Positions 1-64,000 of a stretch of DNA of 64,000 nt are shown here, in pieces. This stretch comes from Ruegeria sp. HKCCD4315 (lineage in GTDB: Bacteria > Pseudomonadota > Alphaproteobacteria > Rhodobacterales > Rhodobacteraceae). The first letter of the stretch is position 1. Every line of letters begins with the position of its first letter. The stretch spans positions 1,058,501 to 1,122,500 of the forward strand of contig NZ_WVRN01000001.1 in NCBI RefSeq assembly GCF_013112245.1. Direction: 5' to 3'. A program made the position numbers and the translations under genes. The notes beneath the pieces were generated by a model. It searched no databases and was not told where the DNA came from. It was given only the letters and a program-made list of their open reading frames with translations.

Positions 1-580
1 AGGCCCGCTTCACCTTGTCGATGTTCCGCCCGATCTTCATCACAACCAGCGCATCGGTCTGCGCCATACGCTCGGCCAAAGTGTCTTCCGGCAAGGTGCC
101 AACCAGCACGGTCAGTACGTCATCACCCCATGTGATCGGGTCACCTGTCGCGGTCCACGCACCGGACATGCCGGTGATTGCAGGCACAACCTCCACCGGA
201 GCTTCATGGCGCAACCGGTTGTAAAGATGCATGAACGAGCCATAGAAGAACGGATCGCCTTCGCACAAAACCACAACGTCCTCGCCCTGTTCGGACAGTG
301 TTTTCAGATGGGCAGTGCAATCCTCGTAGAACGCGGCCAGCAATTCATTGTAACGTGGGTCCGTGACGGGGATCTCGGTGGTTACGGGATATTCCATCGG
401 AAATTCCACCGCACCTTCAGGGATCATTCCGTTGACGATCTTGCGGGCCTGACCGCTGCGGCCTGGCTTACGGAAGAAAGCCACGTGCTTGGCGTTGCGC
501 AACAGGCGATCCGCCCGGACGCTCATCAGGTCCGGGTCGCCGGGGCCAAGCCCCACGCCATATATCGTGCCCATGCTCAT
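1..580 (-). CDS. cobI: precorrin-2 C20-methyltransferase, 3' part beyond window
   Basis: Adds the C20 methyl group to precorrin-2 using S-adenosylmethionine, an early step of the aerobic cobalamin pathway in the cytosol. About 193 N-terminal residues are visible. They open with MSMGTIYGVGLGPGDPDL, the glycine-rich SAM-binding start of the tetrapyrrole methylase family, and later contain LCEGDPFFYGSF, a second family motif. The start at 580 is chosen because its ATGA overlaps the cobH stop by 4 bases; an internal ATG at 574 is possible. It is the last visible gene of the riboswitch-led cob operon. The C-terminal part lies left of base 1. Confidence 0.93.
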   Translation of the reverse strand, partial: MSMGTIYGVGLGPGDPDLMSVRADRLLRNAKHVAFFRKPGRSGQARKIVNGMIPEGAVEFPMEYPVTTEIPVTDPRYNELLAAFYEDCTAHLKTLSEQGEDVVVLCEGDPFFYGSFMHLYNRLRHEAPVEVVPAITGMSGAWTATGDPITWGDDVLTVLVGTLPEDTLAERMAQTDALVVMKIGRNIDKVKRA

Positions 581-1206
581 TCTGCCCGGCTTGCGATGGC
601 GTTGACGGCTGCCACGGTGATGGCGCTGCCGCCCAGACGACCTTTGACAATGCAGGACGGCACCGGTTGTGCCTCCCACAGGGCATCCTTGGATTCTACC
701 GCGCCGACAAAGCCCACGGGGCAGCCAATGATCGCGGCGGGGCGCGGGCAATCAGGGTCTTCCAACATGTTCAGAAGGTGAAACAGGGCCGTCGGTGCGT
801 TGCCGATGGCGACCAGCGCGCCTTCCAGATGCGGCCGCCACAGTTCCAGCGCAGCAGCAGAGCGGGTGTTGCTCATCTCGGCGGCCAAAGGGCGCACGCG
901 TTCATCGTGCAGGGTGCAGATCACTTCGTTATCGGCGGGCAGCCGGAAGCGGGTCACACCTTCGCTGACCATACGCGCATCACACAGGATCGGTGCACCG
1001 TTTTCCAAGGCCGTGCGGGCAGCCGTCACAAAACCAGGCGAGAAATGGACGAACTCTTCCAGCCCGACCATGCCCGCGGCGTGGATCATCCGGACGGCGA
1101 CCTGCTCTTCATCGGCATCAAAACGGGCCAGATCAGCCTCGGACCGGATGGTGGCAAAGCTTTCCTTGTAGATCGCCGCGCCATCGGTTTCGTATGTGTA
1201 GGGCAT
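577..1206 (-). CDS. cobH: precorrin-8X methylmutase
   Basis: Moves the C11 methyl group to C12, converting precorrin-8X to hydrogenobyrinate. The 209-residue length is typical. The visible family pattern includes the MIHAAGMVGL segment, which carries the catalytic histidine, followed by GAPILCDARMVSEGV and IGNAPTALFHLL. The start ATG shares one base with the cobG stop (TGATG), so translation is probably coupled. The downstream cobI start overlaps its stop by 4 bases. Confidence 0.95.
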   Translation of the reverse strand: MPYTYETDGAAIYKESFATIRSEADLARFDADEEQVAVRMIHAAGMVGLEEFVHFSPGFVTAARTALENGAPILCDARMVSEGVTRFRLPADNEVICTLHDERVRPLAAEMSNTRSAAALELWRPHLEGALVAIGNAPTALFHLLNMLEDPDCPRPAAIIGCPVGFVGAVESKDALWEAQPVPSCIVKGRLGGSAITVAAVNAIASRAE

Positions 1207-2327
1207 CAGGTGAAGTCCATAGTCATGAGTGTTTCGGGGTCGAGCCCGCGCTGGCAGGGCTCATCCCCTGCGCGGCCCTGTTTTACAAGATCAAATCGTC
1301 CGTTTGCGCCCACCAATGTGATGTCGGCAGGCCCCATCCGGGCACAGCCCTTGGCACAGCCCGAGACATGCAGGCGTCCGGGTATGCGCGCAGCCAAGGC
1401 ACGGGCGATGTCGCGGGTTTCCACCTGCGCCTGCGGGCAGAACGGTGCGCCGGGGCAGGCGTCGGTGGTCATCAGCGGGTCAGAGGCGTCCGTGACAAAC
1501 TCTGTTGCGGGTATCGCCGCCCCGCCTTCCAGCAGGATCAGCCGCCACGGCGTGACACGCAGGGCAGCCGCGCCGCTGTCGTCAATCAGATCATAAAGTT
1601 TGCGCGCAGGCAGCGATCCAAAAGCTGCGCCGTACAGCGCGCCCAGATCACATGGGCCAGGTTGCAGTTTTGAGCCGACGGGACCCGGCGCATGCCCTTG
1701 CCATTCCTGCGGCAACGAGTCGATGACCCGCGCCATGCGGCGAGTTTCGGACGTGTATGTCTTTGAAAACCACATGGCTAACGCGATCGCATGATCAATG
1801 GCGTCGGCCTCGGTCACGGGCCGCCCGGTTTCGCAGCCATCGGCGCGCAGGATTAGGCCGTCAACGCCTGTTTCCAGACGAATATCCGCTGAATCCGCGT
1901 TCAAAAGCCGCGCGGGTCCGGTGTCGATGGCAAAACCGAACTTGGCGGGCAGGGCAGGCAACTCTGCCAACCGGTCGATCAGTTCCTGGGTGAGGCGCGC
2001 AGTCAAATCACCGGCCTGATACAGCGGTGTGACCAGAATATTGCGTCGCACCTCGATGCCGGGTTCCGCATCCAGAAGGTTCAGCGCTGCAAGCTCCTTA
2101 AGCAGCGGCTGATGGTCATAGTCCTCCACGCCCCGCAATTGCAGATTGGCACGGTTGGTCAAGTCGATCGACCCGTTGCCAAACCGATCTGCAAGGTCGC
2201 ACAGACCCAATGCCTGATCCGCTGTCAGACGCGCCAGCCGGGGCCGGACCCGCACGACCAACCCGTCGCCGGACATCATTGGACGATGGGCACCGGGGCA
2301 CCAACCCTGCACGATAGGAGCGCTCAT
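1206..2327 (-). CDS. cobG: precorrin-3B synthase
   Basis: An oxygen-dependent monooxygenase that makes precorrin-3B from precorrin-3A, and so a marker of the aerobic B12 route. The protein (373 residues) has the nitrite/sulfite-reductase-like fold with N-terminal half-domain motifs. Its cysteine cluster, CPGAPFC followed by SGCAKGCARM, is the expected 4Fe-4S/sirohaem-type ligand set. I chose the start MSAPIVQGWCPGAH because its ATGA overlaps the cobN stop by 4 bases; an upstream in-frame start at 2375 would lie well inside cobN. It is located between cobN and cobH in the operon. Confidence 0.93.
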   Translation of the reverse strand: MSAPIVQGWCPGAHRPMMSGDGLVVRVRPRLARLTADQALGLCDLADRFGNGSIDLTNRANLQLRGVEDYDHQPLLKELAALNLLDAEPGIEVRRNILVTPLYQAGDLTARLTQELIDRLAELPALPAKFGFAIDTGPARLLNADSADIRLETGVDGLILRADGCETGRPVTEADAIDHAIALAMWFSKTYTSETRRMARVIDSLPQEWQGHAPGPVGSKLQPGPCDLGALYGAAFGSLPARKLYDLIDDSGAAALRVTPWRLILLEGGAAIPATEFVTDASDPLMTTDACPGAPFCPQAQVETRDIARALAARIPGRLHVSGCAKGCARMGPADITLVGANGRFDLVKQGRAGDEPCQRGLDPETLMTMDFT

Positions 2328-5300
2328 GTCAGGCCCTCCAGATCCGCCCGGATCGAGTTTCGACGGGTGTTCCAAAGCCCGGCCTCAAGCAACGCGCGGA
2401 ACCGGTCCTGCATTGCTTGATGGGCCAGGGGATTGGCCTCTTGCAGGAAGGTGTCCACTTCTTCGTTGCCCAAAGTGGCATCGTGGTAAAGATCGAACAG
2501 ATGTGGTGCGACCGTCCCGGACAGATGGGCGAAGGATGCCATGTGATCAAGCGTCGCCGCGATTTCAGCCGCGCCCCGGAAGCCATGCCGCTGCATCCCT
2601 GCGATCCAGTTGGGATTTGCGGCGCGGGCGTGAACGACACGGCTGATCTCTTCCGGCAGGGTTCGGGCGCGGGGGGTTTCGGGGTTTGTGTTGTCCAGAT
2701 GGTAAAGCTGCACGCTACCTCCGGTGATTTTCTTGGCTGCCGCAAATCCGGCCTCATGCGTGGCATAGTCATTGGCCAGCAGCAGATCGGTTTCGGTCAG
2801 ATCCTGCAGGTGAACAAAGCTGTCAGCATTGGCCACGCGCTGGGTGATGCCGTCTTTGTCCTGTGCGATGTGTTCGCCTTCCAGCGCGAAAGAACTGGCT
2901 TCCAGCCAAGCCTCACCCGCCTGGGCGCGCGCTTCGTCGGTGTAGACTTCGGACAATTGGGTCATGTTGACGCCATAACTCCCGGGCGCCGGGCCGTAGA
3001 CGCGGGCCGTAGGGGCCAAGCCTGCATAGGGGTTCCAGTCCGGTGCTTCGTCACGCGCAGACAGAGCACGAACGGCTTGGCCGTATAGCGCCGAAAGGGT
3101 CGGGAACACATCCCGGAACAGGCCCGACACGCGCAGGGTGACGTCCAGACGCGGGCGGCTGAGATCGGTAATCGGCAGGACTTCGACGCCCGACACCCGT
3201 TCGGAACCCTTGTCCCAAACGGGTTTGACGCCCAGCAGATGCAGCGCCATGGCAAATTCTTCACCCGCGGTGCGCATGGTGGCCGAGCCCCACAGGTCTA
3301 CAATCAGCCCTTTGGGGTAATCGCCTTCTTCTTGCAGATGGCGGCGCACAAGTTCTTCAGCCAGTTTGACGCCCTGCGCATATGCTGCGCGGGTCGGGAC
3401 CGAGCGTGGGTCGGTAGTATAAAGGTTTCGCCCGGTCGGCAGCACGTCCGACCGCCCACGATACGGAGAGCCGGATTGACCAGCCTCGATCCGTTTGCCC
3501 GCGAGCGCGTCGATCAGAGCACTTCGTTCGGCATGGGCCGAAGCCGTTGGGTCAAAATTGCCTGTCACTTCGGGCACGCGACCAAAGATATGTAGCCCGT
3601 CACCGAATTGGCTTTCCTTGATGTCACAGACAAAGCGGTCGATCCGGGTGATCGCCTCGGCTGTGCAGGTGGCTTGATCGAGGCCAAGATCGTTTTCCAG
3701 CCCGATGGCCTGCGCTTCGTCCCGGATATCTTCTTGCAAACGGTCGCGGCGCTTGGGGTCTAACCCGTCTGCGTTCGAGAACTCATCCAGCAGCGACTCC
3801 AACCGCACCATCCGGTCCGGCGTCCCGCTTTCCTTCATCGGCGGTGGGATGTGGCCCAGCGTGACGGCCCCGATCCGACGCTTGGCCTGCGCGGCTTCGC
3901 CGGGGTCGTTGACGATAAACGGGTAGATCACTGGCAGGTCGCGGATCAGCGCTTCGGGCCAGCAATCGGCAGACAGGGCCACAGATTTGCCGGGCAACCA
4001 TTCCAGAGTGCCATGCGCACCGATATGGATTAGCGCGTCCGCACCAAGACCTTTGCGCAACCACAGATAAAAGGCGACATAGCTGTGACGGGGCGTGCGC
4101 GACAAGTCGTGATAATCGTCATCGCGCAGTTCCGGTGTACCGCGTTCGGGTTGCAACGCGACCAGAGCTTGACCACGGCGCAGTGCTGTGAAGTGGAACG
4201 CGCCATCTGCAAAGGCCGGATCGTCTTCGCATTTGCCCCAAACTGTTTGAAGGTCGGTTCGCAACTGCTCGGGCAGATCGGTCAGCGCTTGCAAGTACTC
4301 GTCCAGCGGCCATGAAATCCGGGCGTCCAACAGTGTTTCAGCAATCGGCTCTGCTGGCGCGGTGTCATAGCCCTCGTTCTGTAGATCGCATAGCATCGCC
4401 TCGGCAGATGCCAGCGCGTCCAGACCTACCGCATGGGCCATCTGCCAGTCTTTGCCGGGATAGGTCGACAGCACCAACGCTGGGATCTGATCCGCCTTCG
4501 GTTTGTCGTTCAGGTGCAGCCAGCCTGATACCCGGTCGATAATGGCTTCGATCCGTTCGGCCTCGGCCCGGTGGGCAAAGCGGGAGTATTCCAGATGAGG
4601 ATCGCGTTTGCCCGGTTCTTTGAACGAAGCGATGCCCGCCGAAATCCGCCCGTCTACCTCGGGCAAGACAACATGCATGGCAAGGTCGGCAGGTGAGAGA
4701 CCGCGTTCCGCCTCAGCCCAGGCTTTGCGGCGCGAGGTGGCCAGAGCGACCTGAAACACCGGCACATTGGCGGCATCCAGCGGAGACGTGCCCGACGCGC
4801 CTTTGCCCGAAAAGGACGTTGCGTTGATGATGGCAGCGGGGGTCAACGCCCCAAGCGTCTCGCGCAACCAATCGGCAGCAGTTGGCGCTTTGAGCGAAGG
4901 CGCGAACAGGCCCACTGCCGCAAATCCGCGCGCACGCAAGCTGCGGATCAGAGCTGCGACTGGGGCAGTGTCGGCCGACGTCAGGTAGGCGCGGTAAAAC
5001 GTGACGACGATACGTTTTGCGTCGCCTTCGAACGCGGTATCCGTTGGGATTACACCACGATCCGGGCACCATGCGCCGCATTCAGGCAGGGTCTTTGCGC
5101 CCATCACCGGCCCGGCATAAAGCCCGGCTGCCAAGGCCATCTGGGCCAATGCCGCTTGCGCCGCGACCTCGCCACCGGTGTCGCACAGATGGGCCAAACG
5201 GCGTAGCGTTGAAACGGGCAGGGTGGAATAGTCATCCAGCCGCGTATCTTCGCGCCCATCCGCGGGCAGAATGGCAAGCGCGATACCCTTGGCCTGCGCC

Positions 5301-5617
5301 AGCGCCAGAACCTGTTGCAAGCCGTAGGACCAGTAAGGCACGCCGCCGATCAGGCGGATCAGAATGCCCTTGGCGCCGTCCAACGTCTGCTCGACATAAG
5401 TGTCGACGGACAGAGGGTGTTTGAGAGCGGTCAAATTGGCCAGTCGAAGCGTTGGCATTCGACCCTCGGTTCCGCCGCCACGATGCCAGCCCGCCGCGAA
5501 AGCGCCGAGGTCGCTGTCCGAGAAGGACAAAACAACCAGATCCGCCGGGCTTTGGCCCAGATCGGTTGGGGTCTCGGTTTCCTCGAGCCCGTGGCTTTCG
5601 CGGAAGACGACGTGCAT
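2324..5617 (-). CDS. cobN: cobaltochelatase large subunit
   Basis: The large subunit of the ATP-dependent CobNST chelatase that inserts cobalt into hydrogenobyrinic acid a,c-diamide. The protein has 1097 residues, somewhat shorter than the ~1270-residue Pseudomonas protein. Recognisable family motifs include YLWLRKGLGADALIHIGAHG, WGSATMRTAGEEFAMALHLL and the C-terminal HGFRGAAEIAATLDHM region. It starts 3 bases after the cobW stop and overlaps cobG by 4. The partner subunits cobS and cobT are not in this window. Confidence 0.95.
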   Translation of the reverse strand: MHVVFRESHGLEETETPTDLGQSPADLVVLSFSDSDLGAFAAGWHRGGGTEGRMPTLRLANLTALKHPLSVDTYVEQTLDGAKGILIRLIGGVPYWSYGLQQVLALAQAKGIALAILPADGREDTRLDDYSTLPVSTLRRLAHLCDTGGEVAAQAALAQMALAAGLYAGPVMGAKTLPECGAWCPDRGVIPTDTAFEGDAKRIVVTFYRAYLTSADTAPVAALIRSLRARGFAAVGLFAPSLKAPTAADWLRETLGALTPAAIINATSFSGKGASGTSPLDAANVPVFQVALATSRRKAWAEAERGLSPADLAMHVVLPEVDGRISAGIASFKEPGKRDPHLEYSRFAHRAEAERIEAIIDRVSGWLHLNDKPKADQIPALVLSTYPGKDWQMAHAVGLDALASAEAMLCDLQNEGYDTAPAEPIAETLLDARISWPLDEYLQALTDLPEQLRTDLQTVWGKCEDDPAFADGAFHFTALRRGQALVALQPERGTPELRDDDYHDLSRTPRHSYVAFYLWLRKGLGADALIHIGAHGTLEWLPGKSVALSADCWPEALIRDLPVIYPFIVNDPGEAAQAKRRIGAVTLGHIPPPMKESGTPDRMVRLESLLDEFSNADGLDPKRRDRLQEDIRDEAQAIGLENDLGLDQATCTAEAITRIDRFVCDIKESQFGDGLHIFGRVPEVTGNFDPTASAHAERSALIDALAGKRIEAGQSGSPYRGRSDVLPTGRNLYTTDPRSVPTRAAYAQGVKLAEELVRRHLQEEGDYPKGLIVDLWGSATMRTAGEEFAMALHLLGVKPVWDKGSERVSGVEVLPITDLSRPRLDVTLRVSGLFRDVFPTLSALYGQAVRALSARDEAPDWNPYAGLAPTARVYGPAPGSYGVNMTQLSEVYTDEARAQAGEAWLEASSFALEGEHIAQDKDGITQRVANADSFVHLQDLTETDLLLANDYATHEAGFAAAKKITGGSVQLYHLDNTNPETPRARTLPEEISRVVHARAANPNWIAGMQRHGFRGAAEIAATLDHMASFAHLSGTVAPHLFDLYHDATLGNEEVDTFLQEANPLAHQAMQDRFRALLEAGLWNTRRNSIRADLEGLT

Positions 5618-5620
5618 GGT

Positions 5621-6676
5621 TTACTCGGCAGCCTCGGTGACGCCCGCGAGGATCGCGTGGATTTCGGCCTCTTTGATGTCGTCATGCTCGGCGATAACAA
5701 CCAGACGCGAACGGCGCTCTTCCTCTGGTCCCCATGGGCGGTCATATTGGTGACGGACGCGTGTGCCCACAGCCTGAACCAGCAGGCGCATGGGTTTGCC
5801 CTGTACTGCCGCATAACCTTTGACCCGCAGGATGTTCAGCTCGGTCGCCAGACGTTCGATCTTGGCGACCAGATCGGCTGGATCGGTTTGTTCCGGCAAC
5901 TCGACGATGATGCTTTCGAAATCGTCATGTTCGTGATCGTGATGACCGTCGTGGTGCGACGGACGTGCATCCATGTCGTCTTCGGCTGCGGCTTCCAGAC
6001 CCAGTACAACGCGGACATCCACAACGCCCTCGGCGACTTCGACAACAGGCAGGGGGCGCGGTGCTTCGGAGGCGATGACTTCCTTGGCCTTGGCCACACC
6101 TTCGGGTCCTGCAAGATCAGGCTTGGTCAACAGGATGATGTCGGCGCAAGAGATCTGATCCTCAAACACCTCGGACAGGGGCGTTTCGTGATCGATCGAG
6201 TCGTCGGCGAGGCGTTGGGCATCGACAGCTTCGACATTCGGGGCAAAGCGACCGGCGGCGACGGCCTCGGCATCGGCCAGAGCGATCACGCCATCGACAG
6301 TGATCTTTGAGCGGATATCCGGCCAGTCGAACGCTTTCAGCAGCGGCTTGGGCAGGGCGAGGCCAGAGGTTTCGATCAGGATGTGCTCGGGGCGCGGTTC
6401 CAGCGCCATCAGCGCCTCGATGGTCGGGATGAAGTCATCCGCGACGGTGCAGCAGATGCAGCCGTTTGCCAGCTCCATGATGTTTTCCGCAGGGCAATCC
6501 GGGATGGCGCAGGATTTCAGGATATCGCCATCCACGCCCACATCGCCAAACTCGTTGACGACAACAGCCAGACGTTTGCCCTGCGGGTTCTGCATCAGGT
6601 GTTTGACCAGCGTGGTTTTGCCCGAGCCCAGAAAGCCGGTGATCACGGTGACGGGAAGTTTTTCGAGATTCGACAT
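5621..6676 (-). CDS. cobW: CobW-family GTP-dependent metallochaperone
   Basis: A G3E-family GTPase thought to deliver cobalt to the CobNST chelatase. The protein (351 residues) has a Walker A GFLGSGKTT near residue 15. The metal-binding CxCC motif GCICCT comes after an ELANG segment, and a histidine/aspartate-rich stretch near residue 235 (HHDGHHDHEHDD) probably binds metal too. I use the start MSNLEKLPVT at 6676, one base after the preceding stop; a start at 6688 would overlap the upstream gene. It is the second gene of the cobalamin operon. Confidence 0.95.
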   Translation of the reverse strand: MSNLEKLPVTVITGFLGSGKTTLVKHLMQNPQGKRLAVVVNEFGDVGVDGDILKSCAIPDCPAENIMELANGCICCTVADDFIPTIEALMALEPRPEHILIETSGLALPKPLLKAFDWPDIRSKITVDGVIALADAEAVAAGRFAPNVEAVDAQRLADDSIDHETPLSEVFEDQISCADIILLTKPDLAGPEGVAKAKEVIASEAPRPLPVVEVAEGVVDVRVVLGLEAAAEDDMDARPSHHDGHHDHEHDDFESIIVELPEQTDPADLVAKIERLATELNILRVKGYAAVQGKPMRLLVQAVGTRVRHQYDRPWGPEEERRSRLVVIAEHDDIKEAEIHAILAGVTEAAE

Positions 6677-6677
6677 G

Positions 6678-7052
6678 TCAGGCTCCAATCGGGGGAATGC
6701 GCGAAGCGCAGTTTTTGCGGAAATGTTCAGGGCGCTCGCGCCATTTCACCAGGCCATCTTCGGTGGCCAGATACTTGGTTGCGCCGTCGACGATTACATC
6801 GACATGGTCCACTTCGTTCAGGTTTTCGTAAACGAAGGTCCAGCGATCGGGGCCACCGCGCAGCACGATAGAACAGCCCTGATCGCAGTTCGAAAGGCAT
6901 TCGACAGGTTTCAGGGTGATGCCTTCAGGCAGTTCGGCTTGTTCCAATGCCTGGTGCAGCAAAGTGCCGGGGCGTTGCGCATCGTCTTCGATGGGCAGCC
7001 CGCGGCGGCAGGTCGTGCAGACCAGCAGTTCGACCGGTGTGGTCTCAGTCAT
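6678..7052 (-). CDS. DUF1636 ferredoxin-like metal-binding protein
   Basis: A 124-residue protein with a thioredoxin-like ferredoxin pattern: CTTCRRG near the N-terminus and CLSNCDQGC further on, four or five cysteines suited to a 2Fe-2S cluster. From memory this is the DUF1636/COG5469 family, often found beside cobW in Rhodobacterales. Its exact task in B12 synthesis is unknown; redox support or metal handling is an inference. The start at 7052 is preferred because a purine-rich GGATGAGAG lies just upstream; an ATG at 7061 is the alternative. It is the first gene after the cobalamin riboswitch. Confidence 0.8.
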   Translation of the reverse strand: MTETTPVELLVCTTCRRGLPIEDDAQRPGTLLHQALEQAELPEGITLKPVECLSNCDQGCSIVLRGGPDRWTFVYENLNEVDHVDVIVDGATKYLATEDGLVKWRERPEHFRKNCASRIPPIGA

Positions 7053-7149
7053 GTCTCTCATCCCCCCAAATCCTCTTCGCGGGGGACGGGGTTTCAAGCG
7101 GGCCACGTGTTGCAACATGGACCCGATACCGGAACACCCCGCCCGGTTT

Positions 7150-7352
7150 CAACTTCGGGTGTTGGCAGGTCTCCCGGCTTGCGGATGTCAGAGGCCCGGT
7201 ACGTCAGGGTCCTCTGTCGGATGTCCCGCCTTCCCGGCCTAGGCCAGTGGCATTGGGCACCCTCTCCGGTCACGGTCGCGGGGGCGGCTGCGTTTGGCGG
7301 AAGATCCGTTGACGCATTCCCTTTTCATCGGCTCTTGCCGACACCAACGAAT
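7150..7352 (-). promoter_or_regulatory. cobalamin (B12) riboswitch
   Basis: On the minus strand the leader shows the conserved aptamer parts in order: GTTGGTGTC near 7348, GATGAAAAGGGAA near 7328-7316, GCCGCCCCCGCGACCGTGA near 7290-7270, and the B12 box GCAAGCCGGGAGACCTGCC at 7182-7164. It sits directly upstream of the DUF1636-cobW-cobN operon. The likely action is to shut off cobalamin synthesis genes when adenosylcobalamin is present. Boundaries are approximate. Confidence 0.93.
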
Positions 7353-7509
7353 GGGTCATGCGGCACCGCTGGCCCGCTTGTCAAGCGCGTTGCGCGTAAC
7401 ATCAGGAGGCGGGTGTGAAAAGCGACCTGTGGTTGTCGTTGGGCGGCATGAATGGTCAGATAAATCCGTGATCGCATGACAGGTACAAGCCAGCAGGGAG
7501 AGGCGACAT

Positions 7510-8466
7510 ATGAAAGTAGGATTCATCGGGTTGGGAAACGTTGGCGGCAAGCTTTCGGGATCCTTGCTGCGGAACGGTATTGATCTGACGGTACATGATC
7601 TGAACGCGGATCTGGTGGCCGCGTTTGTCGCCCTTGGCGCAAAGGCAGCCGAAGGCCCGGCACAGTTGATGCGCGATTGCGATGCGGTCATCACCTGCTT
7701 GCCATCGCCTGCGGCGTCAGATGCGGTCATGCAAAAGATGCTGCCCGAAGTGGGCCCCGGCAAAATCTGGATGGAGATGTCGACAACCGATGAGGCCGAG
7801 GTCAAGCGTTTGGGGGCCGAGGTGATCGAACGCGGAGGCGCGGCAGTGGACTGCCCGGTTTCGGGCGGGTGCCATCGGGCGGCCACCGGCAATATCTCGA
7901 TCTTCGCGGGATGTGACCGTGCGACTTTTGAGCGGATTCTGCCGTTTCTGACCACCATGGGACGGCGTGTTTTGCACACGGGTGAATTGGGCTCTGCCTC
8001 GGTTTTGAAGGTGCTGACCAACTATCTGGCCACAGCCAACCTGATCACTTGCGCCGAAGCGCTGGTCACGGCAAAGGCGGCGGGCATGGATCTCAACACG
8101 ACATATGAGGCGATAAAAATCTCGTCCGGTACGTCCTTTGTGCATGAAACGGAAAGTCAGGTCATACTGAATGGTTCGCGCGACATCTCCTTCACTATGG
8201 ACTTGGTGAAAAAGGACATTGGTCTGTTTCAAGAGGTAGCGGACCGCGCCGGGGTGCCTCTGGAAATGAATCCGGTCATGATCAAGATTTTTGAAGATGG
8301 CATTGCCCGGTATGGCGATCGCGAGCTGTCGCCGAATATCATCAAACGTCTGGAAGAGGCGACTGGTTTGGACATCACAGCCCCCGGTTTCCCGCCGGAG
8401 ATGGAAGATGATGAACCGGAAGAGCCGGGGTATGAGGTTGTCCCGCAAGGCCGGGGCTCGGCGTAG
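7510..8466 (+). CDS. 3-hydroxyisobutyrate dehydrogenase-family oxidoreductase
   Basis: An NAD(P)-dependent beta-hydroxyacid dehydrogenase of 318 residues. The N-terminal Rossmann motif is GFIGLGNVGG. The substrate motif DCPVSGGCHRAATG is near residue 117, and SVLKVLTNYL holds the expected catalytic lysine near residue 165. An acidic, proline-rich tail of about 30 residues extends past the usual end. The substrate cannot be fixed from sequence: 3-hydroxyisobutyrate, tartronate semialdehyde or a sulfonate-derived aldehyde are all options. It is transcribed away from the cob riboswitch and appears monocistronic; a purine-rich AGGGAGAGG lies upstream of the ATG. Confidence 0.85.
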   Translation: MKVGFIGLGNVGGKLSGSLLRNGIDLTVHDLNADLVAAFVALGAKAAEGPAQLMRDCDAVITCLPSPAASDAVMQKMLPEVGPGKIWMEMSTTDEAEVKRLGAEVIERGGAAVDCPVSGGCHRAATGNISIFAGCDRATFERILPFLTTMGRRVLHTGELGSASVLKVLTNYLATANLITCAEALVTAKAAGMDLNTTYEAIKISSGTSFVHETESQVILNGSRDISFTMDLVKKDIGLFQEVADRAGVPLEMNPVMIKIFEDGIARYGDRELSPNIIKRLEEATGLDITAPGFPPEMEDDEPEEPGYEVVPQGRGSA

Positions 8467-8546
8467 AGGTTCAAGCTAACCTTTCCAACGAAATGTAATC
8501 GGCAATCGGGGTGGGCCAGCCCAGAAATCCGGCCCCGATTGCCGCG

Positions 8547-10430
8547 CTAGTACATAACGTTGATCATCACCAATGAAACGACAAGGAACAGCGCGGTCAT
8601 GATGCCGCCTGAACGGACGAAATCCATGACCTTGTACCCTGCCGGACCCATGATCAGCGCATTGACCTGATGGGTCGGGATGATGAAGCTGTTCGAGGTG
8701 GAAATGGCAACGGTCAGCGCAAAGACTGCAGGGTTGCCTCCGGCAGCCACTGCAATGGACACAGCCAGCGGTACGAGCAGAACGGTGGCGCCAACATTCG
8801 ACATGACCAATGAAAACGCCGTTGCCAGAACAGCAATGCCCGCTTGAAGCGACCAAAGCGGCCAGCCGTCGAGAATGACCATGATCTGCTGTGCGATCCA
8901 TGCGGCTGTGCCGGTATTTTGCACCGCCTGTCCCAAAGGTATGAGGCAGGCAAGCAGGAAAACAGTGTTCCATCCAACGGCACGGTAAGCCTCATCCACG
9001 CTGAGAACGCGGCTCAGCATCATGCCAGCTGCCCCTGTGAGAAGACAAAGCGAAAGGCGTACGTCGGTAAACAGGATCAGGCATATTGAAATAGCGAAAA
9101 AAGCAAGCGCCCACCCGACTTTCTGAGGTCTCAATTCCTCCTGCGGGAAATCGCTTGTGACCACAACGAAATCCGGATCGCGGGTGATCCGCATCAGATT
9201 GTCCCACCGCGTGTGTGCGACCAGCATGTCACCAGCATGAAACTTTTCCAGCCCGATCTGAGTGGACTGATGATCATCGGTCTCTACGTGGCTGAGCGTT
9301 TCTTCCCCTCTGTGAATAGCCAGAAGCGACATACCGTATGTCTTGCGGAACAAAAGCTCGCGCGGGCATTTGCCGATCAATTTACTGTCGGGGGTAACGA
9401 CAACTTCGGCGACACCGGCGTTGGTGGGTGCGAACTCCTCAACAAAAACATCCAGATCGGGAAGAACTGTTAAGCCGAATTTCTTCGCAAAAACCTCTAC
9501 CTCGCCACGCCGTCCGACAATCGCCAGCCGACAAGGGGCTGCGATTTCAGCGGTCAGAACCTGAACCATTGACGTTTTGCCACGATAGAAAGTTGAAATG
9601 ATGTACAGGTGGTTCTCATGGTTGATATCGGCCAGGATCTGCCCGACCAGCGGGCTGTCTGCAGGCACAACAACTTCGAACACATCTGCCTTTAGCCCGT
9701 AGACCCGCTGCAAATACTCTTGTGTGCCCTGACCGGTGCCCGTATTGTCGGCCCCTTCCTGCACAGGAAGAACCCAGCGTCCCAGCAGCAGAAAGTACCC
9801 GATGCCTGTCAGGATCAGCACCGCCCCAATCGGTGTTACCGAGAACAGCCCGAACGGCTGCATTTTCTGATTGTCCGGCAAGCCGTCATTGGCCGTTTGG
9901 ATCAGGTCGTTGAGCAAGATCAGCGGTGAGGACCCCACCATCGTCATCGTCCCCCCCAGGATCGCGCAGAACCCCATCGGCATAAGCAGGCGCGACAGCG
10001 GTATGCCCGATCTCGTCGATATCCGGCTGACAACTGGCAGGAACAAGGCCGCAGCGCCAACGTTTTGCATGAAGGAAGAAATGACGCCAACAGTTCCCGA
10101 GATGATCGGCAGCACGCGGCTTTCCGATTTGCCGCCGTACTTCAGAATAACGGCCGCAACTTTGTTCATGATGCCGGTTTTGTCCAATCCAGCACCAACG
10201 ATCATGACCGCAATGATCGAAATGACCGCGTTTGACGCAAACCCATCAAACAGACGCGGCACATCCGCCAGATTTTCTAGGCCGGGTGCGTAGCTTAGCA
10301 AGCCGACAAGAACCAAAACCAGTATGGCGGAAAGGTCGATTCTGACGACCTCGGACACAAATAGGAAAACTGTGAAGGCGAGAAGGGCGCAAACGACCCC
10401 CATCTCGAAGGTAAAGGCTATGTGTTCCAC
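8547..10430 (-). CDS. SLC13/DASS-type permease with two TrkA-C domains
   Basis: An inner-membrane anion/sodium symporter-like protein of 627 residues. Membrane segments fill residues ~1-215 and ~430-627. Between them lie two soluble RCK-C/TrkA-C domains (about 225-300 and 320-410), an arrangement known from sulfate, dicarboxylate or citrate transporters. Both halves carry the repeated motifs of the family (SSFMQNVGAAALFLP in the first, SNVGATVLLVPLAVS in the second). The substrate is not determinable. It converges with the dehydrogenase gene and has no close partner. Confidence 0.87.
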   Translation of the reverse strand: MEHIAFTFEMGVVCALLAFTVFLFVSEVVRIDLSAILVLVLVGLLSYAPGLENLADVPRLFDGFASNAVISIIAVMIVGAGLDKTGIMNKVAAVILKYGGKSESRVLPIISGTVGVISSFMQNVGAAALFLPVVSRISTRSGIPLSRLLMPMGFCAILGGTMTMVGSSPLILLNDLIQTANDGLPDNQKMQPFGLFSVTPIGAVLILTGIGYFLLLGRWVLPVQEGADNTGTGQGTQEYLQRVYGLKADVFEVVVPADSPLVGQILADINHENHLYIISTFYRGKTSMVQVLTAEIAAPCRLAIVGRRGEVEVFAKKFGLTVLPDLDVFVEEFAPTNAGVAEVVVTPDSKLIGKCPRELLFRKTYGMSLLAIHRGEETLSHVETDDHQSTQIGLEKFHAGDMLVAHTRWDNLMRITRDPDFVVVTSDFPQEELRPQKVGWALAFFAISICLILFTDVRLSLCLLTGAAGMMLSRVLSVDEAYRAVGWNTVFLLACLIPLGQAVQNTGTAAWIAQQIMVILDGWPLWSLQAGIAVLATAFSLVMSNVGATVLLVPLAVSIAVAAGGNPAVFALTVAISTSNSFIIPTHQVNALIMGPAGYKVMDFVRSGGIMTALFLVVSLVMINVMY

Positions 10431-10737
10431 TAGACGTCCAGAACTTATTACTTATTCTGAAATAAACCTTTAGTTCATCCCGCATTCATTGTCATGAAAT
10501 TTCGATTACGACCCAAATTTTGACATAATGTTACTCACGCGACTATGTGCATTTAGGCCCCCGCCCATTGCATCTCACTTCAAATACTTGGGTCGTTGCC
10601 TCATCGCATGCCTCAGGGCATCAATTCTTGTTTGTTTGGGTTGCGGTTTTAATGAAACCCATATGCCAGGACAATCACGCAAAATGCTACGTTCACAAGC
10701 TTCGAAAACTCAATGCTAACGTGGAAACAAGATGTTG
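10431..10737. other. intergenic region left of the element
   Basis: Host DNA between the SLC13 permease start and the left attachment copy. It is more AT-rich than its neighbours and probably holds the permease promoter. I see no convincing gene or structured RNA. Confidence 0.5.
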
Positions 10738-10852
10738 TGGAGGCGAGTACCGGAATCGAACCGGTGTACACGGATTTGCAAAATGCCTGACCCAGATGTT
10801 CACTTATTAGGGCGTCAACGCGTTCTTGGATGATTGCGTCCAGATCGATCAT
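10649..10852 (-). CDS. 5' part of a split integrase gene (integrated state), 67 codons
   Basis: An ATG at 10852 has a good ribosome site (AAAGGAAA, about 5 bases away) and opens MIDLDAIIQERVDALISE. The frame then crosses attL (codons CKSVYTGSIPVLAS) and ends in host DNA at 10649. The frame phase across the 44-bp core equals that of the integrase frame at the other end: both enter the core on the third base of a codon. In the excised circle this start would therefore continue through the core into the integrase with no stop, giving a 333-residue protein. As integrated, it yields only a short fusion peptide. That this is the true integrase start is an inference. A separate small gene is the alternative. 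Confidence 0.6.
   Translation of the reverse strand: MIDLDAIIQERVDALISEHLGQAFCKSVYTGSIPVLASTTSCFHVSIEFSKLVNVAFCVIVLAYGFH
10738..10781. repeat. attL, 44-bp copy of the tRNA-Cys 3' half
   Basis: Identical over 44 bases to 25014-25057. It starts at the encoded CCA end and reaches into the anticodon loop, then diverges abruptly. The truncated copy lacks the tRNA 5' half, so this is the displaced end and the intact tRNA is at the right end. Confidence 0.95.
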
Positions 10853-10876
10853 TTTAGTTTCCTTTAAGTTAGCAAG

Positions 10877-10899
10877 TGTAAGTCATTGATCACATGTGA
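10877..10899. promoter_or_regulatory. operator-like palindrome in the left-end control region
   Basis: A perfect palindrome TCACATGTGA at 10890-10899 follows TGTAAGTCATTGAT at 10877-10890. The latter motif recurs exactly at 14298-14311 in the presumed origin region. Both lie just upstream of the minus-strand start at 10852 and between it and the first plus-strand gene, where a regulator binding site would be expected. Function is inferred from position only. Confidence 0.4.
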
Positions 10900-10952
10900 C
10901 TTTTAGCAATTTATCGCTTGCTGGGCCAGCGGATTGTGGCGATGCTGGCCCC

Positions 10953-11255
10953 ATGCCTAGACTGTATAAACATTGGACGAAGGCCAGAGTATTGGCCGAC
11001 GCGAAACGCTACCGGCACCCCAGCGAATGGAAGCAGGGAAGCCGGGGCGCATACCGTGCCGCTGAACGCGGTGGATACCTCAAACAAGCGACCAAACACA
11101 TGATCCGGAAGCACCGCTGGACGCCGGATCGCCTGCGGGAAAGCACCAAGGGTTATCTGGTTTACAGCCAGTGGCGTGCCGCTGAACCCCAAGCCTATGC
11201 CGGTGCGTTTCGTGCCGGGATGCTGGATGAAATGCGGGCGTTGTTTACGCTCTAA
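10953..11255 (+). CDS. small two-repeat protein of phage-nuclease accessory type
   Basis: A 100-residue basic protein. Residues ~4-50 read WTKARVLADAKRYRHPSEW then AYRAAERGGYL. Residues ~54-98 repeat the pattern in degenerate form (WTPDRLREST, YSQW, AYAGAFRAGMLDEM). This Trp-Thr / Tyr-x-x-x-x-x-Trp / AYxxAxxxGxL repeat is one I know from phage proteins, often fused to GIY-YIG or other nucleases, where it probably binds DNA. No nuclease domain is present here. The start MPRLYKHW is chosen because the repeat begins at once after it; a longer start at 10896 is open. It is the first plus-strand gene of the element. Confidence 0.6.
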   Translation: MPRLYKHWTKARVLADAKRYRHPSEWKQGSRGAYRAAERGGYLKQATKHMIRKHRWTPDRLRESTKGYLVYSQWRAAEPQAYAGAFRAGMLDEMRALFTL

Positions 11256-11328
11256 AAAAGCCAAAGGGCCGATGGTGGCGGGTGTGGCTGACCCGAACTG
11301 ACGCGATCCATCGGTGACGAAAGAAAAA

Positions 11329-11352
11329 CCCCCGACCTGAGTGGGCCGGGGG
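11329..11352 (+). terminator. GC hairpin ahead of the primase gene
   Basis: Arms CCCCCG (11329-11334) and CGGGGG (11347-11352) form a stem of at least 6 bp about 40 bases before the primase start, with no T-run after it. It could weaken read-through from the first gene or act in the leader of the primase mRNA. Confidence 0.4.
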
Positions 11353-11393
11353 CAAACAAAACAACAACCCTCAATGCCAAAGGATCGTCAGAT

Positions 11394-13754
11394 ATGAATG
11401 ACAATACACCCACCCCGCAGCAACAGCAAACTTTTGGATGGCATATGTGGGCGTTGCGCCTTGGGTTTATGGGTACCATCCCGGTCATTCCGCCCGGTGC
11501 TGAACTACATGAAGACAGTAAGGTTGATCCGGATACCTGCGGCAAGGTGCCGGGGGATTTCTATGCCGGAAAGTGGAACGGCTTGGGACGCTGGCCATCG
11601 TTTGTCATGTCGGAATTCATGGCGACCCGGTTTGACCAACTGCACGCCAATGTCGGATTGATACAGGGCCGCGACTGGGTGTCATTTGATGCGGACCTGA
11701 CCGATCCGGTTCTGGCCAACGCGATCCACCAGCACATCTGGAACCGGGGCGGGGCACAGTGGCCCGTGCGCGTCGGACAGGAACCGAAGAAGCTGTGGCT
11801 GTTTCGCGTCGATGGTGATCCGATCAAGTCGATGCAGGTGAACTTCCGGATCGATGACAATCCGGACAACATCCAAGGCTTAGAGATACGCGGCACCAAA
11901 ACCCAAGTGGTCATTGCCGGAACGCATCCGACCGGCGTGCCGTATCAGTGGTTCAATTGGGACATGATGTCGTTGCACGCGTTCCCGTCCATTAATGCTG
12001 AACTGCTGCACGAACTGGTCGAAGAATGCTGCGTCATCATCGAACAGCACGGCTGGAAACGCGGACGCAAAACCAGACACAACAATGCCGACGGCACCGG
12101 GTCCGATCTTGGGGCGGAACCGTTCGATCCCGCACTGGTGCCGGAAGTGATGGCGTATCTGAAGAACGATGAACTGTCATATGACGATTGGCGACGGGTC
12201 GCGTTTGCGTTGAAGGCGTCATTGGGTGGGAACGGCTTGCCCTACTTCCAGCAATGGTCCGCACTGGCCACTAAGAATGACCCGCTGGCAACGGACCGGC
12301 TATGGATGGAAATCGAACCGGACAACAGCGTCGGATTCGGCACGCTGGTCACCTTGGCCCGCGAATGTACCGGGGGCGTATTGCCCGGTAATCTGGACGA
12401 ACGCGTCAGATTAGCAGCCAAGCTGAAAGGCGCTGTGCAGGCCGGTATGCCCATGGATGGGCAGATACTGCTGCCACCGGGCGTTGACGGCCCTGTGACG
12501 GCCCCTGACGCGCCTGCGATGCCGCCCATGGTCCCGGTCAATCGGGAGTTTATGCCGCACGCGGTCAATGGCAATCAGGAAGTCATCATCAACAGCATGG
12601 CCAATGTCGTCGCGTATATGCACAACACGCCTGAATGGCACGATTGCTTTGCATGGGATTCCTTTGCCCGTCGGATCATCGTGACCGTTCCATTCCCCGG
12701 CATGATCGATCCGGAACCGGGCCGCGCGCTGACCAAGAACGATCAGCAACGCATCCGTGCCGCACTGCTTCGCCATCCCATGTTCCCGCGCATCCAGCAA
12801 TCGGATGTGGACACCGCCATCACGCTGCGTGCTGAAGACAACCGTTTCGAGCCGGTGCAACAATATCTGACCGGGCTGGTCTGGGACGGCGTACGGCGTC
12901 TGGATGGGTGGTTGGTCACCTACGGGGGCGTTGACCCCTCTGGCGGGGCGTACGTCGCGCAGGTGGGCCGCAAATGGTTGATCGGGGCTGTGGCCCGCGC
13001 CATGGACCCCGGATGCCAGATGGACAATGGTTTGATCCTTGAAGGCGAACAGGGTGTCGGCAAGTCGTCACTGCTTCGCGCGCTGGTCCCGGTCGATGAA
13101 TGGTTCACCGACAGTCTGCCCGGTTTGGACAATGAACGGATCGCGGTGAACATGGCCGGTAAGTGGATTGTCGAAATGGCTGAATTGACGTCGATCTTGA
13201 AATCAGAACTGGAAGACGCACGCCACTTCATGACGCGCCGATATGATGAACAGCGGACCATGCACACCGAACTTCAGGCCCGGTATCCACGCCGCTGCGT
13301 TCTGGCCGGATCGACCAACCGGGATGATTACCTGAAGGACGCAGCCGGTGAACGTCGGTTCTGGATCGTGGAATGCACGCTGCCGTTGGATGTGGCTGGT
13401 TTGATCCGCGACCGCGATCAGATTTGGGCCGAAGCGTATCAGGCATATTCGAGTGGTGAAAAGTGGCATCTGGATCGCGACATCGCAGCGCAAGCCAAGA
13501 TCATCCAGCAGGAACGCGTCGAAGAAGATGAATGGCACGTTCGGATTGCGAATTATCTGGAAGGTCGGGATGTGGTGACGATCCCAGAAATAAAATCTGT
13601 GATTGGTGATGATGCACTTATCCCACGCCAACGACCATCAGCGAAAAAGCGGATTGAATCTGTGCTGAAACGGTTGGGTTGGAAGCACACCAAGGGTGAC
13701 ATGAAAGTGACTGACCCCAATCGTGGCAACAAACAATTCCGCAAGAAAGTGTAG
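11394..13754 (+). CDS. primase-polymerase fused to a VapE-like helicase
   Basis: The replication protein of the element, 786 residues. The first ~240 residues look like a bifunctional primase/polymerase (NVGLIQGRDWVSFDADLTD gives the acidic DxD; VVIAGTHPTGVPYQW follows). Residues ~250-340 resemble a PriCT-type linker (SYDDWRRVAFALK). The C-terminal part is a VapE/SF3-like ATPase: Walker A GEQGVGKSS near residue 550, acidic WIVEMAEL near 590, and the sensor-like AGSTNRDDYL with GERRFWIVE. PriRep proteins of phage satellites have this layout. A ribosome site AAAGGA lies about 10 bases upstream. Its last codons contain the first copy of the iteron that continues downstream, which links the protein to its origin. 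Confidence 0.88.
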   Translation: MNDNTPTPQQQQTFGWHMWALRLGFMGTIPVIPPGAELHEDSKVDPDTCGKVPGDFYAGKWNGLGRWPSFVMSEFMATRFDQLHANVGLIQGRDWVSFDADLTDPVLANAIHQHIWNRGGAQWPVRVGQEPKKLWLFRVDGDPIKSMQVNFRIDDNPDNIQGLEIRGTKTQVVIAGTHPTGVPYQWFNWDMMSLHAFPSINAELLHELVEECCVIIEQHGWKRGRKTRHNNADGTGSDLGAEPFDPALVPEVMAYLKNDELSYDDWRRVAFALKASLGGNGLPYFQQWSALATKNDPLATDRLWMEIEPDNSVGFGTLVTLARECTGGVLPGNLDERVRLAAKLKGAVQAGMPMDGQILLPPGVDGPVTAPDAPAMPPMVPVNREFMPHAVNGNQEVIINSMANVVAYMHNTPEWHDCFAWDSFARRIIVTVPFPGMIDPEPGRALTKNDQQRIRAALLRHPMFPRIQQSDVDTAITLRAEDNRFEPVQQYLTGLVWDGVRRLDGWLVTYGGVDPSGGAYVAQVGRKWLIGAVARAMDPGCQMDNGLILEGEQGVGKSSLLRALVPVDEWFTDSLPGLDNERIAVNMAGKWIVEMAELTSILKSELEDARHFMTRRYDEQRTMHTELQARYPRRCVLAGSTNRDDYLKDAAGERRFWIVECTLPLDVAGLIRDRDQIWAEAYQAYSSGEKWHLDRDIAAQAKIIQQERVEEDEWHVRIANYLEGRDVVTIPEIKSVIGDDALIPRQRPSAKKRIESVLKRLGWKHTKGDMKVTDPNRGNKQFRKKV

Positions 13755-14032
13755 CAAATCCGCAAGAAAGTGTAATTTCGATAATTTTCGCGTACAAGAA
13801 AGTGTAATGACACTAATTTGCGACGATTACACTTTCTACACACTTTCTTGACACAAATTCACAAGCCTTTTCTTATACTTATTCTTTTTTACAAGAAAAT
13901 AAATAATAAAAGAGTAAGGTTGCCAGAATAAATAATAAGTAAATTATAAAATTATAAACGGTAGATACAGCGATAATTAGGGTTTGAAATAGTATATATA
14001 GGCTGGAAGACTTTTTCGGGTTCACTTTCTTG
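13743..14032. repeat. iterons, probable replication origin
   Basis: The 11-mer AAGAAAGTGTA occurs exactly at 13743-13753, 13764-13774 and 13796-13806 on the plus strand. Inverted, near-exact copies lie at 13828-13838 and 13839-13849, and a further one at 14023-14032. The spacing is close to two or three helical turns for the first copies. The stretch after 13850 becomes very AT-rich, like a DNA unwinding element. Position next to the primase-helicase gene suggests that protein or a host initiator binds here. Confidence 0.7.
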
Positions 14033-14148
14033 CAAAGTTGTACGACCGGGCGGTATCTGGGTGTACGGCACCAGATAAGCAGCCGCCAAAAATCCCTAGT
14101 CTTTCCATCGATGGATCGCCCGTGGATCACCAGCAGATGATTATCGTA

Positions 14149-14317
14149 TCGGTGACGGATCGATGATTGGATCAGTGATTGGATCGTTATCATCATGCAG
14201 CTACCCATCATCACCCAACCCAGCAACCAACAGCGCAACCCATTGATTTTATTTGGTTAATCATTGATCGCTGACGGAACGATGATTGGATCGATCATGT
14301 AAGTCATTGATTTTATT
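14149..14317. repeat. second repeat family in the origin region
   Basis: A 25-bp direct repeat (23 of 25 identical) sits at 14149-14173 and 14268-14292, ending in GATGATTGGATC; a shorter GTGATTGGATC lies at 14175-14185. CATTGATTTTATT occurs at 14241-14253 and 14305-14317. The whole gene-free stretch 13755-14636 is AT-rich and holds only these repeats and the iterons. It probably serves replication initiation and/or regulation. Confidence 0.6.
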
Positions 14318-14636
14318 GGGAAGGTGTCTGATTTGGGGCGGGGGTGGTCGCAAACATCGTTAAGGGAACGCTTACCGCGACGGGTCGCTAATTTTTACAA
14401 CAAAGACACAAAATGACCTTTTGGTTTAGTTTGTTAATCCGGCCCGATTATCAAAAATTACAGACCAATATCACTATCAAACTAGACCGAATAATGATCG
14501 GTTATTTACAAATTTTGCGAAAGTATTACCATTTGGGTCGATTCACGCGCCAGCCGGTGCGTGTCCTTGTTCAATGGATCGACCATGCCACGCAGACGCC
14601 CGCCACGTGATGTTCGAATGAAAGGGATCGCCAATC

Positions 14637-14894
14637 ATGCCAGCCAGTGTGCCCGTCGGAATGAGCCAAGCAAACTTCAACGCAGCCAAGGGCACGTATC
14701 GCGAAATGATGATGACGACCGCCCGGTGCGAAACCTGCGGCGTGATCGGAAACCTTAGCGTTTCGTATCTGGGTGATCTGGATGATGCTGATGGGTTCGA
14801 CCCCGACCATCTGATTTGCCGATGTCGCACGTGCATTTTCAAACGGCGCACCGAACCGATCAAAGTGGTGATGGCCCATGCCGACGTTGCTTGA
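14637..14894 (+). CDS. small zinc-ribbon-like protein
   Basis: An 85-residue protein with CETCG near residue 31 and CRCRTC near residue 62, a four-cysteine set typical of a zinc ribbon, with an acidic spacer between (GDLDDADGFDPDH). Probably binds nucleic acid or a partner protein; no family recognised. The start MPASVPVG has a weak AAAGGGA upstream; MSQANF at 14661 is an alternative. Its end overlaps the next gene by 17 bases. Confidence 0.6.
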   Translation: MPASVPVGMSQANFNAAKGTYREMMMTTARCETCGVIGNLSVSYLGDLDDADGFDPDHLICRCRTCIFKRRTEPIKVVMAHADVA

Positions 14895-15174
14895 CCTGAT
14901 GCTGGCCGACGCGGCCCGATGCAACGCAGACATGCGGGCCATCCAGCACGACAATCGCGGCGTTGCGGGCATGACCGTCAGTCAGGTGACCAAGGGTGTC
15001 AGCGTCGAAAACGGTGGACGGATCACCCGACGTGCCAGCCGCCTGTGCGACGGCTGCGGGGTAATCCTGCGGCAAGACCATCGATGGAACTGGGGCGGCA
15101 ACACCTGTTGCAGTCAGCGGTGTCTGGACGACGTGCGCCGCTGGCACGCATGGACCAAGCGCGGCGCGGCGTGA
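14878..15174 (+). CDS. small zinc-finger-like protein
   Basis: A 98-residue protein ending in a treble-clef-like motif: CDGCG, then WNWGGNTCCSQRCLDD, then a basic tail. The pattern CxxC-x17-CxxxC would hold one zinc ion. It overlaps the preceding zinc-ribbon gene and forms a two-gene unit with it, just before the palindrome array. The family is not recognised; a regulator or nucleic-acid binder is a guess from the fold pattern. Confidence 0.6.
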   Translation: MPTLLDLMLADAARCNADMRAIQHDNRGVAGMTVSQVTKGVSVENGGRITRRASRLCDGCGVILRQDHRWNWGGNTCCSQRCLDDVRRWHAWTKRGAA

Positions 15175-15188
15175 CCACCGACCCGGCC

Positions 15189-15257
15189 AACCCTTCGGAA
15201 AAAGAAGGGTTCGACCGTCGAGAAAAATCGAAGGTGACCTTTGGCTTTTTTAAAGCC
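15189..15257 (+). terminator. tandem hairpins after the zinc-protein genes
   Basis: A stem AACCCTTC / GAAGGGTT (15189-15211) with an A-rich loop is followed by GGCTTT / AAAGCC around TTT (15243-15257). They lie 15 to 80 bases after the stop of the second zinc-protein gene and probably end that transcript. Confidence 0.5.
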
Positions 15258-15267
15258 TAATTCGACC

Positions 15268-15309
15268 CGCTCTGGGGGTCACTTTCACACCAAGTATGAA
15301 AGTTGGGCC
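15268..15309. repeat. 42-bp direct repeat, left copy
   Basis: Identical over 42 bases to 15659-15700. It contains an internal hairpin with arms ACTTTCA and TGAAAGT. The two copies bracket the palindrome array exactly. Confidence 0.9.
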
Positions 15310-15328
15310 ACACTTTCCGCAATCAGGC

Positions 15329-15623
15329 ACCCCGGTTCGCGCGAACCGGGGTCGGCATTTCAGCGGACCGTGCAGGTAATTTTCGCAAAATCGGTCTACC
15401 CTTCCCGCGCGGGAAGGGTAAGGCATTTCCAGCAAAATTACATCCACACTTTCCGGTATCGGGCACCCCTTCCCGCGCGGGAAGGGGTCGGCATTTCAGC
15501 GGACCGTGCAGGTAATTTGGCCACTTTGGCCCACCCATCCCCAATTGGGGATAGCACCCACATTTGGGCCAAATTACATCCACACTTTTCGGTATCGGCC
15601 CACCCGTGCCGCGCGGCACGGGT
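15329..15623. repeat. array of five perfect palindromes spaced 68 bp apart
   Basis: Palindromes at 15329-15352, 15397-15420, 15465-15488, 15537-15552 and 15602-15623 have centres at 15340.5, 15408.5, 15476.5, 15544.5 and 15612.5, an exact 68-bp step. Left arms are ACCCCGGTTCGC, TACCCTTCCCGC, ACCCCTTCCCGC, ATCCCCAA and ACCCGTGCCGC; each right arm is the exact inverse, so changes are compensated. Units alternate. Type A (1, 3, 5) is followed by CGGCATTTCAGCGGACCG (last copy with two changes). Type B (2, 4) has an outer stem starting GTAATTT and ending AAATTAC. The step is not a multiple of 3, so the region does not code. A structured RNA or hairpin-forming DNA is likely; the function is unknown. 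Confidence 0.85.
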
Positions 15624-15658
15624 ACGGCATATCAGCGGACCGTGCAGGTAATTCGGGC

Positions 15659-15700
15659 CGCTCTGGGGGTCACTTTCACACCAAGTATGAAAGTTGGGCC
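15659..15700. repeat. 42-bp direct repeat, right copy
   Basis: The exact partner of 15268-15309, lying after the last palindrome. It is preceded by the same GTAATT that follows every type A palindrome. Confidence 0.9.
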
Positions 15701-15893
15701 GGATCGGGCCGGTTTTGTAACATGTGGGGTCTTCTCTTTTTACGAGAGGATCGACCCGCACAGCGGGCCACTTGCTCTTTTAGGGAACAAGTTTGGCTAC
15801 CACATCTGGTATGAAAAGGTAATACTTTTTCCATAAATAACAAATACTTGACTCGCACCCCACATATCGTGGCATGGTTGGATCAACCTACAA
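15701..15893 (+). promoter_or_regulatory. leader of the capsid operon with small hairpins
   Basis: A gene-free stretch before the capsid operon. It holds weak hairpins (CTCT / AGAG near 15733-15748; ACTTG / CAAGT at 15770-15792; ACCA / TGGT near 15800) and a TTGACT at 15848-15853 that could be a -35 box. No convincing -10 box was found. It probably carries the promoter and leader for the genes from 15894 on. Confidence 0.4.
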
Positions 15894-16457
15894 ATGGACC
15901 GACCGATGACCCTGACCGTGAAAACAGCACCGACCGCAGCCAGAAAACTGGTGAAGTCCACCGGGTTCATCCGTCGATCACTTGATCAGGCTTCCCGCAG
16001 TGAACAGGACAACGTGACCGGTGCCCGTGAAGAACGCATCCGTGTGACCGCCAAGTTCACCGCCGATCTGCACGACGCGCGCCAAGCCATCACCGATACC
16101 GAAGCCCGTGCTGCCCAGTACGAACTGGCGTGCCATGTATTGCGGACCGGAAGCATCCCGACATCAACACGACGTCAAAGCGGCATCGTTGCGCACGCAA
16201 GCCGCATGGTCCGTTTTGGTGCATCCCAAGCCCAGCGTGACGCCGCAGCCGACCGGCTGACCATGGCCGCAACCGCTGCCCGGTCATCAGCCGACAAGGC
16301 CCAGACACGGATGGACGCAGCGGACGCTGATCTGATGGCGACGACCAAATTGGCCGACTATCTGGCGGCACTGGCCAAGCACGACTTCAAGAAAGAACAC
16401 CCGTTGGTGCGCAAGGCGCAGAAAACCTACACAGCATGGAAGACGATCAGCAAATGA
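15894..16457 (+). CDS. alpha-helical protein at the head of the capsid operon
   Basis: A 187-residue, alanine- and charge-rich protein predicted mainly helical, with no cysteine cluster or enzymatic motif. Long amphipathic stretches (ARQAITDTEARAAQYELA and DKAQTRMDAADADLM) suggest a coiled coil. It precedes the capsid gene by two small genes, a place where scaffold or size-determination proteins occur in phage and satellite operons; that role is a guess. The start could be MDRPMTL at 15894 or MTLTVK at 15906; neither has a strong ribosome site. Its stop overlaps the next start (ATGA). Confidence 0.6.
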   Translation: MDRPMTLTVKTAPTAARKLVKSTGFIRRSLDQASRSEQDNVTGAREERIRVTAKFTADLHDARQAITDTEARAAQYELACHVLRTGSIPTSTRRQSGIVAHASRMVRFGASQAQRDAAADRLTMAATAARSSADKAQTRMDAADADLMATTKLADYLAALAKHDFKKEHPLVRKAQKTYTAWKTISK

Positions 16458-16861
16458 CCAATCCATTCCGTAACGACCAGCAGAATCCATATGATCTTCC
16501 CGGTGGACCGGCGCTGAACGGCACCCGATCCGCAACCGATCCGAACATGGTCGTTTACGATCCGGTAAGTGATGCGGTCAATCCGGCTGGTGTGGCGCTG
16601 ATCCAGACCATCATGAAACAGGTCGATAAGCGCACGCTATCCGCCGATGACGTCGCAAAAGCGATGGCAAAATTGGTTAACCCATTGATAAAGCGCATAA
16701 ATTCGCTGGAAAAAGCGCTTGCCGTGGAAATCAGCAAGTCAGCAGACGCCATCGACAGCGACGTTGGCGCGTTTCTGGACGAAGACGGGCCACTGGATGA
16801 ACAGCAGTTGCTGGATATGGCCCGCAAGCACGCGAAGATGATGGAAGGGGTGAAACGATGA
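16454..16861 (+). CDS. hypothetical element protein (135 aa)
   Basis: Starts MTNPFRNDQQNPYDLPGG, a flexible polar N-terminus, followed by helical segments (IQTIMKQVDKRT, DDVAKAMAKLVNPLIKRI) and an acidic region. No family recognised. Coupled by ATGA overlaps to both neighbours, it belongs to the capsid operon; an internal core or scaffold-type protein is possible but unproven. Confidence 0.6.
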   Translation: MTNPFRNDQQNPYDLPGGPALNGTRSATDPNMVVYDPVSDAVNPAGVALIQTIMKQVDKRTLSADDVAKAMAKLVNPLIKRINSLEKALAVEISKSADAIDSDVGAFLDEDGPLDEQQLLDMARKHAKMMEGVKR

Positions 16862-17094
16862 TCGATGTCAAACGGATCATGGATGAACTGCCCCGCAAGG
16901 TCAGACGCACCAAGGCGCAGATGGTCGGTGAACTGATTGCTGAAGGCAAAAGCACCGCAGAAGCCAAGCACATTTCCGACGCAGCACACAAGCGCACGTA
17001 CAAGGCATGGCTGCGTGATTTCGAAGATCAGCACGGGCCGGGATTGGCCGATGCTGCCCGCAGAACCCTAAAGAGGATTGGAGTCCTGTCATGA
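16858..17094 (+). CDS. small basic helical protein (78 aa)
   Basis: MIDVKRIMDELPRKVRRTKA begins a basic protein with two or three helices (QMVGELIAEGKSTAEAKHI could be helix-turn-helix-like). It lies directly before the capsid gene with ATGA overlaps on both sides. Satellites often encode a small terminase subunit that redirects packaging, and this is the only gene here whose size and charge could suit that, but the sequence does not prove it. Confidence 0.55.
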   Translation: MIDVKRIMDELPRKVRRTKAQMVGELIAEGKSTAEAKHISDAAHKRTYKAWLRDFEDQHGPGLADAARRTLKRIGVLS

Positions 17095-18485
17095 AAGACC
17101 ATTTCGATGGCGACACCGCCGAAGATCGCAAAGCGCGCAAGCTGATCGACGCCGAACGCAAAGCGGCCCTTTTCGATGCGGCGATGGCCGAAGCAAAGCA
17201 AATCCCGCAGCGGCTGGATCAGGTCAAACAGCTTGCCGCTAAGGTGGAAGAACTGCAACGGGCCGTGTCGCGTCCCGTCACGGTCGAAGCCCGCCTGAAG
17301 CAGCCGCACGTGGCCAAAGGGACCGTGCAACGGATCGACCCTGTGTTGGCGGTCGGATCGGCCCTGACAGCCGAGTTTTGCCGCTACGTCGGGCAAAAGG
17401 ACGTTGACCAGACGCTGCACGAACTGCACCCCGACGAACGTGGCAAACTGCGACGGAAAGCGGCCCGTGATCTGTTGACCAAATCCGCAACCAATCCAGC
17501 CACCACGACAGCCATCGGTTGGGCTGCTGATCTGGTGGAATCCGATCATCTGGGTTGGGTCAGCGCACTGGAAACCACGTCGATTTTCGGTGCCATCGTC
17601 GCGGCTGGTGGTCGTCCGATCCCGATGGGTCGAAATCACTCGGTCAGTTATGCCAAGCGCAGCCCGATTGATGCGGGTGCAATCGCACAGGCATTCGTTC
17701 AGGAAAGCGGCACCTTCCCTGTCAAACAGGCGACCTTTGCGGGCCTGACGTTTAGCCGCAAAAAGATGGGCGTGATCACCGTTGCCAGTAACGAACTGTA
17801 TAAGGTTGCGGTGGAAGATTTGCGCACCATCCTGCTGGAAATGATCATCGATGACACGTCGCAAATGCTGGACGCCGTGATCCTTGATCCGACCCTGCCC
17901 GCACAGGCCAATCTGCGACCGGGTAGCCCGTGGTTCAACGAAGCCAACCGCGCGTCGGCTGGTACCGATCTGGCCAGCATCATCAGTGATCTGTCGTACC
18001 TGATCACCGCGATTGACCGACCCAAAAAGCCGCTTCTGATCATGGATACTGGCCGCGAATTGCGGCTGCGCACGTGGCGCGACAACATGGGTTGGGTCTT
18101 TGGATCGGAAATGGATAAAGGCACGATCTTTGGCGTGCCGTTCGTGTCCAGCGCATCGGTGCCGACCGATCAAATCTACATCATTGACGCCGACGATTTC
18201 ATGCACTGGATCAATCCGGCTGAAGTGGACATGTCACAAACCGCCACGGTGGTGATGGCCAATGACTCGGCACCCGATCCTGCAATGACCGCTGAAAACG
18301 CGATCACAGAACAGGGTTCGATCCAAGTGTCCGACGCAATTGGAACGTCACCGGCACCCGAACACGCGGCACAGGTCAAGTCGATGTTCCAGACCGACTC
18401 GACCGCCCTGCGCTGCGTCACCCCGACCGAATGGGGGATGCTGCACACGGGTCGCGCGGCGTGGGTTAGCGGGGTCGCGTGGTGA
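17091..18485 (+). CDS. HK97-fold major capsid protein
   Basis: A shell-forming protein of 464 residues. Residues 1-65 are charged and coiled-coil-like (RLDQVKQLAAKVEELQ), like an HK97 delta domain. The body shows the family path: ESGTFPVKQATFAGLTFSRK with KKMGVITVASNEL (E-loop and spine), LLIMDTGRELRLR, GTIFGVPFVSSASVP then IYIIDADDF, and the C-terminal MFQTDSTALRCV followed by a tryptophan-rich end. There is no protease gene beside it, so either the delta domain stays on or a helper enzyme removes it. No portal or terminase gene precedes it, unlike in normal phages. Confidence 0.87.
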   Translation: MKDHFDGDTAEDRKARKLIDAERKAALFDAAMAEAKQIPQRLDQVKQLAAKVEELQRAVSRPVTVEARLKQPHVAKGTVQRIDPVLAVGSALTAEFCRYVGQKDVDQTLHELHPDERGKLRRKAARDLLTKSATNPATTTAIGWAADLVESDHLGWVSALETTSIFGAIVAAGGRPIPMGRNHSVSYAKRSPIDAGAIAQAFVQESGTFPVKQATFAGLTFSRKKMGVITVASNELYKVAVEDLRTILLEMIIDDTSQMLDAVILDPTLPAQANLRPGSPWFNEANRASAGTDLASIISDLSYLITAIDRPKKPLLIMDTGRELRLRTWRDNMGWVFGSEMDKGTIFGVPFVSSASVPTDQIYIIDADDFMHWINPAEVDMSQTATVVMANDSAPDPAMTAENAITEQGSIQVSDAIGTSPAPEHAAQVKSMFQTDSTALRCVTPTEWGMLHTGRAAWVSGVAW

Positions 18486-18721
18486 GACAGATCAGCCTGA
18501 CCCAGCACCGCCACAGCACCGAAACAAGCGTCTATGTGGACGGTCAGACCCAGACCGCCACGACGCCTGACCAGATCGGCGCGATACTCGCCAAGGCGGG
18601 CGTGAAGCACAGCGATCAGGTCTACTGGTCAAACCCATCGGGCAAGGTGGATCGCCTGTTGGCCGCGCAATTCCTGCCGCCTGTGGATGTGAAGCCGAAG
18701 CGGGGTAAACGCCGTGGCTAA
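18482..18721 (+). CDS. small protein after the capsid gene (79 aa)
   Basis: Starts at a GTG that overlaps the capsid stop (GTGA). The polar sequence includes a beta-rich start (TETSVYVDGQTQTATTP) and ends in a lysine/arginine tail. In phages, head decoration or head-tail joining proteins follow the capsid gene; this position is the only hint to its role. Confidence 0.55.
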   Translation: MRQISLTQHRHSTETSVYVDGQTQTATTPDQIGAILAKAGVKHSDQVYWSNPSGKVDRLLAAQFLPPVDVKPKRGKRRG

Positions 18722-19004
18722 GACGTTTGACACTCGACCCAACACGCCGCGATTTACCACGGTCGAACTTGGCACCGTGCTGGAACCGCGCGACCCTGCA
18801 CCGATCCACAGTTGGCCGACCGTAACGGGCAAGCCTGACCAGATCGTCACCTATGAGGGCGAACGGGTCGGCCAGTGCGGTGCCGATGGCGTTGCGGTCT
18901 TTGACGACAGTGGCGGTCGCGAACCCCAACCGTGCGACATTGCCCGTCGCAAGGTTCAGTTGGGCGAATTGACCAGCATCGACAGCGAAGGGAATCTGAT
19001 CTGA
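18714..19004 (+). CDS. hypothetical element protein (96 aa)
   Basis: Starts at GTG 18714, overlapping the preceding gene by 8 bases. Probably beta-rich, with segments FTTVELGTVLEPRDPAPIHS, IVTYEGERVGQCGADGVAVF and an acidic C-terminus. No family recognised. A small virion or head-tail component is possible from its place in the capsid operon. Confidence 0.55.
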   Translation: MAKTFDTRPNTPRFTTVELGTVLEPRDPAPIHSWPTVTGKPDQIVTYEGERVGQCGADGVAVFDDSGGREPQPCDIARRKVQLGELTSIDSEGNLI

Positions 19005-19186
19005 TGGCCAGAGTGACACGCACGAATAAGCAAGGCACCAACTTGGGGGTCACTGTCGAACTGAACGACTATGACATTGATCTGCCCGTACCCGGAACAC
19101 CCACAACCCAGCTTGGAATGAGCCATCCGAACGGGCCAGCGGTCTGGTCGGGCCTATACGTGCTGCAATCGGACCTGACGCCATGA
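19004..19186 (+). CDS. hypothetical element protein (60 aa)
   Basis: Coupled to the preceding gene by TGATG. Short and beta-rich (LGVTVELNDYDIDLPVPG, WSGLYVLQSDLTP). No recognised family. The intact frame and overlaps on both sides support a real gene. Confidence 0.5.
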   Translation: MARVTRTNKQGTNLGVTVELNDYDIDLPVPGTPTTQLGMSHPNGPAVWSGLYVLQSDLTP

Positions 19187-19410
19187 CCGCTGTCTACAAC
19201 AAAGCGGGCGTTTTTCAGCGCGACATGACCTTGCCTGAAGGTCTGAGTTACAGCCGCGTCAAAGGCACCCAGCTTTACCAATTGGGCAAATGGGACGTGA
19301 ACGCTTTTGCCAAACGATATGGCGGTCAGTGGTGGCCCTATTACGTCCACGCAGACGATCTGCCACCGCCCGAAGCCGCACGCAAAAGGAAACGCAGGAA
19401 TGCCGTTTGA
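19183..19410 (+). CDS. hypothetical element protein (75 aa)
   Basis: Coupled by ATGA to the previous gene. It has an aromatic-rich middle (YQLGKWDVNAFAKRYGG, WWPYYVHADDLPPPEAA) and a very basic tail. No family recognised. Confidence 0.5.
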   Translation: MTAVYNKAGVFQRDMTLPEGLSYSRVKGTQLYQLGKWDVNAFAKRYGGQWWPYYVHADDLPPPEAARKRKRRNAV

Positions 19411-19585
19411 TGGACCCATGCCGAGAAAACGCAAGCCCCGTAAAGAACCAAAGATCGACCGGGACGCAGCCGCACTGGCCGTTCAGAAGGAATTGGGGCG
19501 ACCGCTGACGTGGGAAGAATACTGCCATGTGTGGAACGCCATCGCGGACGAAGAAGGCACAAAGGACCACTTGAATGCCAAGTGA
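19400..19585 (+). CDS. hypothetical basic element protein (61 aa)
   Basis: Overlaps its predecessor by 11 bases. A lysine/arginine/proline-rich start (MPRKRKPRKEPKIDRD) leads to a helical part with LGRPLTWEEYCHVWNAI. No family recognised; a basic N-terminus could touch nucleic acid. A start at 19418 is also possible. Confidence 0.5.
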   Translation: MPFDGPMPRKRKPRKEPKIDRDAAALAVQKELGRPLTWEEYCHVWNAIADEEGTKDHLNAK

Positions 19586-19781
19586 AGCCAACAGAGTGGA
19601 CGCCCAGAAGACGGAACGTGACCGTGTGCAGGTCGCACAGGCCAACGTGAACAGCCGTGAAGCGGGCAAACTGGGCCGTGACAGGCTGGTGGGCCGGATT
19701 GAGAGTTTGAAGGCCGCAGGGCTGCACACAGCGGCCCGTAAGCTGCAAAGCGAACTGGACCGGATGAATGCAGACCGATGA
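19575..19781 (+). CDS. hypothetical helical element protein (68 aa)
   Basis: Highly charged and helical (DAQKTERDRVQVAQANVN, IESLKAAGLHTAARKLQSEL). Overlaps both neighbours by 11-14 bases. No family recognised. Confidence 0.5.
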   Translation: MPSEANRVDAQKTERDRVQVAQANVNSREAGKLGRDRLVGRIESLKAAGLHTAARKLQSELDRMNADR

Positions 19782-20028
19782 ATGGGAAGCAATCTATTCC
19801 GCCGTGGGCGCAAGCATGGCGCTGGCATGGTCTGCGCCAACTGATGAAGATTTTGCTGTCCAGATGACGCGGCTGTGTCGGACGCTCTGGTCCGAACTGC
19901 GTAAAGAACCATGGCCCGATGATGTGCTGCCATTGACCCGGCACATGACGGGCGTTCCGCAGAACGATCCGCAGGAATTTGTTCGCCGCCTGCTGTCGTT
20001 TGAAATTGAAAAGCAAAGGATGAACTGA
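19768..20028 (+). CDS. hypothetical element protein before the tape measure gene (86 aa)
   Basis: An acidic, tryptophan-containing helical protein (EWEAIYSAVGASMALAW, LCRTLWSELRKEPW). In siphophages the gene just before the tape measure is often a tail assembly chaperone, sometimes expressed by frameshift. Position and size fit that role, but no slippery site was identified and no homology is claimed. Confidence 0.55.
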   Translation: MQTDEWEAIYSAVGASMALAWSAPTDEDFAVQMTRLCRTLWSELRKEPWPDDVLPLTRHMTGVPQNDPQEFVRRLLSFEIEKQRMN

Positions 20029-21818
20029 TGGCTACCGCACCGACGAATACACAATCCACCCACACGCTGATGCTGCTGGCTGACGCCAACGGGATGAAAA
20101 AGGGTTTGGATGCTGTGGACCGCGAACTGCGCGATGTGGTCGTTCAACTGGATCGCGCCAGTGCATCCGGTAACAAGTTCAATACTGCCACCAAGAACTT
20201 CACCAACACCGCAAGGCAAGCGACGACTGGCACCCGTCGGATGGGCAACAGCATCCAAAACGCCAGCTATCAGGTCGCGGACATGGCGGTGCAACTTGAA
20301 ATGGGTACGTCATTTGCCCGTGCGTTTGGACAGCAGTCATCCCAGCTTCTGGCCGGTTTTGGCGTTTGGCCTGCCGTGATCGGCGCGGCAATCGCTGCCG
20401 GTATTCCGTTGATCAAATGGCTGATCGATGCGGGGGATGAAACCGAGATTGTGACCGCTGCCCTGAAGGATTTGCAAGACGAACTGGACAGCCTGCGCTT
20501 TGGTGAAACCGACCAGCAGCGTGATCTGGGTCGTCAGGCCGAAGCATTGGTTGCCGAGATTGCGGAACTGGAACTGATCATCAAGGACATCCGCGAAGAA
20601 TTTGCCGGTAGTGCCGACGATCTGGCCGACATCGAAATTGTCCTGAACGAACTGGTCGAAGACGAACAAGAACAGTTGGACCTGAAACGTCAGCAACTGA
20701 AGGAAATTCGCGAACAGCGGCGTGCGCTGGAAGAACAAATCCAAAAGACCCGCGACTTGATTGACGCGTTTAACCAAGCGTTGAACCCCGTCATTCGGAT
20801 GAACGAAGCGTGGGATTCCATGTCCGGCAAGCTGGACACCATAATCGACAAAGCCAAGGACATGGCCACAGAGTTCATCAAGGCAGCACAGGCCAACGCG
20901 ATCATCGATGGCGGTGATGGTGGGTTGCAGGGTCGCTTTGACCGTGCGGCGTACGGTGCTGGCCAGCAGGCACTACGCGACCGGCTTCTGTCCGGTTACA
21001 CGCTGCCCGAAGACAAGCCAGCCGGTGGCGGGGGTGGGGGCGGTCGCAGCAGACGCGATCCGCTTGAAGAGTTGATGGAAAGCATCACGCTGCGTGAACG
21101 GCTTGTCGGTCTGTCAGAGGCCGAAGCGGACGTGGTGAAGAAGCTAGGCGACAATTACGCCAACTACACCCAGGAACAGATCGACGGCGCGACCCGAGCC
21201 ATGGAAGCATTGGAAGCGCAAGAAAAAGCCTATGAGCGTCAGCAGGAATTGATCGGTGATCTGTCGTCTGGATTTACCGATGCGATCTTCGACATCGCGG
21301 ACGGAACGAAATCGGCCAGTGAAGCATTCGCGGATATGGCGCAATCGATCCTGCGCAACCTTGGCGAAATGATCATCCAGCAGATGATCTTCAACGCGCT
21401 GTCGGGTGCCCTTGGCGGCACGGGTCTTGGTTCGATCTTGGGCTTTGCCAATGGCGGTGCGATTGCCAACGGAAGCGTCGTGCCATTTGCAGACGGGGGT
21501 GTGGTATCCAGCCCTGCCATGTTCCCGCTGTCCGGTGGTCGGACCGGATTGATGGGTGAGGCAGGCCCCGAAGCGATCATCCCCCTACAGCGCGATTCTG
21601 CGGGCCGTCTGGGCGTTGGTGGCCCGTCCATATCCATCAACAACTATTCGGGCCAAGAAGTGACCGTCACGCGGTCGGACAGCGAGGTCATTGAAATTGC
21701 GGTCGGTCAGGCGCGGCAGGCTGTGGCACAGGACTATGCTCAGTCGATGCAGAGCGGTCACGGCACGTATGCGTCCGCTCTGGAAAGCAGCTACAGGTCC
21801 GGCAGGAAGGCGTTTTGA
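20028..21818 (+). CDS. tail tape measure protein
   Basis: A 596-residue protein with the lambda-type tape measure layout. An N-terminal region (MLLADANGMKKGLDAVDREL) is followed by a hydrophobic glycine/alanine segment near residue 110-130, long helical coiled-coil stretches (residues ~140-245) and a poly-glycine linker near residue 330. The typical C-terminus includes SEAFADMAQSILRNLGEMII, FANGGAIANGSVVPFADGG and GEAGPEAIIPL. In phages its length sets tail length. It starts on the stop of the previous gene (TGATG). No tail tube gene is recognised nearby, so the tail would have to be built with helper proteins. Confidence 0.85.
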   Translation: MATAPTNTQSTHTLMLLADANGMKKGLDAVDRELRDVVVQLDRASASGNKFNTATKNFTNTARQATTGTRRMGNSIQNASYQVADMAVQLEMGTSFARAFGQQSSQLLAGFGVWPAVIGAAIAAGIPLIKWLIDAGDETEIVTAALKDLQDELDSLRFGETDQQRDLGRQAEALVAEIAELELIIKDIREEFAGSADDLADIEIVLNELVEDEQEQLDLKRQQLKEIREQRRALEEQIQKTRDLIDAFNQALNPVIRMNEAWDSMSGKLDTIIDKAKDMATEFIKAAQANAIIDGGDGGLQGRFDRAAYGAGQQALRDRLLSGYTLPEDKPAGGGGGGGRSRRDPLEELMESITLRERLVGLSEAEADVVKKLGDNYANYTQEQIDGATRAMEALEAQEKAYERQQELIGDLSSGFTDAIFDIADGTKSASEAFADMAQSILRNLGEMIIQQMIFNALSGALGGTGLGSILGFANGGAIANGSVVPFADGGVVSSPAMFPLSGGRTGLMGEAGPEAIIPLQRDSAGRLGVGGPSISINNYSGQEVTVTRSDSEVIEIAVGQARQAVAQDYAQSMQSGHGTYASALESSYRSGRKAF

Positions 21819-22144
21819 TGGAAGGTCAGTTCATTCAGGACGAACTGCGGGCCGCATTGGCCCCGTTCATCGAAAAGGACGTCAGTGTATTTTGCTGGGC
21901 ACTGCCGGATAGTGGTGGCCCGAACTGGGTGATCCAAATGCAGATCGGCCCGTTTCGTGTGTTGGATAGCTTGCGAGTAAGTCGGGATTTGAGTGACGCC
22001 GAAGTGGTGGATGAAGCGATGCGTGCCGCGTGGTCTGATCTGGTTCGCCTGCTGCGGATGCTAAACGCGCAGCCCATTGCTGACCGGTTCGTGCCTTCAT
22101 GTGACGTCCACCCATTTATGCCAGTGATAGAAGTAACACCTTAA
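21818..22144 (+). CDS. hypothetical protein after the tape measure gene (108 aa)
   Basis: Coupled by TGATG to the tape measure gene and the last gene of the operon. Mixed fold: FIQDELRAALAPFIEKDVS, FCWALPDSGGPNWVIQMQIG and an aspartate-rich helix. No family recognised. In phages, distal tail proteins follow at this place, but this one is much smaller. Confidence 0.55.
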   Translation: MEGQFIQDELRAALAPFIEKDVSVFCWALPDSGGPNWVIQMQIGPFRVLDSLRVSRDLSDAEVVDEAMRAAWSDLVRLLRMLNAQPIADRFVPSCDVHPFMPVIEVTP

Positions 22145-22178
22145 CCGACCGGGGCGTTATTCCCAAACCGGTTGGCCA

Positions 22179-22212
22179 GCCCGCACCGTCAGGTTCCATC
22201 AACGGTGCGGGC
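22179..22212 (+). terminator. strong hairpin ending the capsid operon
   Basis: An 11-bp perfect stem, GCCCGCACCGT (22179-22189) with ACGGTGCGGGC (22202-22212), 35 bases after the stop of the last operon gene. The T-run behind it is weak (GATTTC), so termination may be incomplete. Confidence 0.65.
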
Positions 22213-22305
22213 GATTTCAATCACTTACAGCGGTAAAACTGTGTAACCCAATAGATGGGGGATCGGTCCGCATTGGGCTGGGTACGTACAATTCCTAATC
22301 AAAGT

Positions 22306-22321
22306 TAGGGTTTGAACCCTA
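22306..22321. promoter_or_regulatory. operator-like palindrome
   Basis: Perfect 7-bp arms TAGGGTT and AACCCTA around TG. It lies 55 bases upstream of a promoter-like sequence. A repressor binding site is plausible by position; no regulator gene is assigned. Confidence 0.4.
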
Positions 22322-22375
22322 AAACAACTTGTGCTAACAAGGTCAGGCACGGGACGAATCGTTCCGGCTTGTTCT

Positions 22376-22404
22376 TTGACATTGTTGTACTTTTTCGTTC
22401 GCTA
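22376..22404 (+). promoter_or_regulatory. sigma70-type promoter for the accessory module
   Basis: TTGACA at 22376-22381, a 17-base spacer and TCGCTA at 22399-22404, about 50 bases before the start of the 299-residue gene. The -35 box is a consensus match and the -10 box is weak. Confidence 0.5.
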
Positions 22405-22455
22405 GGCTTCACGCCGATAATGCGAAATCCCAAAAACACACAGAAAGGAATGCTT

Positions 22456-23355
22456 ATGAAAGCACCTGAAACACCAACCCAAGGTTGGATAAACAAACGC
22501 GTCAAAGCGGGTAAGCGCGAAATGAAGGCGATCAAACTGGCGAACGGTAAGGTTCGCGACCATTGGATGGAAATCGGTCGGATCGCTCTGGAAGTGAAGG
22601 ACAGCGCACCGGTCAAAGGTATGCTGACCGATTGGGCCACCGAAGTGCTTGGCACTGCCACACCTTCGATACTGGCCAGCCGTGCGATCTGGATGCACCA
22701 GCATCCGAAAGCGGTCGCACTGGTTCCCGAGAATGCCAACTACCCCGACGCCGTGGTCAAAGAATGGGGAAAGATCGCCAACGCCAAGCTGGACGAATTT
22801 GTCGAAGCAGGCCGCAACGATCTTGACGCATTGGCTGCGGAACTGGGTGTCGAAACCACGGATTTGCTGGACGCCAAGGGCGAACCGAAAGGCCGCTACA
22901 AAAAGGCCATCAAACGCCGTGACGACAAGCTGGCAAAGCTGGACGAAGAATGGCTGGACCAGCAGACCGCACAGGCCGCACCGGACGTGCAGCAAGCGCA
23001 AGAGGCCATCACACCCCATGTGGGCATCATGAACCCGCCAGTGGGTGACACCTTCGCAACGATCCAGACGTGGCGTGAACTGCAACGGCTGCGCGCCAAG
23101 CTGGAAGACGAATTGGACGAAGCCGCGTACCGGGTTCTGGCTGCACAGCGTGACGCTTGTGACGGGTCAATGAGCGAAGCCGACGCCAAGGCGGCATATG
23201 AAGACGGCCAGATCGTCTGCATCGCTGCGGCTGGCTGCTACATCGCTGACCCCAAAAGCGGCCTGTCATGGTCCACCCATCGCCGCAGATGCGGCAAGGA
23301 TCACGGCAAAGCCGAACCGTTCAAGGCACGATACGACTACTTCATCCCGCAGTGA
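22456..23355 (+). CDS. hypothetical element protein (299 aa)
   Basis: Starts MKAPETPTQGWINKRVKAG with AAGGA 7 bases upstream, which decides against the ATG at 22450. Residues ~20-80 (HWMEIGRIALEVKDSAPVKG, ILASRAIWMHQHP) remind me weakly of DUF3102-like phage proteins. The middle is a charged coiled coil. The C-terminal part has three cysteines and several histidines (CIAAAGCYIADP, THRRRCGKDHG) that could bind a metal. It heads a separate transcription unit with its own promoter, the place where satellites keep accessory or interference genes. Function unknown. Confidence 0.65.
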   Translation: MKAPETPTQGWINKRVKAGKREMKAIKLANGKVRDHWMEIGRIALEVKDSAPVKGMLTDWATEVLGTATPSILASRAIWMHQHPKAVALVPENANYPDAVVKEWGKIANAKLDEFVEAGRNDLDALAAELGVETTDLLDAKGEPKGRYKKAIKRRDDKLAKLDEEWLDQQTAQAAPDVQQAQEAITPHVGIMNPPVGDTFATIQTWRELQRLRAKLEDELDEAAYRVLAAQRDACDGSMSEADAKAAYEDGQIVCIAAAGCYIADPKSGLSWSTHRRRCGKDHGKAEPFKARYDYFIPQ

Positions 23356-23392
23356 CGCGGGGTGAAGCCATCAACTGACAAAGGAAACTGAC

Positions 23393-23599
23393 ATGACCAA
23401 ATGGATGATTGTCGGGATGATCGCGGCAACCGCTTTGGCTGTCACATTCCTGACCGACAGCGGGATCGACCTGACCCGCAATGACGACCCGGTGCAGATC
23501 GCCATGTGCGAACACATCGATACGGAACTGCGCCGCAGCAAGACCGACTGGGAACAGTCGTTCTGGATCAAGAAATCCGTGGAAAAGGGGTGCGACTGA
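23393..23599 (+). CDS. small membrane-anchored or secreted protein (68 aa)
   Basis: MTKWMIVGMIAATALAVTFL is a single hydrophobic N-terminal segment (anchor or signal). It is followed by a charged, probably periplasmic part with two cysteines (MCEHIDTEL and the C-terminal KGCD). An AAAGGAAA ribosome site precedes it. No lysis gene is otherwise seen in the element, but nothing here shows holin-like structure. It is coupled by TGATG to the next gene. Confidence 0.6.
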   Translation: MTKWMIVGMIAATALAVTFLTDSGIDLTRNDDPVQIAMCEHIDTELRRSKTDWEQSFWIKKSVEKGCD

Positions 23600-24111
23600 T
23601 GAACCGAATGCTGATCAATACGGACCGCTTGTATGTGGCGGGGCGGGACGACAACCGCGAAGTGAAAGTCGGGATCACACAGAATGACTCTGACACACGG
23701 GTTCGACAATACGCCAAAACAAACGGCCTGAAAGGCTATGACGGATGGATCAAAAACCTTCGTGAATATCGCATACCCCGGCATCTGATGCGGGAAGATT
23801 TTGAAACCGCTGTCCATTGCGCTTTGCGTGTTGATGCGGGGTTGGACCCTAAGCACGTGCATGGAAGCGGACCGCGTGAAATCTTTCCGCTGTCGTTTGA
23901 ACGGGCGTGCGCGGTTATCGAACTGCAAATCCGACGCGAAGAATACTTCCGTCAGTACAGTCTGCGGCACGAATTGATCCGACCGATTGCCGAAGAAATC
24001 CTGTCAACCAAATCGCCCGAAGACATTGCGATCATCCAACGCCGGATCAACAACCTAAAACGATTGGCGGATGCCCAAGCCGAACACCTGACCAAAACGC
24101 CCCGCCATTGA
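23599..24111 (+). CDS. T5orf172/GIY-YIG-like protein
   Basis: A 170-residue protein. The N-terminal part LYVAGRDDNREVKVGITQND followed by TRVRQYAKTNG matches the pattern of T5orf172-type GIY-YIG domains (a Tyr strand, KxGIT, then an Arg helix). These occur in phage nucleases and DNA-binding proteins. A histidine and a glutamate that could complete an active site are present (RHLMREDFETAVHCAL), but activity is not proven. The C-terminus is a helical bundle. It is the last plus-strand gene of the element; the terminator hairpin overlaps its stop. Confidence 0.6.
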   Translation: MNRMLINTDRLYVAGRDDNREVKVGITQNDSDTRVRQYAKTNGLKGYDGWIKNLREYRIPRHLMREDFETAVHCALRVDAGLDPKHVHGSGPREIFPLSFERACAVIELQIRREEYFRQYSLRHELIRPIAEEILSTKSPEDIAIIQRRINNLKRLADAQAEHLTKTPRH

Positions 24112-24125
24112 GCGGGGCTTTTTTG
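24099..24125 (+). terminator. Rho-independent terminator at the element right end
   Basis: The stem GCCCCGC / GCGGGGC with a short loop is followed by six T. It lies between the convergent accessory gene and integrase gene and overlaps the 3' end of the former. Confidence 0.88.
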
Positions 24126-24126
24126 T

Positions 24127-24930
24127 TTACCGATCCTGAAACAACAGGTCTTCCCAGCGGTGCATGATGGCCCGTCGTTGGGTCAGGCGTCTGGCGCGGT
24201 TGTATGTGCGCTGTACGCCGCGTGCGGTTGATGCCGCTTGGTGGTTCAATATCCGGTCGATGTCGTTTTCATCCTGTCCGTCTTCAGCCAGATGCGTGGC
24301 AAAGCTGCGCCGGATGTCTTGGATGCGGAACTGGGTGGTCGGGACATAGGCCGATTGAAACCACCGCTTTTTGACATGGGCCGTCGTCTTGAAATGGGCG
24401 AACCGGTTAGGCGTCATGACACCCAGCACGAACGCGCGATCCGCCAGCGGCACAATGTGGCTGGTGCCGTTCTTACTGGTCGGCAAATACATGTCCATGC
24501 CCTGCGCACGGCTGGGGCAGAACCGCATCAGGTCGGATGGGCGCTGACCGGTCAGGATCAGCAGTTGCAGGAACTGCGACCATTCCTGCCCTTGGTACGG
24601 CGCGGCATTGTAGAGCGCGCGCAACTGATCCAGCGACAGGACGACATCGCGCGGCTGTTCCTTCCCCGGCAGAATCGTCGGGTGCAGAACCGTCCAGTCA
24701 TGGGATCGGCAGTAGGTGAAAAAGTGGGTGATCGCGGCCCGGTATCGATTGCGCGTGCCACCAGACCAGCGTTTGACCGAATCTGTCAGGTCCGCGTTCG
24801 ATAATTCTGACACCTGCTTACTTTGGTATTTCCGAAGACAGCGGGCCAGTTGCAGGTACCGTTCGCGCCCGTTTTTCAGGCCGTCCAGATGGTCAGTTTT
24901 GTAGCGTTCTAGTGCATCGCGCACGCGCAT
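24127..24930 (-). CDS. int: tyrosine integrase (3' part of a split gene)
   Basis: A site-specific recombinase that inserts the element into tRNA-Cys. From the ATG at 24930 it has 267 residues: a core-binding domain (residues 1-90) and a catalytic domain with Arg130 (LTGQRPSDL), Lys153, Arg207, His230 (LNH) and nucleophile Tyr243 (RTYNR). The usual box II histidine is Gln204 (IQDIRR). The start at 24930 has a good ribosome site (AGGGGA, 7 bases). The open frame continues 28 codons upstream to the attachment core and, through the tRNA, to 25104. In the excised circle it would join the start at 10852, giving 333 residues, a usual integrase length. Confidence 0.9.
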   Translation of the reverse strand: MRVRDALERYKTDHLDGLKNGRERYLQLARCLRKYQSKQVSELSNADLTDSVKRWSGGTRNRYRAAITHFFTYCRSHDWTVLHPTILPGKEQPRDVVLSLDQLRALYNAAPYQGQEWSQFLQLLILTGQRPSDLMRFCPSRAQGMDMYLPTSKNGTSHIVPLADRAFVLGVMTPNRFAHFKTTAHVKKRWFQSAYVPTTQFRIQDIRRSFATHLAEDGQDENDIDRILNHQAASTARGVQRTYNRARRLTQRRAIMHRWEDLLFQDR

Positions 24931-25013
24931 GGATTCATCCCCTGATAAGTGTACAGGTGTCGCGATGTCCGTGCGTTGTGCCTCAAGTGCCTGCTTTTGC
25001 AGGTCATTTTGTT

Positions 25014-25057
25014 TGGAGGCGAGTACCGGAATCGAACCGGTGTACACGGATTTGCAA
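25014..25057. repeat. attR, 44-bp core inside tRNA-Cys
   Basis: The exact partner of 10738-10781. It runs from the CCA end into the anticodon loop and is part of the intact tRNA. Confidence 0.95.
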
Positions 25058-25087
25058 TCCGCTGCGTCACCACTCCGCCAACTCGCC
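25014..25087 (-). tRNA. tRNA-Cys (anticodon GCA)
   Basis: A 74-base cloverleaf. Acceptor GGCGAGT pairs with ACTCGCC, anticodon stem GCGGA/TCCGT holds loop TTGCAAA (GCA), the T arm contains GGTTCGATTCC, discriminator base U73 is typical for Cys, and CCA is encoded. The gene is intact although the element has inserted into it, because the insertion copies the 3' half back. Confidence 0.96.
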
Positions 25088-25313
25088 TTTTCAAGTAAAA
25101 TCAAATACTTGTCGTGGTGTGCGTGGGGTTTTAGCAGCTTTCCAGGAGGGCGTCCAGTGGATTGCGTGCAAATTTGGCGACAAGAATGAATTTCGCATGA
25201 GCTGGCGCCGGATTATTTCGACACCTTGGCTGGGTTGCGGCAACAGGGCCGTTGCTGGTCGGGTCAGGATGTGGCACAAGCCGGACATCTATGGGAATGA
25301 GACGAGATATCCA

Positions 25314-25967
25314 ATGACAGATTTCGCAACCCGGCGCCGCACAATGGTTGATACACAGGTCCGACCCTCTGATGTCACCAAATTCCCGATCATCGAAGCA
25401 ATGTTGAGCGTGCCACGCGAAAATTTTGTTCCAGATGCTCAGCGTGAAGCTGCCTATGTCGACGGTCTGATCGATATGGGCGAGGGGCGCGCTATGATTG
25501 AGCCGCGGACACTGGCCAAGATGCTGGATGCGTTGAACATTTCGAATGATGAGATGGTTCTCGATATCGCGCCGGCCATGGGGTATTCCATGGCGGTGGC
25601 CGCGCGCATGGCGCAGTTGGTCGTTGGAGTGGAAAGTAACGAGGCACTGGCGGCTGAGGCGCAAAGCCTTCTGGCCGAAGCAGATGTTGATAATGCCATC
25701 ATTCATGTGGGTCCGCTGGAGCAGGGTGTTGCCGAACATGGCCCGTACGACGTGATCATGGTGCAGGGCGGTGTCGAGCAAATCCCCGAAGGTTTGCTGG
25801 ATCAACTCAAGGAGCACGGCCGAATCGCGTGCTTGTTTGTCGACGGCAACTTGGGGACGGTGCGGATTGGTCGGAAGTCTGGCGGTCAGGTCAGCTGGCG
25901 CGACGCATTCAACGCCAGCGCGCCGGTCTTGGAGAGTTTTTCGGCTGAGTGTGCATTTTCGCTATAG
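25314..25967 (+). CDS. protein-L-isoaspartate O-methyltransferase family protein
   Basis: A 217-residue SAM-dependent methyltransferase-like protein. VPRENFVPDAQR matches the PIMT N-terminal motif. The SAM loop reads VLDIAPAMGYSMAVAARMA, where true PIMTs have a glycine-rich loop, so repair activity is uncertain. The start MTDFATRRRTMVD is chosen because family similarity begins there. It lies just upstream of tolC, an arrangement I recall as common in alphaproteobacteria. Confidence 0.8.
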   Translation: MTDFATRRRTMVDTQVRPSDVTKFPIIEAMLSVPRENFVPDAQREAAYVDGLIDMGEGRAMIEPRTLAKMLDALNISNDEMVLDIAPAMGYSMAVAARMAQLVVGVESNEALAAEAQSLLAEADVDNAIIHVGPLEQGVAEHGPYDVIMVQGGVEQIPEGLLDQLKEHGRIACLFVDGNLGTVRIGRKSGGQVSWRDAFNASAPVLESFSAECAFSL

Positions 25968-26062
25968 TCCGCCGATAGATTTTTCTTCCGCCTTGATTAG
26001 TTGAAAACAAGGCCGCAAACTGCCTGCAGGGCAGTGTAATTTCGTTTTGAGAGGATTTCGGT

Positions 26063-27481
26063 ATGCGTGGTTCAGCGACAGGCAGGCTGGTCAAGGCATT
26101 CGCAGTGACCGCAGGGCTTGCCATGAGCGTAATGCCAGGGCGTGCAGCGTGGGCTGATAACATAACAGACGCCTTCATCGGTGCGTATAATACAAGCGGT
26201 TTGCTGGAGCAGAACCGGGCACTTTTGCGGGCTGCGGATGAAGATGTGGCCATTGCGTTGTCGGCGTTGCGGCCGATCATCAACTGGACGGTGCAGGTTA
26301 GCCAGGATTATACCCGCAGTCGGACCAGCAATGTGGTCACAACCAATGAACCGTCGCGGTTTTTTACGGGTCTGACCCTGGGTCAGCTTCTGTATGACGG
26401 TGGGGCTTCGATTCTGGGCAAGCAATCTGCGCAGGAAACCGTGTTGTCGACGCGACAAACTCTGATCGACATCGAGCAACAGGTTCTGATCCGTGCGGCA
26501 AATGCCTATCTGGGCGTGTTGCTGCAGGAAGAAACCGTGGGGATCCGCCAAAACAACGTCGAGGTTTCGGCCGAAGAACTCAGAGCATCGAATGATCGCT
26601 TCGAGGTTGGCGAGGTCACACGCACGGACGTTGCTTTGTCCGAAGCGCAGTTGGCGAACTCGCAGGCGGATTTGGCGGTCGCGCGTGGTGAGCTGAGCAT
26701 CGCGCAGGCAGAATATGTAAACGCGGTCGGGAAGGCACCGGGGCGTACAGCGGGACAGCCGAGTCTGCCCAACCTGCCGCGGTCCGAGGCTGAGGCCGTC
26801 AGTCTGGCGCAGCGCAACCATCCCGCGATTCTGTCAGCGCAGCATCAGGTGCGCGCTTTTGATCTGATCGTGCAACAGCAGCGGGCCAATCTTGGTCCGA
26901 ATGTAAGCCTGAACGCTGACGCGGGTGTGACGGAAAGCTATGACAACGACGACTATATCAACGATGCGACTATCTCGCTGAACTTCAACCAGCCCATTTA
27001 TGCAGGTGGTCGGTTGGCTGCGAATATACGTCGCGCAATGGCGACTCGGGATGCGTCACGCGCGAACCTGTTGAATGTCCAAAAAAACATCACGCAGGGC
27101 GTGACTGACCGTTATGCGGCGTTCCAGGCGGCCAGCGCCAGCCTCAGGGCATCGACTGAACGGGTTCGTGCCTCGCAAGTGGCGTTTGACGGGATTCGCG
27201 AAGAGGCAACACTGGGCGCGCGGACAACTTTGGATGTGCTGAACGCTCAGCAGGATTTGCTGGATGCGCAATTGGCCGAAGTTGCTTCACGCACTGAACG
27301 CTCGCGCGCGGCATACCAATTGTTGCAGGCTCAGGGTCTGCTGACGGCTGAACGTCTGGGTTTGGCTGTGCAGATTTACGATCCAACCTTGTATTACAAC
27401 CTGGTCAAAAAGGCACCGGCACAGGTCAGCAAACAGAGCAAAGATCTGGATCGCGTCCTCAAAGCGTTGCGTCGGGACTGA
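26063..27481 (+). CDS. tolC: TolC family outer membrane efflux protein
   Basis: The outer-membrane channel of type I secretion and efflux systems. The 472 residues begin with a signal peptide (cleavage near AAWA-DN, residue ~32). Two halves repeat the long helical hairpin pattern, with LTLGQLLYDGGASILG in the first and LNFNQPIYAGGRLAANIRRA in the second, then TLDVLNAQQDLLDAQL near the C-terminus. GAGAGGA precedes the ATG. No inner-membrane partner is encoded beside it. Confidence 0.92.
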   Translation: MRGSATGRLVKAFAVTAGLAMSVMPGRAAWADNITDAFIGAYNTSGLLEQNRALLRAADEDVAIALSALRPIINWTVQVSQDYTRSRTSNVVTTNEPSRFFTGLTLGQLLYDGGASILGKQSAQETVLSTRQTLIDIEQQVLIRAANAYLGVLLQEETVGIRQNNVEVSAEELRASNDRFEVGEVTRTDVALSEAQLANSQADLAVARGELSIAQAEYVNAVGKAPGRTAGQPSLPNLPRSEAEAVSLAQRNHPAILSAQHQVRAFDLIVQQQRANLGPNVSLNADAGVTESYDNDDYINDATISLNFNQPIYAGGRLAANIRRAMATRDASRANLLNVQKNITQGVTDRYAAFQAASASLRASTERVRASQVAFDGIREEATLGARTTLDVLNAQQDLLDAQLAEVASRTERSRAAYQLLQAQGLLTAERLGLAVQIYDPTLYYNLVKKAPAQVSKQSKDLDRVLKALRRD

Positions 27482-27554
27482 TCGGCCATACTATTTGTTG
27501 TGAGGTTGGGATTGTTTGGCTACACTCGATCCAAGGATAGAGCGGTAGAGAACA

Positions 27555-28325
27555 ATGACTGATAACGTCGTAAAAGCAGGGATCGAAGACGTTCTGTCTT
27601 CGGTCAAACGTCTGGTAAGCGAAGACAACCGCGATAAATCCGTCTCGGATCAACAGCCTGTATCGAGAAAGCCGGGGCGGCTGGTTCTGACGGATGCTTT
27701 GCGTGTCAGCACGCCCAAGCAGACCAATGGGGTTCCCACCCAGACCGACTCAGACCTCAAGATGTCCGACTCGGCGAAACCCATGTTGCTGCGGGCCTGC
27801 GATATTGTGCAGGCCGGTAAGCCGGCCAACGCCGCAGAGGACGCGGCCGATGCGCCTAAACCTACTCAGTCTGCGGATGCCGCAACAAGCTTAAGCGCTA
27901 AGATCGAAGCGTTGGAAGCTGCCATTGCACAAACAGAAGATCAATGGGAACCGGATGGCGACAGCGAAGATGCTTACTCGGGCACACCGTCGCAGTCTTT
28001 GCCGTGGAACGTAGAAGCAGAATTTGCCGCAGCCGAGGCCGTCGGTTCCATTGACATTGAGCAAGCTGACGCGTCCGACGATGAGGGCGACGCACACGTT
28101 CAAGCTGAGTTCATCCGCGCGCCGAGGACCGAGACCGAGGTGATCGCAGAGCCTGCAGTCGATGACAGAAGTATCGACATGGATGAAGAGGATCTGCGCG
28201 CCCTGATCGCAGAAGTTGTCCGGCAAGAGCTGCAGGGCACGATGGGCGAGCGGATCACGCGGAATGTGCGCAAGATGGTCCGGCGCGAGATTGCACGTGC
28301 CCTAGCCGCAAAAGATCTGGAGTAA
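27555..28325 (+). CDS. conserved Rhodobacterales protein with a PopZ-like tail
   Basis: A 256-residue acidic, low-complexity protein. The N-terminus IEDVLSSVKRLVSED and the C-terminal DLRALIAEVVRQELQG with RITRNVRKMVRREIARAL are the conserved ends, separated by a disordered acidic linker. This resembles PopZ/DUF2497 architecture (N-terminal helix, acidic linker, C-terminal oligomerisation helices) without clear identity. A pole-organising role is a guess. It lies between tolC and the convergent cobQ. Confidence 0.6.
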   Translation: MTDNVVKAGIEDVLSSVKRLVSEDNRDKSVSDQQPVSRKPGRLVLTDALRVSTPKQTNGVPTQTDSDLKMSDSAKPMLLRACDIVQAGKPANAAEDAADAPKPTQSADAATSLSAKIEALEAAIAQTEDQWEPDGDSEDAYSGTPSQSLPWNVEAEFAAAEAVGSIDIEQADASDDEGDAHVQAEFIRAPRTETEVIAEPAVDDRSIDMDEEDLRALIAEVVRQELQGTMGERITRNVRKMVRREIARALAAKDLE

Positions 28326-28328
28326 CGC

Positions 28329-29786
28329 CTAGCTGCGCCTAGGGGGCTGGGAGAGGCTCAGCAGCAGATCAAGATTCATATGGCGTTCCAAATGATCTGC
28401 CAAGTCATCCAGAACCTGTTCGACGCCATCCTCATAAGCGACGTTCGAGGTCACGCCCAGCGTTGAAAGGTAACGCGCGCGGAACGTGTCAGACGAAAAG
28501 ATACCGTGCAAATAGCTGCCCTTGATCCGTCCGTTGGCGCTGGCGGCACCTTCTGGTTTGCCTTCGACCTCCAGCCATGCACGGTCACAATCAGGTCCTT
28601 CAGTGTGTCCCATATGGATTTCATACCCGCTGACCGGATCGCGGTCGGGCAGGGCATGGGCCGAGCGTAAAATGACTTGCTTTTGTCCGCCCATCACAGT
28701 GTCGACATCCAGCAACCCCAAGCCTTCGACCTTGCCGGGTCTGCCGTCGACGCCATACGGGTCAGAAATGGTTCTTCCCAGCATTTGATAGCCGCCGCAC
28801 AGGCCCAGAACGTGCCCGCCACGCCGCACGTGGCCGTAAAGGTCGATGTCCCAACCCTGCGCTCGAAAATAGGCCAGATCCCCGATGGTGGATTTGCTGC
28901 CCGGCAGCAGAACCAGATCGGCATCACCGGGCAGGGGGCGTCCGGCTGGGATGATCTCGACACTCACGTCTGGTTCAGCGGACAGCGGATCAAGGTCGTC
29001 AAAATTGGCCATCCGTTCCAGCTGAGGCACAACCACCTTGCACGTGCCGCCGGTATGAGAGCGAATGTCCATCATATCCTCAGCAGGCAGTTTCCACGCG
29101 TCATGGAACCAGGGCACGACACCCAAGCAGGGCCAACCAGTGCGGGCGGCGATGTCGTCACGCCCTTCCTCAAACAAAGACACGTCCCCTTTGAACCGGT
29201 TGACAGCAAAACCCCGGATCTGCGCCAGATCGCCACCGTCCAGCACAGCCTGTGTGCCAACGATCTGTGCGATCACGCCGCCACGATGAATATCACCGAC
29301 CAGAACCACGGGAATACCTGCGGCGCAGGCAAAACCCATATTGGCGATGTCACCCTTGCGTAGATTGGTCTCAGCCGGGCTGCCCGCACCTTCGATCAGC
29401 ACCAGATCCGCATCCGCACAAAGCCGGTCAAAGCTTTCCAGCGCGGCCCCCAGCAGCTTGGACTTATCCTTACGGTAGTCCCCGGCCTTCATCGTACCCG
29501 CGCGCTGCCCTTGAACGATGATCTGAGCACCGGTGTCCGTCTCGGGCTTCAGCAGAATGGGGTTCATATCTGTGTGGGTCGCCCGCTTCGCTGCACGGGC
29601 CTGAAGCGCCTGCGCGCGGCCAATCTCGCCCCCGTTTTCGGTGACGGCCGCATTGTTTGACATGTTTTGTGGCTTGAACGGAGCAACCCGCATACCCCGG
29701 CGCGTAAAGGCGCGCGCAAGCCCGGCCACAAGAACCGATTTTCCGACATTGCTGCCAGTGCCTTGAATCATGATGGCGCGAACCAT
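28329..29786 (-). CDS. cobQ: cobyric acid synthase
   Basis: Amidates four side chains of adenosylcobyrinic a,c-diamide using glutamine and ATP. The 485 residues are the family norm. The N-terminal P-loop-like [13 protein letters not shown] and [11 protein letters not shown] are present. The C-terminal glutaminase has the nucleophile cysteine in [13 protein letters not shown] and the histidine in [11 protein letters not shown]. The start MVRAIM has AGGAG about 7 bases upstream. It is detached from the main cob operon and I see no riboswitch directly before it. Confidence 0.95.
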
Positions 29787-29848
29787 GGGTTGTCTCCTAT
29801 ATGTCGAGGCGCAGATGACTTGATTTGAGCCGGAAGGGAAAGACCTGG

Positions 29849-30418
29849 ATGAACACACCAGCGCATCTTTTGATCGGGGCCGCCGCTTTTGCCCGACCGC
29901 CGCAGGGCCGTATCTTGTTGGCTGCAATGCTGGGGGCAGTGCTGCCGGATTTGTCCCTGTATCTCATGGTGGGAGTGTCGTTGTTTGTATTGGGCATACC
30001 GGAACAAGTGGTCTTCGGGCAACTGTACTATTCGCGGGCCTGGCAAACCGTCTTTGCGATCGACAACTCCTTTATCCTTTGGGGGATTGCACAGTTGCTG
30101 GCAGTTTGGCGTGGCTGGCACGCCGTGGCTGTCGGAGCAGCGGCAGGTTTGTTGCACCTAGCGACAGATTTTGTGCTGCATGCGGGCGACGGGAGACCTC
30201 AATTCTGGCCTTTGAGCGATTGGGTGTTTCACAGCCCGGTCAGCTATTGGGACAGCAGCCATCACGCATTATGGGTGGCTCCGGTTTCTGCCGCAGTTTG
30301 TCTTGCTGCGTATGTCGCACTGTGGCAGCGCGGTCTGTCTGTCTGGGGCAAGTCCATGTTTGGCGTCATGCTGCTGGCCGAAGTTTGGGTGGCACGGCAG
30401 TGGTTGTTGTTTTTCTAG
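29849..30418 (+). CDS. YdjM-like membrane protein
   Basis: A 189-residue integral membrane protein with about five hydrophobic segments. The start [14 protein letters not shown], the [21 protein letters not shown] and [11 protein letters not shown] elements match the histidine/aspartate pattern of the membrane-bound metal-dependent hydrolase family (YdjM/DUF457). Related proteins next to cobQ are often mislabelled as cobalamin proteins. It is divergent from cobQ, with about 60 bases between the starts. Substrate unknown. Confidence 0.65.
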
Positions 30419-30445
30419 CCTTTTGGACATCGCGGCAGAGCATAG

Positions 30446-30479
30446 AAAAACGCGCTCTGGCGGACAGAGCGCGTTTTTT
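30446..30479. terminator. bidirectional terminator
   Basis: A long stem AAAAACGCGCTCTG / CAGAGCGCGTTTTT lies between convergent genes and gives a T-run in both directions. Confidence 0.92.
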
Positions 30480-30499
30480 CTGTTCGAACTCGCTTAAGT

Positions 30500-30820
30500 T
30501 CAGGCGGCTTCTGCGTGCTGAGCGGCGTTGCGGCGCTCGCTTTCTTCACGGGACAGTGCGACCGAGGTCCGTACACCGCGACCAACGAACTCCATCAGTC
30601 CGCTGACAACCCGCTCGTTCGGGTCAATACCCGCGCAGGACAGAACTTCACGCCCATCGCGCGAACGTGCCCAGCGGGCGATTTGTTCGGGGCCATTGCC
30701 GTATTTCTTGTCATCGGCGATAGCGTCATCGAGTGCAGCCAACACAACGGCCGCGAAAAGTTTGCGCGCACGATTGCCTTGCTCGTTGTTAAAGGCAGTG
30801 CCGTCAACGAAATCTCTCAT
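30500..30820 (-). CDS. conserved Rhodobacterales protein (DUF6280-like)
   Basis: A 106-residue soluble protein, very conserved in Rhodobacterales as far as I recall: ARKLFAAVVLAALDDAIADD, YGNGPEQIARWARSRDGREV, CAGIDPNERVVSGL. Function unknown. The DUF number is from memory. AAGGAAGACGAG precedes the ATG. Confidence 0.7.
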   Translation of the reverse strand: MRDFVDGTAFNNEQGNRARKLFAAVVLAALDDAIADDKKYGNGPEQIARWARSRDGREVLSCAGIDPNERVVSGLMEFVGRGVRTSVALSREESERRNAAQHAEAA

Positions 30821-31038
30821 CTCGTCTTCCTTGTTGTTCTTGCTCTTGCATTTTCGGCGTGAGGGTCCTTATGACCTATTAGGTGCGATTCGGATACAGC
30901 TAAAATGCATAGTTGCGTTGCGTCACTTGCATGGCTTGCTGCAAGTGCAGCACTAGGTGTCGTTGTCTTGTCAGGTGTGATCCCGCCAGATATAGGGACC
31001 GCAACTGATGCATCAACCGTTTGTGAAGGATTTATGTA

Positions 31039-31602
31039 ATGCCCAAGATAAATGGGAACGAAATTCGCCCCGGCAATGTGCTTGAGCATAACGACGGCCT
31101 GTGGGCAGCGGTCAAGGTTGACCACGTAAAACCGGGCAAGGGTGGGGCGTTTGCTCAGGTCGAACTGCGCAACCTGCGCAATGGCTCAAAACTCAACGAG
31201 CGCTTCCGGTCTGCGGACAAGGTCGAGCGTGTTCGCCTTGAGCAGAAAGATCAGCAATTCCTGTACGAATCCGATGGGATGTTGGTGTTCATGGATGCAG
31301 AAACCTACGAACAGATTGAATTGCCGGCAGATTTGCTGGGCGAACGTCGCCCGTTCCTTCAGGATGGCATGACCATTGTCGTTGAATTCTACGAAAGCGA
31401 GGCGCTGAACGCGACGCTGCCGCAGAAAGTGACCTGCCAAATTGTCGAGACCGAGCCGGTCGTCAAAGGCCAGACCGCTGCAAACTCGTTCAAGCCTGCG
31501 GTGCTGGACAATGGCGTGAAAGTCATGGTGCCTCCTTTCATCGGTCAGGACGAAATGATCGTCGTGAACACCGAAACGATGGAATATTCCGAACGTGCGT
31601 GA
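31039..31602 (+). CDS. efp: elongation factor P
   Basis: Relieves ribosome stalling at polyproline stretches. The 187 residues form three beta-barrel domains. The tip loop [10 protein letters not shown] carries the lysine that is modified in E. coli. C-terminal motifs [20 protein letters not shown] complete the family. No modification enzyme (epmA) is seen in this window. A clear terminator follows. Confidence 0.97.
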
Positions 31603-31625
31603 CGTTCCGTCACTTTGTGAAAGAG

Positions 31626-31657
31626 ACCGCGCAGGCACCCGCCGCGCGGTTTTTTTA
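31626..31657 (+). terminator. efp terminator
   Basis: The stem ACCGCGC / GCGCGGT is followed by seven T, 23 bases after the efp stop. Confidence 0.9.
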
Positions 31658-32596
31658 CGCGTTAGGGCGGTAACGATACCGTGTTGGGTCGGGGCCAAAC
31701 AGTTCCAGCATTAGTTCATACTTGATGCGATTGGCGCTGACCTGGCGATAAAAAGCGATCAGAAATGCGGTCGGCCCCTGAATTCGGCTAAGGCCACTGG
31801 TGGCGGCCACAACGGTGCCCACATCCGTTTTCCCCTGTAACACCAGATAACCGCCCAGCATCAGAATACCGACGGTACCGGCCCCATTGATCACGCTCAG
31901 CAGGAATTTGGCCGACAGTTTCCACAGGAACATACGTCGCCGTGTGTGATAAATTTCGTCAAACATGGTGTTGATGTCCCGCTCGACCGCTTCGATATCC
32001 TCGGTCGTCAGCCGGTCTGTGGCGCCGCGCAGGATGCGGACGCGCTCTGCCACGAAAGTGTTCACTTTGCGTTGTGACACCAGAACGATAATGATCTGCG
32101 GCACAATCATCGAGAAGGCGATCAGCCCGAGCCCGGGTTGCGTGGATGAAATATAGCCGATCACGCTGATCAACGTTCCAATCTGAACCACCGGATCCGA
32201 GAAAGCGCCGCCCGCAAACTTTCCCAACTCTTCAGCCTCGGCGGAAATGGCCGTGGTCATGGTGCCTTTGCGCAGGTCCGCGCCCGTTTCCTTCAGATCG
32301 GTTGAACGCCATAGCAGGCGCTGCCGGATCAGTCGGATCATGTCTTCACCCAAAGTGCCAGCCCGGTATCCAAGGATCCATTTCAGCCCAAGGCTCAGCA
32401 GGATAACGGCCATCATACCAATACCCAATTGGATCAGCTTTTCAGTGCCGACATCATCTGCCGTCAGGTGGTTGACGATGTCGCGCTGAAACTCCAGCGG
32501 AACGGCGGCAAGCGCCGCAATGGCGATGGACAGCACGATAAGGATGATCTGCCGCCCGGCACTGGCCCGCCAGATCGCGGAATATAGTCGAAACAT
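31655..32596 (-). CDS. ABC transporter membrane domain without ATPase
   Basis: A 313-residue protein with about six membrane segments and the type I exporter layout (IILIVLSIAIAALAAVPLEF, the coupling region LRKGTMTTAISAEAEELGKF, and LLSVINGAGTVGILMLGGYL). A nucleotide-binding domain is wholly missing: it ends with PDPTRYRYRPNA and no Walker motif. No neighbouring gene supplies one. It may work with an ATPase encoded elsewhere, or no longer transport. Confidence 0.75.
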   Translation of the reverse strand: MFRLYSAIWRASAGRQIILIVLSIAIAALAAVPLEFQRDIVNHLTADDVGTEKLIQLGIGMMAVILLSLGLKWILGYRAGTLGEDMIRLIRQRLLWRSTDLKETGADLRKGTMTTAISAEAEELGKFAGGAFSDPVVQIGTLISVIGYISSTQPGLGLIAFSMIVPQIIIVLVSQRKVNTFVAERVRILRGATDRLTTEDIEAVERDINTMFDEIYHTRRRMFLWKLSAKFLLSVINGAGTVGILMLGGYLVLQGKTDVGTVVAATSGLSRIQGPTAFLIAFYRQVSANRIKYELMLELFGPDPTRYRYRPNA

Positions 32597-32708
32597 GGGT
32601 GTATCCGGTTTGACCTGTTTCCCTCAGTTTGGCAGGGCTGGGGAACAGGTTCAAACTTGGCGATGTGTGTCGACGAGGGGGTCGTGCTGATTAGGCAACA
32701 AGCAGCGC

Positions 32709-33446
32709 TTAGTCGGTCAGTCGCACCGTGGCCTCGCCCGCCTGCATTTCGCCGCCAGCGCGGTCAAAACGCAGATAGGCAATCGCGTGGCCCCCGGACT
32801 GAGTGAACAGGGTGCCTGCCGTTTTGCCATTAGCTGTGATCTCGGTCCCCACGGGCGCGGTGCCGTCGATAACAACGCGGCGCAGGCCCTTGCGCAATTC
32901 GGTCTTGTGCTTCATGCGCGCGGTCACTTCCTGACCTACATAACAGCCCTTCTTGAAATCCACGCCGTTCAGCGCTTCGAACCCAGATTCGAGGATATAG
33001 CTGTCCTGGGTCAGCTCAGTACCCGCTTCGGGAATACAGTGTTGCACACGCAGTGCATCGAAATCGGTGCCATCATCCTGTTCGGGTGCCGCAGAATACA
33101 TGCGCCAGCCCATGTCAGGGTGCCGCGGGTCGGGCAGGGCACTCTCGGGCGAGGAGCCGGTTCCGCGCTGCAGGTTCATATCGGTGCTTTCGATGGCCAC
33201 GTCTGCTCGCAGTTTGTACATGTTCAGACGTTTGATCAGATCATCGGCAAGGTGCTCGGCCGCGTCCAGCAGAACGCCATCGCCATCGCGCTTGAGGAAA
33301 AAGTCGGCCAGATACTTGCCTTGCGGCGTCAACAGCGCGGCATATACCAGCCCGTCATCCAAACCCTGAATGTCATTGGTGATCAGGTCCTGCAAAAAAC
33401 TTTCGGTGTCCGAGCCGGTCAGGCGCAGGATGCGGCGGGTGGGCAT
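32709..33446 (-). CDS. ygfZ: folate-binding YgfZ/GcvT-like protein
   Basis: A folate-dependent factor in iron-sulfur enzyme maintenance (IBA57/YgfZ). The 245-residue protein contains the signature KGCYVGQEVTARM near residue 167 with its reactive cysteine. The start MPTRRILRL has GAGGA 7 bases upstream. An open frame extends far upstream to 33908 over the divergent glycosyltransferase, but the ribosome site and family start place the beginning here. Confidence 0.9.
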   Translation of the reverse strand: MPTRRILRLTGSDTESFLQDLITNDIQGLDDGLVYAALLTPQGKYLADFFLKRDGDGVLLDAAEHLADDLIKRLNMYKLRADVAIESTDMNLQRGTGSSPESALPDPRHPDMGWRMYSAAPEQDDGTDFDALRVQHCIPEAGTELTQDSYILESGFEALNGVDFKKGCYVGQEVTARMKHKTELRKGLRRVVIDGTAPVGTEITANGKTAGTLFTQSGGHAIAYLRFDRAGGEMQAGEATVRLTD

Positions 33447-33519
33447 GGCTTGGTCCTCGTCATTTCCCTTGGCCTCGTGATATAGGAAGATCCGCCGCCA
33501 AGACCAGAGGGTATCAGAC

Positions 33520-34194
33520 GTGCCAGCCCCGATCTCTGTTGTTATTCCGACCCTAAACGCTGCCGATGCCTTGCCCGAGTGCCTTGGCGCATTGATGGAA
33601 GGACTGCATGCCGGGCTGATCCGGGACCTGATCATCAGCGATGGCGGATCTAACGACCTAACACTAGAGATCGCGGAAGAGGCCGGAGCAAGGGTTGTCA
33701 CAGGCACGCCGTCACGCGGCGGGCAATTGCGCCGAGGGTGCGCAGAGCCCAATGGAGATTGGTTGCTGATCCTGCATGCTGACACTGTATTGGAAAACGG
33801 CTGGAGCGAGGCGGTAAGCGCCCATCTATCCAGCAACGGACCTGCGGCCTTTCGATTGGCGTTTAAAGCGCGGGGTATTGCGCCGGGATGGGTCTCGGGC
33901 TGGGCCAATCTGCGCAGCCGGGTGTTCGGGCTGCCATATGGGGATCAGGGGCTTTTGGTGCCGCGTGATGTCTACCATGCCGCAGGCGGTTTTCCAGACC
34001 AACCCTTGATGGAAGACGTCGCCCTAGCGCGTCGATTGCCCCGGATCACACTTCTGGATGCGCGGGCCTTTACAAGCGCGGAGCGGTATGAGCAGGCGGG
34101 CTGGATTCGGCGGGGTAGTCGGAACCTGTGGACTCTGCTGCGTTACTTTCTGGGGACGGATCCGCAGGTGTTGGCACAGGCGTATCGGCGATAA
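33520..34194 (+). CDS. TIGR04283-type glycosyltransferase
   Basis: A family 2 glycosyltransferase of 224 residues that starts at GTG (AGAGGG upstream). ISVVIPTLNAADALPECL opens the nucleotide-sugar fold. SDGGSNDLT and ILHADTVLENGW carry the acidic substrate and metal residues, and FPDQPLMEDVALARRL is the ED acceptor motif. TIGR04283 members are linked to arsenosugar or pigment clusters, but no such partner is nearby. Its 3' end overlaps the convergent membrane protein gene by 125 bases. Confidence 0.85.
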   Translation: MPAPISVVIPTLNAADALPECLGALMEGLHAGLIRDLIISDGGSNDLTLEIAEEAGARVVTGTPSRGGQLRRGCAEPNGDWLLILHADTVLENGWSEAVSAHLSSNGPAAFRLAFKARGIAPGWVSGWANLRSRVFGLPYGDQGLLVPRDVYHAAGGFPDQPLMEDVALARRLPRITLLDARAFTSAERYEQAGWIRRGSRNLWTLLRYFLGTDPQVLAQAYRR

Positions 34195-34957
34195 GTGTCG
34201 TACGTAGCTCGACCAGCGATTTCCCCAACCGGAACGGGGCTGCAAAGCTGACAAGGCACAAAGCTACGATTTGCAGAACCAGAATGTGGGCGTTGGCCTG
34301 CAAATATTCCCACTCGTCTTTCAATTTACCGACCTGATCGATCAGATCATCATAACTTTGGGCCAGAATCAGGTAGTCCCCGGCAATGGCCGGTACTTTC
34401 CGGCGCATATTGTCGATGGCGGTTTGCGTTTCGTCGTCCAGCGAGGTGAAGACCAGAAACTGGTCAATATCGAAGGCGTCAGCCTGCGCGGCAGCGCTGC
34501 GCATTTCATCCATGTCATCATTGGCTTGACGTCCGAACAGGAAATGCAGGCCTTGTAATGGGGCGACCTCATTGGTGACGGCAATGAACAACGGCAGTTC
34601 AGAATTGCTGGCGGTTGAAGCCGACAGGAACTCGACTTTGTCGCATAAAACAGCCGTATCCGGGTCAAAGGCTGGATCACAAAAGCGCAGGCGAAACCGT
34701 GCCGCGTCGCGATCAAAGGCCAGAGTGGCCGCATAGGCCACGTCGATCTGACGATCCAGCCGAGAGCTGTCGGAGGTGTAAAGCCCGGCCATAACCGCAA
34801 CTAACGCCCCGATGCCGCCCAGAACGACCCAAACCAGGTCGGCCAGTTTCCACGCCCGATGCCCGGCTGGTTTGCGGAACAGAAACGCCGTACCGATCGA
34901 CCCTATCACAAAAAACAGGATCAGCAGGGGCAGTTGGTTGTCGGTTACAAAGCTCAT
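34070..34957 (-). CDS. hypothetical membrane protein
   Basis: A 295-residue protein. Two N-terminal hydrophobic helices (LPLLILFFVIGSIGTAFLF and LVWVVLGGIGALVAVMAGLY) are followed by a ~150-residue soluble domain and a further membrane helix (HILVLQIVALCLVSFAAPF), then a proline/serine-rich tail. No family recognised. The start MSFVTDNQ is chosen because the preceding 20 codons look non-coding. Confidence 0.6.
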   Translation of the reverse strand: MSFVTDNQLPLLILFFVIGSIGTAFLFRKPAGHRAWKLADLVWVVLGGIGALVAVMAGLYTSDSSRLDRQIDVAYAATLAFDRDAARFRLRFCDPAFDPDTAVLCDKVEFLSASTASNSELPLFIAVTNEVAPLQGLHFLFGRQANDDMDEMRSAAAQADAFDIDQFLVFTSLDDETQTAIDNMRRKVPAIAGDYLILAQSYDDLIDQVGKLKDEWEYLQANAHILVLQIVALCLVSFAAPFRLGKSLVELRTTLIADTPVPTPADPSPESNAAESTGSDYPAESSPPAHTAPRL

Positions 34958-35061
34958 AGTCCCGATCTTAGGACCTGACCTGCGTCCTGCAACAGGGATC
35001 ACGGGCTGTTGTAACATCTTACCGGATGTTCATACTGATCGCAGAGCCACAGGAGATTTCG

Positions 35062-35832
35062 ATGCCAAAAGAAATTGTTCTGATTCATGGGGCGTTTGCC
35101 GGACCCTGGTGCATGCAGGATTACGCAACTTTCTTTCGGGATCGGGGCTGGACCGTACATACACCAGCCTTGCGTCACCATGGCGGTGATCCGAAAGCAG
35201 ACCCTGACCCCGGGCTGACTGAGACAAGCGTGTTGGATTATACCAATGACATAGCGGAATTTGTGCAGGGCTTGGGCAGCAAGCCGGTTCTGCTGGGCCA
35301 CGCCATCGCGGGTGTGGTTGCGCAACAGGTGGCCGCGCGCGGTCTTGCCAGTGCTATTGTGTTGATTAACCCCAATGCACCCTGGGGCACTTTGCCGGAA
35401 ACCGACGACGAACGCGCCGTGCCGCGGGCGTTGATGGAAGGTGGGGCCTTCTGGAAACAGCCCATGCGTGTCGAATTCGACCTGATGGCGCCATTTGCGC
35501 TTAATAAAATGGACGAGGCTCAACAGCATGCTGTGTTCGATCAACTGGGGGCCGAAAGTGGGCGCGTGATGTTCGAAATGTTCTTTTGGATGTTCGACGA
35601 CGATCACGCGATAAAGGTCGATTTCGAAAAGGTCGACTGCCCGGTTCTAGTCGTTTCCGGTGCAGAAGACCGGGCGGTTAACCCCGATACCTGCCGCGCC
35701 TTGGCAGAGCGGTACGGGGAACGTGGGACCTTTTTGCTGGTTCAGGACCACGCGCATTTTCTGTTTATGGAGCCCGGCTGGCAGGGGCCGGCAGAGCAAA
35801 TCGAAAGCTGGCTTGGTCAGCAGCCGGTTTGA
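35062..35832 (+). CDS. alpha/beta hydrolase-fold protein lacking the nucleophile serine
   Basis: A 256-residue alpha/beta hydrolase. The oxyanion HG appears in IVLIHGAFAGPWC and the late Asp in VVSGAEDRAVN, with a His in LVQDHAHFLFME. At the nucleophile elbow, where GHSxGG is expected, it reads LLGHAIAGVVAQQ, so alanine replaces serine (codon GCC). It may be a non-hydrolytic member or a binding protein. AGGAG precedes the ATG at 35062. Monocistronic. Confidence 0.8.
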   Translation: MPKEIVLIHGAFAGPWCMQDYATFFRDRGWTVHTPALRHHGGDPKADPDPGLTETSVLDYTNDIAEFVQGLGSKPVLLGHAIAGVVAQQVAARGLASAIVLINPNAPWGTLPETDDERAVPRALMEGGAFWKQPMRVEFDLMAPFALNKMDEAQQHAVFDQLGAESGRVMFEMFFWMFDDDHAIKVDFEKVDCPVLVVSGAEDRAVNPDTCRALAERYGERGTFLLVQDHAHFLFMEPGWQGPAEQIESWLGQQPV

Positions 35833-35931
35833 ATCCGGGTTGACAAAAATCGCCGTTTTGGCCGAGATCGCGCCAAGTGAATAGGGCCACTGACCCTTTT
35901 TGCGCATAATATCTGCGGGAAAGGTCCGGGC

Positions 35932-36771
35932 ATGACCCTGTTTGTCATCCTTATCATTCTGTCTGCGGCACTTCTGCATGCGGTTTGGAACGCCATCGTC
36001 AAGACAGCGGCGGATCGCACGACGATGTTGGGCCTTGTTGCTTTGGGCCACGTGTTGCCAGCAGCCGTGATGGTGATGGTCCTGCCATTGCCCAGTGCTG
36101 AAAGCTTTATCTACATCCTAATCTCGACCGTTGTGCATTTCGGGTATTACTTCATGCTGGGCAAAGCCTATCAGCATGGCGATCTGAGTGTGGTCTACCC
36201 CATTGCGCGGGGCATCGTTCCGGCGCTGGTTTCGCTTTGGGCGATGGTTCTGGTGGGCGAGGTGCTGCCATTGCAGGCATGGGGTGGCATTGCACTGATT
36301 GCATTTGGCATTCAGCTGAGCAGCTGGAAAGCGCTGCGCTCGGGGGTCGGACGCAGTGCGCTTGGCTTTGCGCTGGGCACCGGGTTCTGCATTTCGATCT
36401 ACTCGGTTGTGGATGGGATCGGCGTTCGGCTGTCTGGCAATACGCTCAGCTATTGGGCCTGGGGGGCTTTCCTGCATCTGTTCATTGCAGGCTTTGTCGG
36501 AATTAAGAAACGCGATACCCTCAAATACTTGCCAACCAAGGTCTGGATGACAGGCATTCTGGGCGGGCTGGTTTCGATGACCGCCTATGGGCTGGTGCTG
36601 TATGCTAAGAACTTTGCACCACTGGGCGCGGTCTCGGCGCTGCGGGAAACCTCAGTCATCTTTGCTGCGCTGATCGGGTTCATCTTCCTGAAGGAAGGCA
36701 ACTGGATACGACGGCTGGGGGCCGCCGTACTTATGGCCGCTGGGGTTGCTTTGATTGGACTCGCTGTCTGA
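35932..36771 (+). CDS. EamA/DMT family transporter
   Basis: A 279-residue inner-membrane protein with ten hydrophobic segments in two five-helix halves, the drug/metabolite transporter pattern: LLHAVWNAIVKTAADRTTML at the start, GDLSVVYPIARGIVPALVSL in the first half and LGAVSALRETSVIFAALIGF in the second. Substrate unknown. Confidence 0.85.
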   Translation: MTLFVILIILSAALLHAVWNAIVKTAADRTTMLGLVALGHVLPAAVMVMVLPLPSAESFIYILISTVVHFGYYFMLGKAYQHGDLSVVYPIARGIVPALVSLWAMVLVGEVLPLQAWGGIALIAFGIQLSSWKALRSGVGRSALGFALGTGFCISIYSVVDGIGVRLSGNTLSYWAWGAFLHLFIAGFVGIKKRDTLKYLPTKVWMTGILGGLVSMTAYGLVLYAKNFAPLGAVSALRETSVIFAALIGFIFLKEGNWIRRLGAAVLMAAGVALIGLAV

Positions 36772-36786
36772 TCAGGGGCGCAGCGC

Positions 36787-37068
36787 TTAGTTATTGGTCG
36801 AGAATGTGCTCTGCGGTCTCCATTTCAGGGTCCCGTCGTTGTCGCGGTGGCAGCGCAGCAGGCGTTCCTGAACCGTGGTAATCGTCGAAGTCACAGTATT
36901 ATCGCCAACCATCAGAACAAAGGCATCCTCGGAATAAGCCATACCATCATAATAGCAAAACCGGGTCTCGGCCCCGTCGGGGATTGGCGAAGCCAAGCTT
37001 AACGTCTGCTGCGCCATGGCTTGCGTGGCCAGCAGGGTCAGGGCCAGCCCGAAGGTTAGTGCTTTCAT
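36787..37068 (-). CDS. secreted small protein (DUF1496-like)
   Basis: A 93-residue protein with a signal peptide (cleaved near AMA-QQ, residue 19). The mature part has two cysteines (RFCYYDGMAYSEDAFV and LLRCHRD) and a C-terminal WRP. CYY(D/E)G with ..YS.GA is the pattern I recall from DUF1496/YnjH-like periplasmic proteins. GGAGG precedes the start. Confidence 0.6.
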   Translation of the reverse strand: MKALTFGLALTLLATQAMAQQTLSLASPIPDGAETRFCYYDGMAYSEDAFVLMVGDNTVTSTITTVQERLLRCHRDNDGTLKWRPQSTFSTNN

Positions 37069-37271
37069 GTCGTCCTCCCGTCTTAAATTCGTAGTCGGTA
37101 AAAGAAATTGGACGCCCGGACCTCAAGCCATTGTTGTTATGTTGCGGTAAGTGTGAACGAGATCAAAGGTTTAGGCAACGAGAAATTGCCATCGCCCCTG
37201 CGTGCCAGCCCGTTAATGCCCAGCTGCAGACCTGAGCAATCCTGGCCAATTGGGGGAAAGCAGCCCTTTGT

Positions 37272-38243
37272 TCAGTGGGACTCGGCTTCTGACTGTAGCT
37301 CTCTGAAATAGCTGATTGTGGACGCCAACCCTTCTTTCAACTGCACCTTGGGTTCCCAGTTGAGCACGCTCCGCGCCAGAGTGATGTCGGGCTGGCGTTG
37401 CTTGGGGTCGTCCTGTGGCAGGTCCTTGAAACTGATCGGTGTGTCGGTGCCCACAAGCGCCTGCACTTCGCTGGCCAGTTCATTCATCGAGAATTCGTTA
37501 GGGTTGCCCAGATTGACCGGGCCGGTGACGTCTTTGTCGGTCTCCATCAACCGGATGAACCCTTCGATCAGATCATCCACATAACAGAATGACCGGGTCT
37601 GCGTGCCGTCGCCAAAGATCGTGATCGGCTCACCCGTCAGCGCCTGCATGATGAAGTTCGACACAACGCGCCCGTCGGCGGGGTGCATTCTGGGGCCGTA
37701 GGTGTTGAAGATGCGGGCCACCTTGATCTCTAACCCCATCTGCCGGTGATAGTCGAAGAACAACGTCTCGGCGCAGCGCTTGCCCTCGTCATAGCAGGAT
37801 CGCGGACCAACCGGGTTGACGTTGCCCCAATAATCTTCGGTCTGCGGATGAATGGTCGGATCGCCATACACCTCAGAGGTCGAGGCCTGAAAGATTTTGC
37901 ATTTCAGACGTTTCGCCAGACCCAGCATGTTGATCGCGCCATGCACGCTGGTCTTGGTCGTCTGCACCGGATCGTGCTGGTAATGCACGGGTGAGGCCGG
38001 GCAGGCGAGGTTATAGATCTCGTCCACTTCCACAAACAGAGGGAAGGTCACATCATGGCGCATGAACTCGAACCGCGGGTTGTTGTGCAGATGGTCAATG
38101 TTGCGCTTGGTGCCGGTGAACAGGTTGTCGACGCACAAAACCTCATGCCCCTGATCCAGAAGCCGGTCGCACAGATGCGAGCCCAAAAAACCGGCCCCAC
38201 CGGTTACGAGAACACGTTTTCGACTGTCATAAAGGCGGGCCAT
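37272..38243 (-). CDS. uxs: UDP-glucuronate decarboxylase
   Basis: Makes UDP-xylose from UDP-glucuronate. The 323-residue extended SDR has NAD motif [16 protein letters not shown], the serine-bearing [15 protein letters not shown] (the catalytic YxxxK), and [13 protein letters not shown] with [11 protein letters not shown]. These distinguish UXS from general epimerases. No capsule or LPS genes adjoin it. Confidence 0.9.
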
Positions 38244-38526
38244 TGCAAATCCTTAATCGTTAAATCCAAGCCAGCTTGTCACAAGGAAGCCGGGTCTTGG
38301 TTTGATTAGTAAACCGAAGATGTTTGGATTGCAGTAGATTTTGGTTTTTTGAGGGCGCGTGTGGTGTTGGTGTGTCTTCTATCTAGCCATCGCATGAGGC
38401 AAAGCATCAAGCACGCGCCCGACCCGCCCACATGGGCGGGCGCGAGGGTTGTGTTGAGGTCGGATGGATGTTTACGCCGATCTCGATGTGGGAATTTGAC
38501 GGGCGCAAGTAACCTATCGGCGCTGG
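38244..38526. other. intergenic region with one GC hairpin
   Basis: Contains a perfect hairpin CCCGCCCA / TGGGCGGG at 38423-38440, between the orphan gene stop and the uxs start. It may be the terminator of the orphan gene on the minus strand. Otherwise nothing is recognised. Confidence 0.4.
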
Positions 38527-39213
38527 CTAGTACTTAGTGAACTTAAGCCCAGTGATTTCCGTAAGAATAATGGGTTCACCATCTTTCGGCTTAGTCGCTA
38601 GTGTGGCGTTCAAGTCTTCCATCCGCTCGCCTGGCGCCATTTCAGAAATCCCGGTCCACTCGTATCTTGGGCCGTGAGGATTGAGTTTTGATACTATGTC
38701 GTCGGTTCTATGACGCTCGGGTCCGCGTTGTGACAACACCAAGAGTTTTTCATTTTCCTTTATGTTCTGCTCCCAGAGCACATTCTGGTTTTGGAACGCT
38801 CCTTCGGTGCCGCTAATTTCCGGAGATGCGATGATGAGAATAAGTTCCACCATTTGGGTCCTTTGCGGTGCTCGAACACAATGCAAGTTGCCGCTTGCAA
38901 TAGAATGCTGGGCCTTCAATAGGTTGTTTTGAAACCGGACAAACGCGATTGGCGCAAATCTGTTAAGTGAAATATTCGTTGGTCTTCGCCACCTACTCGG
39001 CGAGTACCGCATTCCAATAAAGTTCTTTTTCCAGTATTCATCGGTAAACCCAAAGTGGCAAACACCTCCCTCGTGGAAGGAACCTTTCGCAATTCCACCA
39101 AGGCTTTTGGAAATAAGGTAAACGTTTCCTCGGTGAACTGTAATTGAATAAACAGAACTGAAACGTTCAGTCTCCGTCCCGATATAGAAGCGAAATTTTT
39201 TCTTTTTCGCCAT
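38527..39213 (-). CDS. orphan hypothetical protein
   Basis: A 228-residue protein I do not recognise, starting MAKKKKFRFYIGTETERFS. The N-terminal half is beta-rich (VYSITVHRGNVYLISKSLGG). It has higher AT content than the host genes around it, and the ribosome site is weak. It is isolated between uxs and parE, which suggests recent gain. No domain is assigned. Confidence 0.55.
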   Translation of the reverse strand: MAKKKKFRFYIGTETERFSSVYSITVHRGNVYLISKSLGGIAKGSFHEGGVCHFGFTDEYWKKNFIGMRYSPSRWRRPTNISLNRFAPIAFVRFQNNLLKAQHSIASGNLHCVRAPQRTQMVELILIIASPEISGTEGAFQNQNVLWEQNIKENEKLLVLSQRGPERHRTDDIVSKLNPHGPRYEWTGISEMAPGERMEDLNATLATKPKDGEPIILTEITGLKFTKY

Positions 39214-39342
39214 TGGCGTTTCTTAATTTCAAGTTTTTGGGAAACGACTGTTAAAGTCGGTGACCAAGATAGCCTCGAAAAACTCCAATTGGTTAGTCAC
39301 AAAACCTATCAGTTGGCAATTTCTTTGACGGCTTTACCAAAC

Positions 39343-41301
39343 TCAAACATCCAGCTCCTCCACAAACCGCGCGTTCTCCTGAATGTATTGGAACCGCAGT
39401 TCGGGCTTCTTACCCATCAGACGCTCGACAAGGTCGCCGGTTTCGCCGGGTTCGTCCTCGTCGATGGTGACCCGGATCAATTTCCGGGATTTGGGGTCCA
39501 TCGTGGTCTCTTTCAGGTCCTTGGCGTCCATCTCGCCCAGACCCTTAAAGCGGGACACGTCGATCTTGCCCTTGCCACCCAGACCTTTCTCAAGCCATTC
39601 GTCGCGCTCGGCCTCATCCAGACAGTAAACGCGCTTGGCCCCTTGGGTCAGGCGATACAGAGGCGGGCAGGCCAGATACAAGTGGCCCGCGTCGATCATC
39701 GGCCGCATCTGGGTGAAGAAGAACGTCATCAGCAGCGAGGCGATATGCGCCCCGTCCACATCCGCGTCGGTCATGATGATGACCTTGTCATAGCGCAGGT
39801 CGTCGACATTGAACTTGGTGCCAAGGCCGACACCCAGCGCTTGGGTCAGATCGTTGATTTCGGCATTGGTGCCAAGTTTCGAACTGGCCGCGCCCAGCAC
39901 GTTCAGGATTTTGCCGCGCAGGGGCAGCAGGGCCTGCGTTTTGCGGTCCCGGCCCATTTTTGCAGACCCGCCCGCAGAATCGCCTTCGACGATGAATAAT
40001 TCCGTGCCGTCCCGTGTTGAACTACTACAGTCCACCAGCTTGCCGGGGAGACGAAGTTTCTTAGTGGCGGACTTGCGTTGTGTTTCCTTCTCGGCCCGTC
40101 GGCGCAGGCGTTCCTCAGCCCGCAGTATGAGGAAGTCCAGGATCGCGCCGGCGGATTTCGTATCCGCGGCCAACCAGTTGTCGAAATGGTCGCGGACCGA
40201 GTTTTCGACCAGCCGTTGCGCCTCGACCGTGGCCAGGCGGTCTTTGGTCTGGCCGACGAATTCCGGCTCGCGGATGAAACAGCTGACCAGCGCGCAGCCG
40301 CCGGTGATCAGGTCATCGCGGGTGATCTGAGCGGCCTTCTTGTTGTTGATCAGCTCTCCATAGGCTTTGATCCCTTTGAGAACAGCGGCCCAGAAGCCCG
40401 CGACGTGCGTGCCGCCTTCGGGGGTGGGGACGGTGTTACAGTAGGACTGGATGAACCCATCGCGCGAGGGCGTCCAGTTGATCGCCCATTCGACCTTGCC
40501 GGGGGTTCCGAATTTTTCGTTGAAATCCACGGTGCCTGCAAAGGGTTGCTCGGCATAGGTGGACGAGCCGTTCATCGTCTCTTTCAGGTAATCCGAAAGG
40601 CCGCCGGGAAAGTGGAAGGTGGCCTCGGTCGGGGTTTCTCCGTCATCGATGGCGGATTTCCAACGGATTTCCACGCCCGAGAACAGGTAGGCTTTGGAGC
40701 GGATGGATTTGAACAGCCGCGCGGGTTTGAACTTGTGGTGGCCGAAGATGTCCGCATCCGCGTGAAAGGTGACGGTCGTGCCGCGCCGGTTGGGGGCCGC
40801 GCCAACCTTTTCCACGGGACCCAGAGGGATACCGCGCGAGAACCGCTGTTCGAACAGCGTTTTGTCGCGCGCCACCTGCACGACCATCGAATCCGAAAGC
40901 GCGTTCACCACCGACGCACCCACGCCATGCAGACCGCCCGAGGTCTGATACGCCTTGCCCGAGAACTTGCCGCCCGCGTGCAGGGTACACAGGATGACCT
41001 CGAGCGCGGATTTGTCGGGGAACTTGGGGTGCGGATCGATCGGAATGCCGCGCCCGTTGTCGCGTACGGTCAGGGCGTAATCTGCGTGCAGCTCGACCTC
41101 TATCCGGTTGGCATGGCCCGCGACTGCCTCGTCCATCGAGTTGTCGAGGATTTCAGCCACCATATGGTGCAGCGCGCGTTCATCCGTGCCGCCGATATAC
41201 ATGCCGGGGCGTTTGCGGACCGGTTCCAGACCTTCGAGCACCTCGATCGAGGAGGCGTCATAGGTATTGGTCGCTTCGGGCGTCAACAGATCGTCGGGCA
41301 T
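39343..41301 (-). CDS. parE: DNA topoisomerase IV subunit B
   Basis: The ATPase subunit that decatenates chromosomes with ParC. The 652 residues show GHKL motifs (ILDNSMDEAV, VRDNGRGIPI, TSGGLHGVGASVVNAL), the Toprim motif ELFIVEGDSAGGSAKMGRD with RGKILNV, and DADVDGAHIASLL. The start MPDDLLTPEA is used; the frame reaches further to 41445 but the extra part has no family likeness. parC is not in this window. Confidence 0.95.
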   Translation of the reverse strand: MPDDLLTPEATNTYDASSIEVLEGLEPVRKRPGMYIGGTDERALHHMVAEILDNSMDEAVAGHANRIEVELHADYALTVRDNGRGIPIDPHPKFPDKSALEVILCTLHAGGKFSGKAYQTSGGLHGVGASVVNALSDSMVVQVARDKTLFEQRFSRGIPLGPVEKVGAAPNRRGTTVTFHADADIFGHHKFKPARLFKSIRSKAYLFSGVEIRWKSAIDDGETPTEATFHFPGGLSDYLKETMNGSSTYAEQPFAGTVDFNEKFGTPGKVEWAINWTPSRDGFIQSYCNTVPTPEGGTHVAGFWAAVLKGIKAYGELINNKKAAQITRDDLITGGCALVSCFIREPEFVGQTKDRLATVEAQRLVENSVRDHFDNWLAADTKSAGAILDFLILRAEERLRRRAEKETQRKSATKKLRLPGKLVDCSSSTRDGTELFIVEGDSAGGSAKMGRDRKTQALLPLRGKILNVLGAASSKLGTNAEINDLTQALGVGLGTKFNVDDLRYDKVIIMTDADVDGAHIASLLMTFFFTQMRPMIDAGHLYLACPPLYRLTQGAKRVYCLDEAERDEWLEKGLGGKGKIDVSRFKGLGEMDAKDLKETTMDPKSRKLIRVTIDEDEPGETGDLVERLMGKKPELRFQYIQENARFVEELDV

Positions 41302-41735
41302 ATGGGCTGCTCTTGTTTTTGAGTTTCCCCCATTATGGCAGGTGATGTGGTCCGGGGGAAGAGGGGCGCGAGGTGTTGTGGAAGGTTTGGGCCTCACGCA
41401 AGCCCTCGTTGCCGTACCGAATGCCGCTAATGGCCGCGCTATCATGTTCGTAACGCGTTGTTCTGGCGAAGCTCAGTCCAGGTATGAGGATCTCAGAAGG
41501 GCTTTCTGACTACGGTCAACGCGATCTGCAAAGGATGGGCGCGCTGAGTCCAAAGTGCTTGACGCTGCGCCTTGCATCAATATCTGCTCTCAAGACCTGA
41601 CTTAATGCGCGTCAAAATCAACCTGAGTTTCGTCTTGCCTTCGCAGCGCAGCGCTTTTCAATCATTTTGGTTGAGGCTCAGCGAGCGGCATCAGCGGTCC
41701 ACCGGGACTGGCTAGTTGTGCCATGGTGCGAAGCA
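41302..41735. other. intergenic region upstream of parE
   Basis: 434 bases without a convincing gene. It probably holds the parE promoter and the 3' end of the amidase transcript; no clear repeats or hairpins were seen. Confidence 0.4.
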
Positions 41736-42506
41736 TCAAGGATCAACTGGCTTGAGATAACCCGAATGTACGTAGCCAACATACCCAAGCCGGGTTCTGA
41801 CCCGCCACCATTCACCATCAACACCCAATCGCTCAACGACTGTTCGTTCTGGAAGGGTTCCTGTTTTCTTGCCCCCCGGTGATGCCCTAAAATTCAGAAC
41901 GTCCGGATGAACACCGGAAACGCGAAACTTGGGTAGTTTTTCGGCTTCTGACATGTCGTCCGAAGCTGGAACCCCGCCGTCCCCGAGGAGTGAGGCAACA
42001 TTGGCGCGCATTTCATTGCCAATATCGCGATATCCTCGAAGGTCAGAGTTAAACGATAAACGCGTAATATCCCATTTTCCGTTCTGTGGGATATTCAGGT
42101 TTGGTTCCACTTCCGCGTGCGTCAACACCTTGGTGGGCGTGATGAGAATGTCGTATTTCTCAGCAAGATCGGCGATGACTTCGAAACTTTTGTTCCACTG
42201 TGTTGTGGTCATTGGAGCCGTGGATTCTTTGTAGTCTCTTTCTCGGTTGACGCCTGCCATGCAGCATAACGAGACACCTATGGAGGCACTGTTGGCGCCC
42301 GCAGTGTGACGCGCATAGTCGCTGGGTAAGGGGCGCGCGTTTTTGACAATCGATTTACCGCGCACAAGATCACCGTTTCCCTCGATCAGAATGTGGTAGG
42401 CTTTTTTGTCTGTTGAGTTCGCTGAATTCCCGCCACCAGTCCAATGCAGATGTATTCTCTCCATTTTTACATTTGGCATCCATGAAGTTGGAACAACTCT
42501 CGGCAT
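41736..42506 (-). CDS. N-acetylmuramoyl-L-alanine amidase with SH3 domain
   Basis: A peptidoglycan amidase of the PGRP/Amidase-2 type, 256 residues. Zinc ligands are likely His21 (IHLHWTGG) and a later histidine (VLTHAEV), with YHILIEGNGDLVRG and NSASIGVSLCCM as fold motifs. Residues ~190-256 form an SH3 domain (LNFRASPGGKKTGTLPERT then GWVGY-like YVGYVHSGYLKPV). It has no signal peptide, as in phage endolysins. AT-richer than its neighbours and alone, it may be a phage remnant or acquired gene. Confidence 0.82.
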   Translation of the reverse strand: MPRVVPTSWMPNVKMERIHLHWTGGGNSANSTDKKAYHILIEGNGDLVRGKSIVKNARPLPSDYARHTAGANSASIGVSLCCMAGVNRERDYKESTAPMTTTQWNKSFEVIADLAEKYDILITPTKVLTHAEVEPNLNIPQNGKWDITRLSFNSDLRGYRDIGNEMRANVASLLGDGGVPASDDMSEAEKLPKFRVSGVHPDVLNFRASPGGKKTGTLPERTVVERLGVDGEWWRVRTRLGYVGYVHSGYLKPVDP

Positions 42507-42701
42507 TTGAGTTCTCCTTTTTTAAAAACTTATGTTTGAATATCATTTGATCTTATCAAAAAGACGGCCAATTCCCAAATCGGGCGCAAGCGGGGTTAGT
42601 ACTTCTTACTTCGCAGTTGATTCAGAGAGATTTCATCTCGCAACCTGCCCAAAGCGCTCTTAGTCTCTCGATAATAAGCAAACACCATAACAGGACCCCA
42701 A

Positions 42702-43310
42702 ATGAGCTGGATCAAAACCATCCCCTTCGCTGAGGCCACGGGCAAGCTGAAGAAACTCTATGACCGAGTCACCGGGCCAGACAACAATGTGGATAACATC
42801 ATGATGGCGCACAGCCTGCGGCCGCATTCGATGGAAGGCCACATGGCGATCTACAAGGCAGTCCTGCATCATTCGGGCAACAAGATCCCTAAATGGTTCC
42901 TTGAGGTGTTGGGCGTGTGGGTCAGTTCTCTGAACCGGTGCGGGTATTGCGTTGAACATCATTTTGCCGGCTTGCAGCGGTTGCTTGGCGATGAGGCGCG
43001 GGGCAAAGCGATCCGGGCGGCGATTGAGGCGCGCGATCCGGCCGCCGCTCCGTTGGATGCAGCGCAGCTGGCTGCCATGATCTATGCCCGTAAACTGGCC
43101 GAAACGCCGGGGGATATGGTTGAGGCGGATGTGATCGCCCTGCGCGAGGCCGGATGGGACGACGGAGAGATCCTAGAGATCAATCAGGTCTGTTCGTACT
43201 TCTCTTATGCAAACCGGACAGTGCTGGGGTTGGGATGTTCAACCGATGGCGACGAATTGGGTTTGTCGCCGAACAATTCTGACAACCCCGACGATTGGGG
43301 CCATCGTTAA
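42702..43310 (+). CDS. AhpD-like peroxidase-related protein
   Basis: A carboxymuconolactone decarboxylase/AhpD-family protein of 202 residues with the redox motif CGYCVEHH near residue 80, as in alkylhydroperoxidase-type enzymes. The rest is helical (SMEGHMAIYKAVLHH, LAAMIYARKLAETPGDM). Likely acts against peroxides; the substrate is unknown. AGGACC lies upstream of the ATG. Confidence 0.85.
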   Translation: MSWIKTIPFAEATGKLKKLYDRVTGPDNNVDNIMMAHSLRPHSMEGHMAIYKAVLHHSGNKIPKWFLEVLGVWVSSLNRCGYCVEHHFAGLQRLLGDEARGKAIRAAIEARDPAAAPLDAAQLAAMIYARKLAETPGDMVEADVIALREAGWDDGEILEINQVCSYFSYANRTVLGLGCSTDGDELGLSPNNSDNPDDWGHR

Positions 43311-43323
43311 TGGACCTGACAGG

Positions 43324-44202
43324 TCAGGCCGTTTGAATCCATTCCTGAATGGCATGTGCAACGTCCTGCGGTTTTTGGTGATGCAGCCAGTGGTCAGTGC
43401 CAGGGATCGTGATGCGGGTCAGATTGGGCGCGAAGGTTTCCAAGCCTTCAGTTGCCTCGGGCAAAAGGGCTTTGTCATCCGGTCCCCAAAGCAACAGATG
43501 CGGACATCGGACATGCAGCCGATCCAGCGGCAGATCCGGCAGGTCTGTTGCGGGAAGCCCTGGCTGCGCGACAACCAACGGAGAGGCGCGATACCAGTTC
43601 AACATCGCCTCTAACCGTCCGGGTCGCGCCCATTCGGTCCGGTATTCGGCCATGCGGCTCTCGGTCAGCCAATCCAGTCCCATGCCGTGGCGAAAGAACC
43701 TTTCGAGCAATGCAAAGTTGTTCTCGGACAGTTTTTGTGCCGCATCGGGCGCCCGCAGTTGGTTGATGTATTGTGAGGCTTCTGATTGCGCACCGCCTGC
43801 GGCCATGGCGCGTTGAAACGGAACCGGATGCACGCCGTTTGCAATGATAAGCCGGTCAACAAGATCAGGGCGGAACATGGCAAGGCCATAGGCCACCGAT
43901 GCACCCCAATCATGACCCAGAACAGCAAAAGGTGCACTGTGGCTCTGAATCAAAGCGGCCATGTCGGACACTAGTTGAGATAAGGCGTAGCTCTGCATCC
44001 CTTCAGGGCACCAGCTTTGGCCATATCCACGTTGGTCCGGAGCAATGCAGTAAAAGCGATCCGCCAGATAAGGGGCGAGATCTGCCCACGCACCGCCGTA
44101 TTCCGGGAAACCATGCAGCATCAAAAGCGGTGGCGCATCAGGTTCGCCCCATGTTCGGAGGCAAAAGGACTGACCATTCAGATCGGCAAATGACGTGTGC
44201 AT
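43324..44202 (-). CDS. epoxide hydrolase-like alpha/beta hydrolase
   Basis: A 292-residue hydrolase whose nucleophile elbow is LGHDWGASVAYGLA, with Asp as in epoxide hydrolases and haloalkane dehalogenases. LMLHGFPEYGGAW supplies the oxyanion HGFP, and IPGTDHWLHHQKP the catalytic histidine. A lid region lies at residues ~130-215. It converges with the AhpD-like gene and ends 13 bases from it. Confidence 0.85.
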   Translation of the reverse strand: MHTSFADLNGQSFCLRTWGEPDAPPLLMLHGFPEYGGAWADLAPYLADRFYCIAPDQRGYGQSWCPEGMQSYALSQLVSDMAALIQSHSAPFAVLGHDWGASVAYGLAMFRPDLVDRLIIANGVHPVPFQRAMAAGGAQSEASQYINQLRAPDAAQKLSENNFALLERFFRHGMGLDWLTESRMAEYRTEWARPGRLEAMLNWYRASPLVVAQPGLPATDLPDLPLDRLHVRCPHLLLWGPDDKALLPEATEGLETFAPNLTRITIPGTDHWLHHQKPQDVAHAIQEWIQTA

Positions 44203-44324
44203 CGGAACCTCTGATCCAGAGTGGAATTTATGGGTTTTTGAGGCATCAATTTGACACCAATCAAAGCGGATTTTCGACGTTTCTGCTAGCCCTCATTCAG
44301 GACAGTTGAAAAAGGATAAGATGT

Positions 44325-45248
44325 ATGGAAGCCATTGCTCCGGTCGAAGCAAAATCCCCTCAGATCAAAGTCGTAGAGGCCAAGGCGGCAAACGCGGCAG
44401 AGCCAAGCCCCGAGAAGATCCGGCAGGCGTTCGAAAGCGGAAAATACCCCTATGGCCGCAAGATGGCGCGGTCGACCTATGAGGCGCAGAAGGCAAGCCT
44501 ACAGGCGGAGCTTTTGAAGGTTCAGCTGTGGGCGCAGGATACGGGGCAACGGTTCGTTCTGCTGTTCGAAGGCCGTGATGCCGCTGGCAAGGGTGGCACG
44601 ATCAAACGGTTCATGGAGCATTTGAACCCGCGACAGGCCCGTGTGGTTGCACTGAATAAACCGACCTGGGAAGAGAAGGGGCAATGGTATTACCAGCGCT
44701 ATGTTCAGGAACTGCCAACCGTTGGCGAAATGGTGTTCTATGACCGGTCCTGGTACAACCGCGCAGGCGTCGAACGGGTGATGGGGTTCTGTTCGCCCAA
44801 CGAGTATCTGGAATTCATGCGTCAGACGCCGGAACTGGAACGGATGCTGGTGCGCTCGGGTATTCAGCTGTACAAGTATTGGTTCTCGGTCACGCAGGAA
44901 GAGCAGCAGCGCCGCTTCAAAAGCCGCGAGACCGACCCACTGAAGCAGTGGAAGCTGTCACCGATCGACAAGGCCAGCCTTAGCAAATGGGACGACTATA
45001 CCGAGGCGAAAGAGGCGATGTTCTTCTATACTGACACCGCAGACGCGCCATGGACGATCATCAAGTCGAATGACAAGAAACGTGCGCGCCTGAATTGTAT
45101 GCGTCATTTCTTGTCGACGCTGGATTACCCGGGCAAGGACTTGAACGTCGTAGGGGACCCTGATCCATTGATCGTTGGACAAGCCCACCACGTCATCCAC
45201 CGGTCCGAGCATATTCTGGGCGCAACACTGCATCCGGATGCCCGCTAA
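44325..45248 (+). CDS. ppk2: polyphosphate kinase 2
   Basis: Transfers phosphate between polyphosphate and nucleotides. The 307 residues include Walker A FEGRDAAGKGGTIKRF near residue 85, WYYQRYVQELP, the Walker B/lid segment FYDRSWYNRAGVERVMGFC and a final KRARLNCMRHFL. The N-terminal ~30 residues are disordered and charged. AAAGGA precedes the start. Confidence 0.93.
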   Translation: MEAIAPVEAKSPQIKVVEAKAANAAEPSPEKIRQAFESGKYPYGRKMARSTYEAQKASLQAELLKVQLWAQDTGQRFVLLFEGRDAAGKGGTIKRFMEHLNPRQARVVALNKPTWEEKGQWYYQRYVQELPTVGEMVFYDRSWYNRAGVERVMGFCSPNEYLEFMRQTPELERMLVRSGIQLYKYWFSVTQEEQQRRFKSRETDPLKQWKLSPIDKASLSKWDDYTEAKEAMFFYTDTADAPWTIIKSNDKKRARLNCMRHFLSTLDYPGKDLNVVGDPDPLIVGQAHHVIHRSEHILGATLHPDAR

Positions 45249-45355
45249 TCCTCAACGCGCCCGTTTTTAATGGTGAGGCGGGCGCCATAGTCTCATAGTG
45301 AAATTTTGCTGATCCGCTCTTGTCCCGCGCCAAGCCCGCGCATATGGCTGGTGCA

Positions 45356-46726
45356 ATGACAAAAGTGATGACATACCCCGCCCATTTTCGGGCGATTGCC
45401 GTGCTTGGCTTGCCGCTGGTCGGTGGCCATCTGGCGCAGTTTGCCATCGGTTTGACCGATACCATCATGTTGGGTTGGTACGGGGTCGAGGCACTTGCTG
45501 CCGTCACGTTGGCCAGCAGCTATTACTTTGTGCTGTTTTTGTTTGGGGCCGGGTTCGGCTGGGCGGTCATGCCGATGGTTGCCACAGCTGCGGCGGAAGG
45601 GGACGAAACCAGTATTCGACGCTCGACCCGCATGGGGCTTTGGCTGTCTTTGCTGTACGCAGTAGTGGTCATGCCGTTGCTGTGGTGGTCTTATCCAATC
45701 CTGATCGCCATGAAGCAGGAGCCACAGGTTGCTGAAACAGCATCAGAATATCTGCGTGTAGCTGGTTGGGGGTTGTTTCCGGCCCTTATCGTGATGGTGC
45801 TCAAATCCTACCTTGCGGCCTTGGAGCGCACGCAAATCGTTCTGTGGATTACAGTCGCGGCGGCATTTGTGAACGCGGTGACCAACTATGCGCTGATCTT
45901 CGGCAATTGGGGCGCACCGGAATTGGGTGTGATGGGTGCAGCAATCGCCTCAATCGCGACGCAGGTCGTTTCGCTGATCGCTGTCGTCATCTACGTGGTT
46001 CGAACGCTGCCGGAGCACAGCCTTTTTCAGCGTTTCTGGCGACCGGATTGGGAGATGTTCGTCAGTGTTTGGAAGCTCGGGGTTCCCATTGGCCTGACCA
46101 CGTTGGCCGAGGTGTCTTTGTTTGCGACATCAGCTGTGATGATGGGCTGGTTGGGACAGGTTCCACTGGCGGCGCATGGGATCGCGCTGAACCTCGCTTC
46201 GGCCACGTTCATGGTGCATTTGGGGCTGTCAAATGCGGCCACTATCCGAGCCGGTAATGCGCTGGGACGTCGGGATCGCGCGCATCTGGAGAAAGGCGCA
46301 ATTGCGGTGACAGGCATGTCTCTGGTTATGTCTGTGTTCACAGTCATCCTGTTTCTGACCTGTGCCGAACCACTGATTTCCCTGTTCATGGAGGCAGACG
46401 ATCCACAGCGCGGACAAATCCTGGCCATTGGAACCGGGTTGCTTGCCATGGCGGCGTTGTTTCAGTTGGTGGACGGTGCGCAGGTCATCGCGCTGGGCCT
46501 GTTGCGCGGGTTGCAGGATGCCAAGATTCCCATGGTCATGGCAGCGCTCAGCTATTGGGTCGTGGGTATCCCGGCGTCGTACTATTTCGGTTTCGTCCGG
46601 CAGATGGATGGCATTGGAATCTGGCTGGGGCTCGTGCTTGGCTTGGCATTTGCTGCCGTACTGCTCATGGCCCGGTTCTGGATGCATTCGGTGCGGCAAA
46701 TGCCAGCGGCGGCTGAGCCTGCTTAG
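45356..46726 (+). CDS. MATE family efflux pump
   Basis: A multidrug/toxin extrusion antiporter of about 456 residues with twelve membrane segments. Motifs LGLPLVGGHLAQFAIGLTDT and MLGWYGVEALAAVTLASSYY open the first half, and KLGVPIGLTTLAEVSLFATS the second. The start MTKVMTYPAHFR is preferred; ATG 45344 or TTG 45320 are alternatives. It converges with the next gene, overlapping by 4 bases. Confidence 0.88.
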   Translation: MTKVMTYPAHFRAIAVLGLPLVGGHLAQFAIGLTDTIMLGWYGVEALAAVTLASSYYFVLFLFGAGFGWAVMPMVATAAAEGDETSIRRSTRMGLWLSLLYAVVVMPLLWWSYPILIAMKQEPQVAETASEYLRVAGWGLFPALIVMVLKSYLAALERTQIVLWITVAAAFVNAVTNYALIFGNWGAPELGVMGAAIASIATQVVSLIAVVIYVVRTLPEHSLFQRFWRPDWEMFVSVWKLGVPIGLTTLAEVSLFATSAVMMGWLGQVPLAAHGIALNLASATFMVHLGLSNAATIRAGNALGRRDRAHLEKGAIAVTGMSLVMSVFTVILFLTCAEPLISLFMEADDPQRGQILAIGTGLLAMAALFQLVDGAQVIALGLLRGLQDAKIPMVMAALSYWVVGIPASYYFGFVRQMDGIGIWLGLVLGLAFAAVLLMARFWMHSVRQMPAAAEPA

Positions 46727-47124
46727 TCTTTACTCAGCCGATCTGCTTTTTTCCGAACCAGAACGGTGCGCAGGTCATGCATCGCCATCAGCAGCCTGTC
46801 AGTCACATCCTCAAGCTGGGCGTCGGTTGCCTTGGACTGAACCCATTGAGTAGTCAGGTTCAGATGATCGACGGCACGGTGAATGTCGTCTATGTCGCGC
46901 TGCGCCAGCAGTGCCCGGCGCTCTTCCATCCAAAGGTGGATTTCGGCCTGATCCCGCTCTGAAAGGGTCCGCTGTCCTTGCGGTTTGACGTCACCATTGC
47001 GGATGTTGATGACCGCGATCTGGTCCATCTCAATCCGCCGTTGGCGATTTTCCGTATCGACCCGAAACACTGCAGCCCCGTTTTCACGGATGCGAAAGTA
47101 ATATTCGGGAAGATCGGCAGACAT
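46723..47124 (-). CDS. conserved hypothetical protein downstream of aatA
   Basis: A 133-residue protein starting MSADLPEYYFRIRENGAAVF, then RVDTENRQRRIEMDQIAVIN and a helical C-terminal half (DIDDIHRAVDHLNLTTQW). It begins 2 bases after the aatA stop with GAGGTG in front, so it is cotranscribed. Unknown function; I recall similar proteins in Rhodobacteraceae. Confidence 0.65.
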   Translation of the reverse strand: MSADLPEYYFRIRENGAAVFRVDTENRQRRIEMDQIAVINIRNGDVKPQGQRTLSERDQAEIHLWMEERRALLAQRDIDDIHRAVDHLNLTTQWVQSKATDAQLEDVTDRLLMAMHDLRTVLVRKKADRLSKD

Positions 47125-47126
47125 GG

Positions 47127-48350
<1,224 letters not shown>

Positions 48351-48421
48351 TCAACCTGACTGTCATAGGGTGCGCCCGAAAGACGTTCAAGCCGTATAGA
48401 AACTCTGAGTTGGAGATCCGA

Positions 48422-48814
48422 ATGACTGATGAAAACGACTGGTATGGTCCGGATTCTGCAACATTTGGGGACCGTCTGGCTGGCGCGCGTGAAGCCGCCG
48501 GAATGACCCAGGCGCAATTGGCGCGACGCCTCGGTGTCAAAAAGGCGACCGTTGCTGATTGGGAAAACGACCTGTCCGAGCCGCGCGCAAACCGCCTTTC
48601 GATGATAGCCGGGATGGTCAACGTTTCGATCATGTGGCTTTTGACTGGCGAAGGCGAAGGAATGGACGCACCGGTGGACGAGGGCGAAGGCGGAGTGGAG
48701 TTATCAACCGCCGTCGCTGAGTTGCGCGCCATTCGCGGTGAAATGCGCGCCTGCGCCGAGCGCGCGGCGCGGCTTGAAAAGAAAATGCGTCTGATGTTGG
48801 AGCAACGACATTGA
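48422..48814 (+). CDS. XRE family transcriptional regulator
   Basis: A 130-residue protein with an N-terminal helix-turn-helix (GDRLAGAREAAGMTQAQLAR then LGVKKATVADWENDLSEPRA) and a C-terminal coiled coil (ELRAIRGEMRACAERAARLE). The start MTDENDWYG is chosen; upstream codons overlap the divergent aatA region. It overlaps sdhE by 4 bases and is divergent from aatA. Confidence 0.88.
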   Translation: MTDENDWYGPDSATFGDRLAGAREAAGMTQAQLARRLGVKKATVADWENDLSEPRANRLSMIAGMVNVSIMWLLTGEGEGMDAPVDEGEGGVELSTAVAELRAIRGEMRACAERAARLEKKMRLMLEQRH

Positions 48815-49068
48815 GCGAACAGCGGGATGTGCGTATCAAGCGTATGAAAATGCGCTCGATGCGGCGTGGGATCAAAGAGATGGATATTATTCTTTCCGCT
48901 TATGCGGATCGTAATCTCGCGGATATGGATGACGCCGGATTGGATATCTATGACGCGCTGCTTCATGAAAATGATCAGGATCTCTATCAATGGGTGACCG
49001 GGCAGGTTCAGCCCCCCAGCCAGTTTGCCGATCTCGTTTCGGACATCGCACAAACGTTTCAAAAATAA
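48811..49068 (+). CDS. sdhE: succinate dehydrogenase assembly factor 2
   Basis: Promotes flavin attachment to SdhA. The 85-residue protein has the conserved RSMRRGIKEMDIILS (RGxxExD) and YDALLHENDQDLYQWVTG. It starts at TTG inside the stop of the XRE gene, so its translation likely depends on that gene. The sdh operon is elsewhere. Confidence 0.9.
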   Translation: MSEQRDVRIKRMKMRSMRRGIKEMDIILSAYADRNLADMDDAGLDIYDALLHENDQDLYQWVTGQVQPPSQFADLVSDIAQTFQK

Positions 49069-49146
49069 AGACAATTCAAGCTTAACCGATTTTTCGGATT
49101 TTCGGTTCATCGTGTCTCAAACAGCACGACTGAATCGGAGGGTCGG

Positions 49147-49644
49147 ATGAGTATGGAAATGAAGGTCTCCGGACCGGAAACCAAGGGGTTAATGACCAGC
49201 TACCTTGAGGCGCTGGCCCTTGTGGAGCGGTTGCACCGGTTGCTGCTGGACGTCATCAAGGATGAGTTTGAACGCGTCGGCGTGTTGGAAATCAACGCTG
49301 TGCAGGCGCTTTTGTTGTTCAACATCGGTGATCATGAGGTCACAGCCGGTGAACTGAAAAGCCGTGGCTACTATCAGGGCAGCAATGTCAGCTACAACCT
49401 CAAGAAACTGGTTGAGATGGGATACATGCACCACCAACGGTGTGAGATCGATCGCCGATCAGTGCGCGTGCGCCTGACGCCGCAAGGCCGAGAGATCCGG
49501 GATATCGTCTCGGATTTGTTTGCACGCCACGCCGAAGGCTTGCAGGGACGGGGCGTGCTGGAACTGGATGGCATCAAGGATATCACAACCTCGCTGCGCC
49601 GCGTGGAACGGTACTGGACCGATCAGATACGGTATATCTATTGA
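49147..49644 (+). CDS. MarR family regulator (LdtR-like)
   Basis: A 165-residue winged-helix protein: EINAVQALLLFNIGDHEVTA, recognition region YYQGSNVSYNLKKLVEMGYM and wing CEIDRRSVRVRLTPQGREI. It resembles the alphaproteobacterial LdtR type, which controls cell-wall L,D-transpeptidases; that link is from memory. TCGGAGGG lies upstream of the ATG. It ends one base before the convergent DUF1194 gene. Confidence 0.8.
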   Translation: MSMEMKVSGPETKGLMTSYLEALALVERLHRLLLDVIKDEFERVGVLEINAVQALLLFNIGDHEVTAGELKSRGYYQGSNVSYNLKKLVEMGYMHHQRCEIDRRSVRVRLTPQGREIRDIVSDLFARHAEGLQGRGVLELDGIKDITTSLRRVERYWTDQIRYIY

Positions 49645-50358
49645 TCAGGGGCGTGCATCTGACAGAACGAGGCTGTCCAACTCTCGGATCAATTTGCGGG
49701 TCATGGCCTCTGCGTAGGCCTCAAACCCCAGCGCGACTTCAACGAACGCGTTTGGGCCGGAAATAACCCAGGCATTGTAATACGCCGACAATTCCCCAAC
49801 TTGCACATAGCGCCGGTCACCTGAACTTGGATCATCCGCACCGATTACAAGCCCGTTGATTGTAATGCCGCTGCCGCGCAACGCTGTTCTGACATCTCTG
49901 GGATGGGGCCCAAGGTTGTGTTTGCCATCACCTGATAGATCCAAAGTTCGCCGCCAACACGTCTTTTGCTGATTCAACAATTCAGCACCAAAAGCCATCG
50001 CCGCCCCCACCGCCGTTCCTTCTGCGGTTGATCGCCTCGATGTCTGGATGAGACGCGTACTGATGGCGTTCAGATCGGCCGAGGTTTGGATATCGGTCCA
50101 GTTGAGCAGAACCCTCTCGTGCCCTGGTTCTGTCCATTCATAGACTGCTAACCTCATGGATGTTGAGCCATTGGCCACCATCAGTTGACTGACCTCAGGA
50201 TCGCGCAGAGCAGCGGCCAGGCCCTCCAGTTGCAATCTGTATTCACCGCTATCGACAGATGCCGACACATCCAGACCCAAAGCCAAGGCATGGCGACATT
50301 GCGCAAGGGCAGGCCCTGACAGCAGGAAGAGCAGAATGACCAGCAAGCGCGACTTCAT
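49645..50358 (-). CDS. secreted DUF1194 (von Willebrand A-like) protein, copy 1
   Basis: A 237-residue protein with a signal peptide (cleaved near ALA-QC, residue 19) and a VWA-like domain: MIDAS motif LGLDVSASVDSGEYRLQ, AVYEWTEPGHERVL and LDLSGDGKHNLGP. Unknown function outside the cytoplasm. It overlaps the upstream paralogue by 4 bases. Confidence 0.82.
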   Translation of the reverse strand: MKSRLLVILLFLLSGPALAQCRHALALGLDVSASVDSGEYRLQLEGLAAALRDPEVSQLMVANGSTSMRLAVYEWTEPGHERVLLNWTDIQTSADLNAISTRLIQTSRRSTAEGTAVGAAMAFGAELLNQQKTCWRRTLDLSGDGKHNLGPHPRDVRTALRGSGITINGLVIGADDPSSGDRRYVQVGELSAYYNAWVISGPNAFVEVALGFEAYAEAMTRKLIRELDSLVLSDARP

Positions 50359-51056
50359 TGGTCGTACACCTGTACTGCACCAATTTGTAGCCCGCTCAGT
50401 TCCCGTTCAAGTTTTCTGCGCATCGCGCGTTCGAAGTCTTCAAAACCTTGTGCGACTTCCAGAAAAGCGCCCGGGCCATGCAGGACGTTGTTTTCGAAAA
50501 AGGGGATGAGAAAAAGTTCCCCTTCAAAATCAGCGGCGTTTATCACCAGACCATTAACGACGATGTCATGACTAAAGAACCGCTGATATGCGATCTGTGG
50601 TCCATAACCGTCGTTGTTGGACCCGTCTCCTGAAAGATCGATGGTGCGAAACAGACACGAAGGCGCGGTTTGGAACAGTTCGGCCCCAAACCGTAAGGCG
50701 TGGCCCATAGCCGTGGCAGAGCCTTCATTGGACCGGATCGACTGACTTATCCGGGTCGCCGCAGCCACCAGATCTCCGTGATTTTCGATCAAGCGCCAGT
50801 TTTGGATAACGTGCTGGGTACTTTGCCCGCTCCATTCATAAACGGCCAACGCAACAGGTAGCGGAGATGAGAAGAATGCTTCTTGCACTTCAGGTGCCAG
50901 CAGTGCCGCGGCCAGTCCTTGTCGCTGCAAAAGGTCTTCCGCGTCGTCGACCGAAACCGAAATGTCCATCGCAAGCGCAAGGGCTAAACGGCATTGTTCA
51001 GCCCGCAAAGGGCTGGCCAACAGGGCCAGCCCCAACTTTATGATCCAACGGATCAC
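50355..51056 (-). CDS. secreted DUF1194 (von Willebrand A-like) protein, copy 2
   Basis: A paralogue of the following gene, 233 residues from a GTG that overlaps the glyoxalase stop (GTGA). Signal peptide [19 protein letters not shown], then LALAMDISVSVDDAEDLLQR, LAVYEWSGQSTQHV and IDLSGDGSNNDGYG. It shares cysteine and MIDAS positions with copy 1. A tandem duplication is likely. Confidence 0.82.
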   Translation of the reverse strand: MIRWIIKLGLALLASPLRAEQCRLALALAMDISVSVDDAEDLLQRQGLAAALLAPEVQEAFFSSPLPVALAVYEWSGQSTQHVIQNWRLIENHGDLVAAATRISQSIRSNEGSATAMGHALRFGAELFQTAPSCLFRTIDLSGDGSNNDGYGPQIAYQRFFSHDIVVNGLVINAADFEGELFLIPFFENNVLHGPGAFLEVAQGFEDFERAMRRKLERELSGLQIGAVQVYDQ

Positions 51057-51490
51057 CAGTGGCCGGTGCTCTCCATGCTGACCCAGGGCTCGGCTGGTTC
51101 CAGCGCGTCGCCATTTTGAAGCAACTCGACCGAGATGTTGTCCGGAGAACGGACAAAGGCCATGCGACCGTCGCGTGGTGGGCGATTGATGGTCACGCCG
51201 TTGTCCTGCAAATGCTGGCAAACCTCGTAGATGTTGTCGACACCGTATGCCAGATGGCCAAAATGGCGGCTGTCGCTGGGTAACTTGTCATCGCCATCCC
51301 AGTTGTACGTCAGTTCGATTGGGGCGTCTTCCTGCCCCGGAGGCGCCATGAAGATCAGCGAGAATCGCCCGGCCTCGCTGTCATATCGGCGTGTTTCCTT
51401 TAATCCCAGCAGTTCATAAAACGCCATGGACTTTTCCAGGTCTTTCACGCGGATCATAGTGTGTAGATATGTCAGCGCCATTTTGGCCAT
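51053..51490 (-). CDS. gloA: lactoylglutathione lyase (glyoxalase I)
   Basis: Converts the methylglyoxal-glutathione adduct to lactoylglutathione. The 145 residues hold the four metal ligands expected in a His/Glu/His/Glu set: [27 protein letters not shown] and SVELLQNG. It is the first gene of a unit with the two DUF1194 genes. [11 protein letters not shown] is used as start. Confidence 0.93.
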
Positions 51491-51657
51491 CCTTCATTGA
51501 TTTGGTTTGCCAGCAACTTAGCGCACTGGTTTGGCCTGTCGAGGGCACCGTGCAGCCCAAATTGAAATTAGAGCAGGTTGCGGCATATATCGCGGTTCCG
51601 ATGGCGGGGTTAGCGATATATAGTAGGGGGCGACTCATTGCCAGAAAGGAAGATTTG

Positions 51658-52566
51658 ATGCCGCTGTCCGCTGACCAACAGGCCGAGATCGAGGCGCAAC
51701 GCGCGCAATCGCATCCCACACGTCGCGTCGTTTCAGCGGGAATGGAAGACCATCTGTACACCGCGCATCAGGTTCTGGATCACGGTTTTGTCCGCGTGAT
51801 CGACTATATGGGCGATGACGCCGCGATCTGTCAGGCGGCTCGTGTGTCTTATGGCAAAGGCACAAAGTCGGTTCAGAACGACGAAGGGTTGATCCGGTAT
51901 CTGATGCGGCACTGGCACTCGACCCCGTTTGAGATGTGCGAAGTCAAACTGCATGTGAAACTGCCGGTTTTCGTGGCCCGCCAATGGATTCGGCACCGGA
52001 CGGCAAATGTGAACGAATACTCCGCCCGGTACTCTATTCTGGATCGTGAGTTTTACATCCCCGCACCCGAACATGTGGCGGCGCAGTCAGAGGTGAACAA
52101 TCAGGGCCGTGGATCAACGCTGGAAGGTGAAGAAGCCGCGCGTGTTTTGGAGATACTGAAGGCCGACAGTACCCGCTGCTATGACAATTACGAAGCCCTG
52201 ATCAGCCAGGACGGGCAACAGGGGTTGGCGCGTGAGTTGGCCCGGATGAACCTTCCCGCCAATATCTATACGCAATGGTACTGGAAGGTTGACCTGCACA
52301 ACCTGTTCCATTTCCTGCGCTTGCGCGCGGACCCTCATGCGCAATACGAAATCCGCGTATATGCCGATGCGATGTGCAAGATTGTCGCCGACTGGGTGCC
52401 GTTTGCTTACAAAGCCTTCGAGGATTACCGGTTAGGCGCAGTCAACCTTTCTGCTCAGATGGTAGAGAGCCTTCGGAACATGCTGGCGGGCGAGACGGTC
52501 ACGCAGGAAAACTCGGGCATGACCGCCCGCGAATGGCGCGAGTTTGAAGAGATCATCCGCAAGTAA
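51658..52566 (+). CDS. thyX: flavin-dependent thymidylate synthase
   Basis: Makes dTMP with FAD and methylene-THF. The 302-residue protein carries the ThyX signature [15 protein letters not shown] near residue 115. The start MPLSADQQ has AAGGAAG 6 bases upstream; the frame extends to 51469 across the divergent glyoxalase promoter but that part is not family-like. A short intergenic stretch separates it from gloA. Confidence 0.95.
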
Positions 52567-52626
52567 CGGCTGTCAACGCATAGCGATTGTCTATACATTC
52601 TGTCATGGAACCGTTACATTGGTTCC

Positions 52627-52935
52627 ATGATGCGTATTTTGAAACCCGCTTTACTGTGTCTTGTATCAGGCATGGCTTTGCCCGTGCAGGCGCAGTCACC
52701 TATCGCTGAAATTCTGTGTGAACCCACACCCAGGTTGCACCAAAAGCTCAAGGGACAGTTCCGCTCCGAGCGCGTGGCCACCGGTATTCGTGGACCTGAG
52801 CAAATCATGGAGGTCTGGTCTAACCCACGCGGCGACTGGACGATGGTCGTGACCTACGCAACCGGGACGTCCTGCATCGTTGCCATGGGCGACAACTGGA
52901 CTGCTCATGACAAGCCGAAGCCCGCGCGAGGGTAA
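52627..52935 (+). CDS. secreted hypothetical protein (102 aa)
   Basis: Signal peptide MMRILKPALLCLVSGMALPV with cleavage near QA-QS. The mature part has two cysteines (ILCEPTPRLHQK, GTSCIVAMGD) and WSNPRGDWTMVVTYATG. Similar small periplasmic proteins are frequent in Roseobacter genomes; function unknown. The start may be the second ATG at 52630. Confidence 0.65.
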   Translation: MMRILKPALLCLVSGMALPVQAQSPIAEILCEPTPRLHQKLKGQFRSERVATGIRGPEQIMEVWSNPRGDWTMVVTYATGTSCIVAMGDNWTAHDKPKPARG

Positions 52936-52998
52936 TGGAACAAATCCGGTGGGGGGCGGGTGACGGCCGGAAATTGGCCGCCATCCTAAGATGTTTCA

Positions 52999-53018
52999 AC
53001 CCCGCGCAGTGCGGGGGT
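52999..53018 (-). terminator. hairpin after the cold-shock gene
   Basis: A GC stem CCCCGC / GCGGGG just after the csp stop on the minus strand; the following T content is modest (GTTGAAA). Confidence 0.5.
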
Positions 53019-53022
53019 GTCG

Positions 53023-53229
53023 TTACAACGGCTTTAAATCAGCTGCCATTTGGCGGCCATCGCGTCCGTCCTGCAACTCGTACGAGACTTTTTGGTTGTC
53101 TGCGAGTCCGGTGAGGCCGGACCGTTCTACGGCCGAGATATGAACAAACACATCTTTGCCCCCTTCATCAGGGGCAATAAATCCATAGCCTTTAGTGGTA
53201 TTGAACCATTTCACGGTGCCGGTTGGCAT
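53023..53229 (-). CDS. cold-shock protein
   Basis: A 68-residue CspA-type RNA chaperone with RNP1 KGYGFIAP and RNP2 VFVHISAVE. GTVKWFN is the family start. A 5' leader of about 200 bases up to the next gene may carry cold control; no structure was determined. Confidence 0.95.
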   Translation of the reverse strand: MPTGTVKWFNTTKGYGFIAPDEGGKDVFVHISAVERSGLTGLADNQKVSYELQDGRDGRQMAADLKPL

Positions 53230-53443
53230 GTCCCGTGTCTCCTTCTACTTACGCATTGTCCCACAAATTGGTGGGGGCTGTGGTCAGCGTCATCGTAAAC
53301 CCCACTGTTTCGCGTTTGCAGAACAGTCCAATTTACATGTTTCGCCTTTTTCAACATTGCACGGTGAAGTAAAAAATCAAGAATAACTGCCAAAAACTGG
53401 CGTGATTGCACAAAATCGAAGCACGAGCAGGAGTATCCAAGAA

Positions 53444-53761
53444 ATGAAACTTTATGGGCTAAAGACCTGTGACACCTGTCGTAAGGCGCTGAAATCTTTG
53501 CCAGATGCGGTCTTTTTCGACGTCAGAAGTGACGGCGTACCGGAGCCGGTGCTGTCGCAAGCTTTTGCTGAGTTCGGCAATGCTCTGCTCAACACAAGAT
53601 CAACCACCTGGCGCGGTTTGGATGAGAGCCAGCGCGCTAAAGCACCGCTGGAGCTTTTGAAAGAACACCCAACCCTGATGAAGCGCCCGTTGATCGAAGC
53701 TGACGGTAAGTTGCTGTTGGGGTGGACCGCTGAAACGCGGGGTCAGCTTGGCATTTCCTAA
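53444..53761 (+). CDS. ArsC/Spx-family (YffB-like) protein
   Basis: A thioredoxin-fold protein of 105 residues with CDTCRKALKSL as active-site cysteine motif (CxxC) and LLKEHPTLMKRPLIEADGKL, the ArsC-family KRP segment. An arsenate reductase role is possible, but the YffB-like subgroup has no proven activity. The start MKLYGLKTC has AGGAG about 10 bases upstream. Confidence 0.82.
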   Translation: MKLYGLKTCDTCRKALKSLPDAVFFDVRSDGVPEPVLSQAFAEFGNALLNTRSTTWRGLDESQRAKAPLELLKEHPTLMKRPLIEADGKLLLGWTAETRGQLGIS

Positions 53762-53802
53762 ACGGGTGCTTATCTGCCAATGGTCAAGAATGAGGATTAT
53801 CT

Positions 53803-54171
53803 ATGCGCAATGCCGCAATGATTTTGGGCGTTATTGCCGGACTGATCGGCATGATCGTCGGGTTCTTCGGGTATGCCAGGGTGGTTGTGGTTGACCATGT
53901 TGGCGAGATAGATGGCGTTCTGAGCCAAGTCGACAACCCCGGCCTGATCCAGGCCCTTTCGATCGTCGCGCCTTTGTTGGCGATTGCCGGTGGCGCTATG
54001 GCGCCTGCGCGGGCTCTGATCGGTGGGGTTTTGTTGCTGATCTCAGCAGGGGCAATGTATTACGCGTTTGGGTTTGGTGTCTTTACCATGTTCCCGATTG
54101 CCTTCGCCGGTGTGGCGGGCGTGCTTGGGCTGGCGGCAGGAAAACCGGATCAGCCCAAGGCGCATTTCTAG
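53803..54171 (+). CDS. small membrane protein (122 aa)
   Basis: Three to four hydrophobic segments: AMILGVIAGLIGMIVGFFGY, LSIVAPLLAIAGGAMA and the C-terminal FPIAFAGVAGVLGLAAG. No family recognised. Convergent with the DoxX gene, ending 1 base before it. Confidence 0.6.
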   Translation: MRNAAMILGVIAGLIGMIVGFFGYARVVVVDHVGEIDGVLSQVDNPGLIQALSIVAPLLAIAGGAMAPARALIGGVLLLISAGAMYYAFGFGVFTMFPIAFAGVAGVLGLAAGKPDQPKAHF

Positions 54172-54172
54172 A

Positions 54173-54700
54173 TCACTTTAGGTGCAGGATCCGGTCAACC
54201 GAGAGCGGGCCTGAACCATGAATGACAATCACCGCCAGCAGGAATGTCCAGATTGTTCGGTCGTCCAGCAAGGTTGGGGCGTTGGTGAAATAGCTGCCCA
54301 GTTCAGCACCGTGACCAGTCACGTCCACAATGGTCTGGACCCAGACAAACCCAATCATACCCAAGGCGGCAAATCGCGACAGCAGACCGATGACGATCAA
54401 GGCTGGCAGCAGAAATTCGGCCCATGTGCCTGCGACGGCCACAGCCCAATGGAAGATGCCCAGTTGCGAGCTGTCATAGCTGACGGCTTCCATCGCCTTG
54501 GGGAAAATTTGCACGTAGGCCCCATCTGACGGGCGCAGAAACCCAAAGATCCCGCTGCCCAGCTTGGTTGTTGCCGAGTTCCAGTAGTACACAAGCAACG
54601 TCGCGGCAAAAACCAGCCGGGCCAAGCTTGGTGTGAGCCAGCCGGAGGTCACGCCCAACCGTCCCAGGGTGTTGTTGTGCAATGAGATCAGCGCAGTCAT
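54173..54700 (-). CDS. DoxX family membrane protein of the bufferin operon
   Basis: A 175-residue inner-membrane protein with four hydrophobic helices (LARLVFAATLLVYYWNSATT, WAVAVAGTWAEFLLPALIVI). DoxX proteins often accompany bufferin biosynthesis genes, where one is called BufD. The start overlaps the bufC stop by 4 bases (ATGA). Its role may be redox or membrane support; this is inferred from context. Confidence 0.8.
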   Translation of the reverse strand: MTALISLHNNTLGRLGVTSGWLTPSLARLVFAATLLVYYWNSATTKLGSGIFGFLRPSDGAYVQIFPKAMEAVSYDSSQLGIFHWAVAVAGTWAEFLLPALIVIGLLSRFAALGMIGFVWVQTIVDVTGHGAELGSYFTNAPTLLDDRTIWTFLLAVIVIHGSGPLSVDRILHLK

Positions 54701-55458
54701 GTCTTCGGCCTTTCGATAGTCACAGAGGTTATTGCACTGCCTTGTAAAAGCAGTGCCAGAGTGGTTCCGAGGTCAAATTCGGGGGTTTCAGCGGCGGTTT
54801 TCTCAAACGCCGATCCGATCGTGTCCCCATTTTGCATATGCGTGATCCAGTTCGCCCCGCCCACTGGCAGCAAGTGAGGCTCAGGGTCGTATTCGGCGCG
54901 CGTGATCAACACATCCTCAGCTTGCGGTTGAGGTTTCGGGGCGTCAGCCACAGAGTTAAAACGCCAGATCGCATGAATGGGCCATTTCGACCGGATCACT
55001 TGCATGGACGGGGCAAACTGCAACCGGGCTTGCATGACCTGTTCGGGGTCTACGGCCAATGCCTCGGCCGGTGCAGGTTGGCTGTCGGCTGCGTGATAAG
55101 ACCGGCGCAGCGCCAGTTCCAACCGGGCTATGTCGGGCAGGTAGCCAAGATGCGAAAGTTGCTGCATCCCCGCCAGAAAATCGGGAAACGCCTCACCGTA
55201 GAACATCATAAGCGGTGAGGATGGCGGATGCTGGCGCAAGAAAATCCCGGCCAGCCCGTCCATATTCTGAGTACCCAACAGTTTAGCGATCACAGGGAAC
55301 GCCTGATGCATCGCTTCGGTCAGAGAAACGGCAACGTTGTTGCGATAGACACTGAACCTGCGACCAGCCGGTTGCGCGTCGGCGTCCAGCAAACCGGATG
55401 GAACCGGCGCGGAAGCATCCATCATGGCGGCGCGAAACTCGGACTGAGATACGCTCAT
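54697..55458 (-). CDS. bufC: BufC-like RiPP maturation partner (DUF2063)
   Basis: A 253-residue MbnC/BufC-type protein that pairs with the DUF692 enzyme and presents the precursor peptide. Typical segments are RRFSVYRNNVAVSLTEAMHQ, FPVIAKLLGTQNMDGLAGIF, SSPLMMFYGEAFPDFL and LGYLPDIARLELALRRSYHA. ATGA overlaps join it to bufB and to the DoxX gene. Confidence 0.87.
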   Translation of the reverse strand: MSVSQSEFRAAMMDASAPVPSGLLDADAQPAGRRFSVYRNNVAVSLTEAMHQAFPVIAKLLGTQNMDGLAGIFLRQHPPSSPLMMFYGEAFPDFLAGMQQLSHLGYLPDIARLELALRRSYHAADSQPAPAEALAVDPEQVMQARLQFAPSMQVIRSKWPIHAIWRFNSVADAPKPQPQAEDVLITRAEYDPEPHLLPVGGANWITHMQNGDTIGSAFEKTAAETPEFDLGTTLALLLQGSAITSVTIERPKT

Positions 55459-56312
55459 GCCGGTACCCGGTCCAGTGCGGTCTGAGCGCGAACTGCTTCT
55501 TCGCGTAACACCGGCCAGTCGGGTACATCGGTGTCCCACTCGACCAGCAGCGGCTTGGGGCCCGACCGTTCCAGAACATAGTCGAGCAGGGCCCAGACCG
55601 GATCGACCACTTCGCGCCCATGGCTGTCGATCAGCAACGGATGGCCGTGATCATCTTCGTCCTCATCATGGCCTCCAAGATGGATTTCACCCACCTTTTC
55701 AAGTGGATAGGCGTCGATATAGCCTTGGGGCGAGAAGTCGAGGTTGGTGGCCGAAACAAAGACGTTGTTCACGTCCAGCAGCAAGCCACAGCCAGTGCGT
55801 TTGGCAATCTCTTGCAGGAAATCGGGTTCCGACCAGGTGCTTTCCTCAAAGGCCAAATAGCTGGATGGGTTTTCAAGCAGCATCTGCTGTCCAACGGTGT
55901 CCTGCACCTGATCTATGTGCTCGCAGACTCGCGTCAGCGTCTTGTCCGTGTAAGGAAGCGGCAGCAGGTCGTTGTAAAAATTGCTGTCATGAGTAGACCA
56001 GGCCAGATGTTCGGAAAAGCTCGCGGGTTTCAACCAGCCGATCAAGTGTTTCAGCCGGGCAAGGTGGTCTGGGTCCAAGGGGCCTTCGCCACCTATGGAC
56101 AGTCCAACGCCATGGACTGAAATCGGAAAATGTTCGGACAGGTGGCGCAGCTGTGCCAAGGGGCGCCCACCATCGCCCATATAGTTCTCGGCGTGAATTT
56201 CCAGCCATGCAACAGGCTGCGCGTGTTCAAGTATCTGAGCGAAGTGTTGCGGCTTGTACCCCACACCCGGCGCTGTGGGCAGGCGATTCGAGCGGAGCGC
56301 ATCATCCAACAT
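55455..56312 (-). CDS. bufB: BufB-like multinuclear iron oxidase (DUF692)
   Basis: A 285-residue TIM-barrel enzyme related to MbnB that oxidises cysteines of a precursor peptide using iron. Metal ligands are visible in WLEIHAENYMGDG, ISVHGVGLSIGGEGPLD, SFSEHLAWSTHD, LLENPSSYLAFEES, LLLDVNNVFVSATN and EIHLGGHDEDEDDHGHPLLI. It lies between bufA and bufC. Confidence 0.9.
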   Translation of the reverse strand: MLDDALRSNRLPTAPGVGYKPQHFAQILEHAQPVAWLEIHAENYMGDGGRPLAQLRHLSEHFPISVHGVGLSIGGEGPLDPDHLARLKHLIGWLKPASFSEHLAWSTHDSNFYNDLLPLPYTDKTLTRVCEHIDQVQDTVGQQMLLENPSSYLAFEESTWSEPDFLQEIAKRTGCGLLLDVNNVFVSATNLDFSPQGYIDAYPLEKVGEIHLGGHDEDEDDHGHPLLIDSHGREVVDPVWALLDYVLERSGPKPLLVEWDTDVPDWPVLREEAVRAQTALDRVPA

Positions 56313-56339
56313 GGGTCAGTTCCTTGATCACGAAAGGGA

Positions 56340-56365
56340 AGGGGCGGGCGATCTGGCCCGCCCCT
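56340..56365 (-). terminator. hairpin between bufA and bufB
   Basis: A 10-bp GC stem (AGGGGCGGGC / GCCCGCCCCT) in the 73-base gap after the precursor gene. A partial terminator or mRNA stabiliser here would raise precursor over enzyme levels, as is common in RiPP operons. Confidence 0.65.
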
Positions 56366-56385
56366 CTGAATTCGTTTGGTCGACC

Positions 56386-56688
56386 TTATGCCGGCAGGTC
56401 GCGATCCAGTGCTTCCAGCGAACCTTTCCGCGGGGTGCCGTCTGCTTCGGCTGGCAGTTCGATGTCCGCACATGTTCCGGCGTCAACCAGGGTCCATGCG
56501 TTGCCCTGATAGTCAACGGTCGAGGTGCCCGCGCATGTGGTGCCGGGGCCTGCGGCGCAGTCGTTCTGACCGGCCAGCGATACGCCATAGCATTTTTCTT
56601 TGGCTTGCGCGGTTGCTGTGGTTGCAGCGCCCGATACGGCGGCTGCGACTGCGGTTGCGATAACCAGGGACTTAGCTGTGTTCGACAT
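56386..56688 (-). CDS. bufA: bufferin-type RiPP precursor (DUF2282)
   Basis: A 100-residue precursor with an N-terminal signal sequence ([20 protein letters not shown], cleavage near AQA-KE). The four-cysteine core has Cys33, Cys44, Cys52 and Cys73 within [34 protein letters not shown] and DAGTC. Bufferins of this type carry oxidised, thiooxazole-like cysteines and bind copper; this is known of the family, not shown here. AGAGGATT precedes the start. Confidence 0.88.
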
Positions 56689-56859
56689 CTCGGTAATCCT
56701 CTTGATGACAGGGTATGTCTGCTTGTGACACTGACAAAACTAGTGGCTTGTCGGCCAGAGTTGAATTCACGAGCCCGTGTCTCACAAGCGCGTCAGGGGG
56801 CGGCACGCCCTCTTGAAGCCTAATACATTGTTTTTGATGAATAAAGAGTGAAATGTTAC

Positions 56860-56887
56860 AATCCGGCCCCGTTTCAAGGGCCGGATT
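56860..56887. terminator. hairpin between thrS and bufA
   Basis: A 10-bp stem AATCCGGCCC / GGGCCGGATT just after the thrS stop. The T-run is poor in both directions. Confidence 0.5.
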
Positions 56888-56909
56888 TACAGCGATATGC
56901 CGCTGATTG

Positions 56910-58868
56910 TTACAGCAGATCTGGTGGTGTTGCGGCGTGCGAAAGCTCATTTGTTACAACATCAAGCGGTTGAACCTGCGTCTGTTTTTCACCCAGACGC
57001 CGGACGCTGACGGTGCGTTCATCAACTTCGCGGTGACCAACAGCCAGAATCACCGGCACTTTGCCAACCGAGTGCTCGCGGACCTTGTAGTTGATCTTTT
57101 CGTTGCGAATATCTGCTTCGGCCCGCACACCGACGGCGCGCAGGGTTTCAACAACTTCGGCAACATAGGCGTCGGCCTCGGACGTGATCGAGGCGACAAC
57201 GACCTGCCGCGGGGCCAGCCAGAAGGGCAGCTTGCCTGCGTGTTCCTCGATCAGAATGCCGATGAAACGTTCGAACGAACCCAAAGTTGCCCGGTGCAAC
57301 ATCACAGGGCGGTGTTTGCCGCCGTCGGCGCCGATATAAGTCGCATCCAGACGTTCAGGCAGAACAAAGTCCACCTGATGCGTTCCGCATTGCCAGTCAC
57401 GGCCGATTGCATCGGTCAGAACAAATTCAAGCTTCGGGCCGTAGAACGCGCCTTCACCGGGGTTGAGTTCCGGTTCGATCCCCGCCGCACGGGTCGCGCT
57501 GAGCAGGGCGGCTTCGGCCTTGTCCCAAACCTCATCCGATCCAGAGCGCTTTTCGGGCCTATCCGAAAATTTGACCGAGAAGTTTTCGAACCCGAGGTCT
57601 TTGTAGATTTCGGACAGGAAGCGAATGAATTCGGCAGTTTCGGATTCAATCTGATCCTCGGTGCAGAAGATGTGCCCATCATCCTGCGTAAAGCCGCGCA
57701 CGCGCATGATACCGTGTAGGGCACCTGACGGCTCATAACGGTTGCACGATCCGAATTCCGCCATCCGCAATGGCAGGTCACGATAGGACTTCAAACCCTG
57801 ATTGAAAATCTGCACGTGGCACGGACAGTTCATCGGTTTCAGAGCGTTGATCGCCTTTTCACGCGCATGTTCCTCGTCCACTTCGACGATAAACATGTTT
57901 TCCTGATATTTGTCCCAGTGACCCGAGGCTTCCCACAGTTTGCGGTCAACGACCTGAGGGGTGTTGACTTCGACATAGCCGCCTTTGCGTTGCTGGCGGC
58001 GCATGTAGTCCTGCAATTGCGTGTAGACGGTCCAACCGTTGGGATGCCAGAAGATCTGGCCGGGGGCCTCTTCCTGCATGTGGAACAGGTCCATTTCACG
58101 ACCAAGTTTGCGGTGGTCGCGTTTGGCTGCCTCTTCCAACATGTGCAGGTGGGCTTTCAGCTTTTCCTTACCCGTGAAGGCCACGCCATAGATGCGTTGC
58201 AGCATGGCGCGGTCACTGTCGCCACGCCAATAGGCGCCAGCGATTGACATCAGCTTGAACGCGTCGCCCGGCACCTGGCCGGTGTGTTGCAGGTGCGGGC
58301 CACGGCATAGGTCCTGCCAATGGCCGTGCCAATACATGCGCAGCGGTTCGTCGCCCGGGATGGACTCGATCAATTCGACCTTATAGGGCTCATTATTGGC
58401 CTTATAAAATTCGATCGCGCGGTCACGGTCCCAAACCTCGGTGGTCACGGGATCGCGCTTGTTGATGATCTCTTTCATCTTTTTCTCGATCAGGCCGAGA
58501 TCTTCGGGCGTGAACGGTTCCGCCCGGTCAAAGTCATAGTACCAGCCGTTTTCGATCACGGGGCCGATGGTGACCTTGGTGGCAGGCCAGATTTCCTGAA
58601 CGGCACGCGCCATGATGTGCGCCAGATCGTGGCGGATCAGCTCATTGGCTTGTTCTTCATCCTTCATGGTGTGGATGGCGATCTGGGCGTCAGCGTCTAT
58701 GGGCCATTGCAGGTCCCAATGCTGGCCGTTTACCGTGGCCGAGATGGCCTTTTTGGCCAATGAAGTTGAAATATCGGCAGCCACCTGCGCAGGCGTAACG
58801 CCTGCGTCATAGTTGCGTGCATTGCCATCGGGAAAGGTGAGAGAGACGGATTTTGAATCCAGGGCCAT
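56910..58868 (-). CDS. thrS: threonyl-tRNA synthetase
   Basis: Charges tRNA-Thr. The 652-residue class II synthetase has an N-terminal TGS domain, the editing domain motif [15 protein letters not shown] with its zinc-site histidines, catalytic core [20 protein letters not shown] and [20 protein letters not shown] (motif 2), and an anticodon-binding C-terminus. The start [10 protein letters not shown] has GAGGAGA upstream; a longer start at 58898 is less likely. Confidence 0.97.
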
Positions 58869-59083
58869 ATCGGCTCTCCTCGTCGGTTTGGCGCCCACTG
58901 AACGCCCGGTTGCGGGTTATTTGCGTTCGGCTCGTTTGGCAGGTGGTTGATCCTGTGTCAAGGGCAGGAGCGAGGGGCCAGCCCCTCGCGCACCCCGAGG
59001 TATTTTGAGCCAGATGAAGAGGGATCCGGGAATTGCACTTGGGTACGTGGCGTGCATGATGCTGCGAAAGGAAAGAGGATTTC

Positions 59084-59833
59084 ATGGCAGCAACAAATTT
59101 TCTGGAGACGGCGCAAGGCCGCCGGTTGGCCTATCACAAAAGTGAGGGTGCGGGCCCGACCATCGTTTTCCTGGGCGGGCTGATGTCGGATATGGAAGGC
59201 ACCAAGGCGGTTTATCTGGAGGCCTGGGCACAGGCGCGAGGGCAGGCATTCTTGCGGTTTGACTATTCGGGGCACGGAGAAAGCTCGGAAGCATTTACCG
59301 ATGGGTGCATCGGCGATTGGCACGAAGATACTGTAGCGGCCGTGACGGCGTTGACTGATGGGCCGTTGATTGTTGTGGGATCCTCCATGGGTGGGTGGCA
59401 GGCGTTGTTGTTGGCTAAAGCGATGCCGGACCGGATTGCGGGCATGGTCACAATTGCTGCTGCGCCGGACTTCACAGAAGACGGCTACTGGGCGGCATTC
59501 AGCGATGAACAAAAGGCGGAGCTGGACAAAGTTGGTCAGGTGGAACTGCCTTCTGACTATATGGAACCCTACATCATCACCAAACGAATGATCGAAGACG
59601 GGCGGCAGCGGTTGGTTCTTCGAGATCCGCTTCATCTGCCTTTCCCGGTGCGTTTCCTTCAGGGAACGGCGGATACGGCGGTGTCGACGGAAACCGCAGT
59701 GCGGCTATTGGATCACGCGACCGGGCCGAATATGCGCCTTTTGCTAGTCAAGGATGCGGACCATCGCTTTTCGGACGGTCCCTGTCTGGGGCTGATTGAA
59801 GGCGCGGTGCTGGATGTGGTGGGAGGCGTCTGA
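59084..59833 (+). CDS. alpha/beta hydrolase (ABHD10-like)
   Basis: A 249-residue serine hydrolase. Nucleophile elbow VVGSSMGGWQALLLA, oxyanion region IVFLGGLMSDMEG, and late LLVKDADHRFSDG with the Asp/His pair. The pattern reminds me of ABHD10-type thioesterases. It is coupled by TGATG to the next hydrolase gene. AGAGGATT lies upstream. Confidence 0.85.
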   Translation: MAATNFLETAQGRRLAYHKSEGAGPTIVFLGGLMSDMEGTKAVYLEAWAQARGQAFLRFDYSGHGESSEAFTDGCIGDWHEDTVAAVTALTDGPLIVVGSSMGGWQALLLAKAMPDRIAGMVTIAAAPDFTEDGYWAAFSDEQKAELDKVGQVELPSDYMEPYIITKRMIEDGRQRLVLRDPLHLPFPVRFLQGTADTAVSTETAVRLLDHATGPNMRLLLVKDADHRFSDGPCLGLIEGAVLDVVGGV

Positions 59834-60825
59834 TGCGGCGTTTGGGCTGGTTGCTTGGGCGGTTTCTGCTGGCGCTGATTGTCGTCGGCGGCCTACTCTA
59901 TTGGTTTGGGCCGCGCGAGGAAGTGAATTTGCGCCCGACATTCGACTCGCGCAAGTTTGGTGAAGGTGTTCAGGTCTATTTCGAAAGCACTGAATCAGCC
60001 TTTGGCGATATTGTTCCGGGCGTTGAGAAGCGTGTAGTCTGGCAGGAGGGTTTCAAGGAGCAGCGCACACCTTACTCCGTGCTCTATATCCATGGATTTT
60101 CTGCAAGTTCCGAAGAAATCCGTCCGGTGCCTGATCTGGTCGCCGATGCGCTTGGGGCAAACCTTGTCTACACGCGCCTGCAGGGTCATGGCCGAGATGG
60201 ATCTGCCATGGCGGAAGGCACGGCCTCAGGTTGGATGCAGGACACTGCCGAAGGGTTGGCTGCGGCACGGGCGGTTGGCGACAAGGTGATCGTTATCTCA
60301 ACCTCTACCGGTGGTACTTTGACAGCGGCTGCAGCGCTTGACGCGGATCTTAGCAAAGATGTTGCCGCAATGGTCTTTGTGTCGCCGAATTTCGGCGTGA
60401 ATACAACCGCGGCATGGGTGCCGACGCTGCCATGGGCCCGGGATTGGTTGCCGATCCTTATGGGGCCAGAGCGTGATGTGTCCGGGCCGGATCCAGAGAA
60501 GAACACGTATTGGTCCGCCGTCTATCCTTGGGAAGCCGTCGTTCCGATGTCCGTTCTGGTTGATGTCGTTTATGCGTTGGATTTTTCCGAAGCTCTGGTG
60601 CCAGCCTTGTTTTGGTTTTCGGACGATGATCAGGTTGTGCGTCCCGACAAGACACATAAAGTCGCCGAGGCCTGGGGCGCATCAGCAACGGTCGAGTTGG
60701 TCACAATGGGGCCAGGAGACGATCCCGCATCACATGTCATTGCCGGGCGGCTGATGTCGCCGGGGCAGACCGATGCCGCCGTTGAGGGTATCCTGACTTG
60801 GTTGAAAGAACTGGGGATAGAGTAA
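59833..60825 (+). CDS. membrane-anchored alpha/beta hydrolase
   Basis: A 330-residue hydrolase with an N-terminal membrane anchor (LLGRFLLALIVVGGLLYWFG). The nucleophile elbow is VISTSTGGTLTAAAAL, the oxyanion motif LYIHGFSASSEEIRPV, with SDDDQVVRP and PASHVIAG as likely Asp and His. It may act on the periplasmic side on lipids or acyl esters; the substrate is unknown. Confidence 0.82.
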   Translation: MRRLGWLLGRFLLALIVVGGLLYWFGPREEVNLRPTFDSRKFGEGVQVYFESTESAFGDIVPGVEKRVVWQEGFKEQRTPYSVLYIHGFSASSEEIRPVPDLVADALGANLVYTRLQGHGRDGSAMAEGTASGWMQDTAEGLAAARAVGDKVIVISTSTGGTLTAAAALDADLSKDVAAMVFVSPNFGVNTTAAWVPTLPWARDWLPILMGPERDVSGPDPEKNTYWSAVYPWEAVVPMSVLVDVVYALDFSEALVPALFWFSDDDQVVRPDKTHKVAEAWGASATVELVTMGPGDDPASHVIAGRLMSPGQTDAAVEGILTWLKELGIE

Positions 60826-60851
60826 AGCCCAACCGGAATTGAGGAGGCAAA

Positions 60852-61484
60852 ATGCGAAAGCCGGGCAGCATGTGGAGTCTAGAGACCTTGGGTCGCGTTC
60901 GCTTGTCCCGGCATTTCTTCATGCGCGATTTTCTGTATTCGGAGATCGGCAATTTCCACCAAAAACAGAATATTCCCGACAATCCGGACCTGGCGATCGA
61001 GACGGGGCGTGCGTTTTGCGAAACACTGCTGGACCCGTTGGAGGAAACCTTTGGCCGTGTCGCCGTGCGATCAGGGTACAGGTCGCCGTCTTTGAACCGG
61101 TTCGGCAATGAAAACCGGCTGAACTGCGCCCGCAATGACAACCCGCTGGAATGCCATATCTGGGATCGAGGCGAAGGCGATGCGCGGATTGCAGGAGCTT
61201 CTATCGTGATCCCTTGGTTTGCGGATCAATACGCACAAGGGCGGGACTGGCGCGATCTGGCGTGGTGGATACATGATCACTTGACCTATTCCGAGATTTG
61301 GTTTTTTCCCAAGCTTTGTGCATTCAATTTGGTGTGGCGGCCCAAACCGCTACGCAGGATTGACAGCTATATCGACCCGCGGGGCTGCCTTTTGAAGCCG
61401 GGGGCCGAACCCGATGAAGACAGGGCCAAACGTCAACGCCGGTACGCGGATTTCCCTGCGTTTCGCGCAATCGCCTATCCATAA
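60852..61484 (+). CDS. M15-like (D-Ala-D-Ala carboxypeptidase-like) protein
   Basis: A 210-residue protein. FGRVAVRSGYRSPSLNRFG strongly resembles the M15/peptidase-like SGYRSxxxN motif, and later histidines (ECHIWDRGEGDARIAGASIV, WWIHDHLTYSEIWFFP) could be zinc ligands. The usual SxHxxGxAxD site is replaced by CHIWDRGEGDARI, so activity is uncertain. There is no signal peptide. It follows the anchored hydrolase by 27 bases with GAGGAGG upstream. Confidence 0.6.
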   Translation: MRKPGSMWSLETLGRVRLSRHFFMRDFLYSEIGNFHQKQNIPDNPDLAIETGRAFCETLLDPLEETFGRVAVRSGYRSPSLNRFGNENRLNCARNDNPLECHIWDRGEGDARIAGASIVIPWFADQYAQGRDWRDLAWWIHDHLTYSEIWFFPKLCAFNLVWRPKPLRRIDSYIDPRGCLLKPGAEPDEDRAKRQRRYADFPAFRAIAYP

Positions 61485-61568
61485 GGTTTCCCTTGCCCGA
61501 TTGTGGCAAACCTTTCATCCTGACAGAAAAGGGAAGGGCTCGGAAAACCGAGTAAATGGAGGCCCCGC

Positions 61569-62285
61569 GTGATCGAGCCGCTGGTGTTCTTGCCTGGGTT
61601 GATGTGTGATGCCCGACTGTTTCGCCCTCAGATCGAGCTGTTGTCGCGTGCGCGGTCTGTGACTGTCGCACCTGTGTCTGGCGGCGAGCGCATTGAAGAA
61701 ATCGCATCGGGGTTACTCGACCAACTGCCGCTTCGTTTTGCGCTTGCCGGGCACAGTATGGGTGGCGTGGTGGCCTTGGAACTTGTGCGCAGGGCGCCGG
61801 AACGGATTTCTCGGCTGTGTCTGATGGCCACCGATGCGCAGGCTGATACGCCGCAAATGGCGGCCAGTCGGGAAGATTTGATCATTGGTGCGCAAGGCGG
61901 TCGTCTGGAAGAGATGATGCGCAAACTTGTAGGATCCGACGCCTTGGCGCCGGGGCCTCGGCGCATCCCCATCCTGAACGATCTTTTGGCGATGGCAGAG
62001 GGGCTGGGGGCCGAAGTGTTCGTGCGCCAGATGCGAGCCTTGCAACGACGACCTGATCAGCAAGCAGCATTACGGAAAATCAAGGTGCCGACACTGGTGC
62101 TATGCGGCGCACATGACACTCTTGCACCCGTCAGACGACATTCGTTTATGGCTGATTTGATACCGGAGGCCGAAATGCTTGTTCTTCAAAACGCAGGTCA
62201 TCTTTTGACCCTTGAAGCGCCTGACCACGTGAACGAAGCCCTGCAAACCTGGCTGAATGCTCAGCTTCGGTTCGACTATGGATAG
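61569..62285 (+). CDS. alpha/beta hydrolase
   Basis: A 238-residue hydrolase from a GTG start with GGAGG upstream. LVFLPGLMCDARLF, nucleophile AGHSMGGVVALELVRRAP, LVLCGAHDTLAP and QNAGHLLTLEAPD give a complete Ser/Asp/His triad. Close to BioH/pimeloyl-type or ester hydrolases; substrate open. It converges with the next gene and overlaps it by 10 bases. Confidence 0.85.
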   Translation: MIEPLVFLPGLMCDARLFRPQIELLSRARSVTVAPVSGGERIEEIASGLLDQLPLRFALAGHSMGGVVALELVRRAPERISRLCLMATDAQADTPQMAASREDLIIGAQGGRLEEMMRKLVGSDALAPGPRRIPILNDLLAMAEGLGAEVFVRQMRALQRRPDQQAALRKIKVPTLVLCGAHDTLAPVRRHSFMADLIPEAEMLVLQNAGHLLTLEAPDHVNEALQTWLNAQLRFDYG

Positions 62286-62863
62286 AGCGCTGCGCGTTCG
62301 TTTTTCGTTATCAGCAAGGGCGTCGCAACGGGTTCGCCGGATTTCGGGTCGAAGAAAGGTGTGTTCTTCCAGCGCCCGGAAAGGCGCGAAGCTGCAACGC
62401 GACGTATCAGACCGAAGGCCGCAAACCTGATTTTCTCGTGTTTCTGTTTTCCATCGGGTTGGGGCACAAATCCGCGGGTTGTGACGGGACCCAGGATCGA
62501 AATGTCATCGGTGATCCTGCGAACCAGAAATCCACCAAAAGGAAAACTTGCGCGTGGTGGCGTTGTTGCCAGCGGGGCATTGCAGCAACTGGCGTACCAT
62601 CGCAGCATCCCGTTGGGGCCAAGCTTCATTGCGGCCAAAAATTGACTGCCGGTAGAGATTTCGATCTCTTCCGGTGCCATCTGCAGTATGTCGACAGGTC
62701 CGGGGGCTGGGTCCGGTTGTTTGAAATACAGCTGTGCGGCGCGGCAATCGTGGCAAAAACAGGAGACATGAGTCCCTTGCCGAACGCCCCTTGCGGAAAT
62801 GTGCCCTTGCAACTTTCCGCACTGGCAGGAATAGGCGAGGCCGCTATGCGCAGGCTCGCTCAT
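62276..62863 (-). CDS. zinc-site GFA-like protein (DUF6151-like)
   Basis: A 195-residue protein with CQCGKLQG, SCFCHDCRAAQLY and WYASCCNAPL, cysteine pairs like those in glutathione-dependent formaldehyde-activating (GFA/CENP-V) folds. The DUF label is from memory. The function is unknown. It lies downstream of phaZ by 6 bases and is probably cotranscribed. Confidence 0.7.
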   Translation of the reverse strand: MSEPAHSGLAYSCQCGKLQGHISARGVRQGTHVSCFCHDCRAAQLYFKQPDPAPGPVDILQMAPEEIEISTGSQFLAAMKLGPNGMLRWYASCCNAPLATTPPRASFPFGGFLVRRITDDISILGPVTTRGFVPQPDGKQKHEKIRFAAFGLIRRVAASRLSGRWKNTPFFDPKSGEPVATPLLITKNERAALYP

Positions 62864-62869
62864 TCCGTT

Positions 62870-64000
62870 TTACGCGACTTTGTTGGTGTTGGCAGCGCGG
62901 CGACGTGGCTTGCGGCTGTTTTCATTCATGAAATCAATCACAAGCGGGCGGATGTTGTCACGCCAGCTGCGGCCTGCGAAGATGCCGTAATGACCTGCGC
63001 CGGGTTCCACATGGCTTGCCTTCTTGCTGTCGGGCAGGCCGGTGCACAGATCAAGCGCGGCGATGCACTGACCGGGTGCTGAAATATCGTCATTTGCCCC
63101 TTCGACAGTTTTCACTGCCACATCCGTGATCTTGGACATGTCCACCTTGTGACCGGCGACGACAAACTCGTTCCGCGCAATCTCGCGGTTCTTGAAGACA
63201 CGCTCGACAGTCGAAAGATAAAACTCGGCGGTCATGTCCATGACGGCCAGATATTCATCATAGAACCGGTTGTGGGCGTCCATGTCCGAGGCTTCGTCCC
63301 GGATAACGCGTTGAATTTGATCCGAAAAAGCCTTGGAATGGCGTTCGGCGTTCATCGACATGAAAGATGCAAGCTGTAACAGGCCGGGATAGACCATGCG
63401 ACCGACGCCTTTGTATTTGAAGCCGACACGCTGGATCATCGTTTCTTCCAACTGACCCATGGTGACGCGCCGTCCGAAATCGGTCACGTCGGTGGGGGTC
63501 GCATCCGGGTCGACCGGGCCGCCGATCAAGGTCAAGGTGCTGGGTTGTGCTTTGGGTTCCACTTCGGCCAGGTAGGCTGTGGCCGCAAGGGTCAGAGGGG
63601 CCGGTTGACAGACTGCAACAACATGCGTTTCTGGGCCCAACTCTTTCATAAAATCGACAAGATAGAGGGTGTAATCCTCGACATCGAACTTGCCCGCAGA
63701 CACAGGGATATCGCGCGCATTATGCCAGTCGGTGATGTAGACTTCGCAATTGACCAGAAGGCTTTTGACGGTCGAACGCAGCAGCGTTGCGTAGTGTCCC
63801 GACATGGGCGCGACCAGCAGCACCTTGCGCGGCTGTTCTTCGCGGCCGTTGACGCGGAAATGGACCAGATCGCCGAATGGGCGTTCCAGAACAGTTGTAA
63901 TCTCAACCAGGTGGTCCTTGCCGTCTTCACAAGTGAAGGTGCGAATACCCCAGTCAGGTTTCACAACCATGCGCTGGAAAGTACGCTCAGTCACCTCACC
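62870..64000 (-). CDS. phaZ: intracellular PHA depolymerase, 5' end beyond window
   Basis: Degrades stored polyhydroxyalkanoate granules. 376 residues are visible and the frame is open to the right edge, so roughly 40-50 N-terminal residues are missing; the GTG at 63994 is probably internal. Family segments are VLLVAPMSGHYATLLR, EVYITDWHNARDIPV, VVAVCQPAPLTLAATAYL (the Cys of the lipase-like box), LIGGPVDPDATPTDV and VEPGAGHYGIFAGRSW with the catalytic histidine. Confidence 0.9.
   Translation of the reverse strand, partial: GEVTERTFQRMVVKPDWGIRTFTCEDGKDHLVEITTVLERPFGDLVHFRVNGREEQPRKVLLVAPMSGHYATLLRSTVKSLLVNCEVYITDWHNARDIPVSAGKFDVEDYTLYLVDFMKELGPETHVVAVCQPAPLTLAATAYLAEVEPKAQPSTLTLIGGPVDPDATPTDVTDFGRRVTMGQLEETMIQRVGFKYKGVGRMVYPGLLQLASFMSMNAERHSKAFSDQIQRVIRDEASDMDAHNRFYDEYLAVMDMTAEFYLSTVERVFKNREIARNEFVVAGHKVDMSKITDVAVKTVEGANDDISAPGQCIAALDLCTGLPDSKKASHVEPGAGHYGIFAGRSWRDNIRPLVIDFMNENSRKPRRRAANTNKVA

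Follow-up and report, generated by a model that had tools for sequence, protein, structure and literature searches.

What kind of mobile element would carry genes for its own capsid and its own tape measure, with no recognised terminase or portal to accompany them? A locus of Ruegeria sp. HKCCD4315 raises this question, and we addressed it in a window comprising the whole stretch of 64,000 nucleotides of DNA that was analysed, by comparison with a second element in the same genome, with related loci elsewhere and with published phage satellites.

Boundaries and overall content of the element

A preliminary description, made from the letters alone, had outlined a 14,276-bp unit bounded by 44-bp direct repeats in tRNA-Cys. 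This outline was confirmed: the repeats are 100% identical and lie 14,276 bp apart from start to start; in 20 Markov-resampled sequences, exact repeats spaced 7-16 kb apart reached no more than 14 bp. The right copy forms the 3' part of an intact tRNA-Cys (Table 1). The element is absent from all ten congeners examined, each of which has an intact tRNA-Cys and a conserved left flank, and in three of them the empty site is visible as only 56, 225 or 396 bp between that flank and the tRNA gene. The integrase, primase, attachment repeats and 10-15 kb size that are traits of PICIs in the wide sense are all present. A satellite-like integrated element is supported. The integrase, primase/VapE-like helicase, HK97-type capsid protein and lambda-type tape measure protein named in the same description were likewise recovered by profile matches (PF00589, VapE-like, PHROG 617 and phrog_1538, respectively).

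Table 1. Features of the element, with positions in the window. MCP, major capsid protein; TMP, tape measure protein; L006, second element of the same genome; other L numbers, loci of relatives.
Feature	Position	Strand	Evidence or remark
Left attachment repeat, 44 bp	10738..10781	+	100% identical to 25014-25057
g01, small gene	10896..11255	+	phrog_20046, unknown function, E 2e-13
Primase-helicase (Prim-Pol, PriCT_2, VapE-like)	11394..13754	+	VapE-like domain E 2e-68
Iteron-like repeats, candidate replication origin	13742..13848	.	five copies of AGAAAGTGT; 0.22 expected in window
g03 and g04, cysteine-rich small genes	14637..15174	+	36% and 70% identical to L006 counterparts (tblastn)
Palindrome array, period ~68 bp	15258..15700	.	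fold z -8.0 for 15240-15770
g05, all-helical conserved protein	15906..16457	+	in 6 of 9 loci; model pLDDT 92.4
g06, possible scaffold directly upstream of capsid gene	16436..16861	+	relatives in L006, L012, L014; weaker in L011, L008
g07, small gene	16858..17094	+	46% identical to L008:11804-12043
HK97-type MCP, 464 aa	17091..18485	+	PHROG 617 E 5e-20; Foldseek E 1e-11; tree
g09 to g14, six small overlapping genes	18479..19781	+	g11, g13 conserved in relatives
g15, directly before TMP; possible tail assembly chaperone	19768..20028	+	42% identical to L006
Lambda-type TMP, 596 aa	20028..21818	+	phrog_1538 E 1e-23; Tape_meas_lam_C
g17, last operon gene	21818..22144	+	40% identical to L006
g18, 68-aa ORF, g19: accessory genes	22456..24111	+	no relatives in 8 other loci
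Tyrosine integrase	24127..25047	-	PF00589 E 4e-10; start as set by gene caller
Right attachment repeat inside tRNA-Cys	25014..25057	.	tRNA-Cys 25014-25087, minus

Virion genes that are not recognised

PHROGs and Pfam scans covered 20 ORFs of the element, the 68-aa ORF at 23393-23599 being left out. Among these 20, neither library gave a match to a large terminase, portal or tail tube, in agreement with the earlier claim that terminase and portal are absent, and no protease, head-tail connector, small terminase or HNH nuclease was recognised. All other matches to head, packaging or tail families had E-values of 0.019 or worse (for the TMP, among its best 25 of 32 families), these being g06 to a head maturation protease (E 0.03), g07 to a small terminase (E 0.11), the MCP to a tail protein (E 0.21) and the TMP to a head morphogenesis family (E 0.019, among the same best 25 of 32). 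The element neither unites terminase, portal, capsid and tail tube, as a complete prophage would, nor contains the conserved head-tail cluster with terminase and portal of a gene transfer agent (GTA). The small genes g03, g04 and g09-g14 matched no family in the PHROGs and Pfam scans, and g18 and g19 gave no confident family match.

Capsid and tape measure genes in one operon

The thirteen genes g05-g17 overlap start to stop without gaps and form one operon. Its MCP, matched to a major head protein family in PHROGs, also matches Pfam Phage_capsid (E 5e-4) and NCBIfam TIGR01554 (E 1e-4), both below the cut-offs of those models. The MCP structure model, of middling confidence (pLDDT 68.6), aligns with solved HK97-type capsids and includes a predicted N-terminal helical domain. 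Its best identity to phage records is 22-24%, close to no single known helper capsid protein. The C-terminal part of the TMP matches NF058675, a model for GTA tape measures (E 1.5e-29, under the model cut-off), and the N- and C-terminal matches and the open frame are kept in two elements whose TMPs are 30% identical.

By position and make-up g06 is a possible scaffold. The position of g15 makes it a possible tail assembly chaperone, yet an NCBIfam search found no chaperone homology; among the nine loci compared g15 is present solely in those with a TMP, and it does not align with a 102-aa gene of L014. A homologue of g17 lies directly after g13 in L012.

A second element and capsid-bearing relatives

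A second, diverged element (L006) lies in the same genome, with conserved gene order and with an MCP 40%, a TMP 30% and a primase-helicase 43% identical to those of the window element. The MCP is carried by seven further loci, giving nine in total, and units with end repeats measure 12.3-14.8 kb. Because the TMP occurs in only two of the nine loci, both in this one genome, and most other relatives carry a small terminase in its place, the TMP is, on the sequence comparison, an optional module. The pairing of small terminase and MCP in relatives points to packaging. No small terminase was recognised in the window element or in L006, the latter having an HNH gene and an extra 257-aa gene before its TMP, with no family and PDB matches at chance level only. 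The preliminary description had mentioned neither a second copy, nor that relatives have a small terminase, nor that the TMP is optional.

In the MCP tree, 12 satellite-labelled rows group in a single branch that excludes 23 phage-labelled rows (support 100/99), in a tree built without P0001 (the window MCP), P0003, P0005 (whose length agrees with L010) and the viral contigs L019 and L026, in which P0002, P0004 and P0006 received their satellite label without a view of their loci, the phage label of viral contigs is based on the sizes of neighbouring ORFs rather than on profile scans, and a protease domain is fused to seven of the ten proteins P0007-P0016, with P0010, P0013 and P0014 counted as phage by default. 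Locus L007 is a duplicate of L009. The MCP family is rare: the MCP profile found it in 4 of 394 genomes, and in one of these the frame is 761 aa long, as is typical of fused phage proteins. When viral contigs were scanned with the MCP alone, with the g05 alignment and with P0034, no relative appeared, and no DNA nearly identical to the element was found in the phage and plasmid collections.

Helper and host gene transfer agent

Portals of families PF04860 and PF05136 were not found in the element's own genome, nor was phrog_2. The single PF03237 match there is a remnant of the host GTA, of which only a fused terminase-megatron ORF, separate from the element, is left, and a TMP search of the genome matched the two elements only. 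Given that neither tested portal family occurs in the host and that only this fused remnant of its GTA is left, the helper would probably come from outside the host. A TMP-based helper search returned partial matches only (14 proteins); the 168 phage records and 41 plasmid records with matches included none above 80% coverage.

Comparison with known satellites

The integrase of the Vibrio cholerae satellite PLE is a large serine recombinase, unlike the tyrosine recombinase of our element. P4-like satellites have Psu, Delta and Sid proteins, and no such name occurs among the PHROGs or Pfam matches of the element, the comparison being made by match names. Rhodobacterales GTAs and siphophages such as R4C resemble the element in the C-terminal part of the TMP and in the capsid fold, but have a complete head and tail gene set.

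Each half of the pairing has a counterpart among described satellites. SaPIbov5, an integrated satellite like our element, encodes the capsid-protein homologue Ccm, which shares the HK97 fold and an N-terminal helical domain, and its helper provides the portal and, it is thought, the protease; it differs in its Gram-positive host, and the available part of that account reports no tape measure (PMC8569155). A profile search of solved structures found no homology of the element's MCP to Ccm at E <= 1. PLE, like our element, has its own TMP, shown to replace that of the helper in chimeric tails, but differs in taking and remodelling the helper capsid protein and in encoding a tail assembly chaperone as well as, in part, a baseplate hub (PMC12987554). 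The cf-PICIs, of ~14 kb on average (PMC10803314), likewise have their own capsid protein (PMC10690885, PMC12987554), some with putative tmp genes (PMC12987554), but are described as encoding the protease, portal, connectors and both terminase subunits (PMC10690885, PMC12987554), none of which was recognised here. By description, PICIs PmCI172 and EcCICFT073 resemble the element in a lone capsid-like protein, and differ in that the available part of their account does not mention a tape measure (PMC6893505).

A satellite capsid protein alone and a satellite TMP alone thus each have published precedent, and their combination appears new. The preliminary description had called a capsid and TMP without connectors unfamiliar; this stood for the pairing, of which we found no published example without connectors or motor in the literature searched, and not for either half, given Ccm on the one side and the TMP of PLE and tmp genes of cf-PICIs on the other.

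A proposed model of head and tail re-specification

We consider it somewhat probable that the element belongs to a capsid-carrying family of phage satellites in Rhodobacterales, depends on a helper and makes its shell, in whole or in part, as well as a chimeric tail with that helper; small heads with chimeric tails on a siphophage helper would be the most likely form. We hypothesize that siphophage infection would lead to excision of the element, which its own primase would replicate from the iteron origin with the g05-g17 operon expressed. The satellite MCP, by means of its N-terminal helix and perhaps of g06 as scaffold, would form a small shell, or part of one, around the helper portal, into which the helper terminase would pack the 14.3-kb genome, and the satellite TMP would take the place of the helper TMP in a chimeric tail. 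In most relatives, their own small terminase would redirect packaging and the tail would be left alone. Capsid size and tail length would thus both be replaced by the satellite. More broadly, we see about an even chance that this lineage re-specifies head size by its own MCP and tail length by its own TMP, borrowing connector, motor and tail tube from the helper, with a tail-ruler cassette, made up of g14-g15-TMP in whole or in part, gained or lost within a capsid-carrying family whose other members mostly use a small terminase of their own.

Within this explanation, a shell of mixed composition is a tentative, lesser prospect, in which the satellite MCP fills some positions, such as pentamers, among helper capsid protein and builds no capsid alone. 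Ccm of SaPIbov5, which encodes neither portal nor protease, does so and forms no capsid by itself (PMC8569155), but the satellite MCP is not near any one known helper capsid protein and its model has the N-terminal helical domain, neither point being decisive. Outside it, MCP and TMP might act mainly as decoys that poison phage assembly, with transfer of the satellite independent of them. Blocking of helper assembly is known for satellites, Rta of PLE11 attacking tail assembly (PMC12987554), and a Shedu defence gene is carried as cargo in L010. We nevertheless regard interference as unlikely, in that the MCP is constrained between two Shimia elements (dN 0.19, dS 1.87, near saturation), stands within an operon of conserved small genes and is paired with a small terminase in relatives.

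Chance retention of capsid and tape measure in a decayed prophage is very improbable. Both proteins are phage-type and in phage order, and the phage-like contigs L018 and L020 have relatives of both, but the syntenic second element at 30-40% identity in MCP and TMP, the gapless operon, the satellite branch of the MCP tree and units of similar size in other genomes led us to reject it, so that the earlier preference for a satellite-like element over a decayed prophage copy was upheld by the second element and the capsid-bearing relatives. More improbable still is a small virus able to propagate alone, with portal, motor and tail tube diverged past recognition: 10 of the 13 operon proteins have no function in any library used, but these measure 60-183 aa (60-141 aa without g05), and portals and large terminases are typically longer. 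A hidden portal, protease or tail tube was rejected on the same lengths and on g05, the largest of these proteins, whose model is an all-helical bundle that resembles no PDB entry at E <= 0.001. A parasite of GTAs is the least probable reading; it would fit the GTA-like C-terminal part of the TMP and the presence of TMP matches, most of them short GTA-type ORFs, in 227 of 295 genomes of the family, but the PF04860 portal is absent from three of seven bearer genomes, this host included among genomes without it, and we rejected it for this host, whose own GTA is the fused remnant.

Should the satellite reading with its own shell and ruler hold, one 14-kb element would set the head size and tail length of particles mostly built by another virus; its shells would have to dock on foreign portals and its rulers to work in foreign tubes. 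Compatibility rules among portal, shell, tape measure and tube would become testable by gene removal, with two natural variants in one strain, and tail reprogramming would extend beyond Vibrio PLE to a Rhodobacterales family.

Non-coding repeats

No cos or pac site was recognised in the window element or in L006. The iteron-like repeats are a candidate replication origin, and the palindrome array, possibly a packaging or regulatory site, has its sole occurrence in the genome here.

Gene content and insertion site

We identified in the 14-kb satellite-like unit of Ruegeria sp. HKCCD4315 each of the proteins named in the preliminary description, namely a tyrosine integrase, a Prim-Pol/PriCT_2/VapE primase, an HK97-type capsid protein (MCP; PHROG 617 match) and a tape measure protein (TMP; N-terminal phrog_1538 match, residues 18-287). 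The same description held that terminase and portal are absent, and a profile scan of 20 element ORFs against PHROGs and Pfam agrees, returning for these functions only a weak small-terminase match in g07 (0.11). The only called ORFs of at least 250 aa are the primase, MCP, TMP, g18 and integrase; large terminases and portals are bigger than the remaining ORFs. Like the small-terminase match, other weak matches were treated as chance: an Arc-like repressor for g07 (0.007), a profile of head maturation proteases for g06 (0.03) and a head morphogenesis family for the TMP (0.019). The largest unknown of the operon, g05, is predicted to be an all-helical bundle (pLDDT 92.4), a fold unlike a tail tube or HK97 protease, and its model matched no PDB structure at E <= 0.001 (best 0.6). 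Each of the 13 genes g05-g17 shares 1-22 nt with the next.

The proposed 44-bp direct repeats in tRNA-Cys were also borne out, the right copy being part of the intact tRNA-Cys; the longest chance repeat at this spacing was 14 bp (20 resampled sequences). A right-flank search matched 11 genomes of the genus, the host's among them, and each of the other 10 has an intact tRNA-Cys and lacks the element. In these congeners, 56 to 6,912 bp separate the conserved left flank from the tRNA-Cys, a spread indicating that the site is variable, nearly empty in three genomes, and has taken up other DNA too.

Coordinates of features (window positions unless a locus is given)
Feature	Position	Strand	Remark
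Stretch compared with tRNA-Cys sites of congeners	8454-25087		against L087-L096
Left direct repeat	10738-10781
Repeated word AGAAAGTGT	end of primase gene to 13848		five copies
Palindromic array	15258-15700		period ~68 bp
g05	15906-16457
g05-g17	15906-22144
MCP	17091-18485
MCP N-terminal domain	17091-17315		residues 1-75
TMP	20028-21818
Right direct repeat	25014-25057
Additional gene of second element	L006:6897-7670	minus	257 aa
Shedu gene SduA	L010:11783-13009
GTA remnant of host	L079:10160-12631		C1:1221159-1223630

A family of related elements

The same gene order was found in a second element of the host genome (L006), located at tRNA-Ser, which carries the primase, g03-g06, MCP, g11, g13-g15, TMP and g17 in window order. 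Identity between the two elements is uneven (g11 85%, g04 70%, MCP 40%, TMP 30%), suggesting that parts may have been exchanged. The additional gene of L006, between g15 and TMP, is absent from the window element and was assigned to no known family.

With a single MCP sequence as query, 3 of 295 genomes of the bacterial family were matched, and with a profile 4 of 394, the host's included; one of these four contains a frame of 761 aa, which is as long as a fused protease-capsid protein. Scanning contigs with one conserved peptide returned 40 stretches, including six relatives in Tateyamaria, a Rhodobacteraceae bacterium, Ruegeria arenilitoris, Shimia (two loci) and Pelagimonas varians. Two bearers hold two family members each, one Shimia isolate (L012 and L014) and HKCCD4315 itself.

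Across the nine loci compared (window, L006 and the other MCP-bearing loci L008-L014), g05 is present in 6/9, g13 in 5/9 and TMP in 2/9. A g17 homologue directly follows g13 in L012 (E 2e-5, single comparison), which indicates that the TMP cassette is absent there. Replication genes vary: the window has VapE, the loci L010, L011, L013 and L014 have DUF5906, and L008 and L012 have AAA_25. Small terminases were matched in L014 (E 9e-10) and L011 (E 7e-9), more weakly in L010 (phrog_5601 0.0022; Terminase_4 4e-5, just under cut-off) and L008 (0.0016), and assigned by clustering only in L013; none was recognised in the window element, L006, L009 or L012.

End repeats delimit seven units, the window's included, spanning 12.3-14.8 kb. 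Those of L008, L011, L012 and L013 are at least 3 bp longer than in 20/20 shuffles and that of L010 is 1 bp longer than in any of 20; the 14-bp repeat of L006 does not surpass the longest found in 20 shuffles, although its position is at the tRNA end. The L008 unit would take in a sulfatase gene, leaving its right end unsure; no end repeat was found in L014, and L009, judged visually, seems to be a remnant next to host genes. Inside the L010 unit, behind the capsid gene, is the Shedu defence gene SduA (PADLOC E 2.5e-163). A g05 relative, P0034 (73% identical), occupies a 13,908-bp contig, about the size of the whole element, and Phaeobacter and further Ruegeria proteins are among the g05 relatives listed with it.

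Origin of the capsid protein

In an MCP tree of 35 rows (last 400 residues), a branch with support 100/99 parts 12 satellite-labelled from 23 phage-labelled rows, the labels of three satellite and three phage rows (P0010, P0013, P0014) having been given without a locus or fused protease. Among the near phage-labelled rows are contigs with protease-sized ORFs ahead of the capsid gene (L015-L017); others have fused proteins. The MCPs of the two Shimia elements are under constraint (dN 0.19; dS 1.87, close to saturation; NG86). Those of the window and L006 (dN 0.63), like the two TMPs (dN 0.68), have diverged too far to give a ratio.

In the modelled MCP (pLDDT 68.6), a helix spanning residues 10-60 is followed by a linker of low confidence, more helices and an HK97 core. 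The best Foldseek match of this model was the capsid of the marine siphophage R4C (E 1e-11), by a small margin over GTA and HK97 capsids. Among this MCP and the capsid proteins P0003 and P0006, identity is 81-87% in the N-terminal domain and only 35-44% in the rest, as if this domain had been exchanged by recombination.

Tape measure, helper and proposed mechanism

The glycine-rich C-terminal part of the TMP matches NF058675, the tape measure of the Rhodobacterales gene transfer agent (GTA), at E 1.5e-29, short of that model's cut-off. The host's GTA is an internal-deletion remnant, in which a single 823-aa ORF joins a terminase N-terminus to the C-terminal half of the megatron (NF048004 E 3e-228). 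Since the GTA is gone and the host genome lacks PF04860 and PF05136 portals, phrog_2 terminases and any TMP beyond those of the two elements, neither the GTA nor a related prophage is usable as a resident helper, as far as the families searched extend.

For an element with the genes, gene order, family membership and missing parts observed here, we hypothesize that phage infection would trigger excision and replication, that satellite MCP would supply some or all of a small shell on the helper's portal, that the helper's terminase would package element DNA, and that the satellite TMP would set the tail measure. The shell step is modelled on Ccm, the SaPIbov5 capsid protein homologue that makes up the pentamers in a T=4 shell (PMC8569155), and the tail step on the tape measure of the Vibrio cholerae satellites PLE, where tmp deletion lowers transduction by 96% to 99.9% (PMC12987554).

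Capsid-like proteins standing alone are described in SaPIbov5, PmCI172 and EcCICFT073 (PMC6893505), and complete head modules in capsid-forming PICIs (cf-PICIs) and Streptomyces satellites (PMC10690885). A literature search joining satellite and tape measure led to PMC12987554, which besides PLE reports putative tmp genes in some cf-PICIs. We found no literature on phage satellites of the host's bacterial group in a search reaching few subscription papers; the marine element of PMC12324425, as far as the available part of that source describes it, is unrelated.

Repeats within the element

The word AGAAAGTGT is expected 0.22 times in the window, and its clustered copies are read as a putative iteron origin. 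Seven other loci were tested: L011 and L013 have clusters of repeated words immediately downstream of the replication gene, and in L014 such words lie at a greater distance downstream. A 6-bp tandem precedes the primase gene of L010, and no such repeats were seen in L006, L008 or L012. The palindromic array has no further copy in the host genome, and its folding beats 100/100 shuffles (z -8.0).
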